Source of the DNA: Hydrogenophaga sp.
GTDB taxonomy: Bacteria > Pseudomonadota > Gammaproteobacteria > Burkholderiales > Burkholderiaceae_C
NCBI GenBank assembly: GCA_030653975.1
Contig: JAURYH010000031.1
Span: forward strand, 1-64,000
Direction: 5' to 3'
DNA length: 64,000 nt
Below the pieces are notes generated by a model. The model was given only the letters and a program-made list of their open reading frames with translations. It had not been told where the DNA came from and ran no database searches. Below are positions 1-64,000 of this stretch, in pieces. The translations under genes and the position numbers were made by a program. How positions within the stretch are numbered: the stretch's first letter is position 1; every line of letters starts with the position of its first letter.

Positions 1-2
1 AG

Positions 3-107
3 CAGGGCCTGCATCGCTACATCCACTACTACAACCACCACCGAATCAAACTCAAACTAAAAGGCCTGAGCCCAGTTCAGTACCGGACGCAGGCCTTGAG
101 CTCCTAA
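3..107 (+). CDS. IS3-family transposase, C-terminal fragment
   Basis: Frame 3 reads the closing residues of an IS3-family OrfB/DDE transposase up to a TAA stop. The visible 34 residues contain the [16 protein letters not shown] and QYRT segments typical of the end of the rve integrase-core domain. The catalytic DDE residues are upstream of the window. The fragment is too short to appear as an ordinary ORF. Identity to the family is clear; the exact IS is not. Confidence 0.8.
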
Positions 108-115
108 CCTTCAAC

Positions 116-140
116 TGTCCAACTTCTTGGGGTCAGTTCA
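116..140 (+). repeat. IS3-family right terminal inverted repeat
   Basis: The sequence from TGTCCAACTT to GGTCAGTTCA just after the transposase stop matches the terminal inverted repeat form of many IS3-group elements (TGAACTGACCCC read from the outside). The mate repeat is outside the window. Confidence 0.7.
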
Positions 141-177
141 ATTGCCGGGTTTTTCTTTGGGGCTGGGTGAGGCTCGC

Positions 178-1971
178 TCAGAGGACCTCACTGGCGAAGT
201 CCGCCAGACGGGAGCGTTCGCCGCGCGCGAGTGTGATGTGCCCACCGTGCGGCCAGCCCTTGAAGCGGTCCACGGCGTAGGTCAGGCCCGAAGAACCCTC
301 CGTGAGGTACGGCGTGTCGATCTGCGCCAGGTTGCCCATGCAGATGATCTTGGTGCCCGGGCCCGCTCGGGTGATCAGCGTCTTCATCTGCTTGGGCGTC
401 AGGTTCTGCGCCTCGTCGATGATGACGTACTTGTTCATGAAGGTGCGCCCGCGCATGAAGTTCATGCTCTTGACCTTGATGCGGCTGCGAATGAGCTCGT
501 TGGTGGCGGCTCGACCCCATTCACCGGCGTTGCCGCCATCGCCCTTGGCCAGGAACTCCAGGTTGTCGTCGAGCGCGCCCATCCAGGGGCCCATCTTTTC
601 TTCTTCGGTGCCGGGCAGGAAGCCGATGTCTTCGCCCACGCTCACGGTGGCGCGGGTCATGATGATCTCGGTGTAGCGGCGGTCGTCCAGCACCTGCGTG
701 AGGCCACTGGCCAGGGCCATCAAGGTCTTGCCCGTGCCGGCGGTACCGGCCAGGGTGACGAAATCGACCTCGGGGTCCATCAGGATGTTGAGCGCGAAGT
801 TCTGCTCCCGGTTGCGGCTGGTGACGCCCCAGACCGCGTTTTTCAGGTGCGTGAAGTCCTTGAGCGTCTTGAGCACCGCGGTCTGGTCGCGGATTTCGGT
901 CACGCGGGCGTACAGCGAGGGTTCGCCAGGCGCTTCGAAGTACACAAACTGGTTGATGTAGAACTGGCTCACCGTCGGACCGCTGACACGGTAGAAGGTG
1001 TGGCTTCCACTGGCCCAGCTCTCGATCGTCTTGCTCTGGCGCGTCCAGAAATCCTGTGGCAGGGCCAAGGCACCGGCGTAGAGCAGTTCACCATCGTCCA
1101 GGGTCTTGTCGTTCTGGTAGTCCTCGGCGGCCAGGCCCAGCGCACGGGCTTTGACCCGCATGTTGATGTCCTTGGACACCAGGATCACTTCGCGTTGCGG
1201 GTGCTTGTCGCGCAAGGCGTGCACCACGCCCAGAATCTGGTTGTCGGCCTTGCCCTGCGGCAGGCTGGCGGGCAACTGGGCGTCCAGCGGTTCGGTCTGG
1301 AAAAACAGCAATCCGCGGGCGGACAGGTGGCCGGTGGCCGAGAGCTTGAGGCCGCGTGTCATGTCGCCGCCTTGCTGCGCGACCAGGGCGTCGAGCGTTC
1401 GACTGGTCTGGCGGCCGTTGCGGGCGACTTCCGTCATGCCCTTCTTGTGGCCGTCGAGTTCTTCGAGCACGATCATGGGCAGGAAGATGTCGTGTTCCTC
1501 GAAGCGGAACAGGCTCATCGGGTCGTGCAGCAGCACGTTGGTGTCCAGCACGAACAAACGGGCCGGTCCGGTTGATCCGCCGGATTTGGCGCGCCCTGTG
1601 CGGCGGTTGCTGGCCACGGGCGAAGCGCGCGACACGGTCTCGCTGCCGACCGGCGGCTTGCCCGTTGGATGGGGCGCACGGAATTCGACAGGTTGGCGCT
1701 CGGCTGCCGGGGTGGCGGTGGGGGAGGGCACACGCGCGACGGGTTGGGATGGCACCGGGGCCAACTCGGGCTTGCGCTCCCGACCACGGGAGCGCGCACC
1801 GGCTTTTGCAGCCGGCGCCTCGCTGGCGGGTGCCGCAGCAGCTGCACGCAAGGGAGCGACCACGCGCTCGGGTTCCGGAGAGAAGCTGATCAATTCTTCT
1901 GATGCCCTGAGGCTGTAGGCATCGGAGGCGAGCAGGGCGGCGCGTTTGGAGGGGGCAGGTGGCAGTGGCAT
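178..1971 (-). CDS. phoH: PhoH-family protein with PIN domain
   Basis: This 597-residue protein joins a PIN RNase-type domain to a PhoH ATPase domain, the architecture of the PhoH2 group. Family members are RNA-dependent ATPases/ribonucleases of poorly defined role. Residues 1-137 are low-complexity, rich in Ala, Pro and Arg. The PIN domain starts with LFVLDTNVLLHDP (acidic residue Asp143). The PhoH domain has Walker A GTAGTGKT near 409-416, Walker B VIIDE near 516-520 and a GNLAQID segment near 546. The ATG at 1971 begins MPLPPAPS; the conserved part starts far downstream, so a shorter start is possible. A terminator-like hairpin separates it from bcp upstream. Confidence 0.9.
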   Translation of the reverse strand: MPLPPAPSKRAALLASDAYSLRASEELISFSPEPERVVAPLRAAAAAPASEAPAAKAGARSRGRERKPELAPVPSQPVARVPSPTATPAAERQPVEFRAPHPTGKPPVGSETVSRASPVASNRRTGRAKSGGSTGPARLFVLDTNVLLHDPMSLFRFEEHDIFLPMIVLEELDGHKKGMTEVARNGRQTSRTLDALVAQQGGDMTRGLKLSATGHLSARGLLFFQTEPLDAQLPASLPQGKADNQILGVVHALRDKHPQREVILVSKDINMRVKARALGLAAEDYQNDKTLDDGELLYAGALALPQDFWTRQSKTIESWASGSHTFYRVSGPTVSQFYINQFVYFEAPGEPSLYARVTEIRDQTAVLKTLKDFTHLKNAVWGVTSRNREQNFALNILMDPEVDFVTLAGTAGTGKTLMALASGLTQVLDDRRYTEIIMTRATVSVGEDIGFLPGTEEEKMGPWMGALDDNLEFLAKGDGGNAGEWGRAATNELIRSRIKVKSMNFMRGRTFMNKYVIIDEAQNLTPKQMKTLITRAGPGTKIICMGNLAQIDTPYLTEGSSGLTYAVDRFKGWPHGGHITLARGERSRLADFASEVL

Positions 1972-2005
1972 GGAGGGCTTGGTGGTTCAGCGCTGGGCCG
2001 GAAAG

Positions 2006-2039
2006 CAAAAAGCCGCCGGGGAGACCGGGCGGCTTTTTG
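2006..2039 (-). terminator. Intrinsic terminator between bcp and phoH
   Basis: A near-perfect GC-rich stem (AAAAAGCCGCC ... GGCGGCTTTTT) with a short loop is flanked by A and T runs on both sides. It could work in either direction. It lies downstream of bcp on the minus strand and upstream of phoH, so ending the bcp transcript is the likely role. Confidence 0.75.
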
Positions 2040-2154
2040 GGCTGCTGAGGGCAGGGAAAGAGGGGCGGGCGAAAGATCTTCCCAATGTCATGAACCCATT
2101 ATGCACGAGCCATATGACGGTCAAATTCCGCCGCCACCGGCGGTGTGGTTAAGC

Positions 2155-2631
2155 TCAAACAGCCTTTTTCAGGGCCTTGACGGCTTTCAGCACGTCTTCG
2201 ACATGGCCTGGCACCTTCAGGCCGCGCCATTCTTCCTTGAGCACGCCATCGGCGCCAATCAGGAAGGTGCTGCGTTCGATGCCCTTGACCTTTTTGCCGT
2301 ACATGATCTTGTTCTTGACGACGCCAAACATGTGGCACATTTTTTCTTCCGTGTCGGCGATCAGTTCGAACGGCAGCTCAAGTTTGGTTTTGAAGTCATC
2401 GTGCGACTTCATGTTGTCGCGTGAGACGCCGAACACATGGGCTCCAGCCTTCACGAAGTCTTTGTACTTGTCACGGAACTGCATGGCCTCGGTGGTGCAG
2501 CCGGGTGTGTTGTCTTTCGGGTAAAAATACAGCACAACGGTCTGGCCGAGGTGGGTCTGGTTGCTGACTTTGATGCCGCTGGTGGCCAGGGCTTCAAATT
2601 CGGGAATGGGTTTGTTGACAACGACTGCCAT
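2155..2631 (-). CDS. bcp: Peroxiredoxin, Bcp/PrxQ type
   Basis: A 158-residue thiol peroxidase of the AhpC/TSA thioredoxin-fold superfamily that reduces hydrogen and alkyl peroxides in the cytoplasm. The peroxidatic cysteine is Cys45 in the motif FYPKDNTPGCT. The usual Bcp resolving cysteine five residues later is absent (Met50). A second cysteine, Cys99 (EEKMCHMFGV), matches the position of Cys99 in E. coli Bcp. The protein may therefore act as a 1-Cys type or use another resolving partner. The frame is open for 63 more codons upstream, but MAVVVNKPIPEF at 2631 fits the family start and length. Confidence 0.93.
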   Translation of the reverse strand: MAVVVNKPIPEFEALATSGIKVSNQTHLGQTVVLYFYPKDNTPGCTTEAMQFRDKYKDFVKAGAHVFGVSRDNMKSHDDFKTKLELPFELIADTEEKMCHMFGVVKNKIMYGKKVKGIERSTFLIGADGVLKEEWRGLKVPGHVEDVLKAVKALKKAV

Positions 2632-2809
2632 ACTGCGTGGACCCCTGACGTAAGTTGGTGGTGATTCGTTGGCTTCCCGGATGCATCGAGAATGCCATGG
2701 ACGGCGTGCGACCGATGGCTTTCTAGGCAGGAAACAATCCGCTATTTTACCCTGAACGGGGATGCCGGGCCGAGGGTGGACCCGAATGGACCGCTCGGTA
2801 CCCTGGTAT

Positions 2810-3190
2810 TCAGGTGCCAATCAGCAGGGCTGCCAGCACCCGTCGACCTTCGCCGGCGAGGATGTTGTAGGTTCGGCAGGCGGCCAGGGTGTCCATGGTT
2901 TCCACACCAATGCGCTGGTTGATCAGGCTTTGCAGCATGTCCGGACGCACGAACCGCAGGCGCGGTCCACTGCCAAACACGACCAGTTCGGGTTTCACCG
3001 GCGAGCAGGTCAGCAGTTGCTCGAAATGCGCGGGCTCCAGGTCTTCGAACCGCTCGCAGGCCCACGGCAACAATCCCCCTGACGAGGCGAGAATGAGGCT
3101 TTGCGCGTGGCGCTGGCCATTGATCGCGATCCATCCATCGCCATAGGCGGTGATGGTGTGCAGATCGGGCTTGTCAGCGTGCAGTTTCAT
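2810..3190 (-). CDS. Mth938-domain (DUF498) protein
   Basis: A 126-residue soluble protein of the DUF498/Mth938 family, the fold shared with mitochondrial complex I assembly factor NDUFAF3. The visible core is DGWIAING, LVVFGSGPRLRF and the C-terminal RTYNILAGEGRRVLAALL, which are family hallmarks. Bacterial members have no proven reaction. The gene is divergent from alaA and shares a 158-base intergenic region with it. Length is normal for the family. No signal peptide or membrane segment is visible. Confidence 0.85.
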   Translation of the reverse strand: MKLHADKPDLHTITAYGDGWIAINGQRHAQSLILASSGGLLPWACERFEDLEPAHFEQLLTCSPVKPELVVFGSGPRLRFVRPDMLQSLINQRIGVETMDTLAACRTYNILAGEGRRVLAALLIGT

Positions 3191-3348
3191 GGGAACGTCG
3201 GGCGCAGGAATGGGGCTGAGCGTGCACGGATGCGGTGAAGAACTGTGGTCAAATTGCAGGTTTTCCCTATCAGACGCACCGTAATATAGCGCCCAGCGCC
3301 ATAGCCCGGCTCTCCACCCCTTTCTACGGCCCCCAAGCGGGAGGGACT

Positions 3349-4629
3349 TTGAAAACCATCCAGAAATCCGCCAAGCTCGCCAACGTCTGCTACGACATCC
3401 GCGGTCCCATCATGGATGCGGCGCGCCAGATGGAAGAAGAGGGCCACAAGATCATCCGCCTGAACATCGGCAACCTGGCGGTGTTCGGCTTTGATGCCCC
3501 CGAGGAGATCCAGCAGGACATGATCCGCAACCTGCCGAACTCGGCTGGTTATTCGGACAGCAAGGGGATTTTTGCGGCACGCAAGGCGGTGATGCACGAG
3601 ACGCAGAAGCAGGGCGTCAAGGGTGTCACTCTGGACGACATTTACCTCGGCAACGGTGCCAGCGAATTGATCGTGATGGCCACCAATGCCTTGCTCGACG
3701 ATGGCGACGAGTTGCTGCTGCCCGCCCCCGACTACCCGTTGTGGACGGCAGCGGTCAGCCTCTCGGGTGGCACGCCGGTGCACTACATGTGCGACGAGTC
3801 CAACGGCTGGATGCCCGACCTGGACGACATCCGCCGCAAGATCACCCCCGCCACCAAGGGCATCGTGGTGATCAACCCCAACAACCCGACCGGCGCGCTG
3901 TATTCCGACGAACTGCTCCAGGCAATCGTGACGATTGCGCGCGAGCACGGTCTGGTGATCTTTGCCGACGAGGTGTACGACAAGGTGCTCTACGACGGCG
4001 TGAAACACACGGCGCTGGGCAGCCTGTCGGAAGACGTGCTGACTCTGACCTTCAATTCCTTGTCCAAAAGTTACCGCTCCTGCGGTTACCGCGCGGGCTG
4101 GATGATTGTCTCGGGCGACAAGAAGCCGGCCCGGGACTACATCGAGGGCCTGAACATGCTCTCAAACATGCGCCTGTGTGCCAACGTGCCGGGCCAATGG
4201 GCGATCCAGACCGCTCTGGGCGGCTACCAGAGCATCAACGATCTGGTCTGCGAAGGCGGCCGGCTGCGCCGCCAGCGCGACCTGGCTTATGAACTGATCA
4301 CCGCCATTCCGGGCGTGAGCTGCGTCAAGCCGACGGCGGCGCTTTACATGTTCCCTCGCCTCGACCCGGCGATCTACCCGGTCGAAGACGACCAGCAGCT
4401 GTTCCTGGAACTGCTGCAGGAGACGCGTGTGATGCTGGTGCAGGGTTCGGGTTTCAACTACCCGGACAACCAGCACTTCCGCATCGTTTTCCTGCCGCAC
4501 GAGGACGACCTTCGCGAAGCCATCGGCCGCGTGGCCAAGTTCTTCGAAGGCTGGCGTAAGCGCCATGCGCCCGCACACGCATCAATCGCCCCCGCAATGG
4601 GCAACACCGCCACTCTGGCGACTCCCTAA
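3349..4629 (+). CDS. alaA: Alanine-synthesising aminotransferase AlaA-like
   Basis: A 426-residue class I/II PLP-dependent transaminase that closely follows E. coli AlaA (glutamate-pyruvate transaminase) from KSAKLANVCYDIRGP through LCANVPGQWAIQTALGGYQS to GVSCVKP. The PLP lysine lies in SLSKSYR. I chose the TTG at 3349 because it reproduces the AlaA N-terminus and follows a GGGAGG ribosome site; the ATG at 3235 would add 38 unrelated residues. The usual NIGNPAPFGF segment reads NIGNLAVFGF here. It is followed by hom and thrC in the same direction; amino-acid metabolism is the common theme. Confidence 0.9.
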   Translation: MKTIQKSAKLANVCYDIRGPIMDAARQMEEEGHKIIRLNIGNLAVFGFDAPEEIQQDMIRNLPNSAGYSDSKGIFAARKAVMHETQKQGVKGVTLDDIYLGNGASELIVMATNALLDDGDELLLPAPDYPLWTAAVSLSGGTPVHYMCDESNGWMPDLDDIRRKITPATKGIVVINPNNPTGALYSDELLQAIVTIAREHGLVIFADEVYDKVLYDGVKHTALGSLSEDVLTLTFNSLSKSYRSCGYRAGWMIVSGDKKPARDYIEGLNMLSNMRLCANVPGQWAIQTALGGYQSINDLVCEGGRLRRQRDLAYELITAIPGVSCVKPTAALYMFPRLDPAIYPVEDDQQLFLELLQETRVMLVQGSGFNYPDNQHFRIVFLPHEDDLREAIGRVAKFFEGWRKRHAPAHASIAPAMGNTATLATP

Positions 4630-4693
4630 ACTGGGCACCCCGGGTCATGGCCTGGCCTGGCACCGATATTTTTGAAGCCGAGAGTTAACAACG

Positions 4694-6016
4694 ATGAAAC
4701 CGATCCAAGTAGGCCTGCTGGGCATAGGCACCGTGGGCAGCGGCACGTTCAACGTGCTGCAGCGCAACCAGGAAGAAATCAAGCGCCGCGCCGGCCGTGG
4801 CATCGAGATCACCATGGTGGCCGACCTCGATGTGGCACGCGCCCAGAGCATCGTCGGCCCGGACGTGAAGGTGGTGAACGACGCGCGCGCCGTGATCGCC
4901 AACCCCGAGATCGACATCGTGATCGAGTTGATCGGCGGCTACGGCATCGCCAAGGCCCTGGTGATGGAAGCCATTGCTGCGGGCAAGCACGTGGTCACTG
5001 CGAACAAGGCGCTGCTGGCCGTGCACGGCACCGAGATCTTCGCCGCGGCATCGGCCAAGGGCGTGATGGTGGCGTTTGAGGCGGCGGTGGCCGGTGGCAT
5101 TCCCATCATCAAGGCGCTGCGCGAAGGCCTCACCGCCAACAGCATCCAGTGGATCGCCGGCATCATCAACGGCACGACCAACTTCATCCTGTCCGAGATG
5201 CGTGACAAGGGCCTGGACTTCGATGTTGTGCTGAAAGAAGCGCAACGCCTGGGCTACGCCGAAGCCGATCCGACCTTCGACATCGAAGGCGTGGACGCGG
5301 CGCACAAGGTCACGCTCATGAGCGCGATCGCCTTCGGCATTCCGGTGCAGTTCGACAAGGCCTATGTCGAGGGCATCACGAAGCTGGGTGCGACCGACAT
5401 CAAATACGCCGAACAGTTGGGCTACCGCATCAAGCTGCTCGGCATCACCAAGCGCACGGCCCAGGGTATCGAACTGCGCGTGCACCCGAGCCTGGTGCCA
5501 TCCAAGCGCCTGATCGCCAACGTCGAAGGCGCGATGAATGCCGTGGTGGTGCAGGGCGACGCGGTGGGCACCACGCTGTACTACGGCAAGGGTGCGGGCA
5601 GCGAACCCACCGCCTCGGCCGTGATCGCCGACCTGGTGGACATCACCCGCCTGCACACCGCCGACCCGCTGCACCGCGTGCCGCACCTGGCGTTCCAGCC
5701 CGACAAGATGAGCGACTTGAGCGTGCTGCCCATGAGCGAGGTGGTGACCAGCTATTACCTGCGCCTGCGCGTGGCCGACGAGGCCGGCGTGCTCGCCAAG
5801 GTCACGGGCCTGCTGGCCAACGCCGGCATCAGCATCGACGCGGTGCTGCAGCGCGAGGCCGACGAAGTCGGCGGCGAAGGTTCGACCCAGACCGACCTGA
5901 TCATTCTCACGCACGACATCCGCGAAGGCGCCATGAACGACGTGCTCGCGCAGATGCAGGCGCTGCCGAGCGTGCTCGCACCCATCACGCGGATTCGAAA
6001 AGAAGAGCTGAACTGA
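4694..6016 (+). CDS. hom: Homoserine dehydrogenase
   Basis: A 440-residue NAD(P)-dependent enzyme that reduces aspartate semialdehyde to homoserine, the branch point to threonine and methionine. It has the N-terminal nucleotide fold (GLLGIGTVGSG), the catalytic domain with ANKALLAVHG and NGTTNFIL, the signature GAGSEPTASAVIADL near 300, and a C-terminal ACT domain from about 350 (YYLRLRVADEAGVLAKV), the usual site of threonine feedback. The stop is one base before the thrC start, so the two are almost certainly one operon. Confidence 0.97.
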   Translation: MKPIQVGLLGIGTVGSGTFNVLQRNQEEIKRRAGRGIEITMVADLDVARAQSIVGPDVKVVNDARAVIANPEIDIVIELIGGYGIAKALVMEAIAAGKHVVTANKALLAVHGTEIFAAASAKGVMVAFEAAVAGGIPIIKALREGLTANSIQWIAGIINGTTNFILSEMRDKGLDFDVVLKEAQRLGYAEADPTFDIEGVDAAHKVTLMSAIAFGIPVQFDKAYVEGITKLGATDIKYAEQLGYRIKLLGITKRTAQGIELRVHPSLVPSKRLIANVEGAMNAVVVQGDAVGTTLYYGKGAGSEPTASAVIADLVDITRLHTADPLHRVPHLAFQPDKMSDLSVLPMSEVVTSYYLRLRVADEAGVLAKVTGLLANAGISIDAVLQREADEVGGEGSTQTDLIILTHDIREGAMNDVLAQMQALPSVLAPITRIRKEELN

Positions 6017-6017
6017 G

Positions 6018-7460
6018 ATGTTGTACCTCTCCACCCGGGGCCACCCGGACCGCAAGCACTTTTGCGAAATCCTGCTTGAGGGGCTGGCACCCGATGGCGG
6101 TCTGTATCTGCCCGAGCGCTACCCGCAGGTGGAAGCCGCCACGCTGGCGCGCTGGCGCACGGTGTTCAACGGCGGCGCACCCGGTGGTTACGCTGCGCTG
6201 GCGTACGAGGTGCTGTCGCTCTACATCGACGACATTCCCTCCGCCGACCTGAAGGCCTTGTGCGACAAGACCTACACTGAAGCGGTGTACGGCACGGCGG
6301 CCATCGTGCCGCTGAAGCAGCTGGAAGACGGCTTCTACCTCGAAGCCCTGTCCAACGGCCCGACGCTGGCTTTCAAGGACATGGCCATGCAGTTGCTGGG
6401 CAACCTGTTCGAGTACGAACTGGCGCGCCGCGGTGAAGAACTCAACATCCTGGGCGCAACATCTGGCGACACCGGCAGCGCGGCCGAATACGCCATGCGG
6501 GGCAAGCACGGCGTGCGCGTGTTCATGCTCAGCCCGCACGGACGCATGAGCCCGTTCCAGCAGGCACAGATGTTCAGCCTGATGGATCTGAACATCCACA
6601 ATATCGCCATCAAGGGCGTGTTTGACGACTGCCAGGACATCGTCAAGAACGTGTCGAACGATCTGGCCTTCAAGCGCCAGTACAAGATCGGCACCGTCAA
6701 TTCGATCAACTGGGCGCGCCTGCTGGCGCAGGTTGTTTATTACTTCGCCGGCTATTTTCAAGCCACGACGGACAACGATCAGAAGGTGAGCTTCACCGTG
6801 CCCAGCGGCAACTTTGGCAACGTCTGTGCCGGCCATGTGGCGCGCCAGATGGGTCTGCCGATCCAGACGCTGGTGGTGGCGACGAACGAAAACGACGTGC
6901 TCGACGAGTTCTTCCGCACCGGCGTCTACCGCGTGCGCGCCAGTGCCGACACGCACGAGACCTCCAGCCCGTCAATGGACATTTCCAAGGCCAGCAACTT
7001 CGAGCGTTTCGTGTTCGACCTGCTGGGCCGTGACGGCGCGCGCGTCAAGGCGTTGTTTGGTGAGGCGCTGCACAAGGAAGGCCGTTTTGATCTGGGCGCC
7101 GACCCGGTGTTTGCCGACGCCGCCAGCCGCTACGGTTTCGTCAGCGGCAAGAGCACCCACGCCGACCGCCTGGCGACCATCAAGGACACGTTCGAGCGCT
7201 TCGGCGTGATGATCGACACGCACACCGCCGACGGCGTGAAGGTGGCGAGGGAGCACTTGAGCCCGGCAACGCCGATGATCGTGCTGGAAACCGCCTTGCC
7301 GATCAAGTTCGCCGAGACCATCGTCGAAGCCCTGGGGCGCCAGCCCGATCGCCCGGCGAAGTTCGATGGCATCGAAGCCCTGCCCAAGCGCGTGCAGGTG
7401 ATGCCGGCGGATACAACGGCGGTGCAGCGCTACATCGTCCAGCATTGTCCCGCGGCGTGA
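6018..7460 (+). CDS. thrC: Threonine synthase
   Basis: A 480-residue PLP enzyme that converts O-phosphohomoserine to threonine. It is of the longer bacterial/fungal type, beginning MLYLSTRGH and carrying the PLP lysine in LAFKDMAMQLLG. The GATSGDTGSAA phosphate-binding loop and VPSGNFGN glycine-rich segment are intact. It begins one base after the hom stop, giving a hom-thrC unit that carries flux from aspartate semialdehyde towards threonine. ThrB is not in the window. Confidence 0.97.
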   Translation: MLYLSTRGHPDRKHFCEILLEGLAPDGGLYLPERYPQVEAATLARWRTVFNGGAPGGYAALAYEVLSLYIDDIPSADLKALCDKTYTEAVYGTAAIVPLKQLEDGFYLEALSNGPTLAFKDMAMQLLGNLFEYELARRGEELNILGATSGDTGSAAEYAMRGKHGVRVFMLSPHGRMSPFQQAQMFSLMDLNIHNIAIKGVFDDCQDIVKNVSNDLAFKRQYKIGTVNSINWARLLAQVVYYFAGYFQATTDNDQKVSFTVPSGNFGNVCAGHVARQMGLPIQTLVVATNENDVLDEFFRTGVYRVRASADTHETSSPSMDISKASNFERFVFDLLGRDGARVKALFGEALHKEGRFDLGADPVFADAASRYGFVSGKSTHADRLATIKDTFERFGVMIDTHTADGVKVAREHLSPATPMIVLETALPIKFAETIVEALGRQPDRPAKFDGIEALPKRVQVMPADTTAVQRYIVQHCPAA

Positions 7461-7482
7461 TGGTCGGGCGTCGGCAGCGGGC

Positions 7483-8016
7483 ATGAAAGTCGTCGGTTTC
7501 GCAGGCTTTTCCGGTGCGGGCAAGACCACGCTGCTTGAACAGCTGATCCCCGTCCTGCGTCAGCGGGGCCTGCGGGTCTCGGTGGTCAAGCATGTGCACC
7601 ATGGCTTTGAAATTGACCACCCGGGCAAAGACACCTGGCGCCATCGCGAGGCCGGGGCCTACGAAGTGGTGGCTGCCTCGCCGCAGCGCCTGGTGCTGAT
7701 GCGCGAATTCGAGCGGCCGGTTGAGCTGACGGTGCATGACGTGATTCGCACGCTGCATCCGGGCGTCGACTGGGTGCTGGTCGAGGGCTACCGCGACAGC
7801 AACCTGCTCAAGGTCGAGGTCTGGCGTGCGGCCACCAGCAAGCCCGTGCTGTACCCGGACGATCCCTTTGTCGCTGCCATCGCCACCGACAGCGCCGATC
7901 AATTGCCGCAGACCACCCTGCGCCCGGTGCTGAATTTGAACGACGCCGCTGCCGTGGCCGGCTGGCTGCTCGACAATGAAGACCGTTTTGACTATGTTCC
8001 CGAGGCCTACATCTGA
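7483..8016 (+). CDS. mobB: Molybdopterin-guanine dinucleotide biosynthesis protein MobB
   Basis: A 177-residue P-loop GTPase of the MobB family that assists loading of the molybdenum cofactor. The Walker A sequence is GFSGAGKTT at residues 6-14, and the VLVEGYRD segment typical of MobB lies near 100. It sits 22 bases after thrC and heads a molybdenum-cofactor set with moeA, moaD and moaE. Confidence 0.93.
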   Translation: MKVVGFAGFSGAGKTTLLEQLIPVLRQRGLRVSVVKHVHHGFEIDHPGKDTWRHREAGAYEVVAASPQRLVLMREFERPVELTVHDVIRTLHPGVDWVLVEGYRDSNLLKVEVWRAATSKPVLYPDDPFVAAIATDSADQLPQTTLRPVLNLNDAAAVAGWLLDNEDRFDYVPEAYI

Positions 8017-8051
8017 CCCGGCGGACATGCCCACCCACCCACCCTGACGCC

Positions 8052-9332
8052 ATGAACGCATCTGCACCGCCCGCCCGGGCTCCCTTGATGGCGCTGGACA
8101 CCGCGCTGACCGACCTGCTCGCGCGGGTCGTTCCGTTGGCCCGGGTTGAGACGGTGGCCACGTTCGAGGCCGATGGCCGCGTGCTGGCCAGCGATCTGGT
8201 CTCTGGACTGCAGGTGCCACCGCAGGACAACTCATCGATGGACGGGTATGCCGTCAACGCGGCCGACGTGCCCGAAAAAGGCGTGGTGCTGACGGTGTCG
8301 CAGCGCATCGCGGCCGGTCATGCGGCTGAGCCGTTGCGGCCCGGAACGTGTGCGCGCATCTTCACGGGTGCGCCCATGCCCGCGGGTGCGGACGCGGTGG
8401 TGATGCAGGAAGACACCCGCGAGGTTGGCGGCAATCTGCATGCGGTGCACATCGACGCTGTCCCGGCCGCTGGTCAGTGGGTGCGTCGCGCTGGCGAAGA
8501 CGTGACGCGGGGAGCGGTGGTCTTGCCACGCGGTACCCGGCTTTCCCCGGCCAGTCTGGGGCTGGCGGCCAGCATCGGCTGTGCCCGGCTGCCGGTGATG
8601 GTGCGTCCGCGCGTGGCCCTGTTTTCCACCGGGGACGAACTCGTGATGCCGGGTGAGGTGGCTCCGCAGGACATGAAGCCCGGGGCGATCTACAACTCCA
8701 ACCGCTTTTTCCTGCGCACGTTGTTGCAGCGCCTGGGCTGCGAAGTGAGCGACCTCGGTATCGTGCCGGACAAACGCGACCTGACACTGGCCGCGCTCAA
8801 GACCGCGGCCGACCACCACGACCTGATCCTCACCAGTGGCGGGGTTTCGGTAGGTGAAGAAGACCACATCAAGCCGTCCGTGCAGCAGTTGGGCAGCCTC
8901 GACCTGTGGCAGATCGCCATGAAACCGGGCAAGCCGTTCGCGTATGGCACGGTGCGACGCGATGCGGGCGCTGGCGCCGAAGCGGCGTTGCCTTGCCATT
9001 TCATCGGCCTGCCGGGCAACCCGGTGTCCAGTTTCGTCACCTTCCTGCTGCTGGTGCGTCCCTTCCTGCTGCGGCTGCAGGGTGCCGAAGTGCCTGGTTT
9101 GCAACCGGTGAAGCTGCCGGCCCACTTCAACCTGCCGCGCGCCGACAAGCGCCGCGAATTCCTGCGCGTGCGCCGCAACGCCAGCGGTGGGCTGGACCTG
9201 TTTCCCAACCAGAGTTCGGGCGTGTTGACCTCCGCGGTCTGGGGCGACGGTCTGGTCGACAACCCGGCCGGCACCACCATCGCCCGGGGCGATCTGGTGT
9301 CCTATCTTTCTTTTGCCGACCTGCTGGTCTGA
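8052..9332 (+). CDS. moeA: Molybdopterin molybdenumtransferase MoeA
   Basis: A 426-residue MoeA/gephyrin-E-domain protein that inserts molybdate into adenylylated molybdopterin. The signatures are QDNSSMDGYAVNA near 60-70, the ARIFTGAPMPAGADAVVMQE segment and the MoCF-binding segment LTSGGVSVGEEDH near 260. The C-terminal domain IV is complete. It lies between mobB and moaD in the same direction. A 20-base overlap with another reading frame at the end is not a real gene. Confidence 0.96.
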   Translation: MNASAPPARAPLMALDTALTDLLARVVPLARVETVATFEADGRVLASDLVSGLQVPPQDNSSMDGYAVNAADVPEKGVVLTVSQRIAAGHAAEPLRPGTCARIFTGAPMPAGADAVVMQEDTREVGGNLHAVHIDAVPAAGQWVRRAGEDVTRGAVVLPRGTRLSPASLGLAASIGCARLPVMVRPRVALFSTGDELVMPGEVAPQDMKPGAIYNSNRFFLRTLLQRLGCEVSDLGIVPDKRDLTLAALKTAADHHDLILTSGGVSVGEEDHIKPSVQQLGSLDLWQIAMKPGKPFAYGTVRRDAGAGAEAALPCHFIGLPGNPVSSFVTFLLLVRPFLLRLQGAEVPGLQPVKLPAHFNLPRADKRREFLRVRRNASGGLDLFPNQSSGVLTSAVWGDGLVDNPAGTTIARGDLVSYLSFADLLV

Positions 9333-9343
9333 GGGCCTCTCCC

Positions 9344-9595
9344 GTGAAGATTCAACTGCGCTATTTCGCCTCCATCCGCGAAACCGTCGGCACCGGCAGC
9401 GAGTCGCTGGACACGGCGGCCGGCACGCTGGCCGTCCTGCGCGACGAACTGATCGCCCGGGGTGGGGGCTATGCCGAGGCGCTGGCGCGTGGCCGGGCGG
9501 TGCGCGTGTCGCTCAACCAGACCATGGTTGACGAAGCGGCAGCACTGTCCGAGGGAGCCGAAGTGGCCTTTTTCCCGCCCGTGACCGGAGGTTGA
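9344..9595 (+). CDS. moaD: Molybdopterin synthase small subunit MoaD
   Basis: An 83-residue ubiquitin-like sulphur carrier ending in the essential Gly-Gly (PPVTGG). Its C-terminal thiocarboxylate donates sulphur to the MoaE subunit for making molybdopterin. The start is the GTG at 9344 (MKIQLRYFASIRE), which gives the family length; the frame is open far upstream inside moeA but that part is a shadow. It sits 11 bases after moeA and two bases before the moaE ATG. Confidence 0.95.
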   Translation: MKIQLRYFASIRETVGTGSESLDTAAGTLAVLRDELIARGGGYAEALARGRAVRVSLNQTMVDEAAALSEGAEVAFFPPVTGG

Positions 9596-9597
9596 GC

Positions 9598-10071
9598 ATG
9601 AACGCCCGCGTCAGCATCCAGACCCAGGATTTCGACCTCAGCACCGAGGTCGCCCGGCTGCGCGAGCAGGACAAGCGCGTGGGTGCCATCTGCACCTTCG
9701 TTGGCACGGTCCGTGACCGCAACGATGGCCAGAGCATCAGCACCATGGAGCTGGAGCACTACCCGGGCATGACCGAGAAGAGCATTGAGGCCATGATCGA
9801 CGAGGCGTTCAAACGCTTCGACATCTACGCCGCGCGTGTGATACACCGTGTGGGCCTGTTGCAACCGCTGGACCAGATTGTGCTCGTGGCCGTGACCTCC
9901 GCGCACCGGGGCGAGAGCTTCCAGGCCTGCGAGTTCCTGATGGACTACCTCAAGACCCAGGCGCCGTTCTGGAAGAAAGAGCAGACGCCCGAGGGCGCGC
10001 GCTGGGTGGACGCCCGCGTGAGCGACGACGCCGCGCTCGCGAAGTGGGGCATCCAGAGTCAGAACGCCTGA
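9598..10071 (+). CDS. moaE: Molybdopterin synthase catalytic subunit MoaE
   Basis: A 157-residue large subunit of molybdopterin synthase, which forms a heterotetramer with MoaD and converts cyclic pyranopterin monophosphate to molybdopterin. Family segments FVGTVRD, LEHYPGMTEK, HRVGLL and FWKKE (active-site lysines) are all visible. The ATG at 9598 follows a GGAGG site six bases upstream; the in-frame TTG at 9592 is less likely. Translational coupling with moaD is likely from the two-base spacing. Confidence 0.96.
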   Translation: MNARVSIQTQDFDLSTEVARLREQDKRVGAICTFVGTVRDRNDGQSISTMELEHYPGMTEKSIEAMIDEAFKRFDIYAARVIHRVGLLQPLDQIVLVAVTSAHRGESFQACEFLMDYLKTQAPFWKKEQTPEGARWVDARVSDDAALAKWGIQSQNA

Positions 10072-10085
10072 CAGCCCTTGCTGAC

Positions 10086-10838
10086 ATGGCGCCCATGACG
10101 CTCTCCGACGCCGACATCGAAGCCATCGAGCGCGCCACGCTCGACGCCGTGTCGCCCGAGCGCGTGGAGGCGCTGCCCGGCTGGCTGCTGCCCATGGACA
10201 GCGGCACCGTGGGTCGTGCCCGCAGCGCCGTCCCTCTGAGCCATGCCGCGGCCGACCCGGCGGTGCTCGATGACATTCTCGACCGTTACACCGCACAGGG
10301 TTTTGTGCCGGCCTTCCGCCTGCCCGATGGACAGGCCTTCGAAGCCCTGCACCAGGGGTTGCGGGCGCGGGGCTTTGCGCGCGCCCAGCCCACGCTGACG
10401 CAATGTGGCCTTGTGCAGAACCTGCTGATGGTGCAGTCCGGGCCAGCGGCGGACCTGTCGGCGACGCCTGATAAAGCCTGGATGGCGATGTTTCTGGGCG
10501 AGGGACTGGACCCGGTGGACGGCGCGAGCCGTGCACGGTCGCTGAGCCGGGCCACCGGCACGCTGTTCGCCAGCCTGCGCGAGGACGGGCAGACGCTGGC
10601 CTGCGGGGCCGCGGCCTATGGGCATGGCTGGCTCAGTGTGCACGGCATGCGCACCGCCGCTTCACACCGGGGCCAGGGTCTGGCCGGGCGTGTGCTGCAG
10701 GCCATGGCCGAAGAGGCCTTGCGCCGCGGCATTCACCGGGTGTTTCTCCAGGTCGTGGCAGACAACGGGCCGGCGCTCGCGCTGTACCGCCGACTGGGCC
10801 TGACCACCGCCTGGACCTACGCCTACTGGCGCCGTTGA
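10086..10838 (+). CDS. GNAT-family N-acetyltransferase
   Basis: A 250-residue protein whose C-terminal half is a GNAT domain. The acetyl-CoA loop is TAASHRGQGLAGRVL near 190-205, and the ending VADNGPALALYRRLGL is typical. The N-terminal 120 residues (GWLLPMDSGTVGRARSAVPL) resemble the degenerate first GNAT-like half seen in paired acetyltransferases. The substrate is unknown. I took the ATG at 10086; the frame is open 14 codons upstream into moaE, and 10095 is another choice. It follows the moa genes closely, but no functional link is evident. Confidence 0.8.
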   Translation: MAPMTLSDADIEAIERATLDAVSPERVEALPGWLLPMDSGTVGRARSAVPLSHAAADPAVLDDILDRYTAQGFVPAFRLPDGQAFEALHQGLRARGFARAQPTLTQCGLVQNLLMVQSGPAADLSATPDKAWMAMFLGEGLDPVDGASRARSLSRATGTLFASLREDGQTLACGAAAYGHGWLSVHGMRTAASHRGQGLAGRVLQAMAEEALRRGIHRVFLQVVADNGPALALYRRLGLTTAWTYAYWRR

Positions 10839-10930
10839 GCGACTACCGTCCAGGGGGCGCCTGGCCAGCGTGGATCGGCTGATCTGCGTCAAGATCGCCC
10901 GCCGCTGGAGGGTGCATGCTGGAAACCCTT

Positions 10931-10958
10931 CTTGAAAACCCGTGGAAGCGCTCCAAAT
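10931..10958 (+). promoter_or_regulatory. Possible sigma-32 heat-shock promoter of clpB
   Basis: CTTGAAA at 10931-10937 matches the sigma-32 minus-35 element. Fifteen bases later CCAAAT resembles the CCCATNT minus-10 element. The site lies 34 bases upstream of clpB, a classic sigma-32 target. The minus-10 match is imperfect, so this is a reasoned guess. Confidence 0.45.
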
Positions 10959-10991
10959 GCCGGGTAATCAAATTTTCCGGAGAGCTCTTTC

Positions 10992-13607
<2,616 letters not shown>

Positions 13608-13709
13608 GAGGCTGAGCCGTCAGACGGTCGTGACCGGGGGACAGACGGTCATCCCGGTCACAGCTTGTTGCCATCGCAGTGCGTGCAGACGGTTTACATT
13701 CAAAGATCC

Positions 13710-16139
13710 ATGCCGAATTCTTCTCCGCTGCTTGATCGGTGTTTTGTTGAGGTTGCCCGCCAGGCGAAACCTTTGCTGGGTCGCTGCGTCGATGCGGCGG
13801 TGAACTCGTTGCAGGCGTCCGAGGCGAAAGCCGGCGAGGTGGCCGATCGGCAGTGCATCGCGTCTGCGTGCTGGGCCATGATGCAGCACCGGGGCGCGCT
13901 GACCGATGCCTACCCGGCGCGCCTGCGCGAGGCCTTCGATCGAGGGGACGAAGACGGGCGAACCTCGTCGCTGGCCCTGCTGTCCGACTCCTCGTTGCTG
14001 GCGCTGGTGGATGACCTGTCGTTGTCCGAATCGCTGGAGTCGGCCCGTCTGCTGCAGGACCTGATGCCGGTGGTAGAGCAGGCGCTGGCGGCGCTGGATG
14101 CGCGCATGAGTTCGCTGATTGGCTTCGAAACCGTGCAGGTGGAAAAGAACCCGCTGCGTCCCTCGGTGTTCGTGCGGGTGCTGCGCGACCTCATCGCCGA
14201 GATCGAACGCGATCCCGAGATACGCTCCCTGTGGTTGCAGCACCTGGCCGCCCCGCTCGGTCGCGGGCTCTGCCAGCTCTACGAGCAGTTGGCCCTGCGG
14301 CTGCAGCAGGCCAATGTGCAGGAGGCGGGTTACCGCATTCGGCTGGTGGACGATCCGCAGGCGAGCCCAGGCAAGGCCCCAGCCCGGCGCGACCCGTTGA
14401 ACGGGGATGCCCAGACCTTGGCGCCCGCCGCGGCCGGATCCGGCGAACAGCGCGAACCGTTGCCGCCCATGACGGCCCTGGCCGGCACCCAGACCCGGCT
14501 GGACCATCGTGTATTCCACGATTTCCTGGCCGAACGCGGTGACCGGTTCGAGCAGGCCCTCGATTCGGGCTATTACGAGCAGCTGGCGCGCGAGCAGCGG
14601 GTCGCCCAGGCCCAGGCGGATCTGCCCCTGCTGGACGAGGTGGTGGTTGATCGCGAGCGGGTGCAGTTTCGCGGCCTGCCGGTCGTTGACCGGCCTGCGC
14701 GCGCGGTCAGCATTGGTTCGCAGCTGGGATCTGACCATTGGGGCGCCTACGCCGCCCCGCATGAGCGCACACGGGTGTTGCTCGACCTCAAACGGCAGGC
14801 CGAACGCGTGTCGCAGGCCGTGGGCCTCGACCTGGTGCGCAAACTGGTCAACCAGGTGGCGCGCGATCCGCTGCTGCTGGCACCGGTGCGCGAAGCGGTG
14901 GTGGCGCTGGAACCGGCCCTGTTGCGGCTGGCGATGGACGACCCGCGTTTCTTTGCCAGGGACCAGCACCCGGCCCGCCTGCTGGTCGAGCAGGTCGCAC
15001 AACGCAGCTTCCGTTTCAACGATGAGTTCTCGGCCGAGTTCGAGCAGTTCCATGCGCCGGTGCGCGAGGCCGTCAATGCCCTCAACGCCCTGTCGGGCGC
15101 GACCCCCGAGCCCTTTGCGGTGGCGCTGGAACACCTGCAGGAGGACTGGGCGAACACCGATCAGGCCGAGGCGGCTGCCCAGGCGCAGCACCTGCAGGCC
15201 CTGCATTTCGCCGAGGCCCGCCAGGCGCTGGCGGACCAGGTGGCGTGGGAAATCAGCCTGCGGCCCGACGTGTTCAACGCGCCAGCCGTGGTGCTGGACT
15301 TCCTCTATGGCAGCTGGTCGCTGGTGATCGCCGAGGGGCAGCTGCGCCATCCCGATGGGGACCCTGACCCGCTGGGCTACCGGGCCTTGATCCCGGATCT
15401 GCTGTGGAGCGTGCGCCACGAAGTCACATTGCGCCAGCCGCGCAAGCTGTTCGAAATGCTGCCTCGCCTGCTGCAGGGACTGCGCGCCGGGCTGGCCCTG
15501 CTGGACAAGCCAGCGGAAGAAACAGCGTCTTTCTTCCATGCCCTGATCCGTTACCACGAGCCGGTGCTGGCGTTGCGTCGGGCCAGCGCCCGGTCTCAGA
15601 CCGGGGCTTCGATGCCGGCTGCACTCGAAAGCCCGGTCGTCACCTTTCCCGAAGCGGACAACCTGGCCGAGGCCCCCAGGCCACAGGTGGCAGAAACGCC
15701 CTGGCTCGCGGCGCGGGAGCGGGTTGAGGCCGGGTTCAAGGACGAGCCGGTTGCGGTGACACGGGTGGCGGATAACCCCGCGGCAGCGTCTCTGTCCACG
15801 TCCAGCGAAGAGGGCGATGACGCGGATGAGGGGATGGACGCCGCAAGTGTGCTCGCCAGCCTGCATGTGGGTGACTGGGTGGACTTGCAGGCCAGCGGGC
15901 ATTGGTTGCGTGCCCGGCTGGTCTGGGCCAACGCCCGGGCCACGCTGTTCCTGTTCACCAGCCGGGGCGGGCACCCGCACACCATGACCCGGCGCAGCTG
16001 CGAAAAGCTCATTCGTCAGCGCGGGCTGCGGCCGCTGGCGGTGCGACCTGTGGTCGGCGCGGCCATCAAGGCGGTGCTCAAGGGTGATCACGCGGCACCG
16101 GTCCCCATCCATGACGCCAACGAGGCAGTTCCGGCCTGA
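13710..16139 (+). CDS. DUF1631-family protein
   Basis: An 809-residue cytoplasmic protein that I assign to DUF1631, a large family found mainly in beta- and gammaproteobacteria without a known reaction. It starts MPNSSPLLDRCFVEVARQAK and is mostly helical, rich in Ala, Leu, Glu and Arg. A variable linker (about 560-710) precedes a C-terminal module, VGDWVDLQASGHWLRARLVW ... LFLFTSRGG, that looks like a small beta-barrel of PilZ-like type. I chose the ATG at 13710 over an in-frame TTG at 13665. It stands alone between clpB and an aldehyde dehydrogenase. Confidence 0.75.
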   Translation: MPNSSPLLDRCFVEVARQAKPLLGRCVDAAVNSLQASEAKAGEVADRQCIASACWAMMQHRGALTDAYPARLREAFDRGDEDGRTSSLALLSDSSLLALVDDLSLSESLESARLLQDLMPVVEQALAALDARMSSLIGFETVQVEKNPLRPSVFVRVLRDLIAEIERDPEIRSLWLQHLAAPLGRGLCQLYEQLALRLQQANVQEAGYRIRLVDDPQASPGKAPARRDPLNGDAQTLAPAAAGSGEQREPLPPMTALAGTQTRLDHRVFHDFLAERGDRFEQALDSGYYEQLAREQRVAQAQADLPLLDEVVVDRERVQFRGLPVVDRPARAVSIGSQLGSDHWGAYAAPHERTRVLLDLKRQAERVSQAVGLDLVRKLVNQVARDPLLLAPVREAVVALEPALLRLAMDDPRFFARDQHPARLLVEQVAQRSFRFNDEFSAEFEQFHAPVREAVNALNALSGATPEPFAVALEHLQEDWANTDQAEAAAQAQHLQALHFAEARQALADQVAWEISLRPDVFNAPAVVLDFLYGSWSLVIAEGQLRHPDGDPDPLGYRALIPDLLWSVRHEVTLRQPRKLFEMLPRLLQGLRAGLALLDKPAEETASFFHALIRYHEPVLALRRASARSQTGASMPAALESPVVTFPEADNLAEAPRPQVAETPWLAARERVEAGFKDEPVAVTRVADNPAAASLSTSSEEGDDADEGMDAASVLASLHVGDWVDLQASGHWLRARLVWANARATLFLFTSRGGHPHTMTRRSCEKLIRQRGLRPLAVRPVVGAAIKAVLKGDHAAPVPIHDANEAVPA

Positions 16140-16189
16140 TTGGGGCACAACCCCTATATCCGGGGCGGCGTCTTTTCTATGATGGCGAC

Positions 16190-17623
16190 ATGACCCAGAC
16201 CCCGCCAGACCTTCCGATGCGCGCCCTGTTTGACGCGCAGTACCGGGCCAGCCGTACCCAGATCGGCGTGTCCTTGGCGCTGCGGCTCGGCCGCCTGCAG
16301 CGCATGCGCGCGCTGATCGACGTGCACGGTGCGGCGCTGGCCGAGGCGGTGCAGGCCGACTTCGGCGTGCGCTCGCCGCAACTCACCGAAGTGGCCGACT
16401 TTTTCGTGCTGCGCTCGCTGCTGGGCGACCTGGAGAAGCACACCGGCGCCTGGATGAAAAACCGGCCCGTGTCCACGCCGATCTACCTGCAACCGGCCAG
16501 CGGACACATCCAGCGCCAGCCACTGGGTGTGGTCGGCGTCATCGGTCCCTGGAACTACCCGCTGCAACTCACGCTGGGCCCGGCCGCCACCGCGCTGGCC
16601 GCGGGCAACCGCGTGATGATCAAACCCAGCGAACTCACACCGCATACCTCGGCGCTGCTGGCCACGGTGTTGAACCAGGCCTTTGCGACCGATGAGGTGT
16701 GTGTGGTGCAGGGCGGGGCGGACGTGGCGCACGAGTTCGCCAGCCTGCCGTTCGATCACCTGTTTTTCACCGGATCCACCGCCGTCGGCCGCAAGGTCGC
16801 GGCCGCTGCGGCGGCCAACCTCACGCCCACCACGCTGGAACTGGGCGGCAAGTCGCCCTGCATCATCGACGCCTCGTGTGACATCGCGGCCGTGGCGATC
16901 AAGATCGCACACGGCAAGCTGCTCAACGCCGGGCAGACCTGCATCGCACCCGACTACGTTCTGCTGCCGAAAGGCCGCGAGGCCGAGTTCGAGCGGGCTT
17001 TTGCCGCCGCGGTGGCGCGCCTGTTCCCCACCATCGGCGGCAATCCCGATTACACGAGCATCCTCAGCGACCGGCACCATGCGCGCCTGCAATCGCTGGT
17101 GTCAGAAGCCCGGACACAGGGTGTCCGGGTGGTGGAGATCCACGCATCAGGTGGTGAGGGTGCACACACGGTGGCCCAGAAGCGCCAGATGAACCCGGTC
17201 CTGGTGTTTGATCCCCATCCCGGCCTGCGCCTGATGCGTGAGGAAATCTTTGGCCCCATCCTGCCGGTGCTGACCTACAGCAAACTGGACGAGGCCATCG
17301 CCACCATCAACGCCGGGCCGCGCCCGCTGGCGCTCTACTGGTTTGGCAGCGACACTGCCGCGCGTGACCACGTGCTGAACAACACCGTGAGCGGAGGTGT
17401 GACCGTGAACGATACCCTGCTGCACATTGCCCACGACAACCTGCCGTTCGGTGGCGTGGGGGAGAGCGGCTGGGGTGCCTACCACGGCGAAACCGGTTTC
17501 CTGCGCTTCACACAGCAGAAGCCGGTGCTGGTGCAGTCGCGCTTCGCGATGGGCAGCCTGTTTTACCCGCCGTACGGCAAGCGCTTTGACCAGGTGATGG
17601 GGCTGCTCAAGCGCTGGCTCTGA
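16190..17623 (+). CDS. Aldehyde dehydrogenase, coniferyl-aldehyde-dehydrogenase type
   Basis: A 477-residue NAD(P)-dependent aldehyde dehydrogenase of the coniferyl aldehyde dehydrogenase subgroup (CalB-like). It has the GPWNYPLQLTLGPA motif, the glycine loop FTGSTAVGRKV, the general-base glutamate in LELGGKSP, and the catalytic cysteine in NAGQTCIAPDY. The C-terminal YPPYGKRFDQVMGLLKRW is characteristic of this hydrophobic-aldehyde subgroup. The natural substrate cannot be read from sequence. It starts 50 bases after the DUF1631 gene; its own promoter may lie in that gap. Confidence 0.88.
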   Translation: MTQTPPDLPMRALFDAQYRASRTQIGVSLALRLGRLQRMRALIDVHGAALAEAVQADFGVRSPQLTEVADFFVLRSLLGDLEKHTGAWMKNRPVSTPIYLQPASGHIQRQPLGVVGVIGPWNYPLQLTLGPAATALAAGNRVMIKPSELTPHTSALLATVLNQAFATDEVCVVQGGADVAHEFASLPFDHLFFTGSTAVGRKVAAAAAANLTPTTLELGGKSPCIIDASCDIAAVAIKIAHGKLLNAGQTCIAPDYVLLPKGREAEFERAFAAAVARLFPTIGGNPDYTSILSDRHHARLQSLVSEARTQGVRVVEIHASGGEGAHTVAQKRQMNPVLVFDPHPGLRLMREEIFGPILPVLTYSKLDEAIATINAGPRPLALYWFGSDTAARDHVLNNTVSGGVTVNDTLLHIAHDNLPFGGVGESGWGAYHGETGFLRFTQQKPVLVQSRFAMGSLFYPPYGKRFDQVMGLLKRWL

Positions 17624-17642
17624 CCCCGCGTGCGACGGAACT

Positions 17643-17879
17643 TCACACGGTGTCGGTGTCGCCGAACACGGCCAGGGGAACCGGCTGCAGGTAGCCCTGC
17701 TGCATCAAACCGCGAGCCAGTTCGGAGACGTCATCTCCCAGCAGTATCGAGAGTTCTTTTTCACTGCGTCGGCCGTTGGCCATGAGCAGCAGGCTGTGGG
17801 CCTGCCGGCCGATCCGGCCGGGCAGGGCCAGAGCTTCCCAGGCCTTGGGTGTTTTTGCGAACCGTTCGATGCTGATCAT
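17643..17879 (-). CDS. Small protein of unknown function
   Basis: A 78-residue protein I do not recognise. From MISIERFAKTPKAWEALALP it has a helical pattern with GRIGRQAHSLLLMANGRRSE and LGDDVSELARGLMQQGYLQP, which reads like a small winged-helix or tetrahelical regulatory module. The ATG at 17879 has a strong AGGGGG site upstream. The longer frame (to 17981) lacks one. It is convergent with the aldehyde dehydrogenase and divergent from the ArsC-like gene. No cysteine pair, signal or membrane segment is present. Confidence 0.6.
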   Translation of the reverse strand: MISIERFAKTPKAWEALALPGRIGRQAHSLLLMANGRRSEKELSILLGDDVSELARGLMQQGYLQPVPLAVFGDTDTV

Positions 17880-18027
17880 GTGGGGCCCCCTGCGCTTTTG
17901 TGGATGCATGAGCAAGATACGGGCCGGCTGTGACAGGGCTGTGACGGCCGGTCTGCAGCACACTGACCGGGCTTGATGCACCGGCCGTGGGCGCTATGCT
18001 CGTGTTGACCGTCCACTGAGCACCGAC

Positions 18028-18408
18028 ATGAAGCCATCGAACACCGAGATCACCATTTTTCACAACCCGTCCTGCGGCACCTCGCGCAACGTGCTGGCGC
18101 TGATCCGCGAGGCCGGCGTTGAGCCGCGGGTGGTCGATTACCAGAAGACGCCCTACACCCGCGACCAGCTCGCCGGTCTGCTGCTGGCCATGGACCTGCG
18201 TCCGCGCGACGTGCTCCGCACCAAGGGCGATCTGTACACGCAGCTGGATCTGGCCCGTCCAGACTGGACCGACGAGCAATTGCTCGACACCCTGGTCCGT
18301 CACCCGGTGCTGGTGGAGCGGCCCATCGTGGTCACCCCGCTGGGCACGCGCCTGTGCCGGCCCAAGGAGCGTTTGTTCGAGGTACTGCCCGCCGCCCGGC
18401 CGGTCTGA
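18028..18408 (+). CDS. arsC: ArsC-family reductase (arsenate reductase, glutaredoxin type)
   Basis: A 126-residue thioredoxin-fold protein of the ArsC/Spx superfamily. It begins with FHNPSCGTSRNVLALIREAG; the active cysteine is Cys16 and the CGTSRN loop is that of glutathione/glutaredoxin-linked arsenate reductases (CX2SR). The RHPVLVERPIV segment and Arg-rich anion site are present. No arsB, arsR or other arsenic gene is nearby, so a general reductase role is also possible. It converges on the AraC gene with one base between their ends. Confidence 0.88.
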   Translation: MKPSNTEITIFHNPSCGTSRNVLALIREAGVEPRVVDYQKTPYTRDQLAGLLLAMDLRPRDVLRTKGDLYTQLDLARPDWTDEQLLDTLVRHPVLVERPIVVTPLGTRLCRPKERLFEVLPAARPV

Positions 18409-18409
18409 T

Positions 18410-19267
18410 TCAGGGCGTTGCGGACTCGAACCGTGGCCCGAAGCGGGTGGGTGGCTGGCCGAGCGCCGCCCTGAACATGGCGGTGAAGGCGCTGTCACTC
18501 GCATAGCCGCTGGCCGCGGCCACCTGGCTCACGGGCGTGCCGCGCGCCAGCATGGGCAGAGCGTGCGCCAGCACCACCTGCTGTCGCCAGCGCTGGAAGC
18601 CGGTGCCCAGCTCTTCGCGAAACAGGCGCGCCAGCGTGCGTTCGCTGGCGCCGCTGTGCGCCGCCCAGGCGGCCAGGTTGGCGTGCAACGCGGGTGCGTT
18701 CATCACGGCTTCGCACAGCGCACGCAGGCGGCGGTCGCCGTGTTGCGGGTCGGGCATGGGCACGCCCAGGGGCTGTGTGGGCGCGTTCGCGATCTCGGTC
18801 AGCACCAGCGTGGCCAGCGCCTGTTGCTGGGGCGCTTGCTGCGCATGCGGTTGATCCATGCCGCGCACCAGTTCGCGCAGCAGCGGCGAGACCACCAGCA
18901 CGCGCGAACAGCGCCAGTCCGCCGGCACCACCGACGCATCGATGTAGAGGGTGTGCAATTGCGAGGCTTCGAGCATGGTGACCGCGTGCCGCGCCCCCGG
19001 CGGAATCCAGACCGCGCGCGACGGTGGCACGATGGTGGTGGTCTCGTAGCCAGGCCGCTCACCGCCCTCGCACGACGGTGCCGCTACCGTCACCTGTAGC
19101 AGCCCGCTGGCGCAACAGGCGAGCTGACCCCAGGGGTGGTGGTGCGGCTCGAACTGGGTGTCGTGCCCCATGGCGCGTGCGCGGCAACGCACCGGCCGCG
19201 CCGGCGTGGGCTCAAAGGGGTCGGTGTCGCCGACCGGGACGGCCTGGCGCGGGCGGCGGGGTTTCAT
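18410..19267 (-). CDS. AraC-family transcriptional regulator
   Basis: A 285-residue regulator with an N-terminal cupin-like sensing domain (HDTQFEPHHHPWGQLACC ... IVPPSRAVWIPPGARHAV) and a C-terminal double helix-turn-helix (SERTLARLFREELGTGFQRW, VSQVAAASGYASDSAFTAMF). The start at 19267 (MKPRRPRQAVPVGDTDPF) fits the family; the frame stays open for 98 more codons. It is divergent from the MFS gene with 88 bases between starts, a layout that usually means it controls that transporter and the following ThDP enzyme. Confidence 0.88.
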   Translation of the reverse strand: MKPRRPRQAVPVGDTDPFEPTPARPVRCRARAMGHDTQFEPHHHPWGQLACCASGLLQVTVAAPSCEGGERPGYETTTIVPPSRAVWIPPGARHAVTMLEASQLHTLYIDASVVPADWRCSRVLVVSPLLRELVRGMDQPHAQQAPQQQALATLVLTEIANAPTQPLGVPMPDPQHGDRRLRALCEAVMNAPALHANLAAWAAHSGASERTLARLFREELGTGFQRWRQQVVLAHALPMLARGTPVSQVAAASGYASDSAFTAMFRAALGQPPTRFGPRFESATP

Positions 19268-19355
19268 GGTGGGGCAGGGCGGTTTGGCTGGAACTCGACA
19301 GGAATTGTCTTTGTATCGCAAAACAGCCCATTCTGCCCACCCTACCATTGACCGC

Positions 19356-20585
19356 ATGAACACCGCCACCCTGGGCGCCGCCGCGCCAGCCAACCCCATT
19401 CCCCTCAAGCAGGACGCGTCCGTGATCGGCCTCGTGGGCCTGGCGCACGGCACCTCGCATTTCTCCCACCTGCTGCTCGCGCCTTTGTTCCCGGTGTTCA
19501 TGCGCGATTTCGGTCTGAGCTTTTCCGATGTCGGTCTGCTCATGAGCCTCTTTTTCATCATCTCGGGCTCCGGTCAGGCCATGGCGGGCTTCGTGGTGGA
19601 CCGCATCGGCGCGCGGCCGGTGCTGTTCGCCGCCATCACCTGTTTCCTGCTGGCGTCGCTCGCCGCGTCCATGGCCACGGGCTACATGGGCCTGGTGCTG
19701 GTTGCCGCGCTGGCCGGACTGGGCAACGCGCCGTTCCACCCGGCGGACTTCACCATCTTGAACCAGCGCGTGTCGGCGCCGCGCCTGGGCCACGCCTTCA
19801 GTGCGCACGGTCTCACCGGCAATCTGGGCTGGGCGCTGGCACCGGCGTTCCTGGTCGGCATCACCGCGCTGGCCGACTGGCGCACCGCGTACCATGCTGC
19901 CGCGTTGCTCTACGTGGGCGTGCTGGCCCTGCTGTTCTGGCAGCGCGACAAGTTGCGCACCGAGGTGCACGTGCGCCACGCCGACGCACCGAAGGGCGCC
20001 GAGCTGGCCTATCTGAAACTGCCGGTGGTGTGGTGGTGTTTTGCCTTTTTTCTGTTGTCCACCATGACGCTCGCGGTGGTGCAGAGTTTTGCGCCGTCGA
20101 TCCTGAAGAGCTTGTACGGCGTGAGCGTGGAAGCGGCAACCCTGACCATCAGCGCCTACATGCTGTGCGGCGCCGGCGGCATGCTGGTCGGCGGCTTCGT
20201 CGCGGCTTACGGTCAGAGCCACCGGTTCTCCAGCGACCGCGTGGTGGCGGTCTCGATGTCCTGCGGTGCGGCCTTGCTGCTGCTGTGCGCCACGGGCTGG
20301 CTGGGCGCCACCGGCACCATGGTGGCGCTGGCCGCCACCGGCTTCGCCGTCGGAGTGGGTGGCCCGAGCCGCGACATGATGATCAAGAAAGCCACGCCCA
20401 AAGGGGCGACCGGTCGCGTCTATGGCACCGTGTATTCGGGCCTGGACGTGGGTTTTGCGATCTCGCCGCTGGTGTTTGGCGCCCTGATGGACCGCGGCTG
20501 GTACGCGCTCACGCTGACCGGCGCGGCGGTGACGCTGTTCATCTCGGTGTATGCCGCCATCGGTGTCGGCCGCAGGACAACATAA
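19356..20585 (+). CDS. MFS transporter, FSR-like
   Basis: A 409-residue inner-membrane protein with about 12 hydrophobic segments, of the major facilitator superfamily. The N-terminus LVGLAHGTSHFSHLLLAPLF resembles fosmidomycin-resistance-type exporters, and the loop DRIGARPVLF between helices 2 and 3 is the MFS signature. The direction and substrate are not known. The ATG at 19356 is the first that precedes the hydrophobic core. It is divergent from an AraC regulator and 26 bases ahead of a ThDP enzyme gene. Confidence 0.85.
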   Translation: MNTATLGAAAPANPIPLKQDASVIGLVGLAHGTSHFSHLLLAPLFPVFMRDFGLSFSDVGLLMSLFFIISGSGQAMAGFVVDRIGARPVLFAAITCFLLASLAASMATGYMGLVLVAALAGLGNAPFHPADFTILNQRVSAPRLGHAFSAHGLTGNLGWALAPAFLVGITALADWRTAYHAAALLYVGVLALLFWQRDKLRTEVHVRHADAPKGAELAYLKLPVVWWCFAFFLLSTMTLAVVQSFAPSILKSLYGVSVEAATLTISAYMLCGAGGMLVGGFVAAYGQSHRFSSDRVVAVSMSCGAALLLLCATGWLGATGTMVALAATGFAVGVGGPSRDMMIKKATPKGATGRVYGTVYSGLDVGFAISPLVFGALMDRGWYALTLTGAAVTLFISVYAAIGVGRRTT

Positions 20586-20611
20586 AACACGACCCGCGGC
20601 ACAATGCCGGC

Positions 20612-22321
20612 ATGACACAAAAACTCGCCGGACACCTGCTGATTGAATGCCTGATTGCCCAGGGCGTGACCCACGCCTTTGGCGTACCGGGCGAGAGTTA
20701 TCTTGCCGTGCTCGACGGCTTTCATGCCCACGCCGACCGCATCCGTTTCGTGATGAACCGGCAGGAGGGCGGCGCCGCCTTCATGGCCGAAGCCCAGGGC
20801 AAGCTCACCGGGCGACCGGGCATCTGTTTCGTGACCCGTGGGCCGGGCGCGACCAACGCCTCCATCGGCCTGCACACCGCCTTCCAGGACTCCACGCCCA
20901 TGGTGCTGTTCATCGGCGATGTGGCCAGCGACGCGCGCGACCGCGAAGCCTTTCAGGAGGTGGACTACCTGAGCTTCTTTGGGCCGAGCACCAAGGGCAT
21001 GGCCAAGCGCGTGGAGCGCATCGACGATCCGCGCCGCATCCCTGAATACGTGGCCCGCGCCTTCGCCACCGCCATGAACGGCCGGCCCGGCCCGGTGGTG
21101 CTCGTGCTGCCCGAAGACATGCTCACGCAAACCGTGGAGGTCGAACCGCTGCCGCGCGTGGAACCGGTTCAGGCCTGGAGCGACCCGGGCGCGCTGCGCA
21201 GCCTGCGTGAACTGCTGCTGCAGGCCGAGCGTCCGCTGGTGATCGCCGGCGGTGGCGGCTGGACGCCGCAGGCCGCGGCCGCGCTGCAACGCTTTGCCGA
21301 AAACTGGCAGCTGCCGGTGGCCAACGCCTTCCGCTTCCAGGACTGTTTTGACAACCACCACCCGAACTACGCGGGCGACATCGGTCTGGGCATCAACCCG
21401 GCACTGGCCGCGCGCGTGCGCGAGAGCGACCTGCTGATCGCCATCGGCCCGCGCCTGGGCGAGGCCACCACCGGTGGCTACACCTTGATTGAAGCACCGG
21501 TGCCGAAACAGAAGCTGGTGCACATCCACGCCAGCGCCGAAGAACTCAACCGCGTCTACCAGGCCACGCTGGCCATCAACGCCACCATGAATGCCGCGGC
21601 GCGCAGCCTGGAGGTGTTGACCGCGCCGCCGGGTGTCGCCTGGGGCCAGTGGACGCAGGCCTGCCACGCCGATTACGAGGCCAACGTGGACGTGGCCAAC
21701 GGCGGCATCGTATTGCCCGGCACGATCAACATGCCGTCCCTCATCCACACGCTGCAGCAGCACCTGCCGGCCGATGCCGTGCTCACCAACGGCGCAGGCA
21801 ACTTTGCCTCGTGGCTGCACCGCTTTTTCAGATACCACGGCCTGGTCAAGGGCCACAAGACCCAGCTTGCGCCCACCAACGGCGCCATGGGCTACGGCGT
21901 GCCGGCCGGCATCGCGGCGGCCATCCTCACCGGGCGCACCGCCTTCACCATCGCGGGCGACGGCGATTTCCTCATGAACGGCCAGGAGCTGGCCACCGCC
22001 GTGCAGCACGGCGCCAAGAGCATCGTGCTGCTGCTCAACAACGGCACCTTCGGCACCATCCGCATGCACCAGGAACGCGAGTACCCGGCGCGCGTGAGCG
22101 GTTCGGACCTGAACAACCCGGACTTCTGTGCACTCGCCCGGGCCTACGGTTACGCGGCGGAGCAGATCACCCACACCGACGAATTCGAGCCCGCGCTGCT
22201 GCGTGCCCTGGCGGCGACCGGCGGCACGGTGATTGAAGTGATGCTCAGTGAGGAAGTCATCACCACGCGGGGCACGCTGTCGGCTATCCGGCACACGGCC
22301 CTGCAATCGCACACGCTTTGA
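20612..22321 (+). CDS. Thiamine-diphosphate enzyme, acetolactate-synthase-like
   Basis: A 569-residue ThDP-dependent protein of the acetolactate synthase/benzoylformate decarboxylase superfamily. It has the activating glutamate (Glu52 in MNRQEGGAAF), the central FAD/structural domain, and the ThDP-Mg motif that opens GDGDFLMNGQELA and ends LLLNNGTFG near 440-475. It lacks a partner small subunit, so true branched-chain acetolactate synthase is unlikely; a 2-oxo-acid decarboxylase or lyase is more probable. It forms a likely two-gene unit with the MFS transporter. Confidence 0.85.
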   Translation: MTQKLAGHLLIECLIAQGVTHAFGVPGESYLAVLDGFHAHADRIRFVMNRQEGGAAFMAEAQGKLTGRPGICFVTRGPGATNASIGLHTAFQDSTPMVLFIGDVASDARDREAFQEVDYLSFFGPSTKGMAKRVERIDDPRRIPEYVARAFATAMNGRPGPVVLVLPEDMLTQTVEVEPLPRVEPVQAWSDPGALRSLRELLLQAERPLVIAGGGGWTPQAAAALQRFAENWQLPVANAFRFQDCFDNHHPNYAGDIGLGINPALAARVRESDLLIAIGPRLGEATTGGYTLIEAPVPKQKLVHIHASAEELNRVYQATLAINATMNAAARSLEVLTAPPGVAWGQWTQACHADYEANVDVANGGIVLPGTINMPSLIHTLQQHLPADAVLTNGAGNFASWLHRFFRYHGLVKGHKTQLAPTNGAMGYGVPAGIAAAILTGRTAFTIAGDGDFLMNGQELATAVQHGAKSIVLLLNNGTFGTIRMHQEREYPARVSGSDLNNPDFCALARAYGYAAEQITHTDEFEPALLRALAATGGTVIEVMLSEEVITTRGTLSAIRHTALQSHTL

Positions 22322-22434
22322 GCCGATTTCGGGGCGAAATGTAAATAGATCACAAAACGCCGGGCAACCACGCGCTATCAGGCCGGACGCCTTGTTTCTA
22401 AAGTTCTTCCATCAACACGACGGGGGAACGTCAC

Positions 22435-23130
22435 ATGTGGCAAAGCAATGAAACCATCTCTACCCGCAGCCATTTTCCGGCAGCGGGCCTGAGCACCCAG
22501 AGCGGTCTGGAGCAGGCGCTCCTGCTGCGCGTGCTGGACGAAATCGACTACGGTGTGCTGGTGATCGATGCGCAGGGCCGTCTGCGTCATGCCAACCACC
22601 TGGCGCGCCACGAAATGGCCAGCTCCCGGCTGATCATGAACCACGGCAATTCGCTGCTGGGTACCACCACCGAGTTCACCCTGCAGATCCAGCAGGCTCT
22701 GGAGCAAGCCCTGCGGGGTCAACGCCGGCTGGTTTCGCTTCGCAACGTGTCCCGGGAACTGTCGCTGGCCTTCATCCCGCTGAGCCATCCCCTGGAGACT
22801 GACTCGCCGTCGGTGCTGGTGCTGTTGTCCCGGCAGGGCGCCAGCGAGAACCTGGCTGTGCGCCTGTTCGCCCGGGCGCAGAACCTCAGCCCCAGCGAAG
22901 AGTCGGTGCTGATGGGTCTGTGCCGCGGCCTGTCGATCCCCGACATCGCGGCCGAACACGGCGTGGTCCAGTCCACGGTGCGCAGCCAGATCAAGGCGCT
23001 GCGCGAAAAAACCGGCTGTCCCAGCATCCGGTTGATGATGCAGCGCGTCAGCAGCCTGCCGCCGGTGGTGCCCGCCTTGCGCATCGTTTCGCCGATGCCT
23101 CACAATGCCATGGAGTTCGCCCAACCATGA
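22435..23130 (+). CDS. LuxR-type helix-turn-helix regulator
   Basis: A 231-residue protein with a C-terminal LuxR/FixJ DNA-binding domain (LSPSEESVLMGLCRGLSIPD, then IAAEHGVVQSTVRSQIKALR). The N-terminal half looks like a PAS-type sensor (VLDEIDYGVLVIDAQGRLRH), not a phosphoacceptor receiver, so it probably senses a ligand or partner. A GGGGGA ribosome site lies upstream of the ATG. The crp-like gene starts six bases after its stop, so the two regulators are probably co-transcribed. Confidence 0.85.
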   Translation: MWQSNETISTRSHFPAAGLSTQSGLEQALLLRVLDEIDYGVLVIDAQGRLRHANHLARHEMASSRLIMNHGNSLLGTTTEFTLQIQQALEQALRGQRRLVSLRNVSRELSLAFIPLSHPLETDSPSVLVLLSRQGASENLAVRLFARAQNLSPSEESVLMGLCRGLSIPDIAAEHGVVQSTVRSQIKALREKTGCPSIRLMMQRVSSLPPVVPALRIVSPMPHNAMEFAQP

Positions 23131-23136
23131 GCACGA

Positions 23137-23787
23137 ATGCCCGCACCCGCCGCCTGGCCTCCCGACACCGATCCCGACACACACATTGAGGCCCTCGCGG
23201 CCCAGGGCGTGCAGCGCCGCTACCGCCGCGGTGCGCTGCTGATCCAGGAGGGGGACACGGGCGACACCCTCTACATCGTGCGGCAAGGACGGCTGCGCGC
23301 CTTCCTCGCCGACGACAGCGGCAAGGAACTCACCCTGGGCACTTACGGCCCGCTGGAGTATGTGGGGGAAATGTCGCTCGACGGTGGCCCCCGGTCGGCC
23401 AACGTCGAAGCCGCCGAAGCCAGCATGTGTTCGGTCATTTCGCGCGCCACGCTGCTGGCTTACATCGCCGCCCACCCCGAATTCGCCCTGGTGCTCATGG
23501 CCCGTCTCATCCGCCGCGCGCGCCTGGCCACAGAGAGCGCACGCAGCGTCGCCCTGATCGATGTCTATGGCCGGCTGGTCCGCCTGCTCAACCAGATGGC
23601 CCAGGTACCCGATGCGCGCGGTGAACGCATGCTGCGCGAACGCATCACCCACCAGGCCATCGCCCAGCACCTGGCCTGTTCGCGCGAGATGGTCAGCCGC
23701 CTGCTGAAAGACCTGGAGAGCGGCGGCTACATCGCCGTGCGCGAGCGCTGGATCTGGCTGCTCAAGACCTTGCCGGCACGCTGGTGA
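23137..23787 (+). CDS. Crp/Fnr-family transcriptional regulator
   Basis: A 216-residue regulator with an N-terminal cyclic-nucleotide-binding-type barrel (LLIQEGDTGDTLYIVRQGRL ... VGEMSLDGGPRSANVEA) and a C-terminal Crp helix-turn-helix (ITHQAIAQHLACSREMVSRL). The PRSA segment resembles the cAMP phosphate-binding region of Crp. It lacks an N-terminal cysteine cluster, so it is not an oxygen-sensing Fnr. Its last 26 bases overlap the end of the convergent peptidase gene. A class III cyclase is encoded nearby on the other strand, which may be relevant if this protein binds cAMP. Confidence 0.88.
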   Translation: MPAPAAWPPDTDPDTHIEALAAQGVQRRYRRGALLIQEGDTGDTLYIVRQGRLRAFLADDSGKELTLGTYGPLEYVGEMSLDGGPRSANVEAAEASMCSVISRATLLAYIAAHPEFALVLMARLIRRARLATESARSVALIDVYGRLVRLLNQMAQVPDARGERMLRERITHQAIAQHLACSREMVSRLLKDLESGGYIAVRERWIWLLKTLPARW

Positions 23788-25852
23788 TCGGGGTCGCGCC
23801 TTGTGATCCACCACCACCGCACGGCTTATTGATCATCGAGCGGGCTTCCAGCGGTGCGGACGAACTGGTGCCGACCAGGCGCACCGTGCTGCCGCTGCGG
23901 CTGCCCGCGGCGCGCACACCCCACAACGCCACGTTGTCATCGCTCACCTGCAGCGTGTCGGGCAGCTTCTTCACGCCGGGACGCTGGGGCCGGCCGGCAT
24001 CCGGGTCGGGCTTGCGTGGGGAATAGAGCGCGAAGTGGCCTGAGGGCGATGCGTGGCGGCGGATGCCACCCACGCTCACCGTGTTCTGGCCGGTCGAGAG
24101 GCTGTTGAAGGTGCCGCTGCGCCGGATCGGCGTGGGGTTGTTTGCATGATCGACGAAAGACCCGGGGTTGCCACTGGTGTCGTAATCCGGGTCTTCAAAG
24201 TAGGACTGTCGGGCACCGGTGTTCTGGCCGATGGCCACATCGTCGCGCTCGATGTAGGCATCCAACGTGATGTCGCTCGTTCCCATGTTGGCGAGAGTGA
24301 CCTGCCAGACCCCAAACGGCGCGGTGGCCGCCGAACGCTTGCGGCTGAAAGTGGGTTCGAGCGCCAGCAGGATGCAGGTGCCCTGGCTGCCCAGGGCAGA
24401 GGTGGCGGGGTAGATCAGCCCACACAGCGGCGTGCCGTGCAAGTCGGTCCACACGCCCGACTCGCCCATGCCACGGGCCGGCAGGGGTTCCGCCTGGCCT
24501 GGCGGCGTCACGCAGACCTTCACGGCCTGTGCGCCATCGGGCAACCAGATTTCAAGAAAGCTTTGGGTGCGGTCGTCGGGCTGTACGCGCCAGTGCAGTG
24601 TCACAGTCTCGCTGGCGGCGAGCGTCGCGTTGATGTGGGTGCGGCTCTGGTAGGCGTTGCCCGCGGGCACGGCGATCTGCAGCCGCCCGCCGTAGAGCGC
24701 GATCAACTGGTCCATGGCTGCTTCCAGGATGGAGCTGCCGTCGTGCGGCCCTGCCAGGGTGCCCCAGCTGATGTTCACCACCACCTGTGCAATCGGCGCG
24801 CAGCGCGCCAGGATGTACATCAGGCCATCGAGCACACTCACGTTCATGGCGCCGCCCGAGGTGTCGAGCACGTTCGACCAATCGAGCTGCACGGCCACCA
24901 GATCGGCGCGGCTGGCGTCGTCGTGGACCGGGTGCAGCGGATTGCCCGGCCCGCAGGCCAGGCTCATCACGTGGGTGCCGTGGTTGACGGGTTTGCTCAG
25001 GTCCCACAGCTGCAGGTGCTGGTAGAGCGCGTCTTCGTCCACCTGGCCGTGCCGGGTGTAGGCCGCCATGGCCGCGTCGATGGCAGCGCCCGAGAGTTCG
25101 TGACCGTAACCCATGTCGTGCGGTGTGGGGCCGGCGCGCGCCGGGTCCAGCGGTTCGCGGTGGCGCGGCTGGTTGCCGGGCCAGTTGCCGTTCTGGTAGG
25201 CGTCCTGCCGCCAGAAATGCCGGATGCGCGTGCGGCCGTGCTGATCCAGAAAGGCGCTGTTGGCCAGCGCCAGGCCGCCGTCGATCAGTCCGAGCACCTT
25301 GCCGTAGAGCAGGCCATGGGCCGGGGTGGGTGGGCTGGTGGGCGTGCAGGGATCAACCAGCGCGTGCGTGTGGGGCTCCACCGGCAGGCCGAGTTCGAAG
25401 CGCTGGATCATGCTGCGCAAATGCGCATCGCTGCGAAGCTTGTCGAAGAAGCGCGGCTTCACGCGTGCGCTGCAAAAGCGCAGGTCGGGCACGTTCAGGT
25501 ACACCCTGGGAATCTGCAGCCAGGTGGTGCGGGACGCGGCCACCAGCGCCGGCACATCAGCCTCTTGCGAGAGCTCGATCACGATGGGCAACCACTTCGG
25601 CGGCTTCTTGCCGCGACCCAGCCGGTAACCCGCGAAGTGGTCGGCTTCGGCCCAGGCGAGGTAAGGGTCCTGGCCATCGATGGCACCGGGTGCGCTCCAG
25701 TCGATGCCGGTGAACTCACCGGTGGGCAAGGGCTGCCAGGTGGGTGCGCTCACTGGAGTACCTTCGCCCTGCGGGCTGCGGTGCGAGCTTGCTTGGGAAC
25801 GGCCCGGCGCGGCGCTTGCCAACACCTCCGCGCGGCGCACCGCGGCGCTCAT
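23762..25852 (-). CDS. Subtilisin-type (S8) serine peptidase
   Basis: A 696-residue S8-family peptidase. The triad can be read as Asp191 (VLGLIDGG), His291 (NHGTHVMSL) and Ser663 (LVGTSSSAP), with the oxyanion asparagine in VPAGN near 399. A beta-rich insertion lies between the oxyanion loop and the serine. No signal peptide is evident, so it is either cytoplasmic or exported by another route. Only about 33 residues follow the serine, short for the family. The ATG overlaps the PAP2 stop as ATGA; an in-frame GTG lies two codons upstream. It is the last gene of the cyclase-PAP2-peptidase unit. Confidence 0.87.
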   Translation of the reverse strand: MSAAVRRAEVLASAAPGRSQASSHRSPQGEGTPVSAPTWQPLPTGEFTGIDWSAPGAIDGQDPYLAWAEADHFAGYRLGRGKKPPKWLPIVIELSQEADVPALVAASRTTWLQIPRVYLNVPDLRFCSARVKPRFFDKLRSDAHLRSMIQRFELGLPVEPHTHALVDPCTPTSPPTPAHGLLYGKVLGLIDGGLALANSAFLDQHGRTRIRHFWRQDAYQNGNWPGNQPRHREPLDPARAGPTPHDMGYGHELSGAAIDAAMAAYTRHGQVDEDALYQHLQLWDLSKPVNHGTHVMSLACGPGNPLHPVHDDASRADLVAVQLDWSNVLDTSGGAMNVSVLDGLMYILARCAPIAQVVVNISWGTLAGPHDGSSILEAAMDQLIALYGGRLQIAVPAGNAYQSRTHINATLAASETVTLHWRVQPDDRTQSFLEIWLPDGAQAVKVCVTPPGQAEPLPARGMGESGVWTDLHGTPLCGLIYPATSALGSQGTCILLALEPTFSRKRSAATAPFGVWQVTLANMGTSDITLDAYIERDDVAIGQNTGARQSYFEDPDYDTSGNPGSFVDHANNPTPIRRSGTFNSLSTGQNTVSVGGIRRHASPSGHFALYSPRKPDPDAGRPQRPGVKKLPDTLQVSDDNVALWGVRAAGSRSGSTVRLVGTSSSAPLEARSMINKPCGGGGSQGATPITSVPARS

Positions 25853-26958
25853 TGCCACTCCTTGATCGCTTCCTCCCAGAGCCAGGCGATCAGCGGGGCG
25901 TTGCCCACGCCCATGCCGGTGGCCGAGCGTGTGTAGGCTGCCTGCCTATGGGGGCCATCCATCTTCTGGTGCAGGCTGAAGTCCAGCGCCTCGCCGTTCG
26001 CGCCTTGGAACAGGCGGCCATCAAAGCCGCGCTCGTGCACCCGTGTGCCGGTGGCGCGGGCCACCAGGAACTCGGCCAGCGACGTGCCGAGCAGGCGGCC
26101 AGCCGCGCTGTCCACCGGAAAGTGCACACCGGCCACGGTGCGGTTCACGGCGATGCGCGAGGCCAGCCGCTGCAGCTGTTCGTGGCTGGCCGTGCCGTTG
26201 GGGGTGGCCACACCTTCGGGCGAGGCGGCGTTGAGCAGCGCTTCCAGTACGACGGCGAAGGCGAATGCTTCGGTGGCGTGGCCGCTGGGCCAGCTGCCGT
26301 GCCCTGGCGTCTGGATCATGGGCTGGATCTGCGGCGAAAACGCTTCCGGCCGCAGACTGGCGAAGGTGTGCTTGAAGCGCATCTCCACATGCAAGCAGAG
26401 CGCAAAGACCAGGTCCAGCAGCTGCAGGGTTTTCTTGTGGCGGTGTGCCGTCAGACCGACCATGGACGAAAAGAACGCCAACGGCGGCGTCAGCTGCGCC
26501 ACGACCTCGGCCGCGCGGTCGGCGCGCAGGTCGGCGTAGGCCGCGACCAGATCGAGCTGTTTCTTGAACTGGGCCTTGGTGGGGGCGCGCAGGCACACGA
26601 GCGGTTTGCGCTGGATGGTATTGGCCTGCAGGTTGGCGAACTCCAGCAGCGCTTCCTTGGGGCCGTTGCGGGTGCGGAACAGCAGGCCTTCGACCAGCTC
26701 GGTGAAGCAGGCCGTGACGCGCGGTCCGTCGGCCCAGAGCTTGAGGTTGGCGGGCTTGTCGAACCCGGGTTCGGTGGCGTGCAAGGACGCTCCGATGAAC
26801 GGGCCGACGATGGCTGCTCGGCTGAGGATGAGTGCGTCGGAGGAGACGATGGCAGTGCCAAGTCCACCACTTAGACCGCCACTCAATCCTCCGCTCAAAC
26901 CGCCACTCAATCCTCCGCTCAGACCTCCACTCAATCCACCACTTAGTCCCCCACTCAT
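25849..26958 (-). CDS. PAP2/vanadium-haloperoxidase-fold protein with SGGL-repeat N-terminus
   Basis: A 369-residue protein of the PAP2/vanadium-dependent haloperoxidase superfamily. All three phosphate/vanadate motifs are visible: KHTFASLRP (KX6RP), PSGHA, and NRTVAGVHFPVD (RX5HX3D, with Asn instead of the usual Ser before Arg). Such proteins are phosphatases or haloperoxidases; sequence alone does not decide. Residues 2-33 are eight exact SGGL tetrapeptides. There is no transmembrane set, so it is a soluble-type member. The start is 18 bases after the cyclase stop; its end overlaps the peptidase start. Confidence 0.85.
   Translation of the reverse strand: MSGGLSGGLSGGLSGGLSGGLSGGLSGGLSGGLGTAIVSSDALILSRAAIVGPFIGASLHATEPGFDKPANLKLWADGPRVTACFTELVEGLLFRTRNGPKEALLEFANLQANTIQRKPLVCLRAPTKAQFKKQLDLVAAYADLRADRAAEVVAQLTPPLAFFSSMVGLTAHRHKKTLQLLDLVFALCLHVEMRFKHTFASLRPEAFSPQIQPMIQTPGHGSWPSGHATEAFAFAVVLEALLNAASPEGVATPNGTASHEQLQRLASRIAVNRTVAGVHFPVDSAAGRLLGTSLAEFLVARATGTRVHERGFDGRLFQGANGEALDFSLHQKMDGPHRQAAYTRSATGMGVGNAPLIAWLWEEAIKEWQ
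26860..26955 (-). repeat. Eight tandem 12-base units encoding SGGL
   Basis: Codons 2-33 of the PAP2-fold gene are eight units of Ser-Gly-Gly-Leu. The units differ from each other only at synonymous positions (AGT/AGC, GGG/GGT/GGA/GGC, CTA/TTG/CTG/CTT). The codon choice is AT-richer than in the surrounding genes. Confidence 0.95.
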
Positions 26959-26976
26959 GATCTCTCCTTGAAAAAA

Positions 26977-28803
26977 TTACTCAGGCATTCCTAGCGCTGC
27001 CAACACCTTTGCACCTCTGCGCCTCAACGGACTTTGGCTTCCAGAAGACAAGTATCTTGAAACTGTTAGATCGGGTTGAAGGCTGCGCAAAATCTCAAAG
27101 GTCCGAGCGGCATCATCCATGGCACCAGACTCGTATTGCGCAATCAGCAAGGTTCTGATGGTGGGCAGGTGGTATCGATTTTTCAGCAGCGACGAACGGG
27201 AGAGTTCAATGGCTCGCTCCCACATCTCCATGGCTGCGCAGCTGGTCGCCAACATCATCTCGAAATAATATTTCTGTGGATCCAGCGGGGAAAGATGCAG
27301 CGCATTTTCGGCTTCGATCATCGAATCCGTGGGGGTGCCCCACATGGTTGACCACACGCTGTTGTAGAGCCAGGCCATGGGATCGTTGGGGTTGCTCTGG
27401 GTGGCTTCCTGCAGCAGGCTGTGCGAGGCGTCCACGTCCTCGCCCAAGTGGCACAGTGCATGGCCCTTGATGGCCATGGCCAGCGAGCTGGAGGGCTCCA
27501 GATCGAGTGCGCGGTCGGCCATGTCGATTGCCCGCTGGAATTCCCTGGCCGGATCGGCGGTGATGCCTTGCATCACCTGCATGATGTGCCACTTGGCCAT
27601 CCAGGCCCGGGGTGCCGCCACGCGTTTGTGGCGTTCAGCCACCGCCTCTAGCAACTGCTGGCTGCGCTGCAGATCGCGGGCTGTCGAGCGGTGCATGAGC
27701 GTGATGCCGCCCAGCATGAGCGAATTGCTGTCCAGCTTGGGCAGCGGCAGCACGAGACTGCGCTGTATTTCTGCATGGAGCAGTGCGTGGGCACAGGCGG
27801 TGCTGAGCGTGTTGAGCAGTTCGCTTTGCTCCTGCACCAGGTCCAGGGTGTCGCCACCGAGGCGCTCGGCCCACACGACTTCATGGCGGCGCGTGTCGGA
27901 CAGCTCGGCCATGATGACCACCCTGTCACCCAGGGTGGCGTAGCTGCCGCTGAGCACAAAGGCCGCGTCGAGTCGGGCGTCGATTTCGCCGGGGCTGGCG
28001 CTGCGGTCGCGAAAGGCCGTGGTGGACAGGCGCGAGATCACGCGCAGGTCCTGGCTGCGTGAAAGCTGTGCGATCACGCCGTCGGCGATGAGCTCGCCGA
28101 TGACGAAGTGTTCCGGCGAAGGGTTGCGGGCCTCGAACGGGATGACGGCGATGGAGGGCCGGAAGTCGACTGGCGCGGCCTCGCGCGTCGCGGGACGCCA
28201 GACCACCTGGCCGTCTCGCACCGGGTGAACCAGCCAGGTGCGCACCGGCTGGGGCCAGTGCTTGAGATAGCTCTCGCCCATGTCCTCGACTTCACCGTCC
28301 ACCCCGTCCACGATGGCATCGCGCACGGCCGCCGTGACCACCGTGTCACCCGGATCGGCCAGGCTGGTCACGCGCGCGGCCAGGTTCACGCCGTGTCCAT
28401 ACACGTCTTCGGCGTCGACATACAGGTGGCTGGCGTTGATGCCCGCCCGCAGATGCAACTGCTCGGCCGGTGGCAGGGTCTGGTTCAGGGGGGCAAAGAA
28501 GCGGTGGAGTTCGTGGGCCGCCTGCACGGCGTCGGCGGGCTGATCGAACTCGGCCAGGATGCCGTCACCCAGGCTCTTGACCAGTCGGCCGTGCCGCTGG
28601 GGCAGCACCTGCGTTCGTGCATGGCTGAGAAAGCCGCGCCAGTGGTTCACCACCGCCGATTCGTTCGCTGCCATCAGACGCACCGACTCCACCAAGTCCA
28701 TCACGAGAACCACCCTGTTGTATTGCAGCGGCAACGGCGAAATCAGGTCCTCGGGGCCTGAACCGCTGACCGGCATGTTGGGCTGTGGCACGGGAGCTGT
28801 CAT
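26977..28803 (-). CDS. Class III adenylate/guanylate cyclase with TolB-like and TPR regions
   Basis: A 608-residue protein. Residues about 28-195 are a class III nucleotide cyclase catalytic domain: metal Asp36 in VVLVMDLVES, second acidic site in VKSLGDGILAEF, and DVYGHGVNLAARV with the transition-state Asn/Arg. A TolB-like alpha/beta region follows (RPSIAVIPFEARNPSPEHFV), then TPR-like helical repeats to the end. This CHD-TolB-TPR layout is common in proteobacteria; it normally makes cAMP in the cytoplasm in response to unknown signals. It heads the operon with the PAP2 and S8 genes. The last 150 bases are AT-richer than average. Confidence 0.88.
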   Translation of the reverse strand: MTAPVPQPNMPVSGSGPEDLISPLPLQYNRVVLVMDLVESVRLMAANESAVVNHWRGFLSHARTQVLPQRHGRLVKSLGDGILAEFDQPADAVQAAHELHRFFAPLNQTLPPAEQLHLRAGINASHLYVDAEDVYGHGVNLAARVTSLADPGDTVVTAAVRDAIVDGVDGEVEDMGESYLKHWPQPVRTWLVHPVRDGQVVWRPATREAAPVDFRPSIAVIPFEARNPSPEHFVIGELIADGVIAQLSRSQDLRVISRLSTTAFRDRSASPGEIDARLDAAFVLSGSYATLGDRVVIMAELSDTRRHEVVWAERLGGDTLDLVQEQSELLNTLSTACAHALLHAEIQRSLVLPLPKLDSNSLMLGGITLMHRSTARDLQRSQQLLEAVAERHKRVAAPRAWMAKWHIMQVMQGITADPAREFQRAIDMADRALDLEPSSSLAMAIKGHALCHLGEDVDASHSLLQEATQSNPNDPMAWLYNSVWSTMWGTPTDSMIEAENALHLSPLDPQKYYFEMMLATSCAAMEMWERAIELSRSSLLKNRYHLPTIRTLLIAQYESGAMDDAARTFEILRSLQPDLTVSRYLSSGSQSPLRRRGAKVLAALGMPE

Positions 28804-28908
28804 ACCTCATTGGGGGTAGGTTTTTTTCAGTTTCTCACATTTGGGGGATGCTCTGCAGGGGTATCCGATTGCCGTTGCCCTTCGGCGGCGCCAGTCGCGC
28901 CCAGACGA

Positions 28909-28936
28909 GAAAAAGCCGGCTTGCGCCGGCTTTTTC
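28909..28936 (-). terminator. Intrinsic terminator after the SWIB/H1-like gene
   Basis: A perfect stem AAAAAGCCGGC ... GCCGGCTTTTT with a four-base loop is flanked by T runs on both strands. It lies downstream of the SWIB gene on the minus strand and separates it from the cyclase operon that starts at 28803. Confidence 0.85.
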
Positions 28937-28976
28937 GATTCAAGGTTCTGCGCGCAGCGCGAACCCTGAGACCTGA

Positions 28977-29429
28977 TCATTTCAGGTGTTCGTTGATCAT
29001 CTTGGTCATTTCGAACATCGAAGCCTGGGCCTTCTTGAAGATTTCCTTCAGCTTGGCGTCGGCGTTGATCATGCGGCGGTTCACTTCGTCCTGCAGCTTG
29101 TTCTTCTTGATGTAAGCCCAGACCTGCTTGGTCACTTCGGTGCGTGGCAGCGGGTTGGCGCCGACAATGGCGGCCAGCGCGGCGCTGGGCGTCATGGCCT
29201 TCATGAACGCGGCGTTGGGCGTGCGCTTTTTCGCCGGAGCGGCTTTCTTGGCAGGGGCGGCTTTTTTGGCCGGAGCGGCCTTCTTCGCCGGAGCAGCAGC
29301 CTTCTTGGCCGGAGCGGCTTTCTTCGCTGGTGCAGCGACCTTCTTCGCAGGAGCGGCCTTCTTTGCCGGTGCAGCGGCCTTCTTGGCCGGAGCGGCTTTT
29401 TTAGCCGGCGCTTTTTTTGCAGTTGCCAT
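28977..29429 (-). CDS. SWIB/MDM2-domain protein with histone-H1-like tail
   Basis: A 150-residue basic protein. Residues 1-75 are lysine/alanine/proline repeats (units such as AAPAKK), like the tail of histone H1 and bacterial H1 homologues. The C-terminal half is a SWIB domain (PSAALAAIVGANPLPRTEVT ... MINADAKLKEIF), a fold otherwise known from eukaryotic chromatin remodellers and chlamydiae. It is likely a nucleoid-binding protein. The ATG at 29429 is chosen because MATAKKAPAKK is the family start; the frame is open 32 codons upstream. It ends at a strong terminator. Confidence 0.9.
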   Translation of the reverse strand: MATAKKAPAKKAAPAKKAAAPAKKAAPAKKVAAPAKKAAPAKKAAAPAKKAAPAKKAAPAKKAAPAKKRTPNAAFMKAMTPSAALAAIVGANPLPRTEVTKQVWAYIKKNKLQDEVNRRMINADAKLKEIFKKAQASMFEMTKMINEHLK

Positions 29430-29699
29430 GGTTGGATATCCTTCTAGAAGTTGACTATTCACCAGCGGAAAACGCGCTTTCTCACTGGTGTCTCGGATGC
29501 TAATGGACTTGCATCGCCATTCCAAGCGGCGTGATCAGGTTTTTTGCAGGTTTTCAGAGGAAGTGAGGCACATATTGGCGTTGAAAACAACACTTCAGCG
29601 CGCACCCTGTGCAAGCTGCTCGTCAGAGCGTGCGGCCATGCTCCAATCCGCTCCGTTTCAAGGCCCTTTTTTCATTCGCTTTTCAATCCGTTTTTCACC

Positions 29700-30212
29700 A
29701 TGTCCAACCCCCCCATGATGGCCACCTGCGATTTGTGTGACGCCCACAAGAACGACGGCTCCGGCGCCTTTCGTGTGCTGCCGCCCGTGTTCCGCGATTT
29801 CGGTGCGGTGTGCCGCTTCGCGGGTCCGGTGGTCACCGTCAAATGCTTTGAAGACAACACCCCGGTCAAGCAGGCGGTCGAAAGCGCGGGCGAGGGCCGG
29901 GTGCTGGTGGTGGATGGCGGCGGCTCGTTGCGCCGTGCGCTGCTGGGCGGCAACCTGGGGGCCGCGGCGGCCCGCAACGGCTGGGCCGGTGTGGTGATCG
30001 ATGGCTGCGTTCGCGATGTGGCCGAGCTGGCGGTGTGCAACGTGGGCATCCGCGCACTGGCTTGCATGCCGCTGCCCACCGAGCGCCGCACTGAGGGGTT
30101 GCGCGATCTGGCGGTGCAGATACAAGGTGTGTGGGTGCGTCCGGGCGACTGGCTCTATGCGGACGAGGACGGCATCGTGGTGGCCAACCGCCCGCTCCAC
30201 GGCGCCGCCTGA
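29700..30212 (+). CDS. rraA: RraA-family protein (RNase E regulator / HMG-CHA aldolase fold)
   Basis: A 170-residue protein of the RraA/class II HMG-CHA aldolase family. The core GGNLGAAAARNGWAGVVIDG followed by CVRDV carries the metal/substrate residues of the aldolase group. E. coli RraA of similar length inhibits RNase E; other members cleave 4-hydroxy-4-methyl-2-oxoglutarate. The two roles cannot be told apart here, though the length and stand-alone position favour RraA. The ATG at 29700 (MSNPPMMATCDLCDAH) is the best start. Its stop abuts the convergent TauE gene. Confidence 0.85.
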   Translation: MSNPPMMATCDLCDAHKNDGSGAFRVLPPVFRDFGAVCRFAGPVVTVKCFEDNTPVKQAVESAGEGRVLVVDGGGSLRRALLGGNLGAAAARNGWAGVVIDGCVRDVAELAVCNVGIRALACMPLPTERRTEGLRDLAVQIQGVWVRPGDWLYADEDGIVVANRPLHGAA

Positions 30213-31028
30213 TCAGGCCGAGAGGCCCTTGTAGAGCATGTAGGCGGCCAGTACATACAGGATGCTGGCAAAGACCCGCTTGAGCGATTTGACCGGCAGC
30301 GCGTGCGCGGCCTTCACGCCCAGCGGCGCCATCAGCACGCTGGCGATGGCGATCACCAGCAGCGCGGGCAGGAAAACATAGCCCAGCGAACCGGCTGGCA
30401 ATCCGGCCACGCCCTGGCCCGAGACGATGTAGCCCAGCGCATTGGCCAGTGCGATCGGGAAGCCGAGCGCAGCGCTGGTGGCCACGGCGTTGTGGATGGC
30501 GACGTTGCACCAGGTCATGAAGGGCACGCTGACGAAGCCGCCCCCCGCGCCCACCAGTCCGGACAGGAAGCCGATGGTCGTGCCGGCGCCGATCTGGCCC
30601 GCGGTGCCGGGCAGGGTGCGCGTGGGCTTGGGCTTCTTGTCCATCAGCATCTGCGTTGCGGAGAAACTGACGAAGGCGGCAAACACCAGCGCCAGCCACG
30701 ATCCCTTCAGCAGGGCGAACACGCCCAGGCTGGCCAGAGCGGCACCCAGCACGATGCCCGGCGCCAGTCGCTTGACGATGTCCCAGCGCACAGCACCGCG
30801 TTGGTGGTGCGCACGCACGCTGGAGATGGAGGTGAAGATGATGGTGGCCATGGAGGTGGCGATGGCCATCTTGATCGACAGATCGGGGGCGACGCCGCGG
30901 CCCGAAAGGATCACGGTGATGAAGGGCACCATGATCATGCCGCCGCCGATGCCGAGCAGGCCGGCGAGGAATCCGGTGCACAGGCCAAGGGCAACCAGTT
31001 CGGCAATGAGCAGAGGTTCAAGAATCAT
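30213..31028 (-). CDS. TauE/SafE-family membrane exporter
   Basis: A 271-residue inner-membrane protein with about eight hydrophobic helices and the two conserved half-repeats of the TauE/SafE family (GFLAGLLGIGGGMIMVPF and GFLSGLVGAGGGFVSVPF). Members move sulphite, sulphoacetate or related organosulphur anions across the membrane. No sulphur-metabolism gene adjoins it, so the substrate is open. It is convergent with rraA, the two stop codons touching. Confidence 0.92.
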   Translation of the reverse strand: MILEPLLIAELVALGLCTGFLAGLLGIGGGMIMVPFITVILSGRGVAPDLSIKMAIATSMATIIFTSISSVRAHHQRGAVRWDIVKRLAPGIVLGAALASLGVFALLKGSWLALVFAAFVSFSATQMLMDKKPKPTRTLPGTAGQIGAGTTIGFLSGLVGAGGGFVSVPFMTWCNVAIHNAVATSAALGFPIALANALGYIVSGQGVAGLPAGSLGYVFLPALLVIAIASVLMAPLGVKAAHALPVKSLKRVFASILYVLAAYMLYKGLSA

Positions 31029-31096
31029 GAGGGGGGAGTTCCTGTCGCCTCACAGTGAGTGAGGCCCACACAGTTAGGCCGGCGCGACACACCCAG

Positions 31097-31187
31097 AGCA
31101 GCCGTGGAACCGGCTTCGCCGGGCCACTGGCTGCGTCTCCCCTCCCGCAGGAGAGGGGGGACGACGCGAAGCGGCGCAGGGGGGTGG
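31097..31187. repeat. Dispersed GC-rich repeat, copy 1
   Basis: A roughly 90-base sequence opening GCAGCCGTGGAACCGGCTTC and closing GCGGCGCAGGGGGGTG. It is intergenic between the TauE gene and the 6S RNA gene. By eye it matches the copy at 49940-50016 closely and the inverse of 34291-34379. The element has internal inverted symmetry and resembles REP-type repeats. Confidence 0.75.
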
Positions 31188-31194
31188 TTCGAAT

Positions 31195-31371
31195 AAGGTG
31201 TCTGCAATGCCGCCGGACCGTCATCCTGAACCGGGGTTCAGGTGGGCCAGGGCAGCGTGACTTCGGGTTCATCTGACGCGAGATGCTCACACCCATCAGG
31301 CAATGTACCTAGTCCGTGCTCAATGAGCATTGGTTCAAGGAAATATAAAGCCCGGCGCGCACTGCAGACGG
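31195..31371 (-). ncRNA. ssrS: 6S RNA
   Basis: The minus strand downstream of zapA matches the form of 6S RNA, which binds the sigma-70 RNA polymerase holoenzyme. Near its 3' end it reads CACCTGAACCCCGGTTCAGG and then CGGTCCGGCGGCA, close to the E. coli 6S 3' half. The 5' GTCTGCAGTG pairs fully (one G-U) with CATTGCAGAC near the 3' end to form the closing stem. The interior can fold as the long hairpin with a central bubble. Position next to zapA agrees with ssrS in other proteobacteria. The exact ends are estimated within a few bases. Confidence 0.85.
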
Positions 31372-31376
31372 TCTGG

Positions 31377-31382
31377 ATTGTA
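31377..31382 (-). promoter_or_regulatory. Minus-10 box of the 6S RNA gene
   Basis: TACAAT on the minus strand lies about six bases ahead of the estimated 5' end of the 6S RNA. The minus-35 region (CTGAAA or TTCTGA, 17-19 bases upstream) is a weak match. Confidence 0.55.
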
Positions 31383-31446
31383 GGCCCGCTGGGCCGTGTT
31401 TTCAGAACCGCCGGTCCACAAATACCGATGTGCCGCCGAATGGTCG

Positions 31447-31830
31447 TCAGAGCAGTTGGCCGTCGCTGCCCAGGGTCTGGTCGAGGCGGCGAATGAGCTC
31501 GTCCATGCGGGCTTGCGCAGCCGGATCGTTGTCGGTGTTGCCCGGGGCTTGCGCGGGCTCGGTCAGGGGGCCGAGTTCCGTGTTGCCGAAGACGGCCTGT
31601 TCAAAATGCAGTGATTCTTTTTGCGACAGCTCGAAGGCCAGGTTCAACGAGGCCAGCACGGCGATACGGTCACGGGCCTTGACCTTGCCGGCATCGCGGA
31701 TGCGGCACATGGCCGTGTCCACGCGCTCCACGGCGTCGAGCAACGCCGACTCGCCGCCCTCGGGGCAGGCCAGCAGATAGCTCTGGCCCATGATCTGGAC
31801 TTCAATCTGTTTGCTCGCCGGCTGGTTCAT
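31447..31830 (-). CDS. zapA: Cell division protein ZapA
   Basis: A 127-residue protein that binds and cross-links FtsZ filaments at midcell. The N-terminal globular part IEVQIMGQSYLLACPEGGES and the helix VERVDTAMCRIRDAGKVKAR are typical, followed by ALASLNLAFEL and a C-terminal helix. The length is slightly above the E. coli protein because of a variable tail. Its start overlaps the stop of the upstream coiled-coil gene by four bases, so the two are translationally coupled. The 6S RNA gene follows. Confidence 0.92.
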   Translation of the reverse strand: MNQPASKQIEVQIMGQSYLLACPEGGESALLDAVERVDTAMCRIRDAGKVKARDRIAVLASLNLAFELSQKESLHFEQAVFGNTELGPLTEPAQAPGNTDNDPAAQARMDELIRRLDQTLGSDGQLL

Positions 31831-32063
31831 TCGAGCTCCTTTGGCAGGTTGGGACCATCGGAGGCCGAGGCGGGCAGGCGGTCGAGCAGGGCGTCGATGC
31901 GGGCACGGGCTGCGTTCAGGCGCGACTTGAGGGAGTCGCGCTCGGCCTGCAGGACCTGTACCTGTTCATGCAGCAGGCTGTTGGTGCGCTGCAGTTCCTC
32001 GTGTCGCAGCAGCAGCCGCTCTACGCGCTCGGTGATCTGGTCAAGGTGCTTGGGATCGGCCAT
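31827..32063 (-). CDS. Small coiled-coil protein upstream of zapA (ZapB-like)
   Basis: A 78-residue acidic/basic helix with heptad periodicity (MADPKHLDQITERVERLLLR, then LQRTNSLLHEQVQVLQAERD), predicted to be one long coiled coil. Similar small proteins regularly precede zapA in proteobacteria and are annotated as TIGR02449 or ZapB-like. A role in cell division with ZapA is inferred from position. The ATG at 32063 is chosen over one eight codons upstream, because MADPKHLDQIT fits known members. Confidence 0.75.
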   Translation of the reverse strand: MADPKHLDQITERVERLLLRHEELQRTNSLLHEQVQVLQAERDSLKSRLNAARARIDALLDRLPASASDGPNLPKELE

Positions 32064-32094
32064 GGTTACGACATGTTGCTGCCACATTGTAGGG

Positions 32095-32121
32095 TTGCGG
32101 CAAGGCCCCCGCGTTTACAAT
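32095..32121 (+). promoter_or_regulatory. Likely promoter of the cobalamin cluster
   Basis: TTGCGG at 32095-32100 and TACAAT at 32116-32121 lie just ahead of the riboswitch, with 15-base spacing (short of the ideal 17). The implied transcription start falls near 32128, at the first conserved riboswitch bases. Confidence 0.55.
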
Positions 32122-32127
32122 GCGCTC

Positions 32128-32350
32128 TGTTGGTGCTCGCGGTGTGGTTCACATGCCGCAGTTCAACGGGAAGCAGGAGGGAAAGTTCACACCGGACGGA
32201 CCTAACCTGCGCTGCCCCCGCAACGGTAAGCAGACGAGAAGCCTGATGTCTTCAGGCCACTCCGCTTTCATCTCACAACCACTGGACGGCCAACGCTGTC
32301 TGGGAAGGTGATGAAGGTTGTTCTGCCAGCCCGGATACCGGCCAACGAGG
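32128..32350 (+). promoter_or_regulatory. Cobalamin (AdoCbl) riboswitch
   Basis: The leader carries the hallmarks of a class I B12 riboswitch in order: a GGTGTGGTTCACA-like P2/P3 region, GGGAA, the core GCTGCCCCCGCAACGGTAAG, the B12-box region with AGCCTGATGTCTTCAGGCCACT, and the closing AGCCCGGATACCGGCC. It lies directly before btuB. In this family, bound adenosylcobalamin blocks translation or elongation, so the btu/cob genes should be shut down when B12 is plentiful. Confidence 0.95.
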
Positions 32351-32440
32351 TGGTGGTGCGTCCAGCCAATGGCGCGCCACCGTGACGCTCAGGCATCGTC
32401 GGGGAAGACGGTGAGAGCACTCCATCGTTTGTTCTCTTTC

Positions 32441-34282
32441 ATGAAAAACCGCAACCTGCGCGCGCCCCTGGCCGCGCTGCCCCTGGCCATCCTGGCCCTG
32501 TCTTCCCACGCCCAGACTTCTGGAACCTCCACGGCCACGGAGTTGCCTGAAACCGTGGTCACCGCCACGCGGTCTGCCATTCCTGTGGCCGATGTGGTGG
32601 CCGACGTTTCCATCGTTGACCGCGAGCAGATCGAGCGCAGCGGCGCCAACGGTCTGGCCGATGTGCTGTCGCGGGTGCCGGGCATCACCGTGACCCGCAA
32701 TGGCGGCCCCGCTTCGACCACCAGCGTGTACCTGCGCGGCGCCGAGACGCGTTTCACCGCCGTGTTCGTGGACGGGGTCCGCGTGGATTCGCAGTCCACC
32801 GGCGGCGCCAGCTGGAACGCGATCCCCTTGGCGCAGGTCGAGCGCATCGAGGTGCTGCGCGGCCCGGCGGCAGCGATCTACGGCTCCGACGCCCTGGCCG
32901 GTGTGGTCCAGATCTTCACACGCCAGGGCGAGGCGGGTTTCTTTCCCTCGGTCCATGTGGGCGTGGGCACGCACAACACGCGCGACATGAGCGTGTCGCT
33001 GCGGGGTGGGCAGGGCGCGGTGAGCTATGCGCTGGGCCTCTCGGGTGAGCGCAGCGACGGGTTCAACGCCAAGCCCTCGGGCAACCCCGACCGCGACGGC
33101 TACCGCAGCCAGTCGGTCTCGGGCCGGCTGGGCTGGAAGCTCGCCCCCGGCCACGAGCTGGAAGCGACGCTGCTCGACAGCGACCAGAAGGCGGGCTACG
33201 ACGGCTTTCTGCCCGGTCAGGACGACCAGAGCCAGCAAGACCTGCGCACCCTGGGGCTCACCTGGTCAGCGGCCTGGAGCGACACCTGGAAAACCCGCGT
33301 GGGTGTGACCCGCGGCACCGATCGCTACGAAACCACACCGTCGCCTTATCTGACCAACACGCGCATCGACACCTACCTGTTGCGCAACGAGTGGCGCATG
33401 GGTGCGGCCACCCTGAGCGCCGATCTGGAGCGCCGCGAAGACCGCCTCACGAACGGCAGCACCACACCCGAACAGACCGCTCGCGACCAGAACGCGCTCG
33501 CGCTGGGCTACACGCTGCGACAGGGCGCACACACGCTGCAGCTCAACGCACGCCACGACGACGACAGCGAGTTCGGTGGCCAGTCCACCGGTGGCGCCGC
33601 CTACGCGTTTGCGTTCACGCCCGCCTGGCGCGCCACGCTGTCGGCCGGCACCGCGTTCCGTGTGCCCACGCTGTTCCAGCGTTTCAGCTTCTACGGCACG
33701 CCCGATCTGAAGGCCGAAAGCGCCCGCAACTTCGAGGCCGGCCTGCGCTACCAGGCGGACCATGACCGGGCCGGTTTCACGCTGTACCGCAACGAGGTGA
33801 AGAACCTGATCGACTACGTCAGCGGGCCTGGCTCCTGTGCCAATGGTGTGGGGGAGTTCGCGGGTTGTTACGGCAACACGGGCAGGGCGCGTTACACCGG
33901 TGTCACGCTCAGCGGCGGCACCCGGGTGGGCGCAGTCAACCTCGGGGCTTCGCTCGATCTGATGCGCCCCAAAGACCAGGAGACCGGTCTGCGCCTCGCG
34001 CGCCGAGCCCAGACCCAGGCCACCCTGACAGCCGACACCCAGCTGGCCAGCTGGACACTGAGTGGCGAGGTGCAGCATGTCGGCTCGCGTTTCAACGACG
34101 CGGCCAACACGCAGCGCCTGCCGGCCTACAGCCAGCTGAACCTGTCGGCCAGCACCGCGCTCACGCCCGAGTGGAAGCTGCAGGCCCGTGTCGACAACCT
34201 GACCGACAAGGCCTACGAGTCGGTGCTGGGCTACGCCACCGCTGGCCGTACCTTGTACGTCGGCCTCAACTGGTCGCGTTGA
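32441..34282 (+). CDS. btuB: TonB-dependent vitamin B12 receptor BtuB
   Basis: A 613-residue outer-membrane beta-barrel receptor that imports corrinoids. It has a signal peptide (MKNRNLRAPLAALPLAILAL, cleavage after SSHA), a TonB box ELPETVVTATR, a plug domain (VDREQIERSGANGLADVLSR, VYLRGAETRFTAVFVDGVR) and a barrel that ends in LYVGLNWSR. The ATG at 32441 is the only one that gives a proper signal peptide. It is the first gene after the cobalamin riboswitch. Confidence 0.95.
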   Translation: MKNRNLRAPLAALPLAILALSSHAQTSGTSTATELPETVVTATRSAIPVADVVADVSIVDREQIERSGANGLADVLSRVPGITVTRNGGPASTTSVYLRGAETRFTAVFVDGVRVDSQSTGGASWNAIPLAQVERIEVLRGPAAAIYGSDALAGVVQIFTRQGEAGFFPSVHVGVGTHNTRDMSVSLRGGQGAVSYALGLSGERSDGFNAKPSGNPDRDGYRSQSVSGRLGWKLAPGHELEATLLDSDQKAGYDGFLPGQDDQSQQDLRTLGLTWSAAWSDTWKTRVGVTRGTDRYETTPSPYLTNTRIDTYLLRNEWRMGAATLSADLERREDRLTNGSTTPEQTARDQNALALGYTLRQGAHTLQLNARHDDDSEFGGQSTGGAAYAFAFTPAWRATLSAGTAFRVPTLFQRFSFYGTPDLKAESARNFEAGLRYQADHDRAGFTLYRNEVKNLIDYVSGPGSCANGVGEFAGCYGNTGRARYTGVTLSGGTRVGAVNLGASLDLMRPKDQETGLRLARRAQTQATLTADTQLASWTLSGEVQHVGSRFNDAANTQRLPAYSQLNLSASTALTPEWKLQARVDNLTDKAYESVLGYATAGRTLYVGLNWSR

Positions 34283-34290
34283 GATGGGAC

Positions 34291-34379
34291 TCCCCCCTGC
34301 GACGCTGCGCGTCTTGCCCCCGCCCGTTCCGGAGGGGGGACGCAGCCTGTGGCCGGGCGGAGCCCGTTCCATGGCTGCC
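34291..34379. repeat. Dispersed GC-rich repeat, copy 2 (inverted)
   Basis: Read on the minus strand this sequence follows copies 1 and 3: GCAGCCATGGAACGGGCTCC ... GGCTGCGTCCCCCCTCCGG ... GCGCAGCGTCGCAGGGGGG. It fills the space between btuB and the body of cobB. Where the other copies have CCGTGG, this one has CCATGG, which creates an in-frame ATG for cobB. Confidence 0.7.
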
Positions 34380-35756
34380 CTGGACGGGGCGCACGCTTCG
34401 GCGACGCCTGACGCTGTGACCTGTCCGGCGCTGCTGATCGCGGCGCCGGCCTCGGGCCAGGGCAAGACCACCGTGACGGCGGCGCTGGCCAGGCTGCACA
34501 CGCGGCAGGGCCGGCGGGTGCGGGTGTTCAAGTGCGGCCCGGATTTTCTGGACCCGCATTGGCACACGCTCGCCAGCGGCCACCCGGTGCACAACCTCGA
34601 CCTCTGGCTCAACGGCGAGGCCGACATCCGCGCACGGCTGTTTGAGGCCGCGTCGTCGAGTGACCTGATCCTGATCGAAGGGGTCATGGGCTTGTTCGAC
34701 GGCGAACCCAGCGCGGCCGACCTCGCGCGGCGCTTCGGGCTGCCGGTGCTGGCCGTGATCGACGCGTCAGCGATGGCGGGCACCTTCGGCGCGCTGGCGC
34801 ACGGGCTGCGCCACTACCAGGAAGACCTGCCCTGGGCGGGCGTGCTGGCCAACCGGGTCGCCAGCGAAGGGCACGCGCAGATGCTGCAGCGCTCGTTGCG
34901 CCCGGCGATGTCCGAAGGCGAATCGGTGGGCATCGACGCCGGCTGGCTCGGGGCCTTGATGCGCGACGCGGGTTTCACGCTGCCCGAGCGGCACCTCGGC
35001 TTGACGGTCGCGTCCGAGCTGCCCGACGCCATGGAGCGGCTTGACGCCTTGGCCGACGCGCTGGCGCAGGCGCCACTGGGGCGGCTCGACCACGCGGGCT
35101 GGCAGCGCTGGGTGGTGCGGTTCGATGCGGTGTCGCCATCGGTGCCCGCTCGCCGGCTGGCGGGACGCACGGTGGCGGTGGCGCGCGACGCGGCCTTCTG
35201 TTTCATCTACCCGGCCAACCTGGACTGCCTGCGCGCGCTCGGTGCCGAGCTGGTGTTTTTCTCGCCGCTGGCCGACGAACCGGTGCCGGCTTGCGACGCC
35301 GTGTGGCTGCCGGGCGGTTACCCGGAGCTGCACGCGGCCACGCTGGCAAAGGGTGTGCACTGTCGTGTCACGCTGGCCGAACATGTCGCGACCGGTCGGC
35401 CCGTCTGGGCCGAGTGCGGCGGCATGATGCCGCTGTTTGACGCCCTGACCACCGTCGACGGCGACGAGCACCCGATGTGGGGCCTGCTGCCCGGCCGCGT
35501 GGTGATGCAGAAGCGCCTGGCCGCCCTGGGACCGCAGCGCTGGGGCACGGCGCAGGGCGAGCTGCGTGGTCACACCTTCCACTACTCGACCACCGAGTCG
35601 CCGTTGCATCCGCGGTGCCGGACCGAGGCGCAGCGCGCGGGCGGGCGCGGCGAGGCCATCTACGCGCAGGGCCCGGTACGCGCCAGTTATTTCCACGCCT
35701 GGTTTGCCTCCAACCCCGAGGCCGTTGCCTCGCTGTTTCTCGCGGAGGTCGTGTGA
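34371..35756 (+). CDS. cobB: Cobyrinate a,c-diamide synthase
   Basis: A protein of about 461 residues that amidates the a and c side chains of cobyrinic acid or its hydrogenobyrinic equivalent with glutamine and ATP. The N-terminal P-loop domain reads LLIAAPASGQGKTTVTAALA, with CGPDFLDPHWH and EGVMGLFDG. The C-terminal type I glutamine amidotransferase domain has its cysteine in WAECGGMM. The start is uncertain: ATG 34371 (inside a repeat), ATG 34284 (one base after btuB) or GTG 34416 are all in frame; conserved sequence begins near 34420. It ends with a GTGA overlap with the next gene. Confidence 0.92.
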   Translation: MAALDGAHASATPDAVTCPALLIAAPASGQGKTTVTAALARLHTRQGRRVRVFKCGPDFLDPHWHTLASGHPVHNLDLWLNGEADIRARLFEAASSSDLILIEGVMGLFDGEPSAADLARRFGLPVLAVIDASAMAGTFGALAHGLRHYQEDLPWAGVLANRVASEGHAQMLQRSLRPAMSEGESVGIDAGWLGALMRDAGFTLPERHLGLTVASELPDAMERLDALADALAQAPLGRLDHAGWQRWVVRFDAVSPSVPARRLAGRTVAVARDAAFCFIYPANLDCLRALGAELVFFSPLADEPVPACDAVWLPGGYPELHAATLAKGVHCRVTLAEHVATGRPVWAECGGMMPLFDALTTVDGDEHPMWGLLPGRVVMQKRLAALGPQRWGTAQGELRGHTFHYSTTESPLHPRCRTEAQRAGGRGEAIYAQGPVRASYFHAWFASNPEAVASLFLAEVV

Positions 35757-36574
35757 GCACGCTGCACCTTGGACCTCAACGCATCGTCTGCCTGACCGAG
35801 GAGACCACCGAATGGCTCTACCTGTTGGGGCAGGAGCAGCGCATCGTCGGCATCAGCGGCTACACGGTGCGGCCGCGCCGGGCGCGCGACGAGAAGCCCA
35901 AGGTGAGTGCGTTCCTGAACGCGAAGATCGACAAGATCCTCGCGCTGCAGCCCGATTGCGTGTTCGGCTTCTCCGATCTGCAGGCCGACATCGCCGCCTC
36001 ATTGATCCGCGCCGGCGTGCAGGTGACGGTGTTCAACCAGCGCAGCGTGGACGAGATTTTTTCCATGCTGTTCCAGGTGGCGGCGATGGTGGGCTGCGCT
36101 GAAGAGGGCCTGGCGCGCATCGACGTCATGCGCCTGCGGCTGGAGGCCATCCGTGCCGAGGTGACCGCGCTGGTGGCGGCTGGCAAGCGCCGCCCCAAGG
36201 TGTTTTTTGAAGAGTGGGACGAGCCGCACATCAGCGGCATCCGCTGGGTGTCGGAGCTGCTGGGCATCGCGGGCGGCGACGACGTGTTTCCCGAGCTGGC
36301 GGTGCAGTCGCTGGGCAAGGACCGCATCATTGCCGAAAGCGCGGAGATCGTGGCGCGCTCGCCCGACATCGTGATCGGCTCCTGGTGTGGGAAGAAGTTC
36401 CGCCCCGAGAAGGTGGCGGCGCGCGCTGGGTGGCAGGACGTGCCCGCCGTGCGCGACGGCCAGCTGTTCGAGATCAAGTCGGCCGACATCCTGCAGCCCG
36501 GCCCGGCAGCTTTGACCGACGGCGTGGCGCAGATGCACCGCATCGTGACCGAGTGGATGAAGCAACATGGCTGA
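35753..36574 (+). CDS. BtuF-like cobalamin-binding protein without signal peptide
   Basis: A 273-residue member of the periplasmic-binding-protein class III family (BtuF/FhuD fold). It begins directly with the binding domain (STLHLGPQRIVCLTEETTEW, then GISGYTVRPRRA) and has no signal peptide, so it should stay in the cytoplasm. The start is the GTG at 35753, overlapping the cobB stop as GTGA. Similar proteins occur in B12 clusters of other betaproteobacteria and are usually called cobalamin-binding proteins; their task is not established. A second, secreted BtuF is encoded two genes on. Its end overlaps cobU by eight bases. Confidence 0.85.
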   Translation: MSTLHLGPQRIVCLTEETTEWLYLLGQEQRIVGISGYTVRPRRARDEKPKVSAFLNAKIDKILALQPDCVFGFSDLQADIAASLIRAGVQVTVFNQRSVDEIFSMLFQVAAMVGCAEEGLARIDVMRLRLEAIRAEVTALVAAGKRRPKVFFEEWDEPHISGIRWVSELLGIAGGDDVFPELAVQSLGKDRIIAESAEIVARSPDIVIGSWCGKKFRPEKVAARAGWQDVPAVRDGQLFEIKSADILQPGPAALTDGVAQMHRIVTEWMKQHG

Positions 36575-37142
36575 TCTGGTGCGCCGCGAATTCATCCTCG
36601 GTGGCCAGCGCAGTGGCAAGTCTCGCCGCGCCGAAGCGCTGGCTTGCCAGTGGCTGGAGCGTTCGCCCGATCACCGCGCCGTGCTGATCGCCACCGGCCA
36701 GGCCTGGGATATCGAGATGCGCGAACGCATCGCTCGCCACCAGCGCGACCGCGCCGAACGCGTGCCGGGCATGACCACGGTGGAGGAGCCGCTGGCACTG
36801 GCCGAGGCCTTGCGCCGTGTCAGCGAGGCGAAGACCCTGGTGGTGGTCGATTGCCTGACGCTGTGGATGACCAACCTGCTGCTGCCGACCGACGCTGCGA
36901 AAGCCCTGGATGAGACCGCCGTGATCGCCGCGGGCCACGCGCTGTGCGAGGCCATCACCGCAGCACCCGGGGCGGTGGTGTTGGTGGGCAACGAGATCGG
37001 CCTGGGCGTGATCCCCCTGGGGCGCGAGGTGCGCCAGTTCGTGGACGCGCTGGGCCGTTTGAACCAGAGCGTGGCGGCCGCCTGCGAGCGCGTCACCTTG
37101 ATGGCGGCGGGCCTGCCGCTGACACTGAAAGACCAGCCATGA
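36567..37142 (+). CDS. cobU: Adenosylcobinamide kinase / adenosylcobinamide-phosphate guanylyltransferase
   Basis: A 191-residue bifunctional enzyme (CobU/CobP) that phosphorylates adenosylcobinamide and transfers GMP to give AdoCbi-GDP. The P-loop is LGGQRSGKS at residues 11-19. The guanylylated histidine is in RIARHQRDR near 58, and VVDCLTLWMTNLL, VGNEIGLGVIP and GRLNQSVAAACE are family segments. It overlaps the BtuF-like gene by eight bases and btuF by four. Confidence 0.95.
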   Translation: MADLVRREFILGGQRSGKSRRAEALACQWLERSPDHRAVLIATGQAWDIEMRERIARHQRDRAERVPGMTTVEEPLALAEALRRVSEAKTLVVVDCLTLWMTNLLLPTDAAKALDETAVIAAGHALCEAITAAPGAVVLVGNEIGLGVIPLGREVRQFVDALGRLNQSVAAACERVTLMAAGLPLTLKDQP

Positions 37143-38041
37143 ATCCGATGCGTGACATCCTGGCCGCTGTGGCGCTCGTGGGGCTGGCGCTGCTGTCCCT
37201 GCCGGCCCGCGCCGCGCTGCAGATCACCGACGACCACGGTGTGGTGGTGAGCTTCGAGCGTTCGCCGCAGCGCATCGTGAGCCTGCTGCCTTCGCTGGCC
37301 GAGACGGTGTGCGAACTCGGCCAGTGCCAGCGCCTGGTGGGTGTGGACCGCTACACCAACTGGCCCGCGAGTGTGAAGGCGCTGCCTCAGGTGGGCGGCG
37401 GGCTGGACCCGAGCATCGAACAGATCGTGGCGCTGCGGCCCGATGTGGTGCTGATGGCGACGTCGTCCCGTGCCGGCGAACGCTTGCGCGCGCTGGGCCT
37501 CAAGGTGGTGGCGCTGGAGCCCAAGACGCACGCCGACGTGCAGCGCGTGATGCTCAAGATCGGCCAGTTGCTGGAGGTGCCCGACGCGCAGAAAATCTGG
37601 CGCGCCATCGATGCCGCCGTGATGGCCGCCGCGCAGTCGCTGCCCGCCAGCGTGCGCGGCACGCGGGTGTATTTCGAGGTCAACCCGGGGCCGTACGCCG
37701 CCGGTGAAAGTTCGTTCATCGGCGAGACGCTCACGCGCCTGGGCGCGAAGAACATCGTGCCCGCGTCGCTCGGGCCGTTCCCCAAGCTCAACCCCGAGTA
37801 CATCGTGCGCGCCGACCCCGACCTGATCATGGTCGGTCAGCGCAGCGTGGACGGCATGCTGCAGCGTCCAGGCTGGATGAGCATGCGCGCCATGCGCGCG
37901 CAGCGCCTGTGCGTGTTCCCGGCCGACGAGTCCGACACCCTGGTCCGGCCTGGTCCGCGCATGGCCGAGGGGGCCCGGTTGATGGCGCGTTGCCTGACTG
38001 AGAAGGCGGCTGGCGCGAAGCCGAATGGAGTGCGCCCGTGA
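37139..38041 (+). CDS. btuF: Vitamin B12 ABC transporter, periplasmic binding protein BtuF
   Basis: A 300-residue periplasmic protein that hands cobalamin to BtuCD. Residues 1-25 form a signal peptide (LAAVALVGLALLSLPARAA). The binding domain has RIVSLLPSLAETVCELGQ and VGVDRYTNWPASVKALPQVG, typical of BtuF. The ATG overlaps the cobU stop (ATGA), and its end overlaps btuC (GTGA). It completes the set BtuB-BtuF-BtuC-BtuD for uptake. Confidence 0.93.
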   Translation: MNPMRDILAAVALVGLALLSLPARAALQITDDHGVVVSFERSPQRIVSLLPSLAETVCELGQCQRLVGVDRYTNWPASVKALPQVGGGLDPSIEQIVALRPDVVLMATSSRAGERLRALGLKVVALEPKTHADVQRVMLKIGQLLEVPDAQKIWRAIDAAVMAAAQSLPASVRGTRVYFEVNPGPYAAGESSFIGETLTRLGAKNIVPASLGPFPKLNPEYIVRADPDLIMVGQRSVDGMLQRPGWMSMRAMRAQRLCVFPADESDTLVRPGPRMAEGARLMARCLTEKAAGAKPNGVRP

Positions 38042-39201
38042 ACGATTCGGCGCAGGGCCGCCCCAAGCCGGATCAGCCCCCTCGGGGGGCAGCGACCCGC
38101 GCAGCGGTGGAGCATGGGGGTCCTTCGACACGCCGCGCGTCCTGGCTGGTGGTGGGCATGCTGCTCGCCGCGCTGGGCCTGGCCGCGCTGGGCGTGTGTG
38201 TGGGCAGCGCGGGGTTTGAAAACCTGATCGGTCCGCTGCTGAACCCTCAGGTTGATCCGTCGGCCACTGCGATGGCGCAGCAGATCGTGTGGGAGATCCG
38301 CTTGCCGCGCACGCTGGGGGCCTGGGGGGCGGGTGCCTTGCTGGGCCTGGCCGGTGCGGTGGCGCAGGGCCTGTTCCGCAACCCGCTGGCCGATCCGTTT
38401 CTGCTTGGCAGCGCCTCGGGCGCCTCGCTCGGCGTGGCGCTGGCGCTGGCCGCCATGGGCGGCGGCGCCGGCATGCTGGGCGCCAGCATGATGGACAGCG
38501 GCGTGGCGGTGAGCGTGTTCTCCAGCAGCGTCTGGGTGCGGCTGGGACTGACCGGCGCGGCGTTCTGTGGCGCGGTTCTCGCGGTACTGCTCACGCTGGC
38601 GCTCTCGCGTGGTGTGCAGCACACGCTGCGCCTGCTGCTGGCGGGCGTGGTGGTCGGCGTGGTGCTCGGTGCCATGACGCACCTGGTGCTGCTGTTTTCG
38701 CCCGAATCGCTGCAGGCCATGCAGGCCTTCATGCTCGGCTCCACCAGCTTCGTGGGCTGGACCGCCTGCGTGCTGATGGTGGCCGTGTGGGCCGTGTGTG
38801 CGTTGTCCGCCTGGTTGTTCGCGCGCGTGCTCGATGGCCTGAGCCTGGGCGACGCGACCGCGCGCAGCCTGGGCCTGCCGCTGGGCCCCATGCGCGCCGC
38901 GCTGGTGGCGGTGCTGGCGCTGGCCACCGGCACCGCGGTGGCGCAGACCGGGCTGATCGCTTTTGTGGGGCTGGCCGCGCCGCACCTGGTGCGTTCCATG
39001 GTCAAGACCACCAGCGCCCGCCTCATGTTGCTGGCCAGTTGCATGGGCGGAGTGTTGCTGATGGCGGCCGACACCCTGGCGCGCTGGCTGATCGCGCCGC
39101 AGGAGCTGCCGGTGGGCGTGCTCACCGCCGTGCTCGGCGGCGGTTACCTGCTGTGGCTGATGCAGCGCAACACGCGCGTGTCGCGGGGGGCAGGGCTGTG
39201 A
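38038..39201 (+). CDS. btuC: Vitamin B12 ABC transporter permease BtuC
   Basis: A 387-residue FecCD-family inner-membrane permease with about ten helices. Conserved segments include RLPRTLGAWGAGALLGLAGA, NPLADPFLLGSASGAS and GLAAPHLVRSMV. The GTG at 38038 overlaps the btuF stop. Residues 1-34 (NDSAQGRPKPDQPPRGAATR) do not resemble BtuC; they come from a repeat-like sequence and precede the first helix at about residue 38 (WLVVGMLLAALGLAALGV). Confidence 0.92.
   Translation: MNDSAQGRPKPDQPPRGAATRAAVEHGGPSTRRASWLVVGMLLAALGLAALGVCVGSAGFENLIGPLLNPQVDPSATAMAQQIVWEIRLPRTLGAWGAGALLGLAGAVAQGLFRNPLADPFLLGSASGASLGVALALAAMGGGAGMLGASMMDSGVAVSVFSSSVWVRLGLTGAAFCGAVLAVLLTLALSRGVQHTLRLLLAGVVVGVVLGAMTHLVLLFSPESLQAMQAFMLGSTSFVGWTACVLMVAVWAVCALSAWLFARVLDGLSLGDATARSLGLPLGPMRAALVAVLALATGTAVAQTGLIAFVGLAAPHLVRSMVKTTSARLMLLASCMGGVLLMAADTLARWLIAPQELPVGVLTAVLGGGYLLWLMQRNTRVSRGAGL
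38060..38130. repeat. GC-rich repeat-like element inside the btuC 5' end
   Basis: The sequence CCCCCTCGGGGGGCAGCGAC is a strong inverted repeat, followed by CCGCGCAGCGGTGGAGCATG. It has the look of a second repeat type common in Comamonadaceae genomes. It is translated as part of the variable N-terminus of BtuC. No second copy is in this window, so the assignment rests on recollection of such elements. Confidence 0.45.
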
Positions 39202-40013
39202 ACGCGCCCATGAAAGCACCGGCCATGGCCATTGAGGCGCAGGAGCTGAGTGCGCGGCTGGGCGACACCGAGATCCTGCACGGCATCAACCTGGCGCTGC
39301 CGCGTGCGCGCTGGACCAGCATCGTCGGCCCCAATGGAGCGGGCAAGTCCACCCTGCTCAAGGCGCTGGCCGGACTGTTGCCGCACAGCGGTGGCGTGTT
39401 GTTGCTGGGCCGGCCGCTTGAAGGCTGGCCGAACCGTACCCGCGCGCAGCAACTGGCCTGGCTGGGTCAGAACGAATCCAGTAGCGACGACCTCACCGTG
39501 TGGGACGTGGCCATGCTCGGGCGCCTGCCGCACCAGGCCTGGCTCAGCCCGCCCAGCGCCGCCGACCACGCCGCCGTGGAGCGCGCGCTGCGTGCCACCC
39601 AGGCCTGGGAGTGGCGCGCCCGCTCGCTCGGCCAGCTCTCGGGCGGCGAGCGCCAGCGCGTGCTGCTGGCCCGCGCGCTGGCCGTCGAGGCACAGGTGCT
39701 GCTGATGGACGAACCGCTGGCCAACCTGGACCCGCCGCACCAGGCCGACTGGCTCGACCTCGTGCAGGCGCTGGTGCGTGAAGGCAAGACCGTGGTGAGC
39801 GTGTTGCACGAGATTGCCATGGCCCTGCACGCCGACGAGCTGGTGGTGATGGCCCAGGGCCGCATCACCCACCAGGGCCGTTGCGCCGAGCCGGCGACGC
39901 ACCGCGCGCTGGAAGCCGTGTTCGACCACCGCATCGAAGTCCACGCACTGCAAGGGCAGTGGGTGGCGCTGCCGCGCATCACGCCTCTACAGAAGCCGAA
40001 CCATGCAGATTGA
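39198..40013 (+). CDS. btuD: Vitamin B12 ABC transporter ATPase BtuD
   Basis: A 271-residue ABC ATPase. Walker A is GPNGAGKST, the signature is LSGGERQRVLLARAL, Walker B is LLMDEPLANLD, and the switch histidine is in SVLHEIAMA. The start is the GTG at 39198 overlapping the btuC stop; the ATG at 39210 is an alternative. It pairs with BtuC as the energising subunit. Its last 11 bases overlap cobO. Confidence 0.94.
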   Translation: MNAPMKAPAMAIEAQELSARLGDTEILHGINLALPRARWTSIVGPNGAGKSTLLKALAGLLPHSGGVLLLGRPLEGWPNRTRAQQLAWLGQNESSSDDLTVWDVAMLGRLPHQAWLSPPSAADHAAVERALRATQAWEWRARSLGQLSGGERQRVLLARALAVEAQVLLMDEPLANLDPPHQADWLDLVQALVREGKTVVSVLHEIAMALHADELVVMAQGRITHQGRCAEPATHRALEAVFDHRIEVHALQGQWVALPRITPLQKPNHAD

Positions 40014-40572
40014 AACCCCGCCGAGCGAGAAACCCTACGACAAAGCCGAGGGCGAACGCCGCGGCCTTGTGATCGTCAACACCGGCGACGGCAAAGGCAA
40101 GAGCACGGCCGCTTTCGGGCTGGCGCTGCGCGCCCACGGCCGCGGCAAGGCCGTGAAGATCTACCAGTTCATGAAGGTGCCGTCGGCGCGCTTCGGTGAA
40201 CACCGCATGTTCGAACAGATCGGTATCCCGATCGAAGGGCTGGGCGACGGCTTCAGCTGGAAGAGCCAGGATCTCGAACACTCCGCCCAACTGGCGCGCG
40301 ACGGCTGGGAGAAGGCACGCGCTACCATCCTCGCCGGTGACCACTTTCTCGTCGTGCTCGACGAGATCACCTACCCGCTGATCTACGGCTGGTTGTCGCT
40401 GGACGGCGTGTTGCAGACCTTGCGCGAGCGGCCTTCGCACGTGCATGTCTGCCTGACCGGCCGCCGCTGCCCGCCCGAGATCACCGGGTTGGCCGACACC
40501 GTGACCGAAATGACCAAGATCAAGCACGCGTTCAACGCCGGCATTCCGGCGCAGCGCGGCATTGAAGACTGA
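40003..40572 (+). CDS. cobO: Cob(I)yrinic acid a,c-diamide adenosyltransferase, CobA/BtuR type
   Basis: A 189-residue ATP:corrinoid adenosyltransferase (CobO/CobA/BtuR family), which attaches the 5'-deoxyadenosyl ligand. The P-loop is [14 protein letters not shown] near 26-39, and [19 protein letters not shown] and [10 protein letters not shown] are family motifs. It overlaps btuD by 11 bases. Biotin gene bioB begins only 17 bases after its stop, leaving no room for an ordinary promoter between them. Confidence 0.96.
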
Positions 40573-40589
40573 CCCTGTGGAGACACCCG

Positions 40590-41600
40590 ATGAACACGAT
40601 TGTTGAAGCCCCTGTGACCCTGCACCGACCGGTCAAGACCACCCCGGCGAAGACCGAACGCTGGAGCGTGGCCGAGGTGCAGGCCCTGCTGGACCTGCCT
40701 TTCCCTGAGCTGATGCACCGCGCGCAGACCGTGCACCGCGAGCACCACGACCCGACCGAGATGGAGCTGGCGACCTTGCTGTCGATCAAGACCGGCGGCT
40801 GCCCGGAAGACTGCGGCTACTGCCCGCAGTCGGTGCACCATGAGACCGGCGTGCCTGCCACCAAGATGATGACGCCCGAGGAAGTGCGCGAGGCCGTGCT
40901 CGGTGCCAAAGCGGCCGGCGCCTCGCGCTTCTGCATGGGCGCCGCCTGGCGCGCGCCCAATGACCGCGACCTGGAGAAGGTGGAAGAGCTGGTGCGCGTG
41001 GTCAAGGACGAGGGCCTGGAGGCCTGCTGCACCCTGGGCATGTTGTCCGGCCCGCAGGCCAAGCGCCTGAGCGACGCGGGGCTGGACTACTACAACCACA
41101 ACCTGGACACCGCACCCGAGCTGTACGGCGACATCATCACCACCCGCGACTACCAGGACCGGCTCGACACCCTGGGCCATGTGCGCGAGGCCGGCATCCA
41201 TGTCTGCAGCGGCGGCATCGTGGGCATGGGCGAGTCGCGCGCCGGGCGCGCCGGACTGATCGCGCAACTGGCCAACCTGGCGCCGTACCCCGAATCGGTG
41301 CCGATCAACCACCTGGTCAAGGTGCCCGGCACGCCGCTGGCCGATGAGCCCGACCTCGACCCGCTGGAGTTCGTGCGCACGGTGGCGGTGGCCCGCATCA
41401 CCATGCCCATGGCCAAGGTCCGCCTGTCGGCGGGTCGCCGGCAGATGGACGATTCGACCCAGGTGCTGTGCTTCCTGGCGGGCGCCAACTCCATCTTCTA
41501 TGGCGACAAGCTGCTGGTGACCGGCAACCCCGACATCGAGGCCGACCGCGCGCTGCTCCAGCGCGTGGGCCTGAAAACCCGCCACGTGTTCGGTGGGTGA
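40590..41600 (+). CDS. bioB: Biotin synthase
   Basis: A 336-residue radical SAM enzyme that inserts sulphur into dethiobiotin. The 4Fe-4S cysteines are in [13 protein letters not shown] (CX3CX2C), and the 2Fe-2S ligands and arginine lie in [16 protein letters not shown] and RLSAGRRQM. The length and motifs are normal. It is the first of five coenzyme-precursor genes placed between cobO and cbiB. Confidence 0.97.
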
Positions 41601-41657
41601 AGACACCCCCAGCGCCTCGCTGATGGCTGAGGCGCCCTCATTCCAAGGAGACAACCC

Positions 41658-42074
41658 ATGTTCCGCACCCTGCTGAAATCCAAGATCCACCGCGCCACCG
41701 TCACCCACTGCGAGCTGCACTACGAAGGCTCCTGCGGCATCGACGAAGACCTGCTGGAGGCGAGCAACATCCGCCCCAACGAGCAGGTGCACATCTGGAA
41801 CGTCAACAACGGCGAACGTTTCATCACCTACGCCATCAAGTCGCCGCGCGGCAGCGGCATCATTTCGCTCAACGGTTCGGCAGCCCGCCGCGCCAGCGTG
41901 GGCGACCTGGTGATCATCGCGGCCTTCGGCATGGTGCATGAAGACAAGCTCGACGAGGTCGTGCCCAAGCTGGTGTTTCCCGATGCCGCCAACCGCATCG
42001 TCGAGACCCGCAGCGAGCCCGCCGGGCCGCAGGCCGGCGACCCGGTCATCCTGCCCCTGGGCGCCGAGCTTTGA
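41658..42074 (+). CDS. panD: Aspartate 1-decarboxylase
   Basis: A 138-residue proenzyme that makes beta-alanine for pantothenate and coenzyme A. It self-cleaves between Gly24 and Ser25 ([10 protein letters not shown]) to form the pyruvoyl group. The remaining family segments, [13 protein letters not shown] and [10 protein letters not shown], are present. A ribosome site AAGGAG precedes the ATG. The 57-base gap after bioB is the largest inside the biotin block. It overlaps the bioA start by four bases. PanB and PanC are not in the window. Confidence 0.96.
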
Positions 42075-43453
42075 CGCCACCGGTGTCCGTCAACGAAGCC
42101 TGGCGCCAGCGCAGCCTGGCAGCCGTCTGGCACCCCTGCACCCAGATGAAGCTGCACGCGCCCGACGGTGCGGCGCTGCCATTGATCCCGGTAGCGCGGG
42201 CCGAAGGTGTGTGGCTGCACGACCACGAAGGCCGGCGCTATCTGGACGCGATCAGCTCCTGGTGGGTCAACCTGTTCGGTCACAACCACCCCGCGATCCG
42301 CGCCGCGCTGGTGGACCAACTGAACACGCTGGACCACGTGATGCTGGCCGGCTTCACCCACGCGCCGGTGGTTGAACTCTCGGAGCGCCTGGCCGCGCTC
42401 ACCGGCCTGGGTCACGCCTTCTACGGCAGCGACGGCGCCAGCGCCACCGAGATCGCGCTGAAGATGAGCGCCCACCATTGGCGCAACGCGGGCCGGGCAG
42501 AGAAGTGCCGGTTTGTCGGCGTGGCCGGGGGTTACCACGGCGAGACCGTGGGCGCCCTGGCCGTGACCGACATTGCGCTGTTTCGCGAAGCCTACGCGCC
42601 GCTGGTGCGCCTGGCCGCCACCGTGCCCAGCCCCGACGCCCGTACCGCGGCGCCCGGCGAAACCCCGGCCGACGTGGCCGAGCGGGCCGCCGCCGCCCTG
42701 GGCGACTGGCTGGCCGAACACGCGCACGAGACGGCAGCCGTGATCATCGAGCCGCTGATCCAGTGCGCCGCCGGCATGGCCATGCACGACCCGCTGTACC
42801 TGCGGCGCGCGCGCGAGCTCTGCGACCGCTACCACGTGCACCTGGTGCTGGACGAGATCGCGGTCGGCTTTGGCCGCACCGGCACCCTGTTCGCGCACGA
42901 GCAGGCGGGCATCCGGCCCGATTTCCTGTGCCTCTCCAAAGGCCTGACCGGCGGCACGCTGCCGCTGTCGGTGGTGCTGACCACCGACGCGGTGTACGCC
43001 GCCTTCTACGACGACGAGGTGGCGCGCGGCTTCCTGCATTCGCACAGCTACACGGGCAACCCGCTGGCCTGCCGCGCGGCGCTGGCCACGCTGGATCTGT
43101 TTGACCAGACCGACGCGCTGCGCCAGAACGTGGGCACCAGTGAGCGGCTGGCCGCGCAGTTCGCGCCGATCTCCAACCACCCGCGTGTGCGCCACGCACG
43201 CCAGCGCGGCATGGTCTTCGCGTGGGACGTGGTCAGCAGCCTGCCCGACTTCGGCCGTCGCTACGCCCGCCACGCACTGGCGCAGGGCCTGCTGCTGCGG
43301 CCCATCGGCCACACGCTGTACGCCATGCCACCTTATGTGATCGACGAGGCCGAGGGCGAGCTGCTGGCCCTGGGCGCGCTGGCCGCTCTGCAGGCCACGC
43401 TGGCCGAGGAAACGGAGCCTGTGCCGGTGGCGGGAGACCGCGATGGCGTTTGA
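42071..43453 (+). CDS. bioA: Adenosylmethionine-8-amino-7-oxononanoate aminotransferase
   Basis: A 460-residue class III PLP aminotransferase that makes 7,8-diaminopelargonate with S-adenosylmethionine as amino donor. Family segments are [51 protein letters not shown] and the PLP lysine in [10 protein letters not shown]. The TTG at 42071 overlaps the panD stop as TTGA and gives the usual N-terminus. Its end overlaps bioD by 11 bases. Confidence 0.95.
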
Positions 43454-44123
43454 CGGCTGTTTCGTCACCGGCACCGACACCGGTGTGGGCAAGACGCTGG
43501 TGAGCGCCGCGCTGCTGCACACGCTGGCGCGCCGGCACCGCCGCGTGGTCGGCATGAAGCCGGTGGCGGCGGGTCTGGTGGCGCAGGGTAGGGAATGGGT
43601 CAGCGAAGACGTGCTCGCCCTGCGCGCCGCCTCCACCGTGGCCGTGCCCGTCGCGCTCGACAACCCGGTGGCCCTGCCCGATGCCCTGGCGCCGCACCTC
43701 GCGGCGGCGCGCGCGGGCCGGGCCGTGACGGTGGCGGAGCTGTTCGCCGCGCATGCCGCGCTGCGCGATCTGGCCGACGTGGTGGTGGTCGAAGGCGCGG
43801 GCGGCTGGCGCGTGCCGCTCAACGACAGCGAGACCCTGGCTGACTTGGCGGTGGCACTGGCCCGGCCTGTCGTGCTGGTGGTCGGCCTGCGGCTGGGTTG
43901 CCTGAACCACGCACTGCTGAGCGCCGAGGCCATCCGCGCCGATGGCCTGCAACTGGCCGGCTGGGTGGCCAATGCGATCGACCCCGGCATGGCCTGCCGC
44001 GAAGAAAACATGGACACGCTGCGCCACTGGCTGCCAGCGCCGCTGCTGGGCGTCGTGCCCTGGCACCCCCAAACCCCCGACGCACGCCAGATCGTGCTGG
44101 ACCTGCCCGACACCTGGCGATGA
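43443..44123 (+). CDS. bioD: Dethiobiotin synthetase
   Basis: A 226-residue ATP-dependent carboxylase that closes the ureido ring of dethiobiotin. The P-loop is [10 protein letters not shown] at residues 9-18, followed by KPVAAGL, and [12 protein letters not shown] is the second conserved motif. It overlaps bioA by 11 bases, and bioF starts 10 bases after its stop. Confidence 0.95.
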
Positions 44124-44133
44124 AGGATCTGCG

Positions 44134-45399
44134 ATGAGCTGGCTGAACGAATTCGATGACCGCCTGGCCGCGCTGGACGCGCAGTCGCTGCGCCGCGTGC
44201 GCCGCGCCGTGGCGCCCGAGCAGGGCGCCCGGCTCAACGTGGACGGCGTGTCCCTGCTGGCCTTCTGCAGCAACGACTACCTGGGCCTCGCGCAAGACCC
44301 GTTGCTGCGCCAGGCGGTGCACGCCGCAGTGGACCGCTACGGCGTGGGCTCCGGGGCCTCGCCCATGGTCAGCGGCCACAGTGTGGCCAACGCGGCGCTG
44401 GAGCACGAGCTGGCTGAGGCCGTGGGCCTGCCGCGCGCGCTGTATTTCTACGCCGGCTACGCCACCAACGCGAGCACCGTGCCCGCGCTGGTGGGCGTGG
44501 GCGATGCGCTGTTTTCCGACGCGCTGAACCACGCCTGCCTGATCGACGGCGCGCGCCTGTCCAAGGCCACAGTGCACCGCTTCCCCCACGGCGATCTGGC
44601 CCGGCTCGACGCGCTGCTGGCCGCCAGCCCGGCGCGCCGCAAGCTGGTGATCAGCGACGCCGTGTTCAGCATGGACGGCGACGTGGCCGACATCACCGGC
44701 CTGCACGCGCTGTGCGAGCGGCACGATGCCTTGCTGCTGCTGGACGACGCGCACGGCTTCGGCGTGCTGGGGCCGCAGGGCCGTGGCGCGCTGGCCGCCG
44801 CCGGTCTCACCGGGCCGGGCGCTTCGCCGCGCGTGCTCTACATGGCCACGCTGGGCAAGGCCCTGGGCGTGGCGGGCGCTTTCGTGGCCGGGCCCGAGTC
44901 CCTGGTGGAGTGGCTGCTGCAGAAGACCCGCAGCTACACCTACGCCACCGCCGCGCCGGCCTTGCTGGCCGAGGCGGTGCGCGCCGGCCTGCGCTGCGTG
45001 CTCGGCGCCGACGGCGAGCGCCGCCGCCGGCACTTGACCGACTTGATTGCCCAACTGCGCGAAGGCCTCGCGCCCGGGGCCAACGCCGCGGTGGATGCCG
45101 CCGGCTGGACCCTGATGCCCTCGCACACCGCGATCCAGCCGCTGGTGATCGGCGACAACGCCGCCGCGCTGACCGTGATGGCCGCGCTGCGCGAGCAGGG
45201 CATCTGGGTGCCCGCGATCCGCCCGCCCACGGTGCCGGCGGGCACGGCGCGGCTGCGCATTGCCTTGTCGGCCGCGCACCAGGCCGAAGACGTGGACGCC
45301 CTGCTGGGCGCGCTGCGGGCCGCTGCGGCCGTCTTGAGCGCGGGCCGCGCTGAAGAGTCGGGCCAGCGCCGCGTGGCCGTGGCGGCGTTGGAGGCTTGA
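44134..45399 (+). CDS. bioF: 8-amino-7-oxononanoate synthase
   Basis: A 421-residue PLP-dependent alpha-oxoamine synthase that condenses pimeloyl thioester with alanine. It contains [38 protein letters not shown] and the PLP lysine in [13 protein letters not shown]. The start at 44134 ([14 protein letters not shown]) fits the family. It ends four bases before cbiB, which ties the biotin block directly to the second half of the cobalamin genes. BioC and BioH are not here. Confidence 0.95.
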
Positions 45400-45403
45400 G
45401 CCC

Positions 45404-46381
45404 GTGGCCGAACTGGCAGCGCTGCCGCCCTGGACCGTGATGGCCCTTGCCATCGGGGTGGCGCTGTTCATCGACCGCTGCTGGGGCGAGCCGCCACCCC
45501 GCTGGCACCCGGTGGTGTGGATGGGCCACTACCTCGGGGCGCTGGGTCGGCGCATCGCGCCGGTGATGGGCGGGCCGGCGGCCGGTGCGGCGCGGCCGTT
45601 CGTGGCGGGCGCGCTGGCCTGGGCCTTCGGGGCGCTGCTGGTGGTGGTGATCGCTTTCGCGGCGACCCGGGTCGTGAGCGGTTGGCCGGGCTGGCTGCAG
45701 GCGCTGGCGCTGGGGGTGTTGCTCAAGCCGCTGCTGGCCTGGCGCATGCTGCGCGACGAGGTGCGCGCGGTGGAGCGGGCGCTGGGCGGGTCCACCGAGG
45801 CGGGGCGCGCGCGCCTGGCCTGGCTGGTCAGCCGCGACGTGGCGCCGCTCTGCGAGCGCGAGGTGCGCGAAAGCGCCATCGAGACCCTGGCGGAAAACCT
45901 CAACGACTCGGTCGTGGCACCGCTGTTCTGGTTCGCCGTGGCCGGCCTGCCCGGTGCGGCGCTCTACCGCTTCGCCAACACGGCCGACGCCATGTGGGGC
46001 TACCGTGGCGAGCGCCAGGGCCGCGACTGGAGCTGGGCCGGCAAGTGGGCCGCCCGCGCCGACGATGTGTTGTCCTGGCTGCCCGCGCGCATCACGGCCG
46101 CATTGCTGGGTCTGCTGGGCGCCGCGGGCAGGCTGCGGCAGTTGCCGGTGCAGGCGGGCCTGACGCCCTCACCCAACAGCGGCTGGCCCATGGCCGCCAT
46201 GGCGCTGGCGCTGGACGTGCGCCTGGGCAAGCCCGGCGTCTACACCCTGCATCCCCACGGGCGTGGCGCGCTGCCGGCCGACACCGACCAGGCCTTGCGG
46301 CTGGCGGGCCGTGTGGTGTTCACTTGCGCCCTGTTGGCCGCGGCGTGGGCTGCGGCGGGTTTCTGGAGCCTGTTCCGATGA
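45404..46381 (+). CDS. cbiB: Adenosylcobinamide-phosphate synthase CbiB
   Basis: A 325-residue inner-membrane enzyme that joins adenosylcobyric acid to the (R)-1-amino-2-propanol arm or its phosphate. Family motifs are WHPVVWMGHYLG, SRDVAPLCEREVRESAIETL, AENLNDSVVAPLFWF and NTADAMWGYRGER. Four to five hydrophobic segments are seen. It uses a GTG start (GTGGCCGAACTG) four bases after bioF and overlaps the next gene by four bases. Confidence 0.93.
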   Translation: MAELAALPPWTVMALAIGVALFIDRCWGEPPPRWHPVVWMGHYLGALGRRIAPVMGGPAAGAARPFVAGALAWAFGALLVVVIAFAATRVVSGWPGWLQALALGVLLKPLLAWRMLRDEVRAVERALGGSTEAGRARLAWLVSRDVAPLCEREVRESAIETLAENLNDSVVAPLFWFAVAGLPGAALYRFANTADAMWGYRGERQGRDWSWAGKWAARADDVLSWLPARITAALLGLLGAAGRLRQLPVQAGLTPSPNSGWPMAAMALALDVRLGKPGVYTLHPHGRGALPADTDQALRLAGRVVFTCALLAAAWAAAGFWSLFR

Positions 46382-47367
46382 CACATCCACACGGTGGCCC
46401 CGACGCGATGGGCGTGCCCCGCTGGGACTTTTCCACCAACGCCAACGCCTGCGGGCCGAGCCCCATGGCGCTGGCCGCGGTGCGGCAGGCCGACGCGGCG
46501 CATTACCCCGACCCGCAGCACACGGCGCTGCGCGAGGCGCTGGCCGGGTTCCACGGCGTCGCGGTCGAACGCATCGTGATCGCGGCGAGCGCCAGCGAGT
46601 TCATCGGGCGCATCAGTGCCAGCGTGGCCCGCGCGGGCGGGCAGCGCGCCTGGTGGCCCACGCCCGCTTACGGCGACTACGCACACGCCGCGCAGGCCTG
46701 GGGCCTGCAGCGGGCGAACGAGCCCGCGCAGGCCGACCTGCTCTGGCTGTGCGAACCATCGAGCCCGCTGGGCAGCGCCGAAGCCATGGCGAGCGCCGTG
46801 GCGCAGCGGGGCGGTGTGGTCGTGATCGACCGCGCCTACGAGCCGCTGCGCCTGTCCGGCCGCTGCAGCCTGGCCGCCGACGCGCTGGACCGCACCTGGC
46901 AGCTCTGGACCCCCAACAAGGCGCTCGGCCTCACAGGGGTGCGCGGCGCCTACGCCATCGCGCCGGTGCAGCGCCAGGAACTGACGCGCGTGCTGGAGCG
47001 GCTGGCGCCGTCCTGGCCGCTGGGCGCGCATGGCGTGGCGATGCTGCGGGCCTGGGTGCGGGCCGATACACAGCAGTGGCTGACCGAGAGCCTGGAGAGC
47101 CTGCGCGACTGGAAAGCGCAGCAGCAGGCCCTGTTGGCCGGGCTGGGCTGGACCTGCCTGCCCAGCGAGGCCAACTATTTCTGTGCCCGCGCACCGGCGG
47201 CGCTGGACACGCCGGCCCTGCGCGCGCAAGGCATCAAGCTGCGTGACACCACTTCGCTCGGTCTGCCCGACCACTGGCGCCTGGGTGTGTTGCCGCCCGC
47301 CGCGCAGGCCGCCCTGCGCCATGCCTTGCAGAGCACCCCGCTGCGCTGCGTGGAGGTATCCGCGTGA
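46378..47367 (+). CDS. cobD: L-threonine-O-3-phosphate decarboxylase-like aminotransferase-fold enzyme
   Basis: A 329-residue PLP enzyme of the CobD/CobC group, which makes aminopropanol phosphate for the nucleotide-loop arm. It contains WDFSTNANACGPSP (the DFSxNxNPxGP form), HYPDPQHTALREAL and the PLP lysine in WTPNKALGLTGVRGAY. At 329 residues it is shorter than Salmonella CobD (364), in the range of CobC of aerobic pathways. It overlaps cbiB (ATGA) and cobQ (GTGA), its functional partners. Confidence 0.88.
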   Translation: MTHPHGGPDAMGVPRWDFSTNANACGPSPMALAAVRQADAAHYPDPQHTALREALAGFHGVAVERIVIAASASEFIGRISASVARAGGQRAWWPTPAYGDYAHAAQAWGLQRANEPAQADLLWLCEPSSPLGSAEAMASAVAQRGGVVVIDRAYEPLRLSGRCSLAADALDRTWQLWTPNKALGLTGVRGAYAIAPVQRQELTRVLERLAPSWPLGAHGVAMLRAWVRADTQQWLTESLESLRDWKAQQQALLAGLGWTCLPSEANYFCARAPAALDTPALRAQGIKLRDTTSLGLPDHWRLGVLPPAAQAALRHALQSTPLRCVEVSA

Positions 47368-48833
47368 CCGCCGTCTGCGTGATGGTGCTCGGCACCACCA
47401 GCGGCGCGGGCAAGAGCTGGCTGACCACGGCGCTGTGCCGCCACTACGCGCGCCAGGGCCTCCAGGTCGCGCCGTTCAAGGCGCAGAACATGAGCAACAA
47501 CGCGCGGGTGGTGGCTGGCGTGGACGGTGCTTACGGCGAGATCGGCTCGGCACAGTATTTCCAGGCCCTTGCCGCCAGCGCGCAACCCGAGGTGCGCATG
47601 AACCCGCTGCTGCTCAAGCCCGAGGCCGACACGCACAGCCAGGTGGTGCTGATGGGGCAGGTGAGTGAAGAACTCTCCACCATGCCCTGGCGCGGCCGCA
47701 GCGAAAAAGTCTGGCCGGCGATCACCGCCGCGCTGGACGCGCTGCGCGCCGAGAACGACGTGGTGGTGATCGAGGGCGCGGGCTCGCCGGCCGAGATCAA
47801 CCTGCACGCCAGCGACATCGTCAACATGCGCATCGCCCGCCACGCGCAGGCGCGCTGCCTGCTCGTGACCGACATCGACCGCGGCGGTGCCTTCGCCCAC
47901 CTCTACGGCACCTGGGCGCTGCTGCCGGCCGACGAGCAGGCGCTGATCCGCGGCTTTGTGCTCAACAAGTTCCGCGGCGACGCGACGCTGCTCGCGCCCG
48001 GTCCGCAGATGCTGCAGGACCTGACCGGCGTGCCCACGGTGGCGACGCTGCCGATGTGGTGGCAGCACGGCCTGCCGGAAGAAGACGGTGTCTTTGACGA
48101 CCGCACCCTCGCTTCCGGCGCGGTGCAGACAACGATCGCCGTCATCGCCTGGCCGCGCATCAGCAACCTCGACGAGTTCCAGCCGCTGAAGAACGTGCCC
48201 GGCCTGCGCCTGGTCTGGGCGCGCATGCCGGCCGACTGCGTGGGCGCCGACTGGATCGTACTGCCGGGGTCCAAATCCACCGTGGCCGACCTCGCCTGGC
48301 TGCGCGCGCAGGGGCTGGACCGTGCGGTGGCCGAACACGCCGCGTTGGGCGGGGCGGTGCTCGGCATCTGCGGCGGGCTGCAGATGCTGGGCGAGGCGCT
48401 GATCGACACGCACGGCATCGACGGCAACGCGCCCGGTCTGGGCCTGCTGCCGCTGGTGACGGCGTTCGAACCGCAGAAAACCGTGCGCCACACGCAGACG
48501 CTGTTCACCGAATGTGCCGGTCCCTGGAGCGCGCTCTCGGGCGTGAGCGTCTCGGGCTACGAAATCCACCACGGCCAGACCGCACAACACCCGGCCATGG
48601 CCGCCAAGGGCGACGTGGCGCGCGCCGTGTTGCCCGATGGCCTGGGCTGGCAGAACACCGCCGGCAACGTGCTCGGCGTCTACCTGCACGGCCTGTTCGA
48701 AGACCCGGCCGTGCTGCACGCGCTGTTTGGCGCCAGCGCACCCACGCTGGAAAGCGTGTTCGACGGCCTGGCCGACTTTCTTCAAACCCATGTCGAGCCC
48801 GGTGTGCTCGACGCTCTCATCCAACCGGACTGA
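47364..48833 (+). CDS. cobQ: Cobyric acid synthase
   Basis: A 489-residue glutamine-dependent amidase that amidates the b, d, e and g side chains of adenosylcobyrinic acid a,c-diamide. The P-loop domain opens VLGTTSGAGKSWLTTALCR, with FKAQNMSNNARVV and the PGSKSTVADL region. The C-terminal GATase domain has its cysteine in LGICGGLQMLG and the pair histidine in YLHGLFE. It uses a GTG start that overlaps the previous stop. Confidence 0.96.
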   Translation: MTAVCVMVLGTTSGAGKSWLTTALCRHYARQGLQVAPFKAQNMSNNARVVAGVDGAYGEIGSAQYFQALAASAQPEVRMNPLLLKPEADTHSQVVLMGQVSEELSTMPWRGRSEKVWPAITAALDALRAENDVVVIEGAGSPAEINLHASDIVNMRIARHAQARCLLVTDIDRGGAFAHLYGTWALLPADEQALIRGFVLNKFRGDATLLAPGPQMLQDLTGVPTVATLPMWWQHGLPEEDGVFDDRTLASGAVQTTIAVIAWPRISNLDEFQPLKNVPGLRLVWARMPADCVGADWIVLPGSKSTVADLAWLRAQGLDRAVAEHAALGGAVLGICGGLQMLGEALIDTHGIDGNAPGLGLLPLVTAFEPQKTVRHTQTLFTECAGPWSALSGVSVSGYEIHHGQTAQHPAMAAKGDVARAVLPDGLGWQNTAGNVLGVYLHGLFEDPAVLHALFGASAPTLESVFDGLADFLQTHVEPGVLDALIQPD

Positions 48834-48836
48834 ACC

Positions 48837-49904
48837 ATGACCACCACTGTTCCCACCATCCAGGACATCACCCAGCCCGTACTGGCTGCGCGCCTGCAGC
48901 ACAAACTGGACAACAAGACCAAGCCGCTGGGCTCGCTCGGCCGCATCGAGTCGCTGGCCCAGCGCATAGCCCTGATCCTGGGCAGCGAAACGCCTGAGTT
49001 GAAAGCGCCACAACTCGTGGTGTTCGCCGGCGACCATGGCCTGGCCGCGCGCGGCGTCTCGGCCTACCCGAGCGACGTGACCTGGCAGATGGTGGAAAAC
49101 TTCCTGGCCGGCGGTGCCGCGGTGAGCGTGCTCGCGCGGCAACACGGCATCGGCCTCACGGTGGTGGACTGCGGCGTGCGGCACGACTTCGCGCCGCGGC
49201 CCGGACTGGTCATCAACAAGATCGCCCCGGGTACGGCCGATGCCCTCGAAGGCCCGGCCATGAGCGCCACACAGTGCGAAGCGGCGCTCGCCAACGGGGT
49301 CGCTCTGGTGCGCGGGCTGCCGGGCAACGCGCTGCTGCTGGGTGAAATGGGCATTGGCAACACCTCGGCGGCTTCGCTGCTGCTCGCGCGCCTGGCCGGG
49401 CTGTCCGTGGCCGACTGCACCGGTGCCGGCACCGGGCTCGACGCCGACGCGGTGCAACGCAAGATCGGCATCCTGCGCCAGGTGCTGGCGCGCCACCCCG
49501 ATGCCAGGGACCCGCTGGCCGCGCTGGCCGCGTTCGGCGGCTTCGAGATCGCCACCATGGTGGGCGCGGTGCTGCAGGCCGCGGCCGAACGCCGCGTGAT
49601 CGTGGTGGACGGTTTCATCGCCAGCGCCGCCGTGCTGGTGGCCAGCGCGCTGCAACCCGCCGTGCTGCAGCGCTGCGTGTTCGCGCACCGCTCGGGCGAA
49701 CGCGGCCACGCGCTCATGCTCGCCCACCTGCGCGCCGAGCCGCTGCTCGACCTGGGCCTGCGCCTGGGCGAGGGCTCGGGCGCGGCCATGGCCTGGCCGC
49801 TGTTGATGAGTGCCTGTGCCATCCTGCGCGAGATGGCGAGCTTCGAATCGGCCGGGGTGTCGCGGCAGGACGAGGTGGCAGCGACAACACCCACCCAGGC
49901 TTGA
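48837..49904 (+). CDS. cobT: Nicotinate-nucleotide-dimethylbenzimidazole phosphoribosyltransferase
   Basis: A 355-residue enzyme that makes alpha-ribazole 5'-phosphate, the lower ligand precursor. It contains KTKPLGSLGRIESLA, FAGDHGLAARGVSAYP, GEMGIGNTSAASLLL, TGAGTGLD and the ending GEGSGAAMAWPLL. It begins three bases after the cobQ stop. The presence of CobT implies a dimethylbenzimidazole-type cobamide, either made elsewhere or salvaged. Confidence 0.96.
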   Translation: MTTTVPTIQDITQPVLAARLQHKLDNKTKPLGSLGRIESLAQRIALILGSETPELKAPQLVVFAGDHGLAARGVSAYPSDVTWQMVENFLAGGAAVSVLARQHGIGLTVVDCGVRHDFAPRPGLVINKIAPGTADALEGPAMSATQCEAALANGVALVRGLPGNALLLGEMGIGNTSAASLLLARLAGLSVADCTGAGTGLDADAVQRKIGILRQVLARHPDARDPLAALAAFGGFEIATMVGAVLQAAAERRVIVVDGFIASAAVLVASALQPAVLQRCVFAHRSGERGHALMLAHLRAEPLLDLGLRLGEGSGAAMAWPLLMSACAILREMASFESAGVSRQDEVAATTPTQA

Positions 49905-49914
49905 GACGAAGGAC

Positions 49915-50829
49915 ATGGAGCGAGGTGACTTCGACCCAGGCAGCCGTGGAACCGGCTCCGCCGGGCCACCAGCTGCGTCCTACCGGGGGGGCGACGCGCA
50001 GCGGCGCAGGGGGGTGTTCCTGTTCTTCCGTCACTTCTTCATCGCCCTCCAGTTCTTCACCCGCATCCCGGTGACCGGGCGGCTGGCCGACTGGGTGGGT
50101 TTTTCGCCCGCCATGCTGCGCGCGAGCGCCGCGCATTTTCCGGGGGTGGGCTGGGTGGTCGGCGGGCTCTCGGCGGCGGTGTTTGCTGGCCTGCTCGCGC
50201 TGCTGCCCGCGTCGCCCGCAGCCCCCTGGGTGGCGGCCGTGCTGAGCAGCGCGTTCAGTGTCTGGCTGACCGGCGCGTTCCATGAAGACGGGCTGGCCGA
50301 CACGGCCGATGGCCTGGGCGGCGCGGTGAACCGCGAACGCGCGCTGGCCATCATGAAGGACTCGCGCATCGGCAGCTACGGCGCGGTGGCGCTGGTGCTG
50401 GCCTTGTTGTGCAAGGTGGCGCTTATCGCGCTGCTGGCGCAGGCCGGCGGCCTGCTGCTGGCGAGCGCGGCGCTGTTGGGTGCCCACGTCAGTTCGCGCC
50501 TCATGCCGCTGTTCATCATCCGCACGCTGCCGCATGTGGGTGATACGCCCACCTCCAAGTCCAAACCACTGGCCGAGAGCATCGGCAATGCCGGTCTGGC
50601 TGCAGGCCTGCTCTGGTGGGCGCTGGCCATGGCGCTGGTGGGCTGGGCGCTGCCGGGCGCGCCCTGGCCGCTGGCGGTGCTGGGTGCGCTGCTCGGCCTG
50701 GCCTGGATGTGGCGCCTGCTGCGCCGCCGCCTGCAGGGTTTCACCGGCGACGGTCTGGGCGCCACGCAGCAGGTGTGCGAAGTGGCGTTTTACCTGGGCA
50801 TGGCACTGGGACTGGGCTGGCGCGCATGA
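49915..50829 (+). CDS. cobS: Adenosylcobinamide-GDP ribazoletransferase
   Basis: A 304-residue inner-membrane cobalamin(-phosphate) synthase that joins AdoCbi-GDP with alpha-ribazole. Core motifs are FIALQFFTRIPV and the metal site HEDGLADTADGLGG, then SYGAVALVL; about six helices follow. The ATG at 49915 gives 33 N-terminal residues encoded by a dispersed repeat (copy 3), unlike any CobS. The GTG at 50014 (VFLFFRHFFIAL) just before the conserved part is an equally good start. It overlaps cobC by four bases. Confidence 0.9.
   Translation: MERGDFDPGSRGTGSAGPPAASYRGGDAQRRRGVFLFFRHFFIALQFFTRIPVTGRLADWVGFSPAMLRASAAHFPGVGWVVGGLSAAVFAGLLALLPASPAAPWVAAVLSSAFSVWLTGAFHEDGLADTADGLGGAVNRERALAIMKDSRIGSYGAVALVLALLCKVALIALLAQAGGLLLASAALLGAHVSSRLMPLFIIRTLPHVGDTPTSKSKPLAESIGNAGLAAGLLWWALAMALVGWALPGAPWPLAVLGALLGLAWMWRLLRRRLQGFTGDGLGATQQVCEVAFYLGMALGLGWRA
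49940..50016. repeat. Dispersed GC-rich repeat, copy 3
   Basis: The sequence opens GCAGCCGTGGAACCGGCTCC and closes GCGGCGCAGGGGGGTG, in the same orientation as copy 1 at 31097-31187, with a shorter middle. It occupies the space between cobT and the conserved part of cobS and is open in the cobS frame. Its last three bases are a possible GTG start for CobS. Confidence 0.75.
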
Positions 50830-51380
50830 AGCTCTGGCTGCTGCGCCACGCCCGGGTGGAGCTCGAATCCGGGTTCTGTTACGGCGCGACCGACGTGCCG
50901 GCCAACGCCGCGCGCACGCTGCAGGCCGCCCAGGCCGCGGCGGCCCTGCTGCCACCCGGCTTGCCGGTGTGGGTGTCGGGCCTGGGCCGCGCGCAGCAGC
51001 TGGCGCTGGAACTGGCCAGCCGGCGACCCGACCTGGGCGACCCGACGGTCGACACCCGCCTGAACGAAATGGACTTCGGGCATTGGGAGCTGCAGCGCTG
51101 GGACGACATCCCGCGCGCCGCGTTCGACGGCTGGATGGCCGACTTTGCGCACCACCGCTTTGGCGGCGCCGAAAGCACGCAGCAGCTCATCCATCGTGTG
51201 GCCGACGCGTTGGACGAACTGCGTGACAGCGCGGTCAGCGAAGCGGTCTGGGTGACCCACGCCGGCGTGATCCGCGCGGCGCAGTTCGTCGCCACCCATG
51301 GGCGTGGCCCCATCGGTGGCGTGGCGCAGTGGCCGAAAGACGCGCCCGGGACCGGCGGCCACCTCTGCCTGGACTGGTAG
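50826..51380 (+). CDS. cobC: Alpha-ribazole phosphatase, histidine phosphatase family
   Basis: A 184-residue histidine phosphatase. The phosphohistidine motif reads LLRHARVE near residues 5-12 (RHA rather than the usual RHG), the acid residue lies in LNEMDFGHWE, and the second histidine is in VTHAGVIRA. In a cobalamin cluster this enzyme removes the phosphate from alpha-ribazole phosphate or cobalamin phosphate. It overlaps cobS by four bases and closes the cluster. Confidence 0.88.
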   Translation: MKLWLLRHARVELESGFCYGATDVPANAARTLQAAQAAAALLPPGLPVWVSGLGRAQQLALELASRRPDLGDPTVDTRLNEMDFGHWELQRWDDIPRAAFDGWMADFAHHRFGGAESTQQLIHRVADALDELRDSAVSEAVWVTHAGVIRAAQFVATHGRGPIGGVAQWPKDAPGTGGHLCLDW

Positions 51381-51415
51381 TCCGGCGCTCAGCCGTTCAG
51401 TGCACACTGTGGCCC

Positions 51416-52711
51416 ATGAACCTCCCGCCGCTGAAACCCTCCGCCAGCCTGGCCCGCATGAAGGCGCTGGCGCTCGGCTTGCTGTTGCTGGCCGCGGTGA
51501 TCTATGTCGTGGCCACGCTGCTGACCCCGCGCCACCCCGCCTGGGCCTATGTGGCCGCCGCAGCGGGCGCGGCGGTGGTCGGCGCGCTGGCCGACTGGTT
51601 TGCCGTGGTCGCGCTGTTCCGCCACCCGCTGGGCCTGCCGATCCCGCACACCGCCATCATCGTGGCCAACAAGGACCGGTTGGGCGCGCAGCTCGCGCGT
51701 TTTCTGGGCACGCACTTCCTCACCGCCGAACACGTGCGTCCCATGCTCGCGCGCTGGGACGTGGGGCAGGAACTGGGCCGCTGGCTGGCGCAGCCCGAGT
51801 CGGCCGCCCGCGTGGGCCGGTGGTTGCAGCAGGCCACGCCGGCCTTGCTGAACGCGCTGGACCAGACCCTCGTGCGCCAGTGGGTGGCGCAACTCGCGCA
51901 GCGCCTGCTGCGCCAGGTGGATGTGGCCACGCTCGGTGGCCAGGCGCTCGCCGCGCTCACGCAACACGGCCACCACCAGCAGTGGCTCAACGGCCTGTTG
52001 CAGCAGATGGCGCACTGGGCCGAACAGGAGGCGGTGCAGGAGCAGCTCACCGAGCGCATCGCGGGCGAGCTCAAACAACTCAAATACGTGGGCCTCGACC
52101 AGATGGCCGCGCGGCTGGCCACGCGCAAGCTGGTGGCCGCGCTCACGCACACCCTGGCCGACGTGGCGGCCGACCCGCAACACGAGCTGCGCCACCGCTT
52201 CGACGGCTGGATGGCGCAGTCCATCCAGCGCCTGCAGACCGATGCCGACTGGCAGGCCCGCGTGGCCACCTGGCGCGACGCCTGGCTGGACCAGCCGCAC
52301 TGGAATCAACCCATCGAAGCCTGGTGGCACGAGGTGATGCAGCGCCTGGGCAACGAAGCGCAGCAACCCGACACCGCGCTCGCCGAGCGCTACGCCAGCG
52401 TGGTGCAGACCGCCGGCCGCCAGCTGCTGGCCGACGCGACCTTGCGCGACTGGCTCAACGCGCAGGCGCAACAGGTGCTGCTGCGCGCGCTCGATGGCAG
52501 CCGCGACAACATCGTCGGCTTCGTGGCGCAGCGGGTGCAAGCCTGGGACGCGCACGACATGAGCCGTGTGCTGGAAGACCACATCGGCCGTGACCTGCAG
52601 TTCATCCGCATCAACGGCACGCTCGTGGGGGCGCTGGTGGGGCTGCTGCTGCACACCGCCACCGTGGTGGTGATGGAGCTGCCCGTGGTGCTGTCCTGGA
52701 TGCAGTCTTAG
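51416..52711 (+). CDS. DUF445-family membrane protein
   Basis: A 431-residue protein of the DUF445/YjiN family, function unknown. One or two N-terminal helices (LALGLLLLAAVIYVVATLL; AYVAAAAGAAVVGALADWF) and a C-terminal helix (VGALVGLLLHTATVVVMELP) frame a long helical domain. The segment ADWFAVVALFRHPLGLPIPH followed by TAIIVANKDRLG is the family signature. Its stop codon overlaps the nth stop on the other strand, so it is convergent with nth. Confidence 0.88.
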   Translation: MNLPPLKPSASLARMKALALGLLLLAAVIYVVATLLTPRHPAWAYVAAAAGAAVVGALADWFAVVALFRHPLGLPIPHTAIIVANKDRLGAQLARFLGTHFLTAEHVRPMLARWDVGQELGRWLAQPESAARVGRWLQQATPALLNALDQTLVRQWVAQLAQRLLRQVDVATLGGQALAALTQHGHHQQWLNGLLQQMAHWAEQEAVQEQLTERIAGELKQLKYVGLDQMAARLATRKLVAALTHTLADVAADPQHELRHRFDGWMAQSIQRLQTDADWQARVATWRDAWLDQPHWNQPIEAWWHEVMQRLGNEAQQPDTALAERYASVVQTAGRQLLADATLRDWLNAQAQQVLLRALDGSRDNIVGFVAQRVQAWDAHDMSRVLEDHIGRDLQFIRINGTLVGALVGLLLHTATVVVMELPVVLSWMQS

Positions 52712-53343
52712 CCTGTCGTCTTTGGCTTGAAATCGCAGTAAGCCGATACCGCGCATGTGTGGCACAGCGGCTTGCGCGCCTGGCACACATAACGCCCCAG
52801 CAGGATCAGCCAGTGGTGCGAGTCCACCGCGTAGGCCGGCGGCACGCGCTTCATCAACTGCTGCTCCACCGCCAGCGGCGTCTTGCCCGGCGCCAGGCCG
52901 GTGCGGTTGCTGACGCGGAAGATGTGGGTGTCCACCGCCATCGTGGGCTGGCCGAAGGCGACATTGAGCACCACGTTGGCCGTCTTGCGGCCCACGCCGG
53001 GCAGGGCTTCGAGTGCCTCGCGGGTGCGCGGCACCTCGCCGTCGTGGCGCTCCACCAGGATGCGGCAGGTTGCCATCAGGTGCTTCGCCTTGCTGCGGTA
53101 CAGGCCGATGGTCTTGATGTAACCCTCCAGGCCCTCCTGCCCGAGGTCCAGTATCTTCTGCGGCGTGTTCGCCACCGGGAACAGCTTGCGCGTCGCCTTG
53201 TTCACGCCCACGTCGGTGGCCTGGGCCGAGAGCAGCACGGCGGTCAGCAGCTCGAAAACGCTGGTGTATTCCAACTCGGTGACGGGGTGCGGGTTGGCGG
53301 CCTGCAGGGTGGCGAAGAAGGCTTCGATGGCGGCGGGTGTCAT
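52708..53343 (-). CDS. nth: Endonuclease III
   Basis: A 211-residue DNA glycosylase/AP lyase that removes oxidised pyrimidines. The helix-hairpin-helix LPGVGRKTANVVL carries the catalytic lysine, and the catalytic aspartate is in AVDTHIFRVSNR. The C-terminal 4Fe-4S loop CX6CX2CX5C (CQARKPLCHTCAVSAYC) is intact. The length is normal. The DUF2059 gene lies 16 bases upstream in the same direction. Confidence 0.97.
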   Translation of the reverse strand: MTPAAIEAFFATLQAANPHPVTELEYTSVFELLTAVLLSAQATDVGVNKATRKLFPVANTPQKILDLGQEGLEGYIKTIGLYRSKAKHLMATCRILVERHDGEVPRTREALEALPGVGRKTANVVLNVAFGQPTMAVDTHIFRVSNRTGLAPGKTPLAVEQQLMKRVPPAYAVDSHHWLILLGRYVCQARKPLCHTCAVSAYCDFKPKTTG

Positions 53344-53359
53344 GGCGGCGGATGCGGGT

Positions 53360-53857
53360 TTACAGGGAGACGCCTTTGGACGCGAGCCGTTCCCTGACCC
53401 GCTGTTCCACCTTGGGCCCGAGCAGGCGGCCGAACTGAACGCCGATCTCGAACGATTCCCGGTTGAGCGCGGGCGTGACGAGGGTGAGCTTTCGGCCGGT
53501 GTCCGATGCGTAGAACACCAGCAGTTGCCGGATGTCGTCGGCGCTGAAATGCTTGTGGTACAGGTGCACCATCAGCGCCTTGAACACGCCGATGTTTTCG
53601 TCGAACACCGCTTCGTGGGCCTCGGCGACGATGCGCAGGTGTTCTTCGGTCAACTTGGGCTGCTTCTGGCGCAGCTGTTGCACCAGTTGCTGCAACACGG
53701 TGTTCATGTTGGCGCGCGCGTTGCTCAGGGTCTGGGTGAGCTCCAGCAACTGTTCAATGTCGGCCCGCTTGGTCTCGTCGAGGTCTTGCGCCCAGGCGCT
53801 CTGACCGAGCGTCAGGCACAGCGCCAGGGCAACGATCAGGGAACGGATGAAGGGCAT
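53360..53857 (-). CDS. DUF2059 secreted protein
   Basis: A 165-residue exported protein. The signal peptide is RSLIVALALCLTLGQSAWA with cleavage before QDLDETK. The mature part is helical, with the DUF2059 signature (FSADDIRQLLVFYASDTGRK). Function is unknown. It is divergent from the aminotransferase gene, 71 bases apart, and precedes nth. Confidence 0.87.
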   Translation of the reverse strand: MPFIRSLIVALALCLTLGQSAWAQDLDETKRADIEQLLELTQTLSNARANMNTVLQQLVQQLRQKQPKLTEEHLRIVAEAHEAVFDENIGVFKALMVHLYHKHFSADDIRQLLVFYASDTGRKLTLVTPALNRESFEIGVQFGRLLGPKVEQRVRERLASKGVSL

Positions 53858-53928
53858 GGGCGGACCGGGCGAAGTGGCGAGCGTCTGCTATCTTATGTGC
53901 TTCCCATTCCAGACACCGAGACACAGCC

Positions 53929-55125
53929 ATGCCTCTGCCATTTGCCGACCGCCTGAACAACGTTGAAACCTCCGCCATCCGCGAACTCTTCAAGCTGCTG
54001 GGCAAGCCCGGCATCATCAGCTTCGCCGGCGGCTTCCCCGACAGCGCCATGTTCGACGTGGACGGCATCCGCGAAGCCGTCAACACCGCGCTGACCGAAG
54101 AACCTGGCAGCGCCCTGCAATACGGCGCCACCGAGGGTTACAACCCGCTGCGCGAACAGCTCGCCGCGTTCATGACCAGCAAGGGCAACCAGGGTGTGAC
54201 GGCCAACGACCTCATCGTCACCACCGGCAGCCAGCAGGCGCTGGACCTGCTGGGCAAGACGCTGATTTCGCCCGGCGACAAGGTCATCGTCGAAGGCCCC
54301 ACCTTCCTCGCCACCATCCAGTGTTTCCGCCTCTACGGCGCGCAACTGATCAGCGCGCCGGTGGACGGCCACGGCGTGAAGACCGACGAGCTGGAAAAGC
54401 TGATCGAAGAGCACAAGCCCAAGTTCGTCTACCTCATCCCCACCTTCGGCAACCCCAGCGGCGCCATGCTCAGCCTGGAGCGCCGCAGACAAGTGCTCGA
54501 AATGGCGGTGAAGCACAACACCCTGATCGTGGAAGACGACCCCTACGGCGACCTCTACTTCGGCGAAGCGCCGCCGCCCAGCCTGCTCGCGCTCAGCGCC
54601 AGCGTGCCCGGCAGCCGCGAGCTGCTGGTGCACTGCGGTTCCCTGAGCAAGGTGCTGAGCCCCGGCCTGCGCGTGGGCTGGATGGTCGGACCGGCCGAGC
54701 TGCTGGCCAAGGCGACCATGTGCAAACAGTTCAGCGACGCCCACACCAGCACCTTCGCCCAGGCCACCGCCGCGCAGTACCTGAAAGCCGGCCGCATGCC
54801 CGCCACGCTGGCCAAGGTGCGCGCCGTCTACGCCGAACGCGCCACCGCCATGGGCAACGCCCTGCGCCGCGAGCTGGGCGACGCCATCGAGTTCGTGCAA
54901 CCCCAGGGCGGCCTGTTCGTCTGGGCCCGCCTTACCGGAGCGGGCGGCAAGGTGGCCGACGGCGGCGAACTGGCCCAACGCGCGATCGAAAAAGGCGTGG
55001 CCTTCGTGCCCGGCGCGCCGTTCTACGCCACCAACCCCGACCACGCCACCCTGCGCCTCTCGTTTGCGACGGTGGGGGTGGAGAAGATTGAAGAGGGGGT
55101 GGGGCGACTGGGGGCGGCGGTTTGA
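53929..55125 (+). CDS. PLP-dependent aminotransferase, MocR/LysN-like class I
   Basis: A 398-residue fold-type I aminotransferase related to 2-aminoadipate transaminase and the catalytic domain of MocR proteins. It contains ISFAGGFPD, QYGATEGYNPLREQLA, TFGNPSGAMLS, VEDDPYGDLYFGE, the PLP lysine in GSLSKVLSPGLRVGW, and the phosphate arginine. There is no DNA-binding domain. Substrate could be 2-aminoadipate, valine or an aromatic amino acid; sequence does not decide. Confidence 0.88.
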   Translation: MPLPFADRLNNVETSAIRELFKLLGKPGIISFAGGFPDSAMFDVDGIREAVNTALTEEPGSALQYGATEGYNPLREQLAAFMTSKGNQGVTANDLIVTTGSQQALDLLGKTLISPGDKVIVEGPTFLATIQCFRLYGAQLISAPVDGHGVKTDELEKLIEEHKPKFVYLIPTFGNPSGAMLSLERRRQVLEMAVKHNTLIVEDDPYGDLYFGEAPPPSLLALSASVPGSRELLVHCGSLSKVLSPGLRVGWMVGPAELLAKATMCKQFSDAHTSTFAQATAAQYLKAGRMPATLAKVRAVYAERATAMGNALRRELGDAIEFVQPQGGLFVWARLTGAGGKVADGGELAQRAIEKGVAFVPGAPFYATNPDHATLRLSFATVGVEKIEEGVGRLGAAV

Positions 55126-55166
55126 GGTGAGCGCTCATTGCCGGTCAATTTGATTCTGGGGGACTC

Positions 55167-55643
55167 TTGACGACTTCTTTAAACATTGCTCAGTCTCCTG
55201 CTCTTGTGAACGTTCAGCCGGATAAGGTGGACGGATATTTGATCGTTGCAAGAGACCTGTTTCCAGCGGTGGTGCATTTGTCAGGTGTCAAAGGCATCTC
55301 GGCTCGGAGCTGCGCGATGCTGGCAGCACATGTGACTGAGTGTTGGCTCAAGGCGCTCATCTTTTCCAAGGATAGCGAGAAGAAGTTTGCTGTTGGCGAG
55401 CAACATGACCTCATTCGTTTGTGGTCGCTGGCTGAAGAAACAGCCTTGATTGCTTTGCCCAAAGAACCGCCTGATTGGTTAATAAATTTGGCTGTTGGGC
55501 ACGGACCGAACTTCTACTTCAGATATCAGCAAGGTGTCGCGAAGACTGTTGTCAATGGAGGTCAAACTCCTGAACCGCAGTCCATGGTGGCAGCCTTGGA
55601 CGTGCTTGGAAAGCAGGTTACACAGGTGATAGGCCGGGGTTGA
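55167..55643 (+). CDS. Hypothetical protein, possibly HEPN-like
   Basis: A 158-residue protein I do not recognise firmly. The middle (RSCAMLAAHVTECWLKALIF ... GEQHDLIRLWSLAEE) resembles HEPN-type helices, with an Ala-rich helix, Glu-Cys-Trp-Leu-Lys and a later His-Asp-Leu. Its bases are visibly richer in A and T than its neighbours, and codon use differs (TTG, TTT, GTT, AAG), which suggests recent gain. It uses a TTG start with GGGGGA nearby; a GTG at 55206 is an alternative. No nucleotidyltransferase partner is next to it. Confidence 0.6.
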   Translation: MTTSLNIAQSPALVNVQPDKVDGYLIVARDLFPAVVHLSGVKGISARSCAMLAAHVTECWLKALIFSKDSEKKFAVGEQHDLIRLWSLAEETALIALPKEPPDWLINLAVGHGPNFYFRYQQGVAKTVVNGGQTPEPQSMVAALDVLGKQVTQVIGRG

Positions 55644-55811
55644 CACCAGTCATTCATGGGCAAATGAGCGGGTCTGAAATCCAGAAAATGCCTGAAGAAC
55701 ACTGGGCGCGGTGAACAGACCGACGAATGAGCCACCTACGACAAGACGGGCGCGGTACACACCGTAACGACAATGAAGCTCAAAACCCAAAGTCCTGACC
55801 GACACCACATC

Positions 55812-56309
55812 ATGATCCGGCCCGAAACCCCCTCCGATGCGGCCGCCATCGCCACCCTGACCACGGCCGCCTTCCTCAACGCGCCCCACACCAGCCACAC
55901 CGAGGCTTTCATCGTCAACGCGCTGCGGCGCGCCGGGGCGCTGAGCGTGTCGCTGGTGGCGGAGCAGGGGGGCGAACTGGTGGGGCATGTGGCGACCTCG
56001 CCGGTGGTCATTGCCGATGGCACGCCGGGCTGGCATGGGTTGGGTCCGATTTCGGTGCTGCCTGAGCACCAGGGAAAAGGCATCGGTTTGGCGCTGATGC
56101 GGGCGGCGCAGCAGGCGCTGCGCGAGCAGGGCGCCGCGGGCATCATGCTGGTGGGTGATCCGGGCTACTACAGGCGCTTCGGCTTTCGCAACGAGGCGCA
56201 ACTGGTCTACCCGGACATTCCGCCGGCGTATTTCATGGTGCTGCCGTTCACCGACGCCGTGCCGCGAGGCACGGTGACGTTCCACGAGGCGTTCGGCGCC
56301 ACGTCCTGA
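55812..56309 (+). CDS. GNAT-family N-acetyltransferase (YhbS-like)
   Basis: A 165-residue acetyltransferase. It starts MIRPETPSDAAAIATLTTAA and has HGLGPISVLPEHQGKGIGLA (acetyl-CoA loop) and GDPGYYRRFGFR, typical of the YhbS group. Substrate unknown. The frame is open 13 codons upstream to an ATG at 55773, but 55812 gives the usual start. The 129 bases upstream of 55773 hold no gene I can support and are also somewhat AT-rich. Confidence 0.82.
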   Translation: MIRPETPSDAAAIATLTTAAFLNAPHTSHTEAFIVNALRRAGALSVSLVAEQGGELVGHVATSPVVIADGTPGWHGLGPISVLPEHQGKGIGLALMRAAQQALREQGAAGIMLVGDPGYYRRFGFRNEAQLVYPDIPPAYFMVLPFTDAVPRGTVTFHEAFGATS

Positions 56310-56332
56310 ATCTGCGCAACGGGAACACACCC

Positions 56333-56779
56333 ATGGCAACGGTAATCGGCATCGACCACATCTACATCACCGTGTCGGACCTGGCGCGCTCGCGGTCGTT
56401 CTACGACACGGTGTTCAAAGCGGTGCTGGGCTTTCGCAGCAACACGTTCACCTTGGGTGGTGACCCGCATGTGCAGTACTACAACCGCCATTTCGGCTAT
56501 GTGCTGCGCCCGGCGCGCGTGGCGCAGGCGCATGAACCGTACGCGCCCGGGCTGCACCACCTGTGCCTGCGGGTGGAGTCGGTTGACGACGTGCGCACGG
56601 TGGCTGCCGGGTTGAACGCGGCCGGCATTGCCGCCACGCCGGCGACCCTGCACGGCGACTACGCGCCCGACTACTGGGCCACGTTTTTCACCGACCCGGA
56701 CGGCGTGCGCCTGGAAGTGACGAACTACCGGCAGGAGCGGCGCGAGCGGCACGACCGCTGGGACGAACCGGCGGGCTGA
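56333..56779 (+). CDS. VOC-family (glyoxalase/dioxygenase fold) protein
   Basis: A 148-residue single-domain vicinal-oxygen-chelate protein. Metal-site residues are recognisable in GIDHIYITVSDLARS, LHHLCLRV and FFTDPDGVRLEV. Members include glyoxalases, ring-cleavage dioxygenases and antibiotic-binding proteins; the reaction here is not known. It lies 23 bases after the GNAT gene and ends nine bases from the convergent acyltransferase. Confidence 0.85.
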   Translation: MATVIGIDHIYITVSDLARSRSFYDTVFKAVLGFRSNTFTLGGDPHVQYYNRHFGYVLRPARVAQAHEPYAPGLHHLCLRVESVDDVRTVAAGLNAAGIAATPATLHGDYAPDYWATFFTDPDGVRLEVTNYRQERRERHDRWDEPAG

Positions 56780-56788
56780 CCCGCGGGC

Positions 56789-57388
56789 TCACTCTATCTG
56801 CTCGGTTTCAAATTGCGCCGCGTTCTTGCCCTTGAACGGCGCGTAGAACGCCTTGATGGCGGCCATGTCGACCTCGACGTCGCCGGTGGGCTGGAACAGC
56901 GGGCCCAGGCCGCTGCGCTTGGTGGCGTAGTCCATGTAGGCCATGACGATGGGCACCTGGGCGCCCAGCGCGATGTAGTAGAAGCCGGTCTTCCAGCAGC
57001 GTGTCCTGGCGCGTGTGGCTTCGGGCGGCACGATGAGCTGCAGCGGTCCGTCGGCCTCGGTGATGGCCTGCGCCGAGGCGGCCACGAGGTTGCTGGACTG
57101 TTCGCGGTTCACTGCGATGCCGCCAAGCCAGCGCATCACCGGGCCGAAGGGCGCATTGAACAGGCTGTGCTTGCCCATCCAGTAGGGGTTGAGCCGCAAT
57201 GCGAACGCCACCATCAGCGTGTAAGGCAGGTCCCAGTTGCTGGTGTGGGGCGCGGCGATGAAGACGCTCTTGGCCGCCTGGGCGGGCAGTGCGCCTTCGA
57301 CCTTCCACCCGGTGAGCCTGAGGAAGGCGACAGAGAAGCCGCGCAGCAGGGTGTTGACCACCGGAGTGGTGAAGATGGTGCGGTGCAT
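56789..57388 (-). CDS. 1-acyl-sn-glycerol-3-phosphate acyltransferase family protein
   Basis: A 199-residue PlsC-type acyltransferase. The HX4D catalytic motif is AAPHTSNWDLP near residue 52, and LIVPPEATRAR replaces the usual EGTRS block. Similar short proteins are annotated as glycerol acyltransferases of unknown acceptor. The ATG at 57388 (MHRTIFTTPVVNTLL) is chosen; the frame is open 30 codons upstream. It is divergent from the alpha/beta hydrolase gene with 82 bases between the starts. Confidence 0.82.
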   Translation of the reverse strand: MHRTIFTTPVVNTLLRGFSVAFLRLTGWKVEGALPAQAAKSVFIAAPHTSNWDLPYTLMVAFALRLNPYWMGKHSLFNAPFGPVMRWLGGIAVNREQSSNLVAASAQAITEADGPLQLIVPPEATRARTRCWKTGFYYIALGAQVPIVMAYMDYATKRSGLGPLFQPTGDVEVDMAAIKAFYAPFKGKNAAQFETEQIE

Positions 57389-57470
57389 GGGCCGGGAGTA
57401 TCGCCGACGACACCTGGCGCGCGGCGCGCGCGCTACCATGGCCGCCATCCATCTTGACGGAGATCCATTC

Positions 57471-58295
57471 ATGCCCACTCCCCTCGACGTGCAGGGTCTG
57501 ACGGTTCACATCGAAGGCAGCGGCCCCACCGTGGTGATGCTGCACGGCTGGCCCGACACGCTGGCGCTGTGGGATCAGACCGTGCACGCGCTGAGCGACG
57601 GCTACCGCTGCGTGCGCTTCTCGCTGCCGGGTTTCGACCTGGCCCAGCCGCCACGCCCGGTGTCGGTGAATGAGATGTGTCAACTGGTGGGCGCCGTGGT
57701 GGATGCGGTGAGTCCTGACGAACCGGTGACGCTGCTGCTGCACGACTGGGGCTGTTTCTTCGGCTACGAATACGCGGCACGATACCCGCAGCGTGTGGCG
57801 CGCGTGGTGGGCACCGACATCGGCGACACCAATTCGGGCGCCTACCTGAAATCGCTCAAGACCAAAGAAAAATGGATGATCGCGGGCTACCAGCTCTGGC
57901 TGGCCATGGCCTGGAAGCTGGGTGCCTGGCTGCCCGGACTGGCCGACCGCATGACGCGCTTCATGGCGCGCACCATCGGTTGTCGCACGCCGCCGGAGCG
58001 CATGGGCTGGCAGATGAACTACCCCTATGCCATGCAGTGGTTCGGTTCTTTCGGTGGTCTGCGCGGCGTGGCGCGGGTGGACAAGGTGTTCGGCCCGCAG
58101 ATCCCCACGCTGTTCTGTTTCGGGCGGCGCAAGCCCTTCATGTTCCATTCGCCGCGCTGGCTCGCGGTGCTGGGCACCACGCCGGGCTCTCAGGTGCAGG
58201 GCTTCGACGCCGGTCACTGGTTGATGTTGCAGAAGCCCGGCCAGTTCCACACCGCGGTGCGAACCTGGCTGGACGGCGGAGGCGCTGGGCGATGA
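57471..58295 (+). CDS. Alpha/beta hydrolase, epoxide-hydrolase-like
   Basis: A 274-residue alpha/beta-hydrolase. The oxyanion segment is VMLHGWPDTLALWD and the nucleophile elbow LLLHDWGCFFGYEYA carries an aspartate, as in epoxide hydrolases and haloalkane dehalogenases, rather than serine. The catalytic histidine is in FDAGHWLMLQ near the end. A cap domain lies between about 125 and 200. The natural substrate is unknown. Its stop overlaps the start of the DUF3820 gene (ATGA). Confidence 0.87.
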   Translation: MPTPLDVQGLTVHIEGSGPTVVMLHGWPDTLALWDQTVHALSDGYRCVRFSLPGFDLAQPPRPVSVNEMCQLVGAVVDAVSPDEPVTLLLHDWGCFFGYEYAARYPQRVARVVGTDIGDTNSGAYLKSLKTKEKWMIAGYQLWLAMAWKLGAWLPGLADRMTRFMARTIGCRTPPERMGWQMNYPYAMQWFGSFGGLRGVARVDKVFGPQIPTLFCFGRRKPFMFHSPRWLAVLGTTPGSQVQGFDAGHWLMLQKPGQFHTAVRTWLDGGGAGR

Positions 58296-58507
58296 AGCCG
58301 GAGGACCTGGAACGCCTGATCACGACGGAGATGCCCTTCGGCAAACACAAGGGCACCCCGATCGCCGACCTGCCGGGCAACTACCTGAACTGGTTTGCGC
58401 GCGAGGGTTTCCCCAAGGGCGACATCGGCCGCATGCTGCAGCTGATGCACGAGATCGACCACAACGGCCTGAGCGACCTGCTGGCGCCGCTGCGGCGGCG
58501 TTCCTGA
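58292..58507 (+). CDS. DUF3820-family small protein
   Basis: A 71-residue protein starting MKPEDLERLITTEMPFGKHK, with GTPIADLPGNYLNWFAREGF. The pattern matches DUF3820, a small domain also found near exonuclease-type proteins; its role is not known. It is translationally coupled to the hydrolase by a four-base overlap and convergent with the Nudix gene. Confidence 0.85.
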   Translation: MKPEDLERLITTEMPFGKHKGTPIADLPGNYLNWFAREGFPKGDIGRMLQLMHEIDHNGLSDLLAPLRRRS

Positions 58508-58536
58508 CCCATCTCCAGCGCCAGCGACGTCCGCCC

Positions 58537-59091
58537 TCAGGCGATGTCGAAGGCATGGAAGCCGAACTGTCCGCGCTTGCGGTCGGCGAAGTAGTGCTCC
58601 AGCGTCTCCCGCACGGTGCGGAACGCGATCTCGTCCCAGGGGATCTGGTCTTCGGTGAACAGGCGCGCCTCGATGGTCTCGAAACCGGGGTTGAAGTGCT
58701 CGCTGAGCAGGCGGGCGCGGTAGTAGAGGTGCACCTGGCCCACGCGCGCCACGTTCATGAGGGTGAAGAGTTCGCCCAGCTCGATCTGTGCGCCGGCCTC
58801 TTCGTCGGTTTCGCGCAGGGCGCCTTCGGCCGTGGTCTCGCCCAGCTCCATGAAGCCCGCGGGCAGGGTCCACTTGCCGCGGCGCGGTTCGATGTTGCGC
58901 AGGCAGAGCAGCACGTATTCGCCCGTCTCGCCCCACACCGGCACGGTGCCGACCACATTGAGCGGGTTTTCGTAGTGGACGGTGTGGCAGACGGTGCAGA
59001 TGGCGCGGGGTTTGGTGTCGCCGTCGTCGGGGATGCGGTAGCTGACGGTGGCGCCGCATTCTCTGCAGTGCTGGATGGGGCTGCGGTGCAT
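58537..59091 (-). CDS. Nudix hydrolase with N-terminal zinc ribbon
   Basis: A 184-residue Nudix protein. The Nudix box GFMELGETTAEGALRETDEE is complete (GX5EX7REUXEEXGU). Ahead of it is a four-cysteine zinc ribbon (HCRECGATV ... CTVCHTVHYEN), as in NudC-like and ADP-ribose pyrophosphatase-type proteins. The ATG at 59091 gives the ribbon at once; the frame is open 39 codons further. It follows the TRAP gene in the same direction but a terminator lies between. Confidence 0.9.
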   Translation of the reverse strand: MHRSPIQHCRECGATVSYRIPDDGDTKPRAICTVCHTVHYENPLNVVGTVPVWGETGEYVLLCLRNIEPRRGKWTLPAGFMELGETTAEGALRETDEEAGAQIELGELFTLMNVARVGQVHLYYRARLLSEHFNPGFETIEARLFTEDQIPWDEIAFRTVRETLEHYFADRKRGQFGFHAFDIA

Positions 59092-59115
59092 GCCGCAAAG
59101 TGTAGGGGAAATGAG

Positions 59116-59139
59116 AAAGGGCTCCTTGCGGAGCCCTTC
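59116..59139 (-). terminator. Intrinsic terminator after dctP
   Basis: The stem AAGGGCTCC ... GGAGCCCTT with a four-base loop is followed by T residues on the minus strand. It lies between the TRAP binding-protein gene and the Nudix gene and probably ends the catabolic transcript. Confidence 0.75.
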
Positions 59140-59176
59140 AAGACACAGGGGTGCGGTCACCCGGCGCAGGAGGCTG

Positions 59177-60229
59177 TCAACCCTTGGTGGTCTTGCCGTG
59201 CTTGGCAATCAGCGACTTGGCGGTGTCCAGCAACTGCTTGCCGTTGAAGCCGCGCTTGTCCATGTCCTGAACCCACTCCACCTCGACCAGGCGCGCCTTG
59301 CGCTTGAATTCCTGGGCTTCGGCGGATGGGATGGTGTAGATGCTGTTGCCCAGCTTGACGGCCGACTCGCGGCCGGGTGCGTCGCCACCCTGCTGCACCT
59401 TGCCCAGCCAGGCCGAGGTTTCCATGCCGGAGTTCTTGTCGATGACGGCCTTGAGGTCGGGCGGCAACGAGGCGTACTTGGCCTTGTTCATGGCCAGGAT
59501 GAAGGTCGTGGTGTAGAGCGCGCCGCCAGCAGGGTCGAACTCGCTGTGGAACTTGGCGAGCTCCTGCACCTTGACGGCGGGCACCACTTCCCAGGGGATC
59601 ACGCAGCCGTTGATGACGCCTTTGGAGAGCGCGTCCGGGATCTGCGGCAGGGGCATGCCCACGGGCGAGGCGCCCAGGTAGCCGAGCATCTTGGTGATCT
59701 GGCGGGTGGGTCCGCGCACCTTGGAACCCTTGAGGTCTTCGGCCGTCTTGACCAGCTTGTCGCGCATGTGGAACATGCCCGGGCCGTGCACCTGCAGGGC
59801 GATGGGGTGCACGTCCTTGAACTCGTCCTGGGCAACGGTCTGCACGTATTCCCAGTAGGCCTTGGATGTGGCTTCGGCGTTGTTCATCATGAACGGCAGC
59901 TCGAACACTTCGATGCGCGGGAAGCGGCCCGGTGTGTTGCCCGGCAGGGTCCAGACGATGTCGACCACGCCGTCCTTGGCCTGGTCGTACAGCTGCACCG
60001 GCGAGCCGCCGAGCTGCATGGCGGGGTAGGCCTCGAACTTGATGCGGCCGTCGGAGTCCTTGGTGACCTTGTCCATCCAGGCCTTGTGCATGTTGAGCCA
60101 CACGTTGGACTGTGGCGACATGAAGGTGTGGAACTTGAGGGTGACGGACTGCTGGGCAAAGCCGACGAGCGCCGGGGCGCCGAAGGCCACGGCGGCGCCG
60201 GACTGGAGCAGGGTTCTGCGCTGGATCAT
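59177..60229 (-). CDS. dctP: TRAP transporter solute-binding protein, DctP family
   Basis: A 350-residue periplasmic binding protein of a tripartite ATP-independent transporter. The N-terminus MIQRRTLLQSGAAVAFGAPA is a twin-arginine-like export signal. The DctP fold is seen in FHTFMSPQSNVWLNMHKAW, EAYPAMQLGGSPVQLYDQ and the ligand arginine region SKVRGPTRQITKML. TRAP proteins of this kind bind carboxylates. The membrane subunits DctQ and DctM are not in the window. It follows the FAH gene by 137 bases and ends at a terminator. Confidence 0.93.
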   Translation of the reverse strand: MIQRRTLLQSGAAVAFGAPALVGFAQQSVTLKFHTFMSPQSNVWLNMHKAWMDKVTKDSDGRIKFEAYPAMQLGGSPVQLYDQAKDGVVDIVWTLPGNTPGRFPRIEVFELPFMMNNAEATSKAYWEYVQTVAQDEFKDVHPIALQVHGPGMFHMRDKLVKTAEDLKGSKVRGPTRQITKMLGYLGASPVGMPLPQIPDALSKGVINGCVIPWEVVPAVKVQELAKFHSEFDPAGGALYTTTFILAMNKAKYASLPPDLKAVIDKNSGMETSAWLGKVQQGGDAPGRESAVKLGNSIYTIPSAEAQEFKRKARLVEVEWVQDMDKRGFNGKQLLDTAKSLIAKHGKTTKG

Positions 60230-60366
60230 GGATTGTTCTCCTGTGTTGTAGGGGGAAATGGGGTAGCCGATGGCTCACCCTGTGACGGTAAACGTTTTGT
60301 TGCGCTGCGGAACAGAGGTCAAACCCGCAGCGGGGGTGCTTTGGGCGTTTTCCATGATCATTTCGC

Positions 60367-61062
60367 TCAGGCGACCTTGACGCTGATGCCGGTCAAACCG
60401 TCCACGCCACCGCTCATGGTGTCGCCCTTGACCACCGCCGCCACGCCTTCTGGCGTGCCGGTATAGATCAGGTCACCGGGCTGCAGTTCCCAGGCGTTGG
60501 ACAGGTGTTCGATGGTTTCGGCGATGTTCCAGATGAGTTTGCCGATGTTGCTGCGCTGGCGGTCGCTGCCGTTGACCTGCACCCAGATCGCGGCGTTGGC
60601 AATGTCGCCGGCTTCGGCGGCAGGGGTGATGGGGCCGATGGGCGCGGACTGGTCGTAGCCCTTGCCGATGCACCAGGGGCGGCCCTGCTTCTTCATCTCG
60701 GTCTGCAGGTCGCGGCGCGTCATGTCCAGGCCAACCGCGTAGCCGAAGATGTGCCGGGCGGCGTCTTCGGCGCGGATGCCGCGCCCACCCCGGCCAATGG
60801 CCACCACGAGTTCGATCTCGTGGTGCAGGTTCGAGGTGAGACCGGGGTAGGGAATGACCGCGGTCTTGCCCGCTTCGGCGACCACGATGGCGTCGGCCGG
60901 TTTGAGAAAGAAGAACGGCGGCTCGCGGCCGGTGAAGCCCATTTCTTTCGCGTGTTCTTCGTAATTTCGACCCACGCAGTAGATGCGGTGGACCGGGAAG
61001 CGCTCGGTGCGGCCGACCACGGGCACGGAGACGACGGGCGGCGGGGTGAAAACGTAGCTCAT
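60367..61062 (-). CDS. Fumarylacetoacetate hydrolase family protein
   Basis: A 231-residue FAH-fold hydrolase/isomerase. It has IYCVGRNYEEHAKEMG, FFFLKPADAIV, the metal-site glutamates in LHHEIELVVAIG, VGLDMTRRDLQ and the PGDLIYTGTPEGV signature. Such enzymes act late in aromatic degradation on acylpyruvates or oxo-dienoates. The ATG at 61062 (MSYVFTPPPVV) is the family start; the frame runs 26 codons further. It lies 74 bases after the ferredoxin gene. Confidence 0.92.
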   Translation of the reverse strand: MSYVFTPPPVVSVPVVGRTERFPVHRIYCVGRNYEEHAKEMGFTGREPPFFFLKPADAIVVAEAGKTAVIPYPGLTSNLHHEIELVVAIGRGGRGIRAEDAARHIFGYAVGLDMTRRDLQTEMKKQGRPWCIGKGYDQSAPIGPITPAAEAGDIANAAIWVQVNGSDRQRSNIGKLIWNIAETIEHLSNAWELQPGDLIYTGTPEGVAAVVKGDTMSGGVDGLTGISVKVA

Positions 61063-61136
61063 GGCGGGTGTCCTGGCTGCCGGCAGGCAGCGCGTTGCAT
61101 GGGTTGAAACGCCCAGTATAGGCAAGCCATGTCCGC

Positions 61137-61460
61137 TCAATATTGGGAAGCCGGCAGGCGCAGCTCGATGCCGTCGAGTGCTGGCGTGAGCACGATCTGG
61201 CAGCTCAGCCGGCTGCCGGTTTCGCGCGGCGAGGCGGTGAATTCGAGCATGCCCTGCTCGTCCTGGCCGGGCTCGGGGAGACGGTCGGCCCAGGCGGGAT
61301 CGACGATCACATGGCAGGTGGCGCAGGTGAGCGTGCCGCCGCAGTCGGCGGCGATGCCGCTCACGTTGGCGGCCACGGCGGCTTCCATCACGGACTGACC
61401 GGATTTTCCCTGGATGTTTTGTACCGACTGGTCGGCGGCGATGAAGCGGATGTGGATCAT
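61137..61460 (-). CDS. 2Fe-2S ferredoxin, adrenodoxin type
   Basis: A 107-residue electron carrier. Three cluster cysteines are in the AADCGGTLTCATC segment near 40-49 and the fourth in RLSCQIVLT near 87, the CX5CX2CX(n)C pattern of vertebrate-type ferredoxins. Its likely task is to feed electrons to the Rieske oxygenase two genes upstream. It starts six bases after the stop of the glutamine-synthetase-like gene. No ferredoxin reductase is in the window. Confidence 0.92.
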   Translation of the reverse strand: MIHIRFIAADQSVQNIQGKSGQSVMEAAVAANVSGIAADCGGTLTCATCHVIVDPAWADRLPEPGQDEQGMLEFTASPRETGSRLSCQIVLTPALDGIELRLPASQY

Positions 61461-61466
61461 GGGGGG

Positions 61467-62945
61467 TCAGATTCTGCTGAAGTACTCGCGCCGGTCGAAG
61501 TCGGTCTTGTCCTTGGCGTCGGCGTGGCGGTCGATCTCGTGCTGTTTGATGCGGCAGAAATGGTGCACGACATCGGCGCCCAGACCGGCGACGAACGCGG
61601 TGTCCGCGCGCAGGCAGGCCAGCGCGTCGCCGAGGGTGCCGGGGATTTTGGGGTGCTCGGCTGCGTAAGGCGTTTCGCAGGCGGGCGGCGGTTCCAGCTC
61701 GCGCAGCAGGCCATCGAGCCCGGCGTGGATCTGCGCCGCCATGGTCAGGTAGGGGTTGGCCGCCGGTTCACCGATGCGGTTCTCGATGCGCGTGGCGCGG
61801 TCGCCCGGGCCACCGACCACGCGCAGCATGGCGCCGCGGTTGTCCTGGCCCCAGATGACGCTCTGGGGGGCGAGCGCGTTCGGTCGGAAGCGACCGAAGC
61901 CGTTGACGGTGGGCGTGCACAGCGCCGTCATGCCTTCGGCGTGCGCCAGCAGGCCGGCGAGCCAGTGGGCGCCGGCGTCCGACAGCGTGTGGCGCGCGTC
62001 GGCGCGGCCACTGCCCGCTGCGGGCGCTTCGCGCACGCAGGCGTTGCCCCCGGTTTTCAGGTCCACCAGCGACTGGTGCAGGTGCCAGCCGCTGGACATG
62101 ATGTTCGGAAACGGCGGGCGGCACATGAAGGTGGCGTGGTAGCCGGCGCGGCGCAGCGCCTGGCGCACGCCGTTGCGGAACAGCACCATCTGGTCGGCCG
62201 CGGTGAGTGCGTCGGTGGCATCGAACACCGCTTCCACCTGGCTGGGGCCGAGTTCGATTTCGAGCGACTGCAACGGCAGGCCCAGCGCCTGCGCGGTGCG
62301 CATGACGATGGACAGCGGTTCGTCGGCCAGGTCGATCATGGCTTCGGCCTGCAGGTTGTAGCCGGGGTGGATCATCTCCACCTGCGGTGGCAGACCGGGC
62401 CAGGCGGCCAGCTCGGGGTCGAGCTGCGGCGCGGTGTCGGTGATGCGGTAGATGTGGAATTCCACTTCGAGCCCGGTCTTGAGGCCGAAGCCCGCCTGGG
62501 CCAGCCGCGCCAGCGCCTGCAGCAGCACGCGGCGGCTGTCCAGCGACACCGGGGTGGCGTCCTGGAACCAGGGCTGGCAGCGCAGCCAGCCGGTGCCGGG
62601 GCTCCAGGGCAGTTCGATGAAGCTCGCCGGGTCGGGCAGCAGCAGCAGGTTGGCCGCGCCGGCAAAGCCGGGCAGGTCGTCCGCGCCACCGGCCTCGAAC
62701 ACCTTCCAGGCGGTGCGGTCGGCGGTGTCCTTGAGCATCATCGTGCCGACCATGCCGACACCATCGCGCAGCGCCTGGATGGCGGCGTGGGCCATCAGCG
62801 ACTTGCCGCGCAGCATGCCGTGGGTGTCGCACCAGCCCAGGCGCACGCGCTGGACACCGCTGGCTTCGATCAGCCGGGCGGTCTCCTGGCAAGCCGCTTC
62901 ACGGGCTGCGTCGTGCAGGCCACAGCGTTCGGCGAAGTGGGTCAT
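61467..62945 (-). CDS. Glutamine-synthetase-like ligase (gamma-glutamylamide synthetase type)
   Basis: A 492-residue protein of the glutamine synthetase superfamily. It has the ATP/metal motifs GLEVEFHIYR, SGWHLHQSL, and TRIENRIGEPAANPYLTM, with RFRPNALAPQ near 350. It is not housekeeping GlnA: the adenylylation tyrosine loop is absent and the context is catabolic. Related enzymes ligate glutamate to amines (PuuA, IpuC, aniline enzymes). The ATG overlaps the oxygenase stop as ATGA. The long frame upstream of it is a shadow of the oxygenase gene. Confidence 0.87.
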   Translation of the reverse strand: MTHFAERCGLHDAAREAACQETARLIEASGVQRVRLGWCDTHGMLRGKSLMAHAAIQALRDGVGMVGTMMLKDTADRTAWKVFEAGGADDLPGFAGAANLLLLPDPASFIELPWSPGTGWLRCQPWFQDATPVSLDSRRVLLQALARLAQAGFGLKTGLEVEFHIYRITDTAPQLDPELAAWPGLPPQVEMIHPGYNLQAEAMIDLADEPLSIVMRTAQALGLPLQSLEIELGPSQVEAVFDATDALTAADQMVLFRNGVRQALRRAGYHATFMCRPPFPNIMSSGWHLHQSLVDLKTGGNACVREAPAAGSGRADARHTLSDAGAHWLAGLLAHAEGMTALCTPTVNGFGRFRPNALAPQSVIWGQDNRGAMLRVVGGPGDRATRIENRIGEPAANPYLTMAAQIHAGLDGLLRELEPPPACETPYAAEHPKIPGTLGDALACLRADTAFVAGLGADVVHHFCRIKQHEIDRHADAKDKTDFDRREYFSRI

Positions 62946-64000
62946 TTCGCGCCGGCCGCTTCGGACGCGTGTTGCAGGGCAGCGTTCTGCCAGGGCGCGC
63001 CTGCGCGCTTGGCGCGCACGGCGTCCTGCCACCAGGTTTGCCAGCCTTCGGCGGGGGCGATGCCGTCCACCGTGTCGGGGCCGGTGAGGGTGGGAGCGAG
63101 CGCGGGGTCGGCGATGCCGGGCGGTGTGCCCCCTGCGGCCACGGTGTCCATGGCCTGCAGCAACATGCGCCGGTTCGCCATGATCACTTTGTCGGTGGTG
63201 CCCAGGTGCTCCCGCGTGCGGTCCTGAACGGCGCCCATGCTCTCGCAGGCCCATTGGTCGTGCACGTTGATGTCGTCCTCGCCCATGCCGAGGTAGGTGC
63301 GGCTCTGTTGCTCTTCGGCGTTGAAACCCCAGTTGTTGTGGCGGCCGGACTTCGGGATGTAGTCGGGCAGGGTGACGGCGGCCAGGCGCTGCTGGCGCAT
63401 CGTTTCCTTGTCCACCGGTTTGTCGAAACTGGTGAAGAAGGCGAACCAGTAATTGCGTGTGTCGTCCACCGGCACGTGCATCTGCGTGATCGTCATGGTC
63501 TCCGACAGCGGGATCACGAAGGTCTGCGGGAACACCGCGTTGGTGATGCGCACGTGGGTGAGCGCGTCGGTCATCTTGCGCAACGCGGTCAGTTGCAGGC
63601 CATAGGGCTGCTGCGTGAAGCTGATCTCGGGTTGGCCGAATTCGCGCATCACCTTGGTCATGGGCCAGCGCTCGCCGCCCACCTCGCCCACGCTGGCGCC
63701 GCGGAACTGTTTGCCGTAGCTGTCTTCGAGCGAAGCGTCGTTGAAGAAGCGGTGCAGGTAGGACGCGTGCGCCGGGTCGATGCCGACCTCGAAGGCCTGC
63801 AGCCAGTTGCAGTGCCACAGGCCCTTGAACACAAAGCTGTGCGTGGCCGGCGCTTCAAAACAGTCCAGCGCGGGGAAAGGCGGCGGCGTGCTGCCTTCGG
63901 GGCCGAACCAGCCGAAGAGTGCGCCGGCCTTTTTTACGAGCGGGTAGCTGCGCTGCTGGATGCGGGCGCACAGCGTGCTGCCGGCGGGCTCGGCCGGGGT
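62942..64000 (-). CDS. Rieske non-haem iron oxygenase, catalytic subunit (partial)
   Basis: The C-terminal 352 residues of an aromatic-ring-hydroxylating or demethylating oxygenase; the N-terminal Rieske cluster lies beyond the window. The segment IQQRSYPLVKKAGALFGWFG resembles phthalate-4,5-dioxygenase-type proteins. The mononuclear iron site is NWLQAFEVGIDPAHASYLH, giving the usual Asp/His/His environment. It uses electrons from a reductase/ferredoxin chain. It is the most upstream visible gene of the minus-strand catabolic unit and is coupled to the synthetase-like gene by a four-base overlap. Confidence 0.92.
   Translation of the reverse strand, partial: TPAEPAGSTLCARIQQRSYPLVKKAGALFGWFGPEGSTPPPFPALDCFEAPATHSFVFKGLWHCNWLQAFEVGIDPAHASYLHRFFNDASLEDSYGKQFRGASVGEVGGERWPMTKVMREFGQPEISFTQQPYGLQLTALRKMTDALTHVRITNAVFPQTFVIPLSETMTITQMHVPVDDTRNYWFAFFTSFDKPVDKETMRQQRLAAVTLPDYIPKSGRHNNWGFNAEEQQSRTYLGMGEDDINVHDQWACESMGAVQDRTREHLGTTDKVIMANRRMLLQAMDTVAAGGTPPGIADPALAPTLTGPDTVDGIAPAEGWQTWWQDAVRAKRAGAPWQNAALQHASEAAGAK

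Follow-up and report, generated by a model that had tools for sequence, protein, structure and literature searches.

Biotin genes and panD within a cobalamin riboswitch-led gene string of Hydrogenophaga

Can one cobalamin (B12) riboswitch govern biotin genes as well as B12 genes? The question is raised by a stretch of 64,000 nucleotides from Hydrogenophaga sp. (hereafter, the window), in which bioB-panD-bioA-bioD-bioF are placed between cobO and cbiB. Based on sequence features, we favor, with moderate confidence, a single riboswitch-led operon into which the bio genes and panD are built, and in which AdoCbl would repress the bio genes at least partly.

The gene string from btuB to cobC

The earlier note had described one riboswitch followed by 17 co-directional genes. 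The riboswitch was recovered, but the string behind it, from btuB to cobC, comprises 19 genes, all on the + strand. The genes were named from NCBIfam and Pfam profiles; btuB, btuF, btuC, btuD, cobU, cobD, cobS, and cobC scored below the curated cut-offs, and bioF scored just below. The string begins with btuB for a TonB-dependent B12 receptor (32441–34282; TIGR01779, 410.9 bits, below the cut-off of 599.7). An in-frame GTG is present at 32411, ahead of the btuB start. The following genes are cobB/cbiA for cobyrinate a,c-diamide synthase (34284–35756; NF002204, 425.4 bits), a periplasmic-binding-protein-like gene (SBP, 35753–36574; PF01497, 145 bits), cobU (36567–37142; NF004469, 160.6 bits, cut-off 161), btuF-like (37139–38041; NF002894, 59 bits, below the cut-off), btuC-like (38038–39201; NF003001, 171 bits, below the cut-off), btuD-like (39198–40013; ABC ATPase families), and cobO (40003–40572; TIGR00708, 194.3 bits, over the cut-off).

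The inserted block consists of bioB for biotin synthase (40590–41600; TIGR00433, 386.3 bits, cut-off 225, with Radical_SAM and BATS domains), panD for aspartate 1-decarboxylase (41658–42074; TIGR00223, 153.7 bits, cut-off 106), bioA (42071–43453; TIGR00508, 503.1 bits, cut-off 405), bioD (43443–44123; TIGR00347, 150.9 bits, cut-off 83.3), and bioF (44134–45399; TIGR00858, 422.2 bits, cut-off 426.45). The B12 genes resume with cbiB (45404–46381; TIGR00380, 193.1 bits, cut-off 165.9), a cobD gene resembling L-threonine-phosphate decarboxylase (46378–47367; TIGR01140, 113.6 bits, below the cut-off), cobQ (47364–48833; TIGR00313, 412.9 bits), cobT (48837–49904; TIGR03160, 436.8 bits), cobS (49915–50829; TIGR00317, 102.7 bits, cut-off 110), and a cobC gene resembling alpha-ribazole phosphatase (50826–51380; TIGR03162, 134.1 bits, below the cut-off). 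The block shows no sign of foreign origin, with GC3 values of 0.89–0.94 for the bio genes and panD versus 0.86–0.92 for the B12 genes.

The string is as tight as had been claimed. Eleven of the 18 junctions overlap (seven as ATGA/GTGA, one as TTGA at panD-bioA, and three by 8 or 11 nt), and the remaining seven have gaps of 1–57 nt; if cobB begins at the internal ATG at 34371, the first gap becomes 88 nt. The gaps of 17 nt between cobO and bioB and 4 nt between bioF and cbiB were given correctly beforehand, and the former leaves no room for a promoter. Across 32000–51999, the two strands together contain 17 terminator-like sites, against an expected 6.8. Eight lie on the + strand upstream of 51380, every one inside a coding gene, and the terminator scan found none at cobO-bioB or bioF-cbiB. 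The 57-nt bioB-panD spacer contains a hairpin, which was rejected as a terminator; it is not followed by a U run, and the length of this spacer ranges from 11 to 105 nt in the listed relatives.

The riboswitch and its leader

A covariance-model match to the RF00174 cobalamin riboswitch aptamer is located at 32114–32360 on the + strand (74.4 bits versus a gathering score of 31.5). This match upstream of btuB is the only one found in the genome containing the window. A putative promoter, TTGCGG-N15-TACAAT (32095–32121, +), is located at the start of the aptamer, and TACAAT or TAGAAT was seen by eye at the equivalent site in the 22 compared leaders. On the 3′ side of the aptamer, the window has a hairpin (CATCGTC-GGGGAA-GACGGTG, 32398–32417, +) that recurs in these leaders; across the 22 leaders, 154 of 154 pair cells of the stem are standard and three pairs are changed on both sides. 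Its loop is GGGGAA in 21 leaders and GGGGAC in one, and loop L5 of the aptamer carries CCCC in all 22. The hairpin loop is complementary to L5 and is predicted to pair with it; a downstream hairpin with a loop able to pair with L5 is a known design of cobalamin riboswitches. No intrinsic terminator was found between the riboswitch and btuB in the terminator scan. A promoter scan of 32000–51999 detected no sigma-70-like site (0.6 expected); because it demands spacers of 16–18 nt, it also misses the riboswitch promoter with its N15 spacer. Promoters of this GC-rich group can escape the scan.

In the proposed operon, the promoter and the AdoCbl riboswitch would be followed by genes for B12 uptake and for corrinoid salvage and late synthesis, with the bio genes and panD in the middle of the string. 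When AdoCbl is plentiful, L5 would form a kissing loop with the hairpin loop, and this pairing would hinder the translation of btuB. Rho would then end transcription early, and the downstream genes including the bio genes would fall. Under B12 shortage, expression of the entire string would rise. In E. coli, the btuB riboswitch triggers Rho-dependent termination (PMC11162775).

Conservation in the genus and the family

The synteny check that had been suggested supports the arrangement. Among 60 Hydrogenophaga genomes, 45 possess cobO, and bio genes or panD lie within the B12 cluster in 37 of these 45 (with bioB included in 36). By eye, 31 of the 37 clusters have a riboswitch ahead of them, in the same orientation and on the same contig. 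No bio gene is present in the B12 cluster of 7 of the 45 genomes. Among named species, H. pseudoflava NBRC 102511 carries cobO-bioB-cbiB (L066), and in H. aromaticivorans (L065) the order cobO-bioB-panD-bioA can be followed up to the contig end. In 60 genomes of the family that hold both genes, 10 have bioB no more than 20 kb from cobO and in the same orientation; they represent Hydrogenophaga twice and eight other genera, and the position of bioB varies. The linkage is absent in the other 50. Of the eight loci outside Hydrogenophaga where bioB stands among B12 genes, seven possess the riboswitch, and in one other genus panD-bioADF-bioB lies 3′ of cobC, likewise behind a riboswitch. Based on these counts in the genus and the family, the arrangement is not due to chance.

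The earlier idea of three cofactors behind one riboswitch fits the window and part of the genus, since panD is embedded in 9 of the 45 cobO-bearing genomes, and B12 might then affect beta-alanine supply besides biotin. Over a wider range, what is conserved is bioB, either by itself or accompanied by bioA/D/F. A search with the window proteins detected no bio gene or panD behind 14 further cobalamin riboswitch loci of the genus (two of the stretches being 3 kb). Therefore, a wider regulon joining B12 and biotin through separate riboswitches is disfavored. Among these loci, L223 and L226 have their riboswitch at the head of the B12 operon itself, and by eye other riboswitches precede CbiD-like, cobB-like, TonB-receptor, and unrelated genes.

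Possible control of the biotin genes by B12

The only BirA found in the genome of the window (270 aa) has ligase domains and lacks the N-terminal DNA-binding domain; therefore, no known biotin regulator is visible. Simple patterns for BirA, BioR, and BioQ operators (the BirA consensus also appears in PMC545781) gave no site in 31800–51500 except one BirA-like half-site at 32113–32120, overlying the riboswitch promoter. PMC5343134 describes beta-proteobacterial BirA as lacking the DNA-binding domain and BirA regulons as absent there. A profile search for BioC yielded 12 weak matches, none above the cut-off. MetE was not found, and methionine and SAM are thus probably B12-dependent. BioB and BioA consume SAM, and this dependence may be the reason for the coupling. 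Corrin-ring synthesis looks absent, judged by CobJ alone (two matches of 57.8 and 48.4 bits, far below the cut-off of 246).

The operon is supported by the overlaps, the conservation in the genus and the family, the covarying hairpin, the leader free of an intrinsic terminator, the BirA devoid of a DNA-binding domain, and the missing MetE. Evidence against strong control is also at hand: the bioB start lies 8.2 kb downstream of the riboswitch, bioB and panD of the window are the sole copies found in its genome, BioY was not found there, 14 riboswitches are unlinked to bio genes, and 7 of 45 and 50 of 60 genomes lack the linkage. With single bioB and panD and no BioY detected, strong repression by B12 would lead to biotin starvation. 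Because full shut-off would deprive the cell of its only biotin synthase, some leak or internal promoter is likely, and we infer that B12 control of the bio genes is probably partial. A farther-reaching version is possible but doubtful: the AdoCbl riboswitch would be the main regulator of biotin synthesis in Hydrogenophaga and its relatives in place of the lost BirA repressor, B12 shortage (limiting SAM without MetE) would raise BioB and BioA, added B12 would lower biotin output and could make cells biotin-limited, and selection for this coupling would explain the repeated capture of bioB.

The string shares a riboswitch before btuB and genes for B12 uptake and synthesis with known AdoCbl-riboswitch btuB/cob operons (RF00174; E. 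coli btuB; the regulons in PMC3766115), from which it differs in carrying biotin genes and panD as cargo. In the main text of PMC3766115, the regulon categories are B12 synthesis, B12 transport, cobalt transport, and isozymes of B12-dependent enzymes, and the words "biotin" and "bioB" do not occur. BirA-regulated biotin operons have the same bioB, bioA, bioD, and bioF set, whereas the BirA found here is devoid of a DNA-binding domain and the string showed no operator pair. The Mesorhizobium symbiosis islands, in the portion of PMC7643969 devoted to them, likewise conserve biotin, pantothenate, and other vitamin genes on one element, but the cobalamin riboswitch there is upstream of metE, and that portion places no biotin gene behind it. 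In agreement with the earlier remark that such coupling was not known to be described, we found no description of biotin genes under a cobalamin riboswitch among the open-access papers searched; one may exist elsewhere. The repeated position of biotin genes behind a B12 riboswitch offers a concrete candidate answer to how biotin is controlled where BirA regulons are absent, and it predicts an easily measured phenotype, a lowering of biotin production by B12. If this is true, B12 in a community would change the biotin output of such members.

Alternatively, the bio genes might be driven mainly by internal, B12-independent promoters in cobO or earlier, with the riboswitch serving only btuB and its neighbors. 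We regard this as rather unlikely, although biotin is needed also under plentiful B12, the distance from the riboswitch is large, promoters can escape the scan as noted above, and the cobO-bioB spacer reaches 128 and 137 nt in L064 and L144. In many relatives this spacer is 14–31 nt, which argues weakly against such promoters. In the 3′ part of cobO, synonymous conservation showed no difference between 22 genes with bioB behind and 22 without that would point to a conserved promoter, although this test is weak. Internal promoters would also leave the recurrent placement of bioB among B12 genes unexplained, again a weak objection.

That placement could be neutral if the B12 cluster simply tolerated insertions and the presence of biotin genes there had no regulatory meaning. 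Stand-alone bioB-panD-bioA remnants elsewhere show that the block is mobile, and in relatives other genes also occur between cobO and cbiB: one of the DUF1636 family (L069), one of the nitroreductase family (L101 and L182), cobW and cobN (L148), and a Diphthami_syn_2 gene (L235). Several of these inserts are themselves B12 genes, however, and bioB was captured at several positions in several genera, so that a neutral relocation appears improbable. The presence of bioB without bioA/D/F at cobO/cbiB in 12 of the 45 Hydrogenophaga genomes with cobO might even suggest a role of the embedded BioB in B12 metabolism instead of biotin synthesis. This is very improbable, because the protein is a full BioB match that includes the Radical SAM and BATS domains, and five of the genomes in which bioB alone is embedded (G001, G009, G012, G013, and G022) possess it as their single bioB; if these cells make biotin, the embedded gene must serve biotin synthesis.

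The riboswitch-led gene string

A cobalamin riboswitch (32114-32360, plus strand), located by an RF00174 search of the window, heads a plus-strand string in the order btuB, cobB, a binding-protein-like gene, cobU, btuF, btuC, btuD, cobO, bioB, panD, bioA, bioD, bioF, cbiB, cobD, cobQ, cobT, cobS and cobC, in which several gene names rest on matches below curated cut-offs. The count from btuB to cobC is 19 rather than the 17 co-directional genes of an earlier note, whose gaps of 17 nt (cobO-bioB) and 4 nt (bioF-cbiB) were borne out. Genes overlap at 11 of the 18 junctions, the remaining spacers measure 1-57 nt, and a GGAGA element lies within the 17-nt spacer. The physical coupling of the bio genes to the B12 cluster is solid. 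A DUF445 gene follows cobC on the same strand. A 6S RNA (31195-31373, minus strand; RF00013, 57.8 bits) is located about 0.7 kb before the riboswitch and is likewise close to it in two loci from relatives (L146 and L155).

In all 22 leaders compared, TACAAT or TAGAAT stands at the aptamer start and L5 has CCCC. A 7-bp hairpin 3' of the aptamer carries the loop GGGGAA in 21 leaders and GGGGAC in one; all 154 of its 154 stem pair cells hold standard pairs, and both sides change in three of the pairs. A kissing-loop design is typical of such riboswitches, and the predicted pairing of the hairpin loop with L5 fits it. The ribosome-binding-like GGGGAA is positioned 38-41 nt upstream of the btuB ATG (32405-32441 in the window, and in the compared leaders), and GTG immediately follows it in 16 of the 22. 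In the window the GTG shares the btuB reading frame; that of L146 begins a short frame ending in a stop codon that overlaps the start of btuB.

Conservation within Hydrogenophaga

The window's genome is assigned to Hydrogenophaga by inference from its closest named loci, among which are H. aromaticivorans and H. pseudoflava. The cobO gene is present in 45 of 60 Hydrogenophaga genomes, and its surroundings were examined in all 45 (our own genome, G000, in the window). The conservation among relatives that the earlier note called for was found: 37 of the 45 embed bio genes or panD in the B12 cluster, and linkage also occurs in eight other genera. The 37 include genomes with a single visible flank (G003, G025, G073, G074, G080 and G083), a cluster read from two contigs (G004), and two genomes with additional cobO loci lacking bio genes (G032 and G072). 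Seven have no such gene in the cluster (G005, G006, G007, G017, G019, G028 and G068), with no real bioB match anywhere in the genomes of G006, G017 and G019; G061 is not classifiable because of a contig end.

Both bioB and bioA are embedded in 16 genomes (G000, G003, G011, G014, G015, G016, G023, G024, G032, G034, G063, G073, G076, G080, G082 and G083), followed by bioD and bioF in 13; the stretch ends in G003, G073 and G083. Twelve have bioB alone at cobO/cbiB (G001, G004, G009, G012, G013, G022, G026, G031, G064, G069, G071 and G078), and six have it between cobD and cobQ (G021, G027, G062, G070, G072 and G079). A contig end follows bioB-panD in G074 and bioB in G025, and G066 embeds only panD, which is embedded in nine genomes altogether (G000, G015, G024, G066, G073, G074, G076, G080 and G083). 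In G010, which lacks cobO, bioB sits between btuD and cobQ. Comparing the riboswitch list with the loci by eye, we found that 31 of the 37 clusters have a riboswitch upstream, on the same strand of the same contig; no entry is listed for the cobO contig of G014, G016, G066, G074, G082 and G083.

An interval of about 8 kb can separate cobO from bioB, and in L148 it contains CobW and CobN genes; L182 has a nitroreductase-like gene, which by sequence resembles BluB, between cobO and bioB. In G004, G017, G019, G028 and G063 the CobO match is split near residue 74, and about 80-100 nt separate its parts; cobO of L182 (7898-8563) is an open frame of 221 aa, so that the break there is an in-frame insertion. 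Different bioB-adjacent spacers in different species (L064, L144, L177 and L199) contain GC-rich palindromes some 100 nt long that resemble one another, apparently copies of an intergenic repeat dispersed through the genus.

Possible B12 control of the biotin genes

No description of coupling between B12 riboswitches and biotin genes was found in the literature searched, and neither "biotin" nor "bioB" occurs in the main text of the survey PMC3766115. We propose that B12 likely controls the biotin genes. Passages of PMC11162775 describe Rho-dependent termination inside E. coli btuB by its AdoCbl riboswitch; if this mechanism is shared, every gene downstream of the riboswitch in the window's operon would fall too.

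The own assembly (4.09 Mb, 74 contigs, completeness 99.8%) has single-copy panD and one full bioB match, with one weak match (19 bits) elsewhere. No BioY was found in it, and the sole BirA found (270 aa) has the ligase domains without the DNA-binding domain. Control should be partial, because full repression would eliminate the only biotin synthase. Since MetE was not found and CobJ gave no match over the cut-off in this genome, the operon looks like one for B12 uptake, salvage and late synthesis, and the cell probably depends on B12 to make methionine. The AdoCbl enzyme methylmalonyl-CoA mutase has two matches; one (G000:C65:91917-93455) lies about 28 kb past the window on the same contig.

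Two reasons for the coupling may be proposed. B12 supports methionine and thereby SAM, on which BioB and BioA depend; these links are established enzymology and, with MetE not found, would tie biotin synthesis to B12. CoA, biotin and AdoCbl may also converge in propionyl-CoA metabolism, which, given the mutase, would draw in panD too.

Distribution in the family and history of the placement

In a family sample of 120 genomes from 119 genera (completeness at least 90), the BioB part of the query matched 77, the CobO part 73 and both 60. Same-strand linkage of bioB and cobO, at a distance of no more than 20 kb, occurs in 10 of these 60 (G000 and G001 from Hydrogenophaga, plus G096, G105, G106, G107, G108, G130, G134 and G194), against about 0.3 expected from random placement by our estimate, which ignores kinship. 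All eight loci outside Hydrogenophaga have bioB among B12 genes, six of them between cobO and cbiB; about 1 kb separates cobO from bioB in G096 and G107, with a further 5 kb before cbiB in G096. In G130, bioB is between cobQ and cobT, and in G134 panD-bioA-bioD-bioF-bioB follows cobC and precedes a binding-protein gene. Seven of the eight, all but G096, yielded a riboswitch. The B12 cluster of G194 has a second one downstream of bioB (L230, 4742-4933, minus strand; 117.5 bits). The physical coupling is wider than the earlier note could know. The 50 of 60 family genomes without linkage count against a general rule, as does the presence of bioB in reach of cobO at only 10 of 80 named CobO loci, which were picked by similarity to the window's CobO and partly overlap the other genome sets.

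A first BioB tree (55 rows, from 63 extracted after removal of 8 duplicates or truncated sequences) contains two BioB types in the genus, each occurring at cobO/cbiB, and the cobD/cobQ placement forms a single group of 6. The second tree (36 rows, 22 from the 63 and 14 new) requires 6 switches between the embedded and the stand-alone state, 4 of them forced by well-supported branches. Stand-alone bioB-panD-bioA blocks with fragmented bioA occur in G023 and G031, and the gene-match pattern is the same in G028 and G032. The embedded placement may therefore have arisen by relocation of a stand-alone block into the B12 operon, a direction that we infer.
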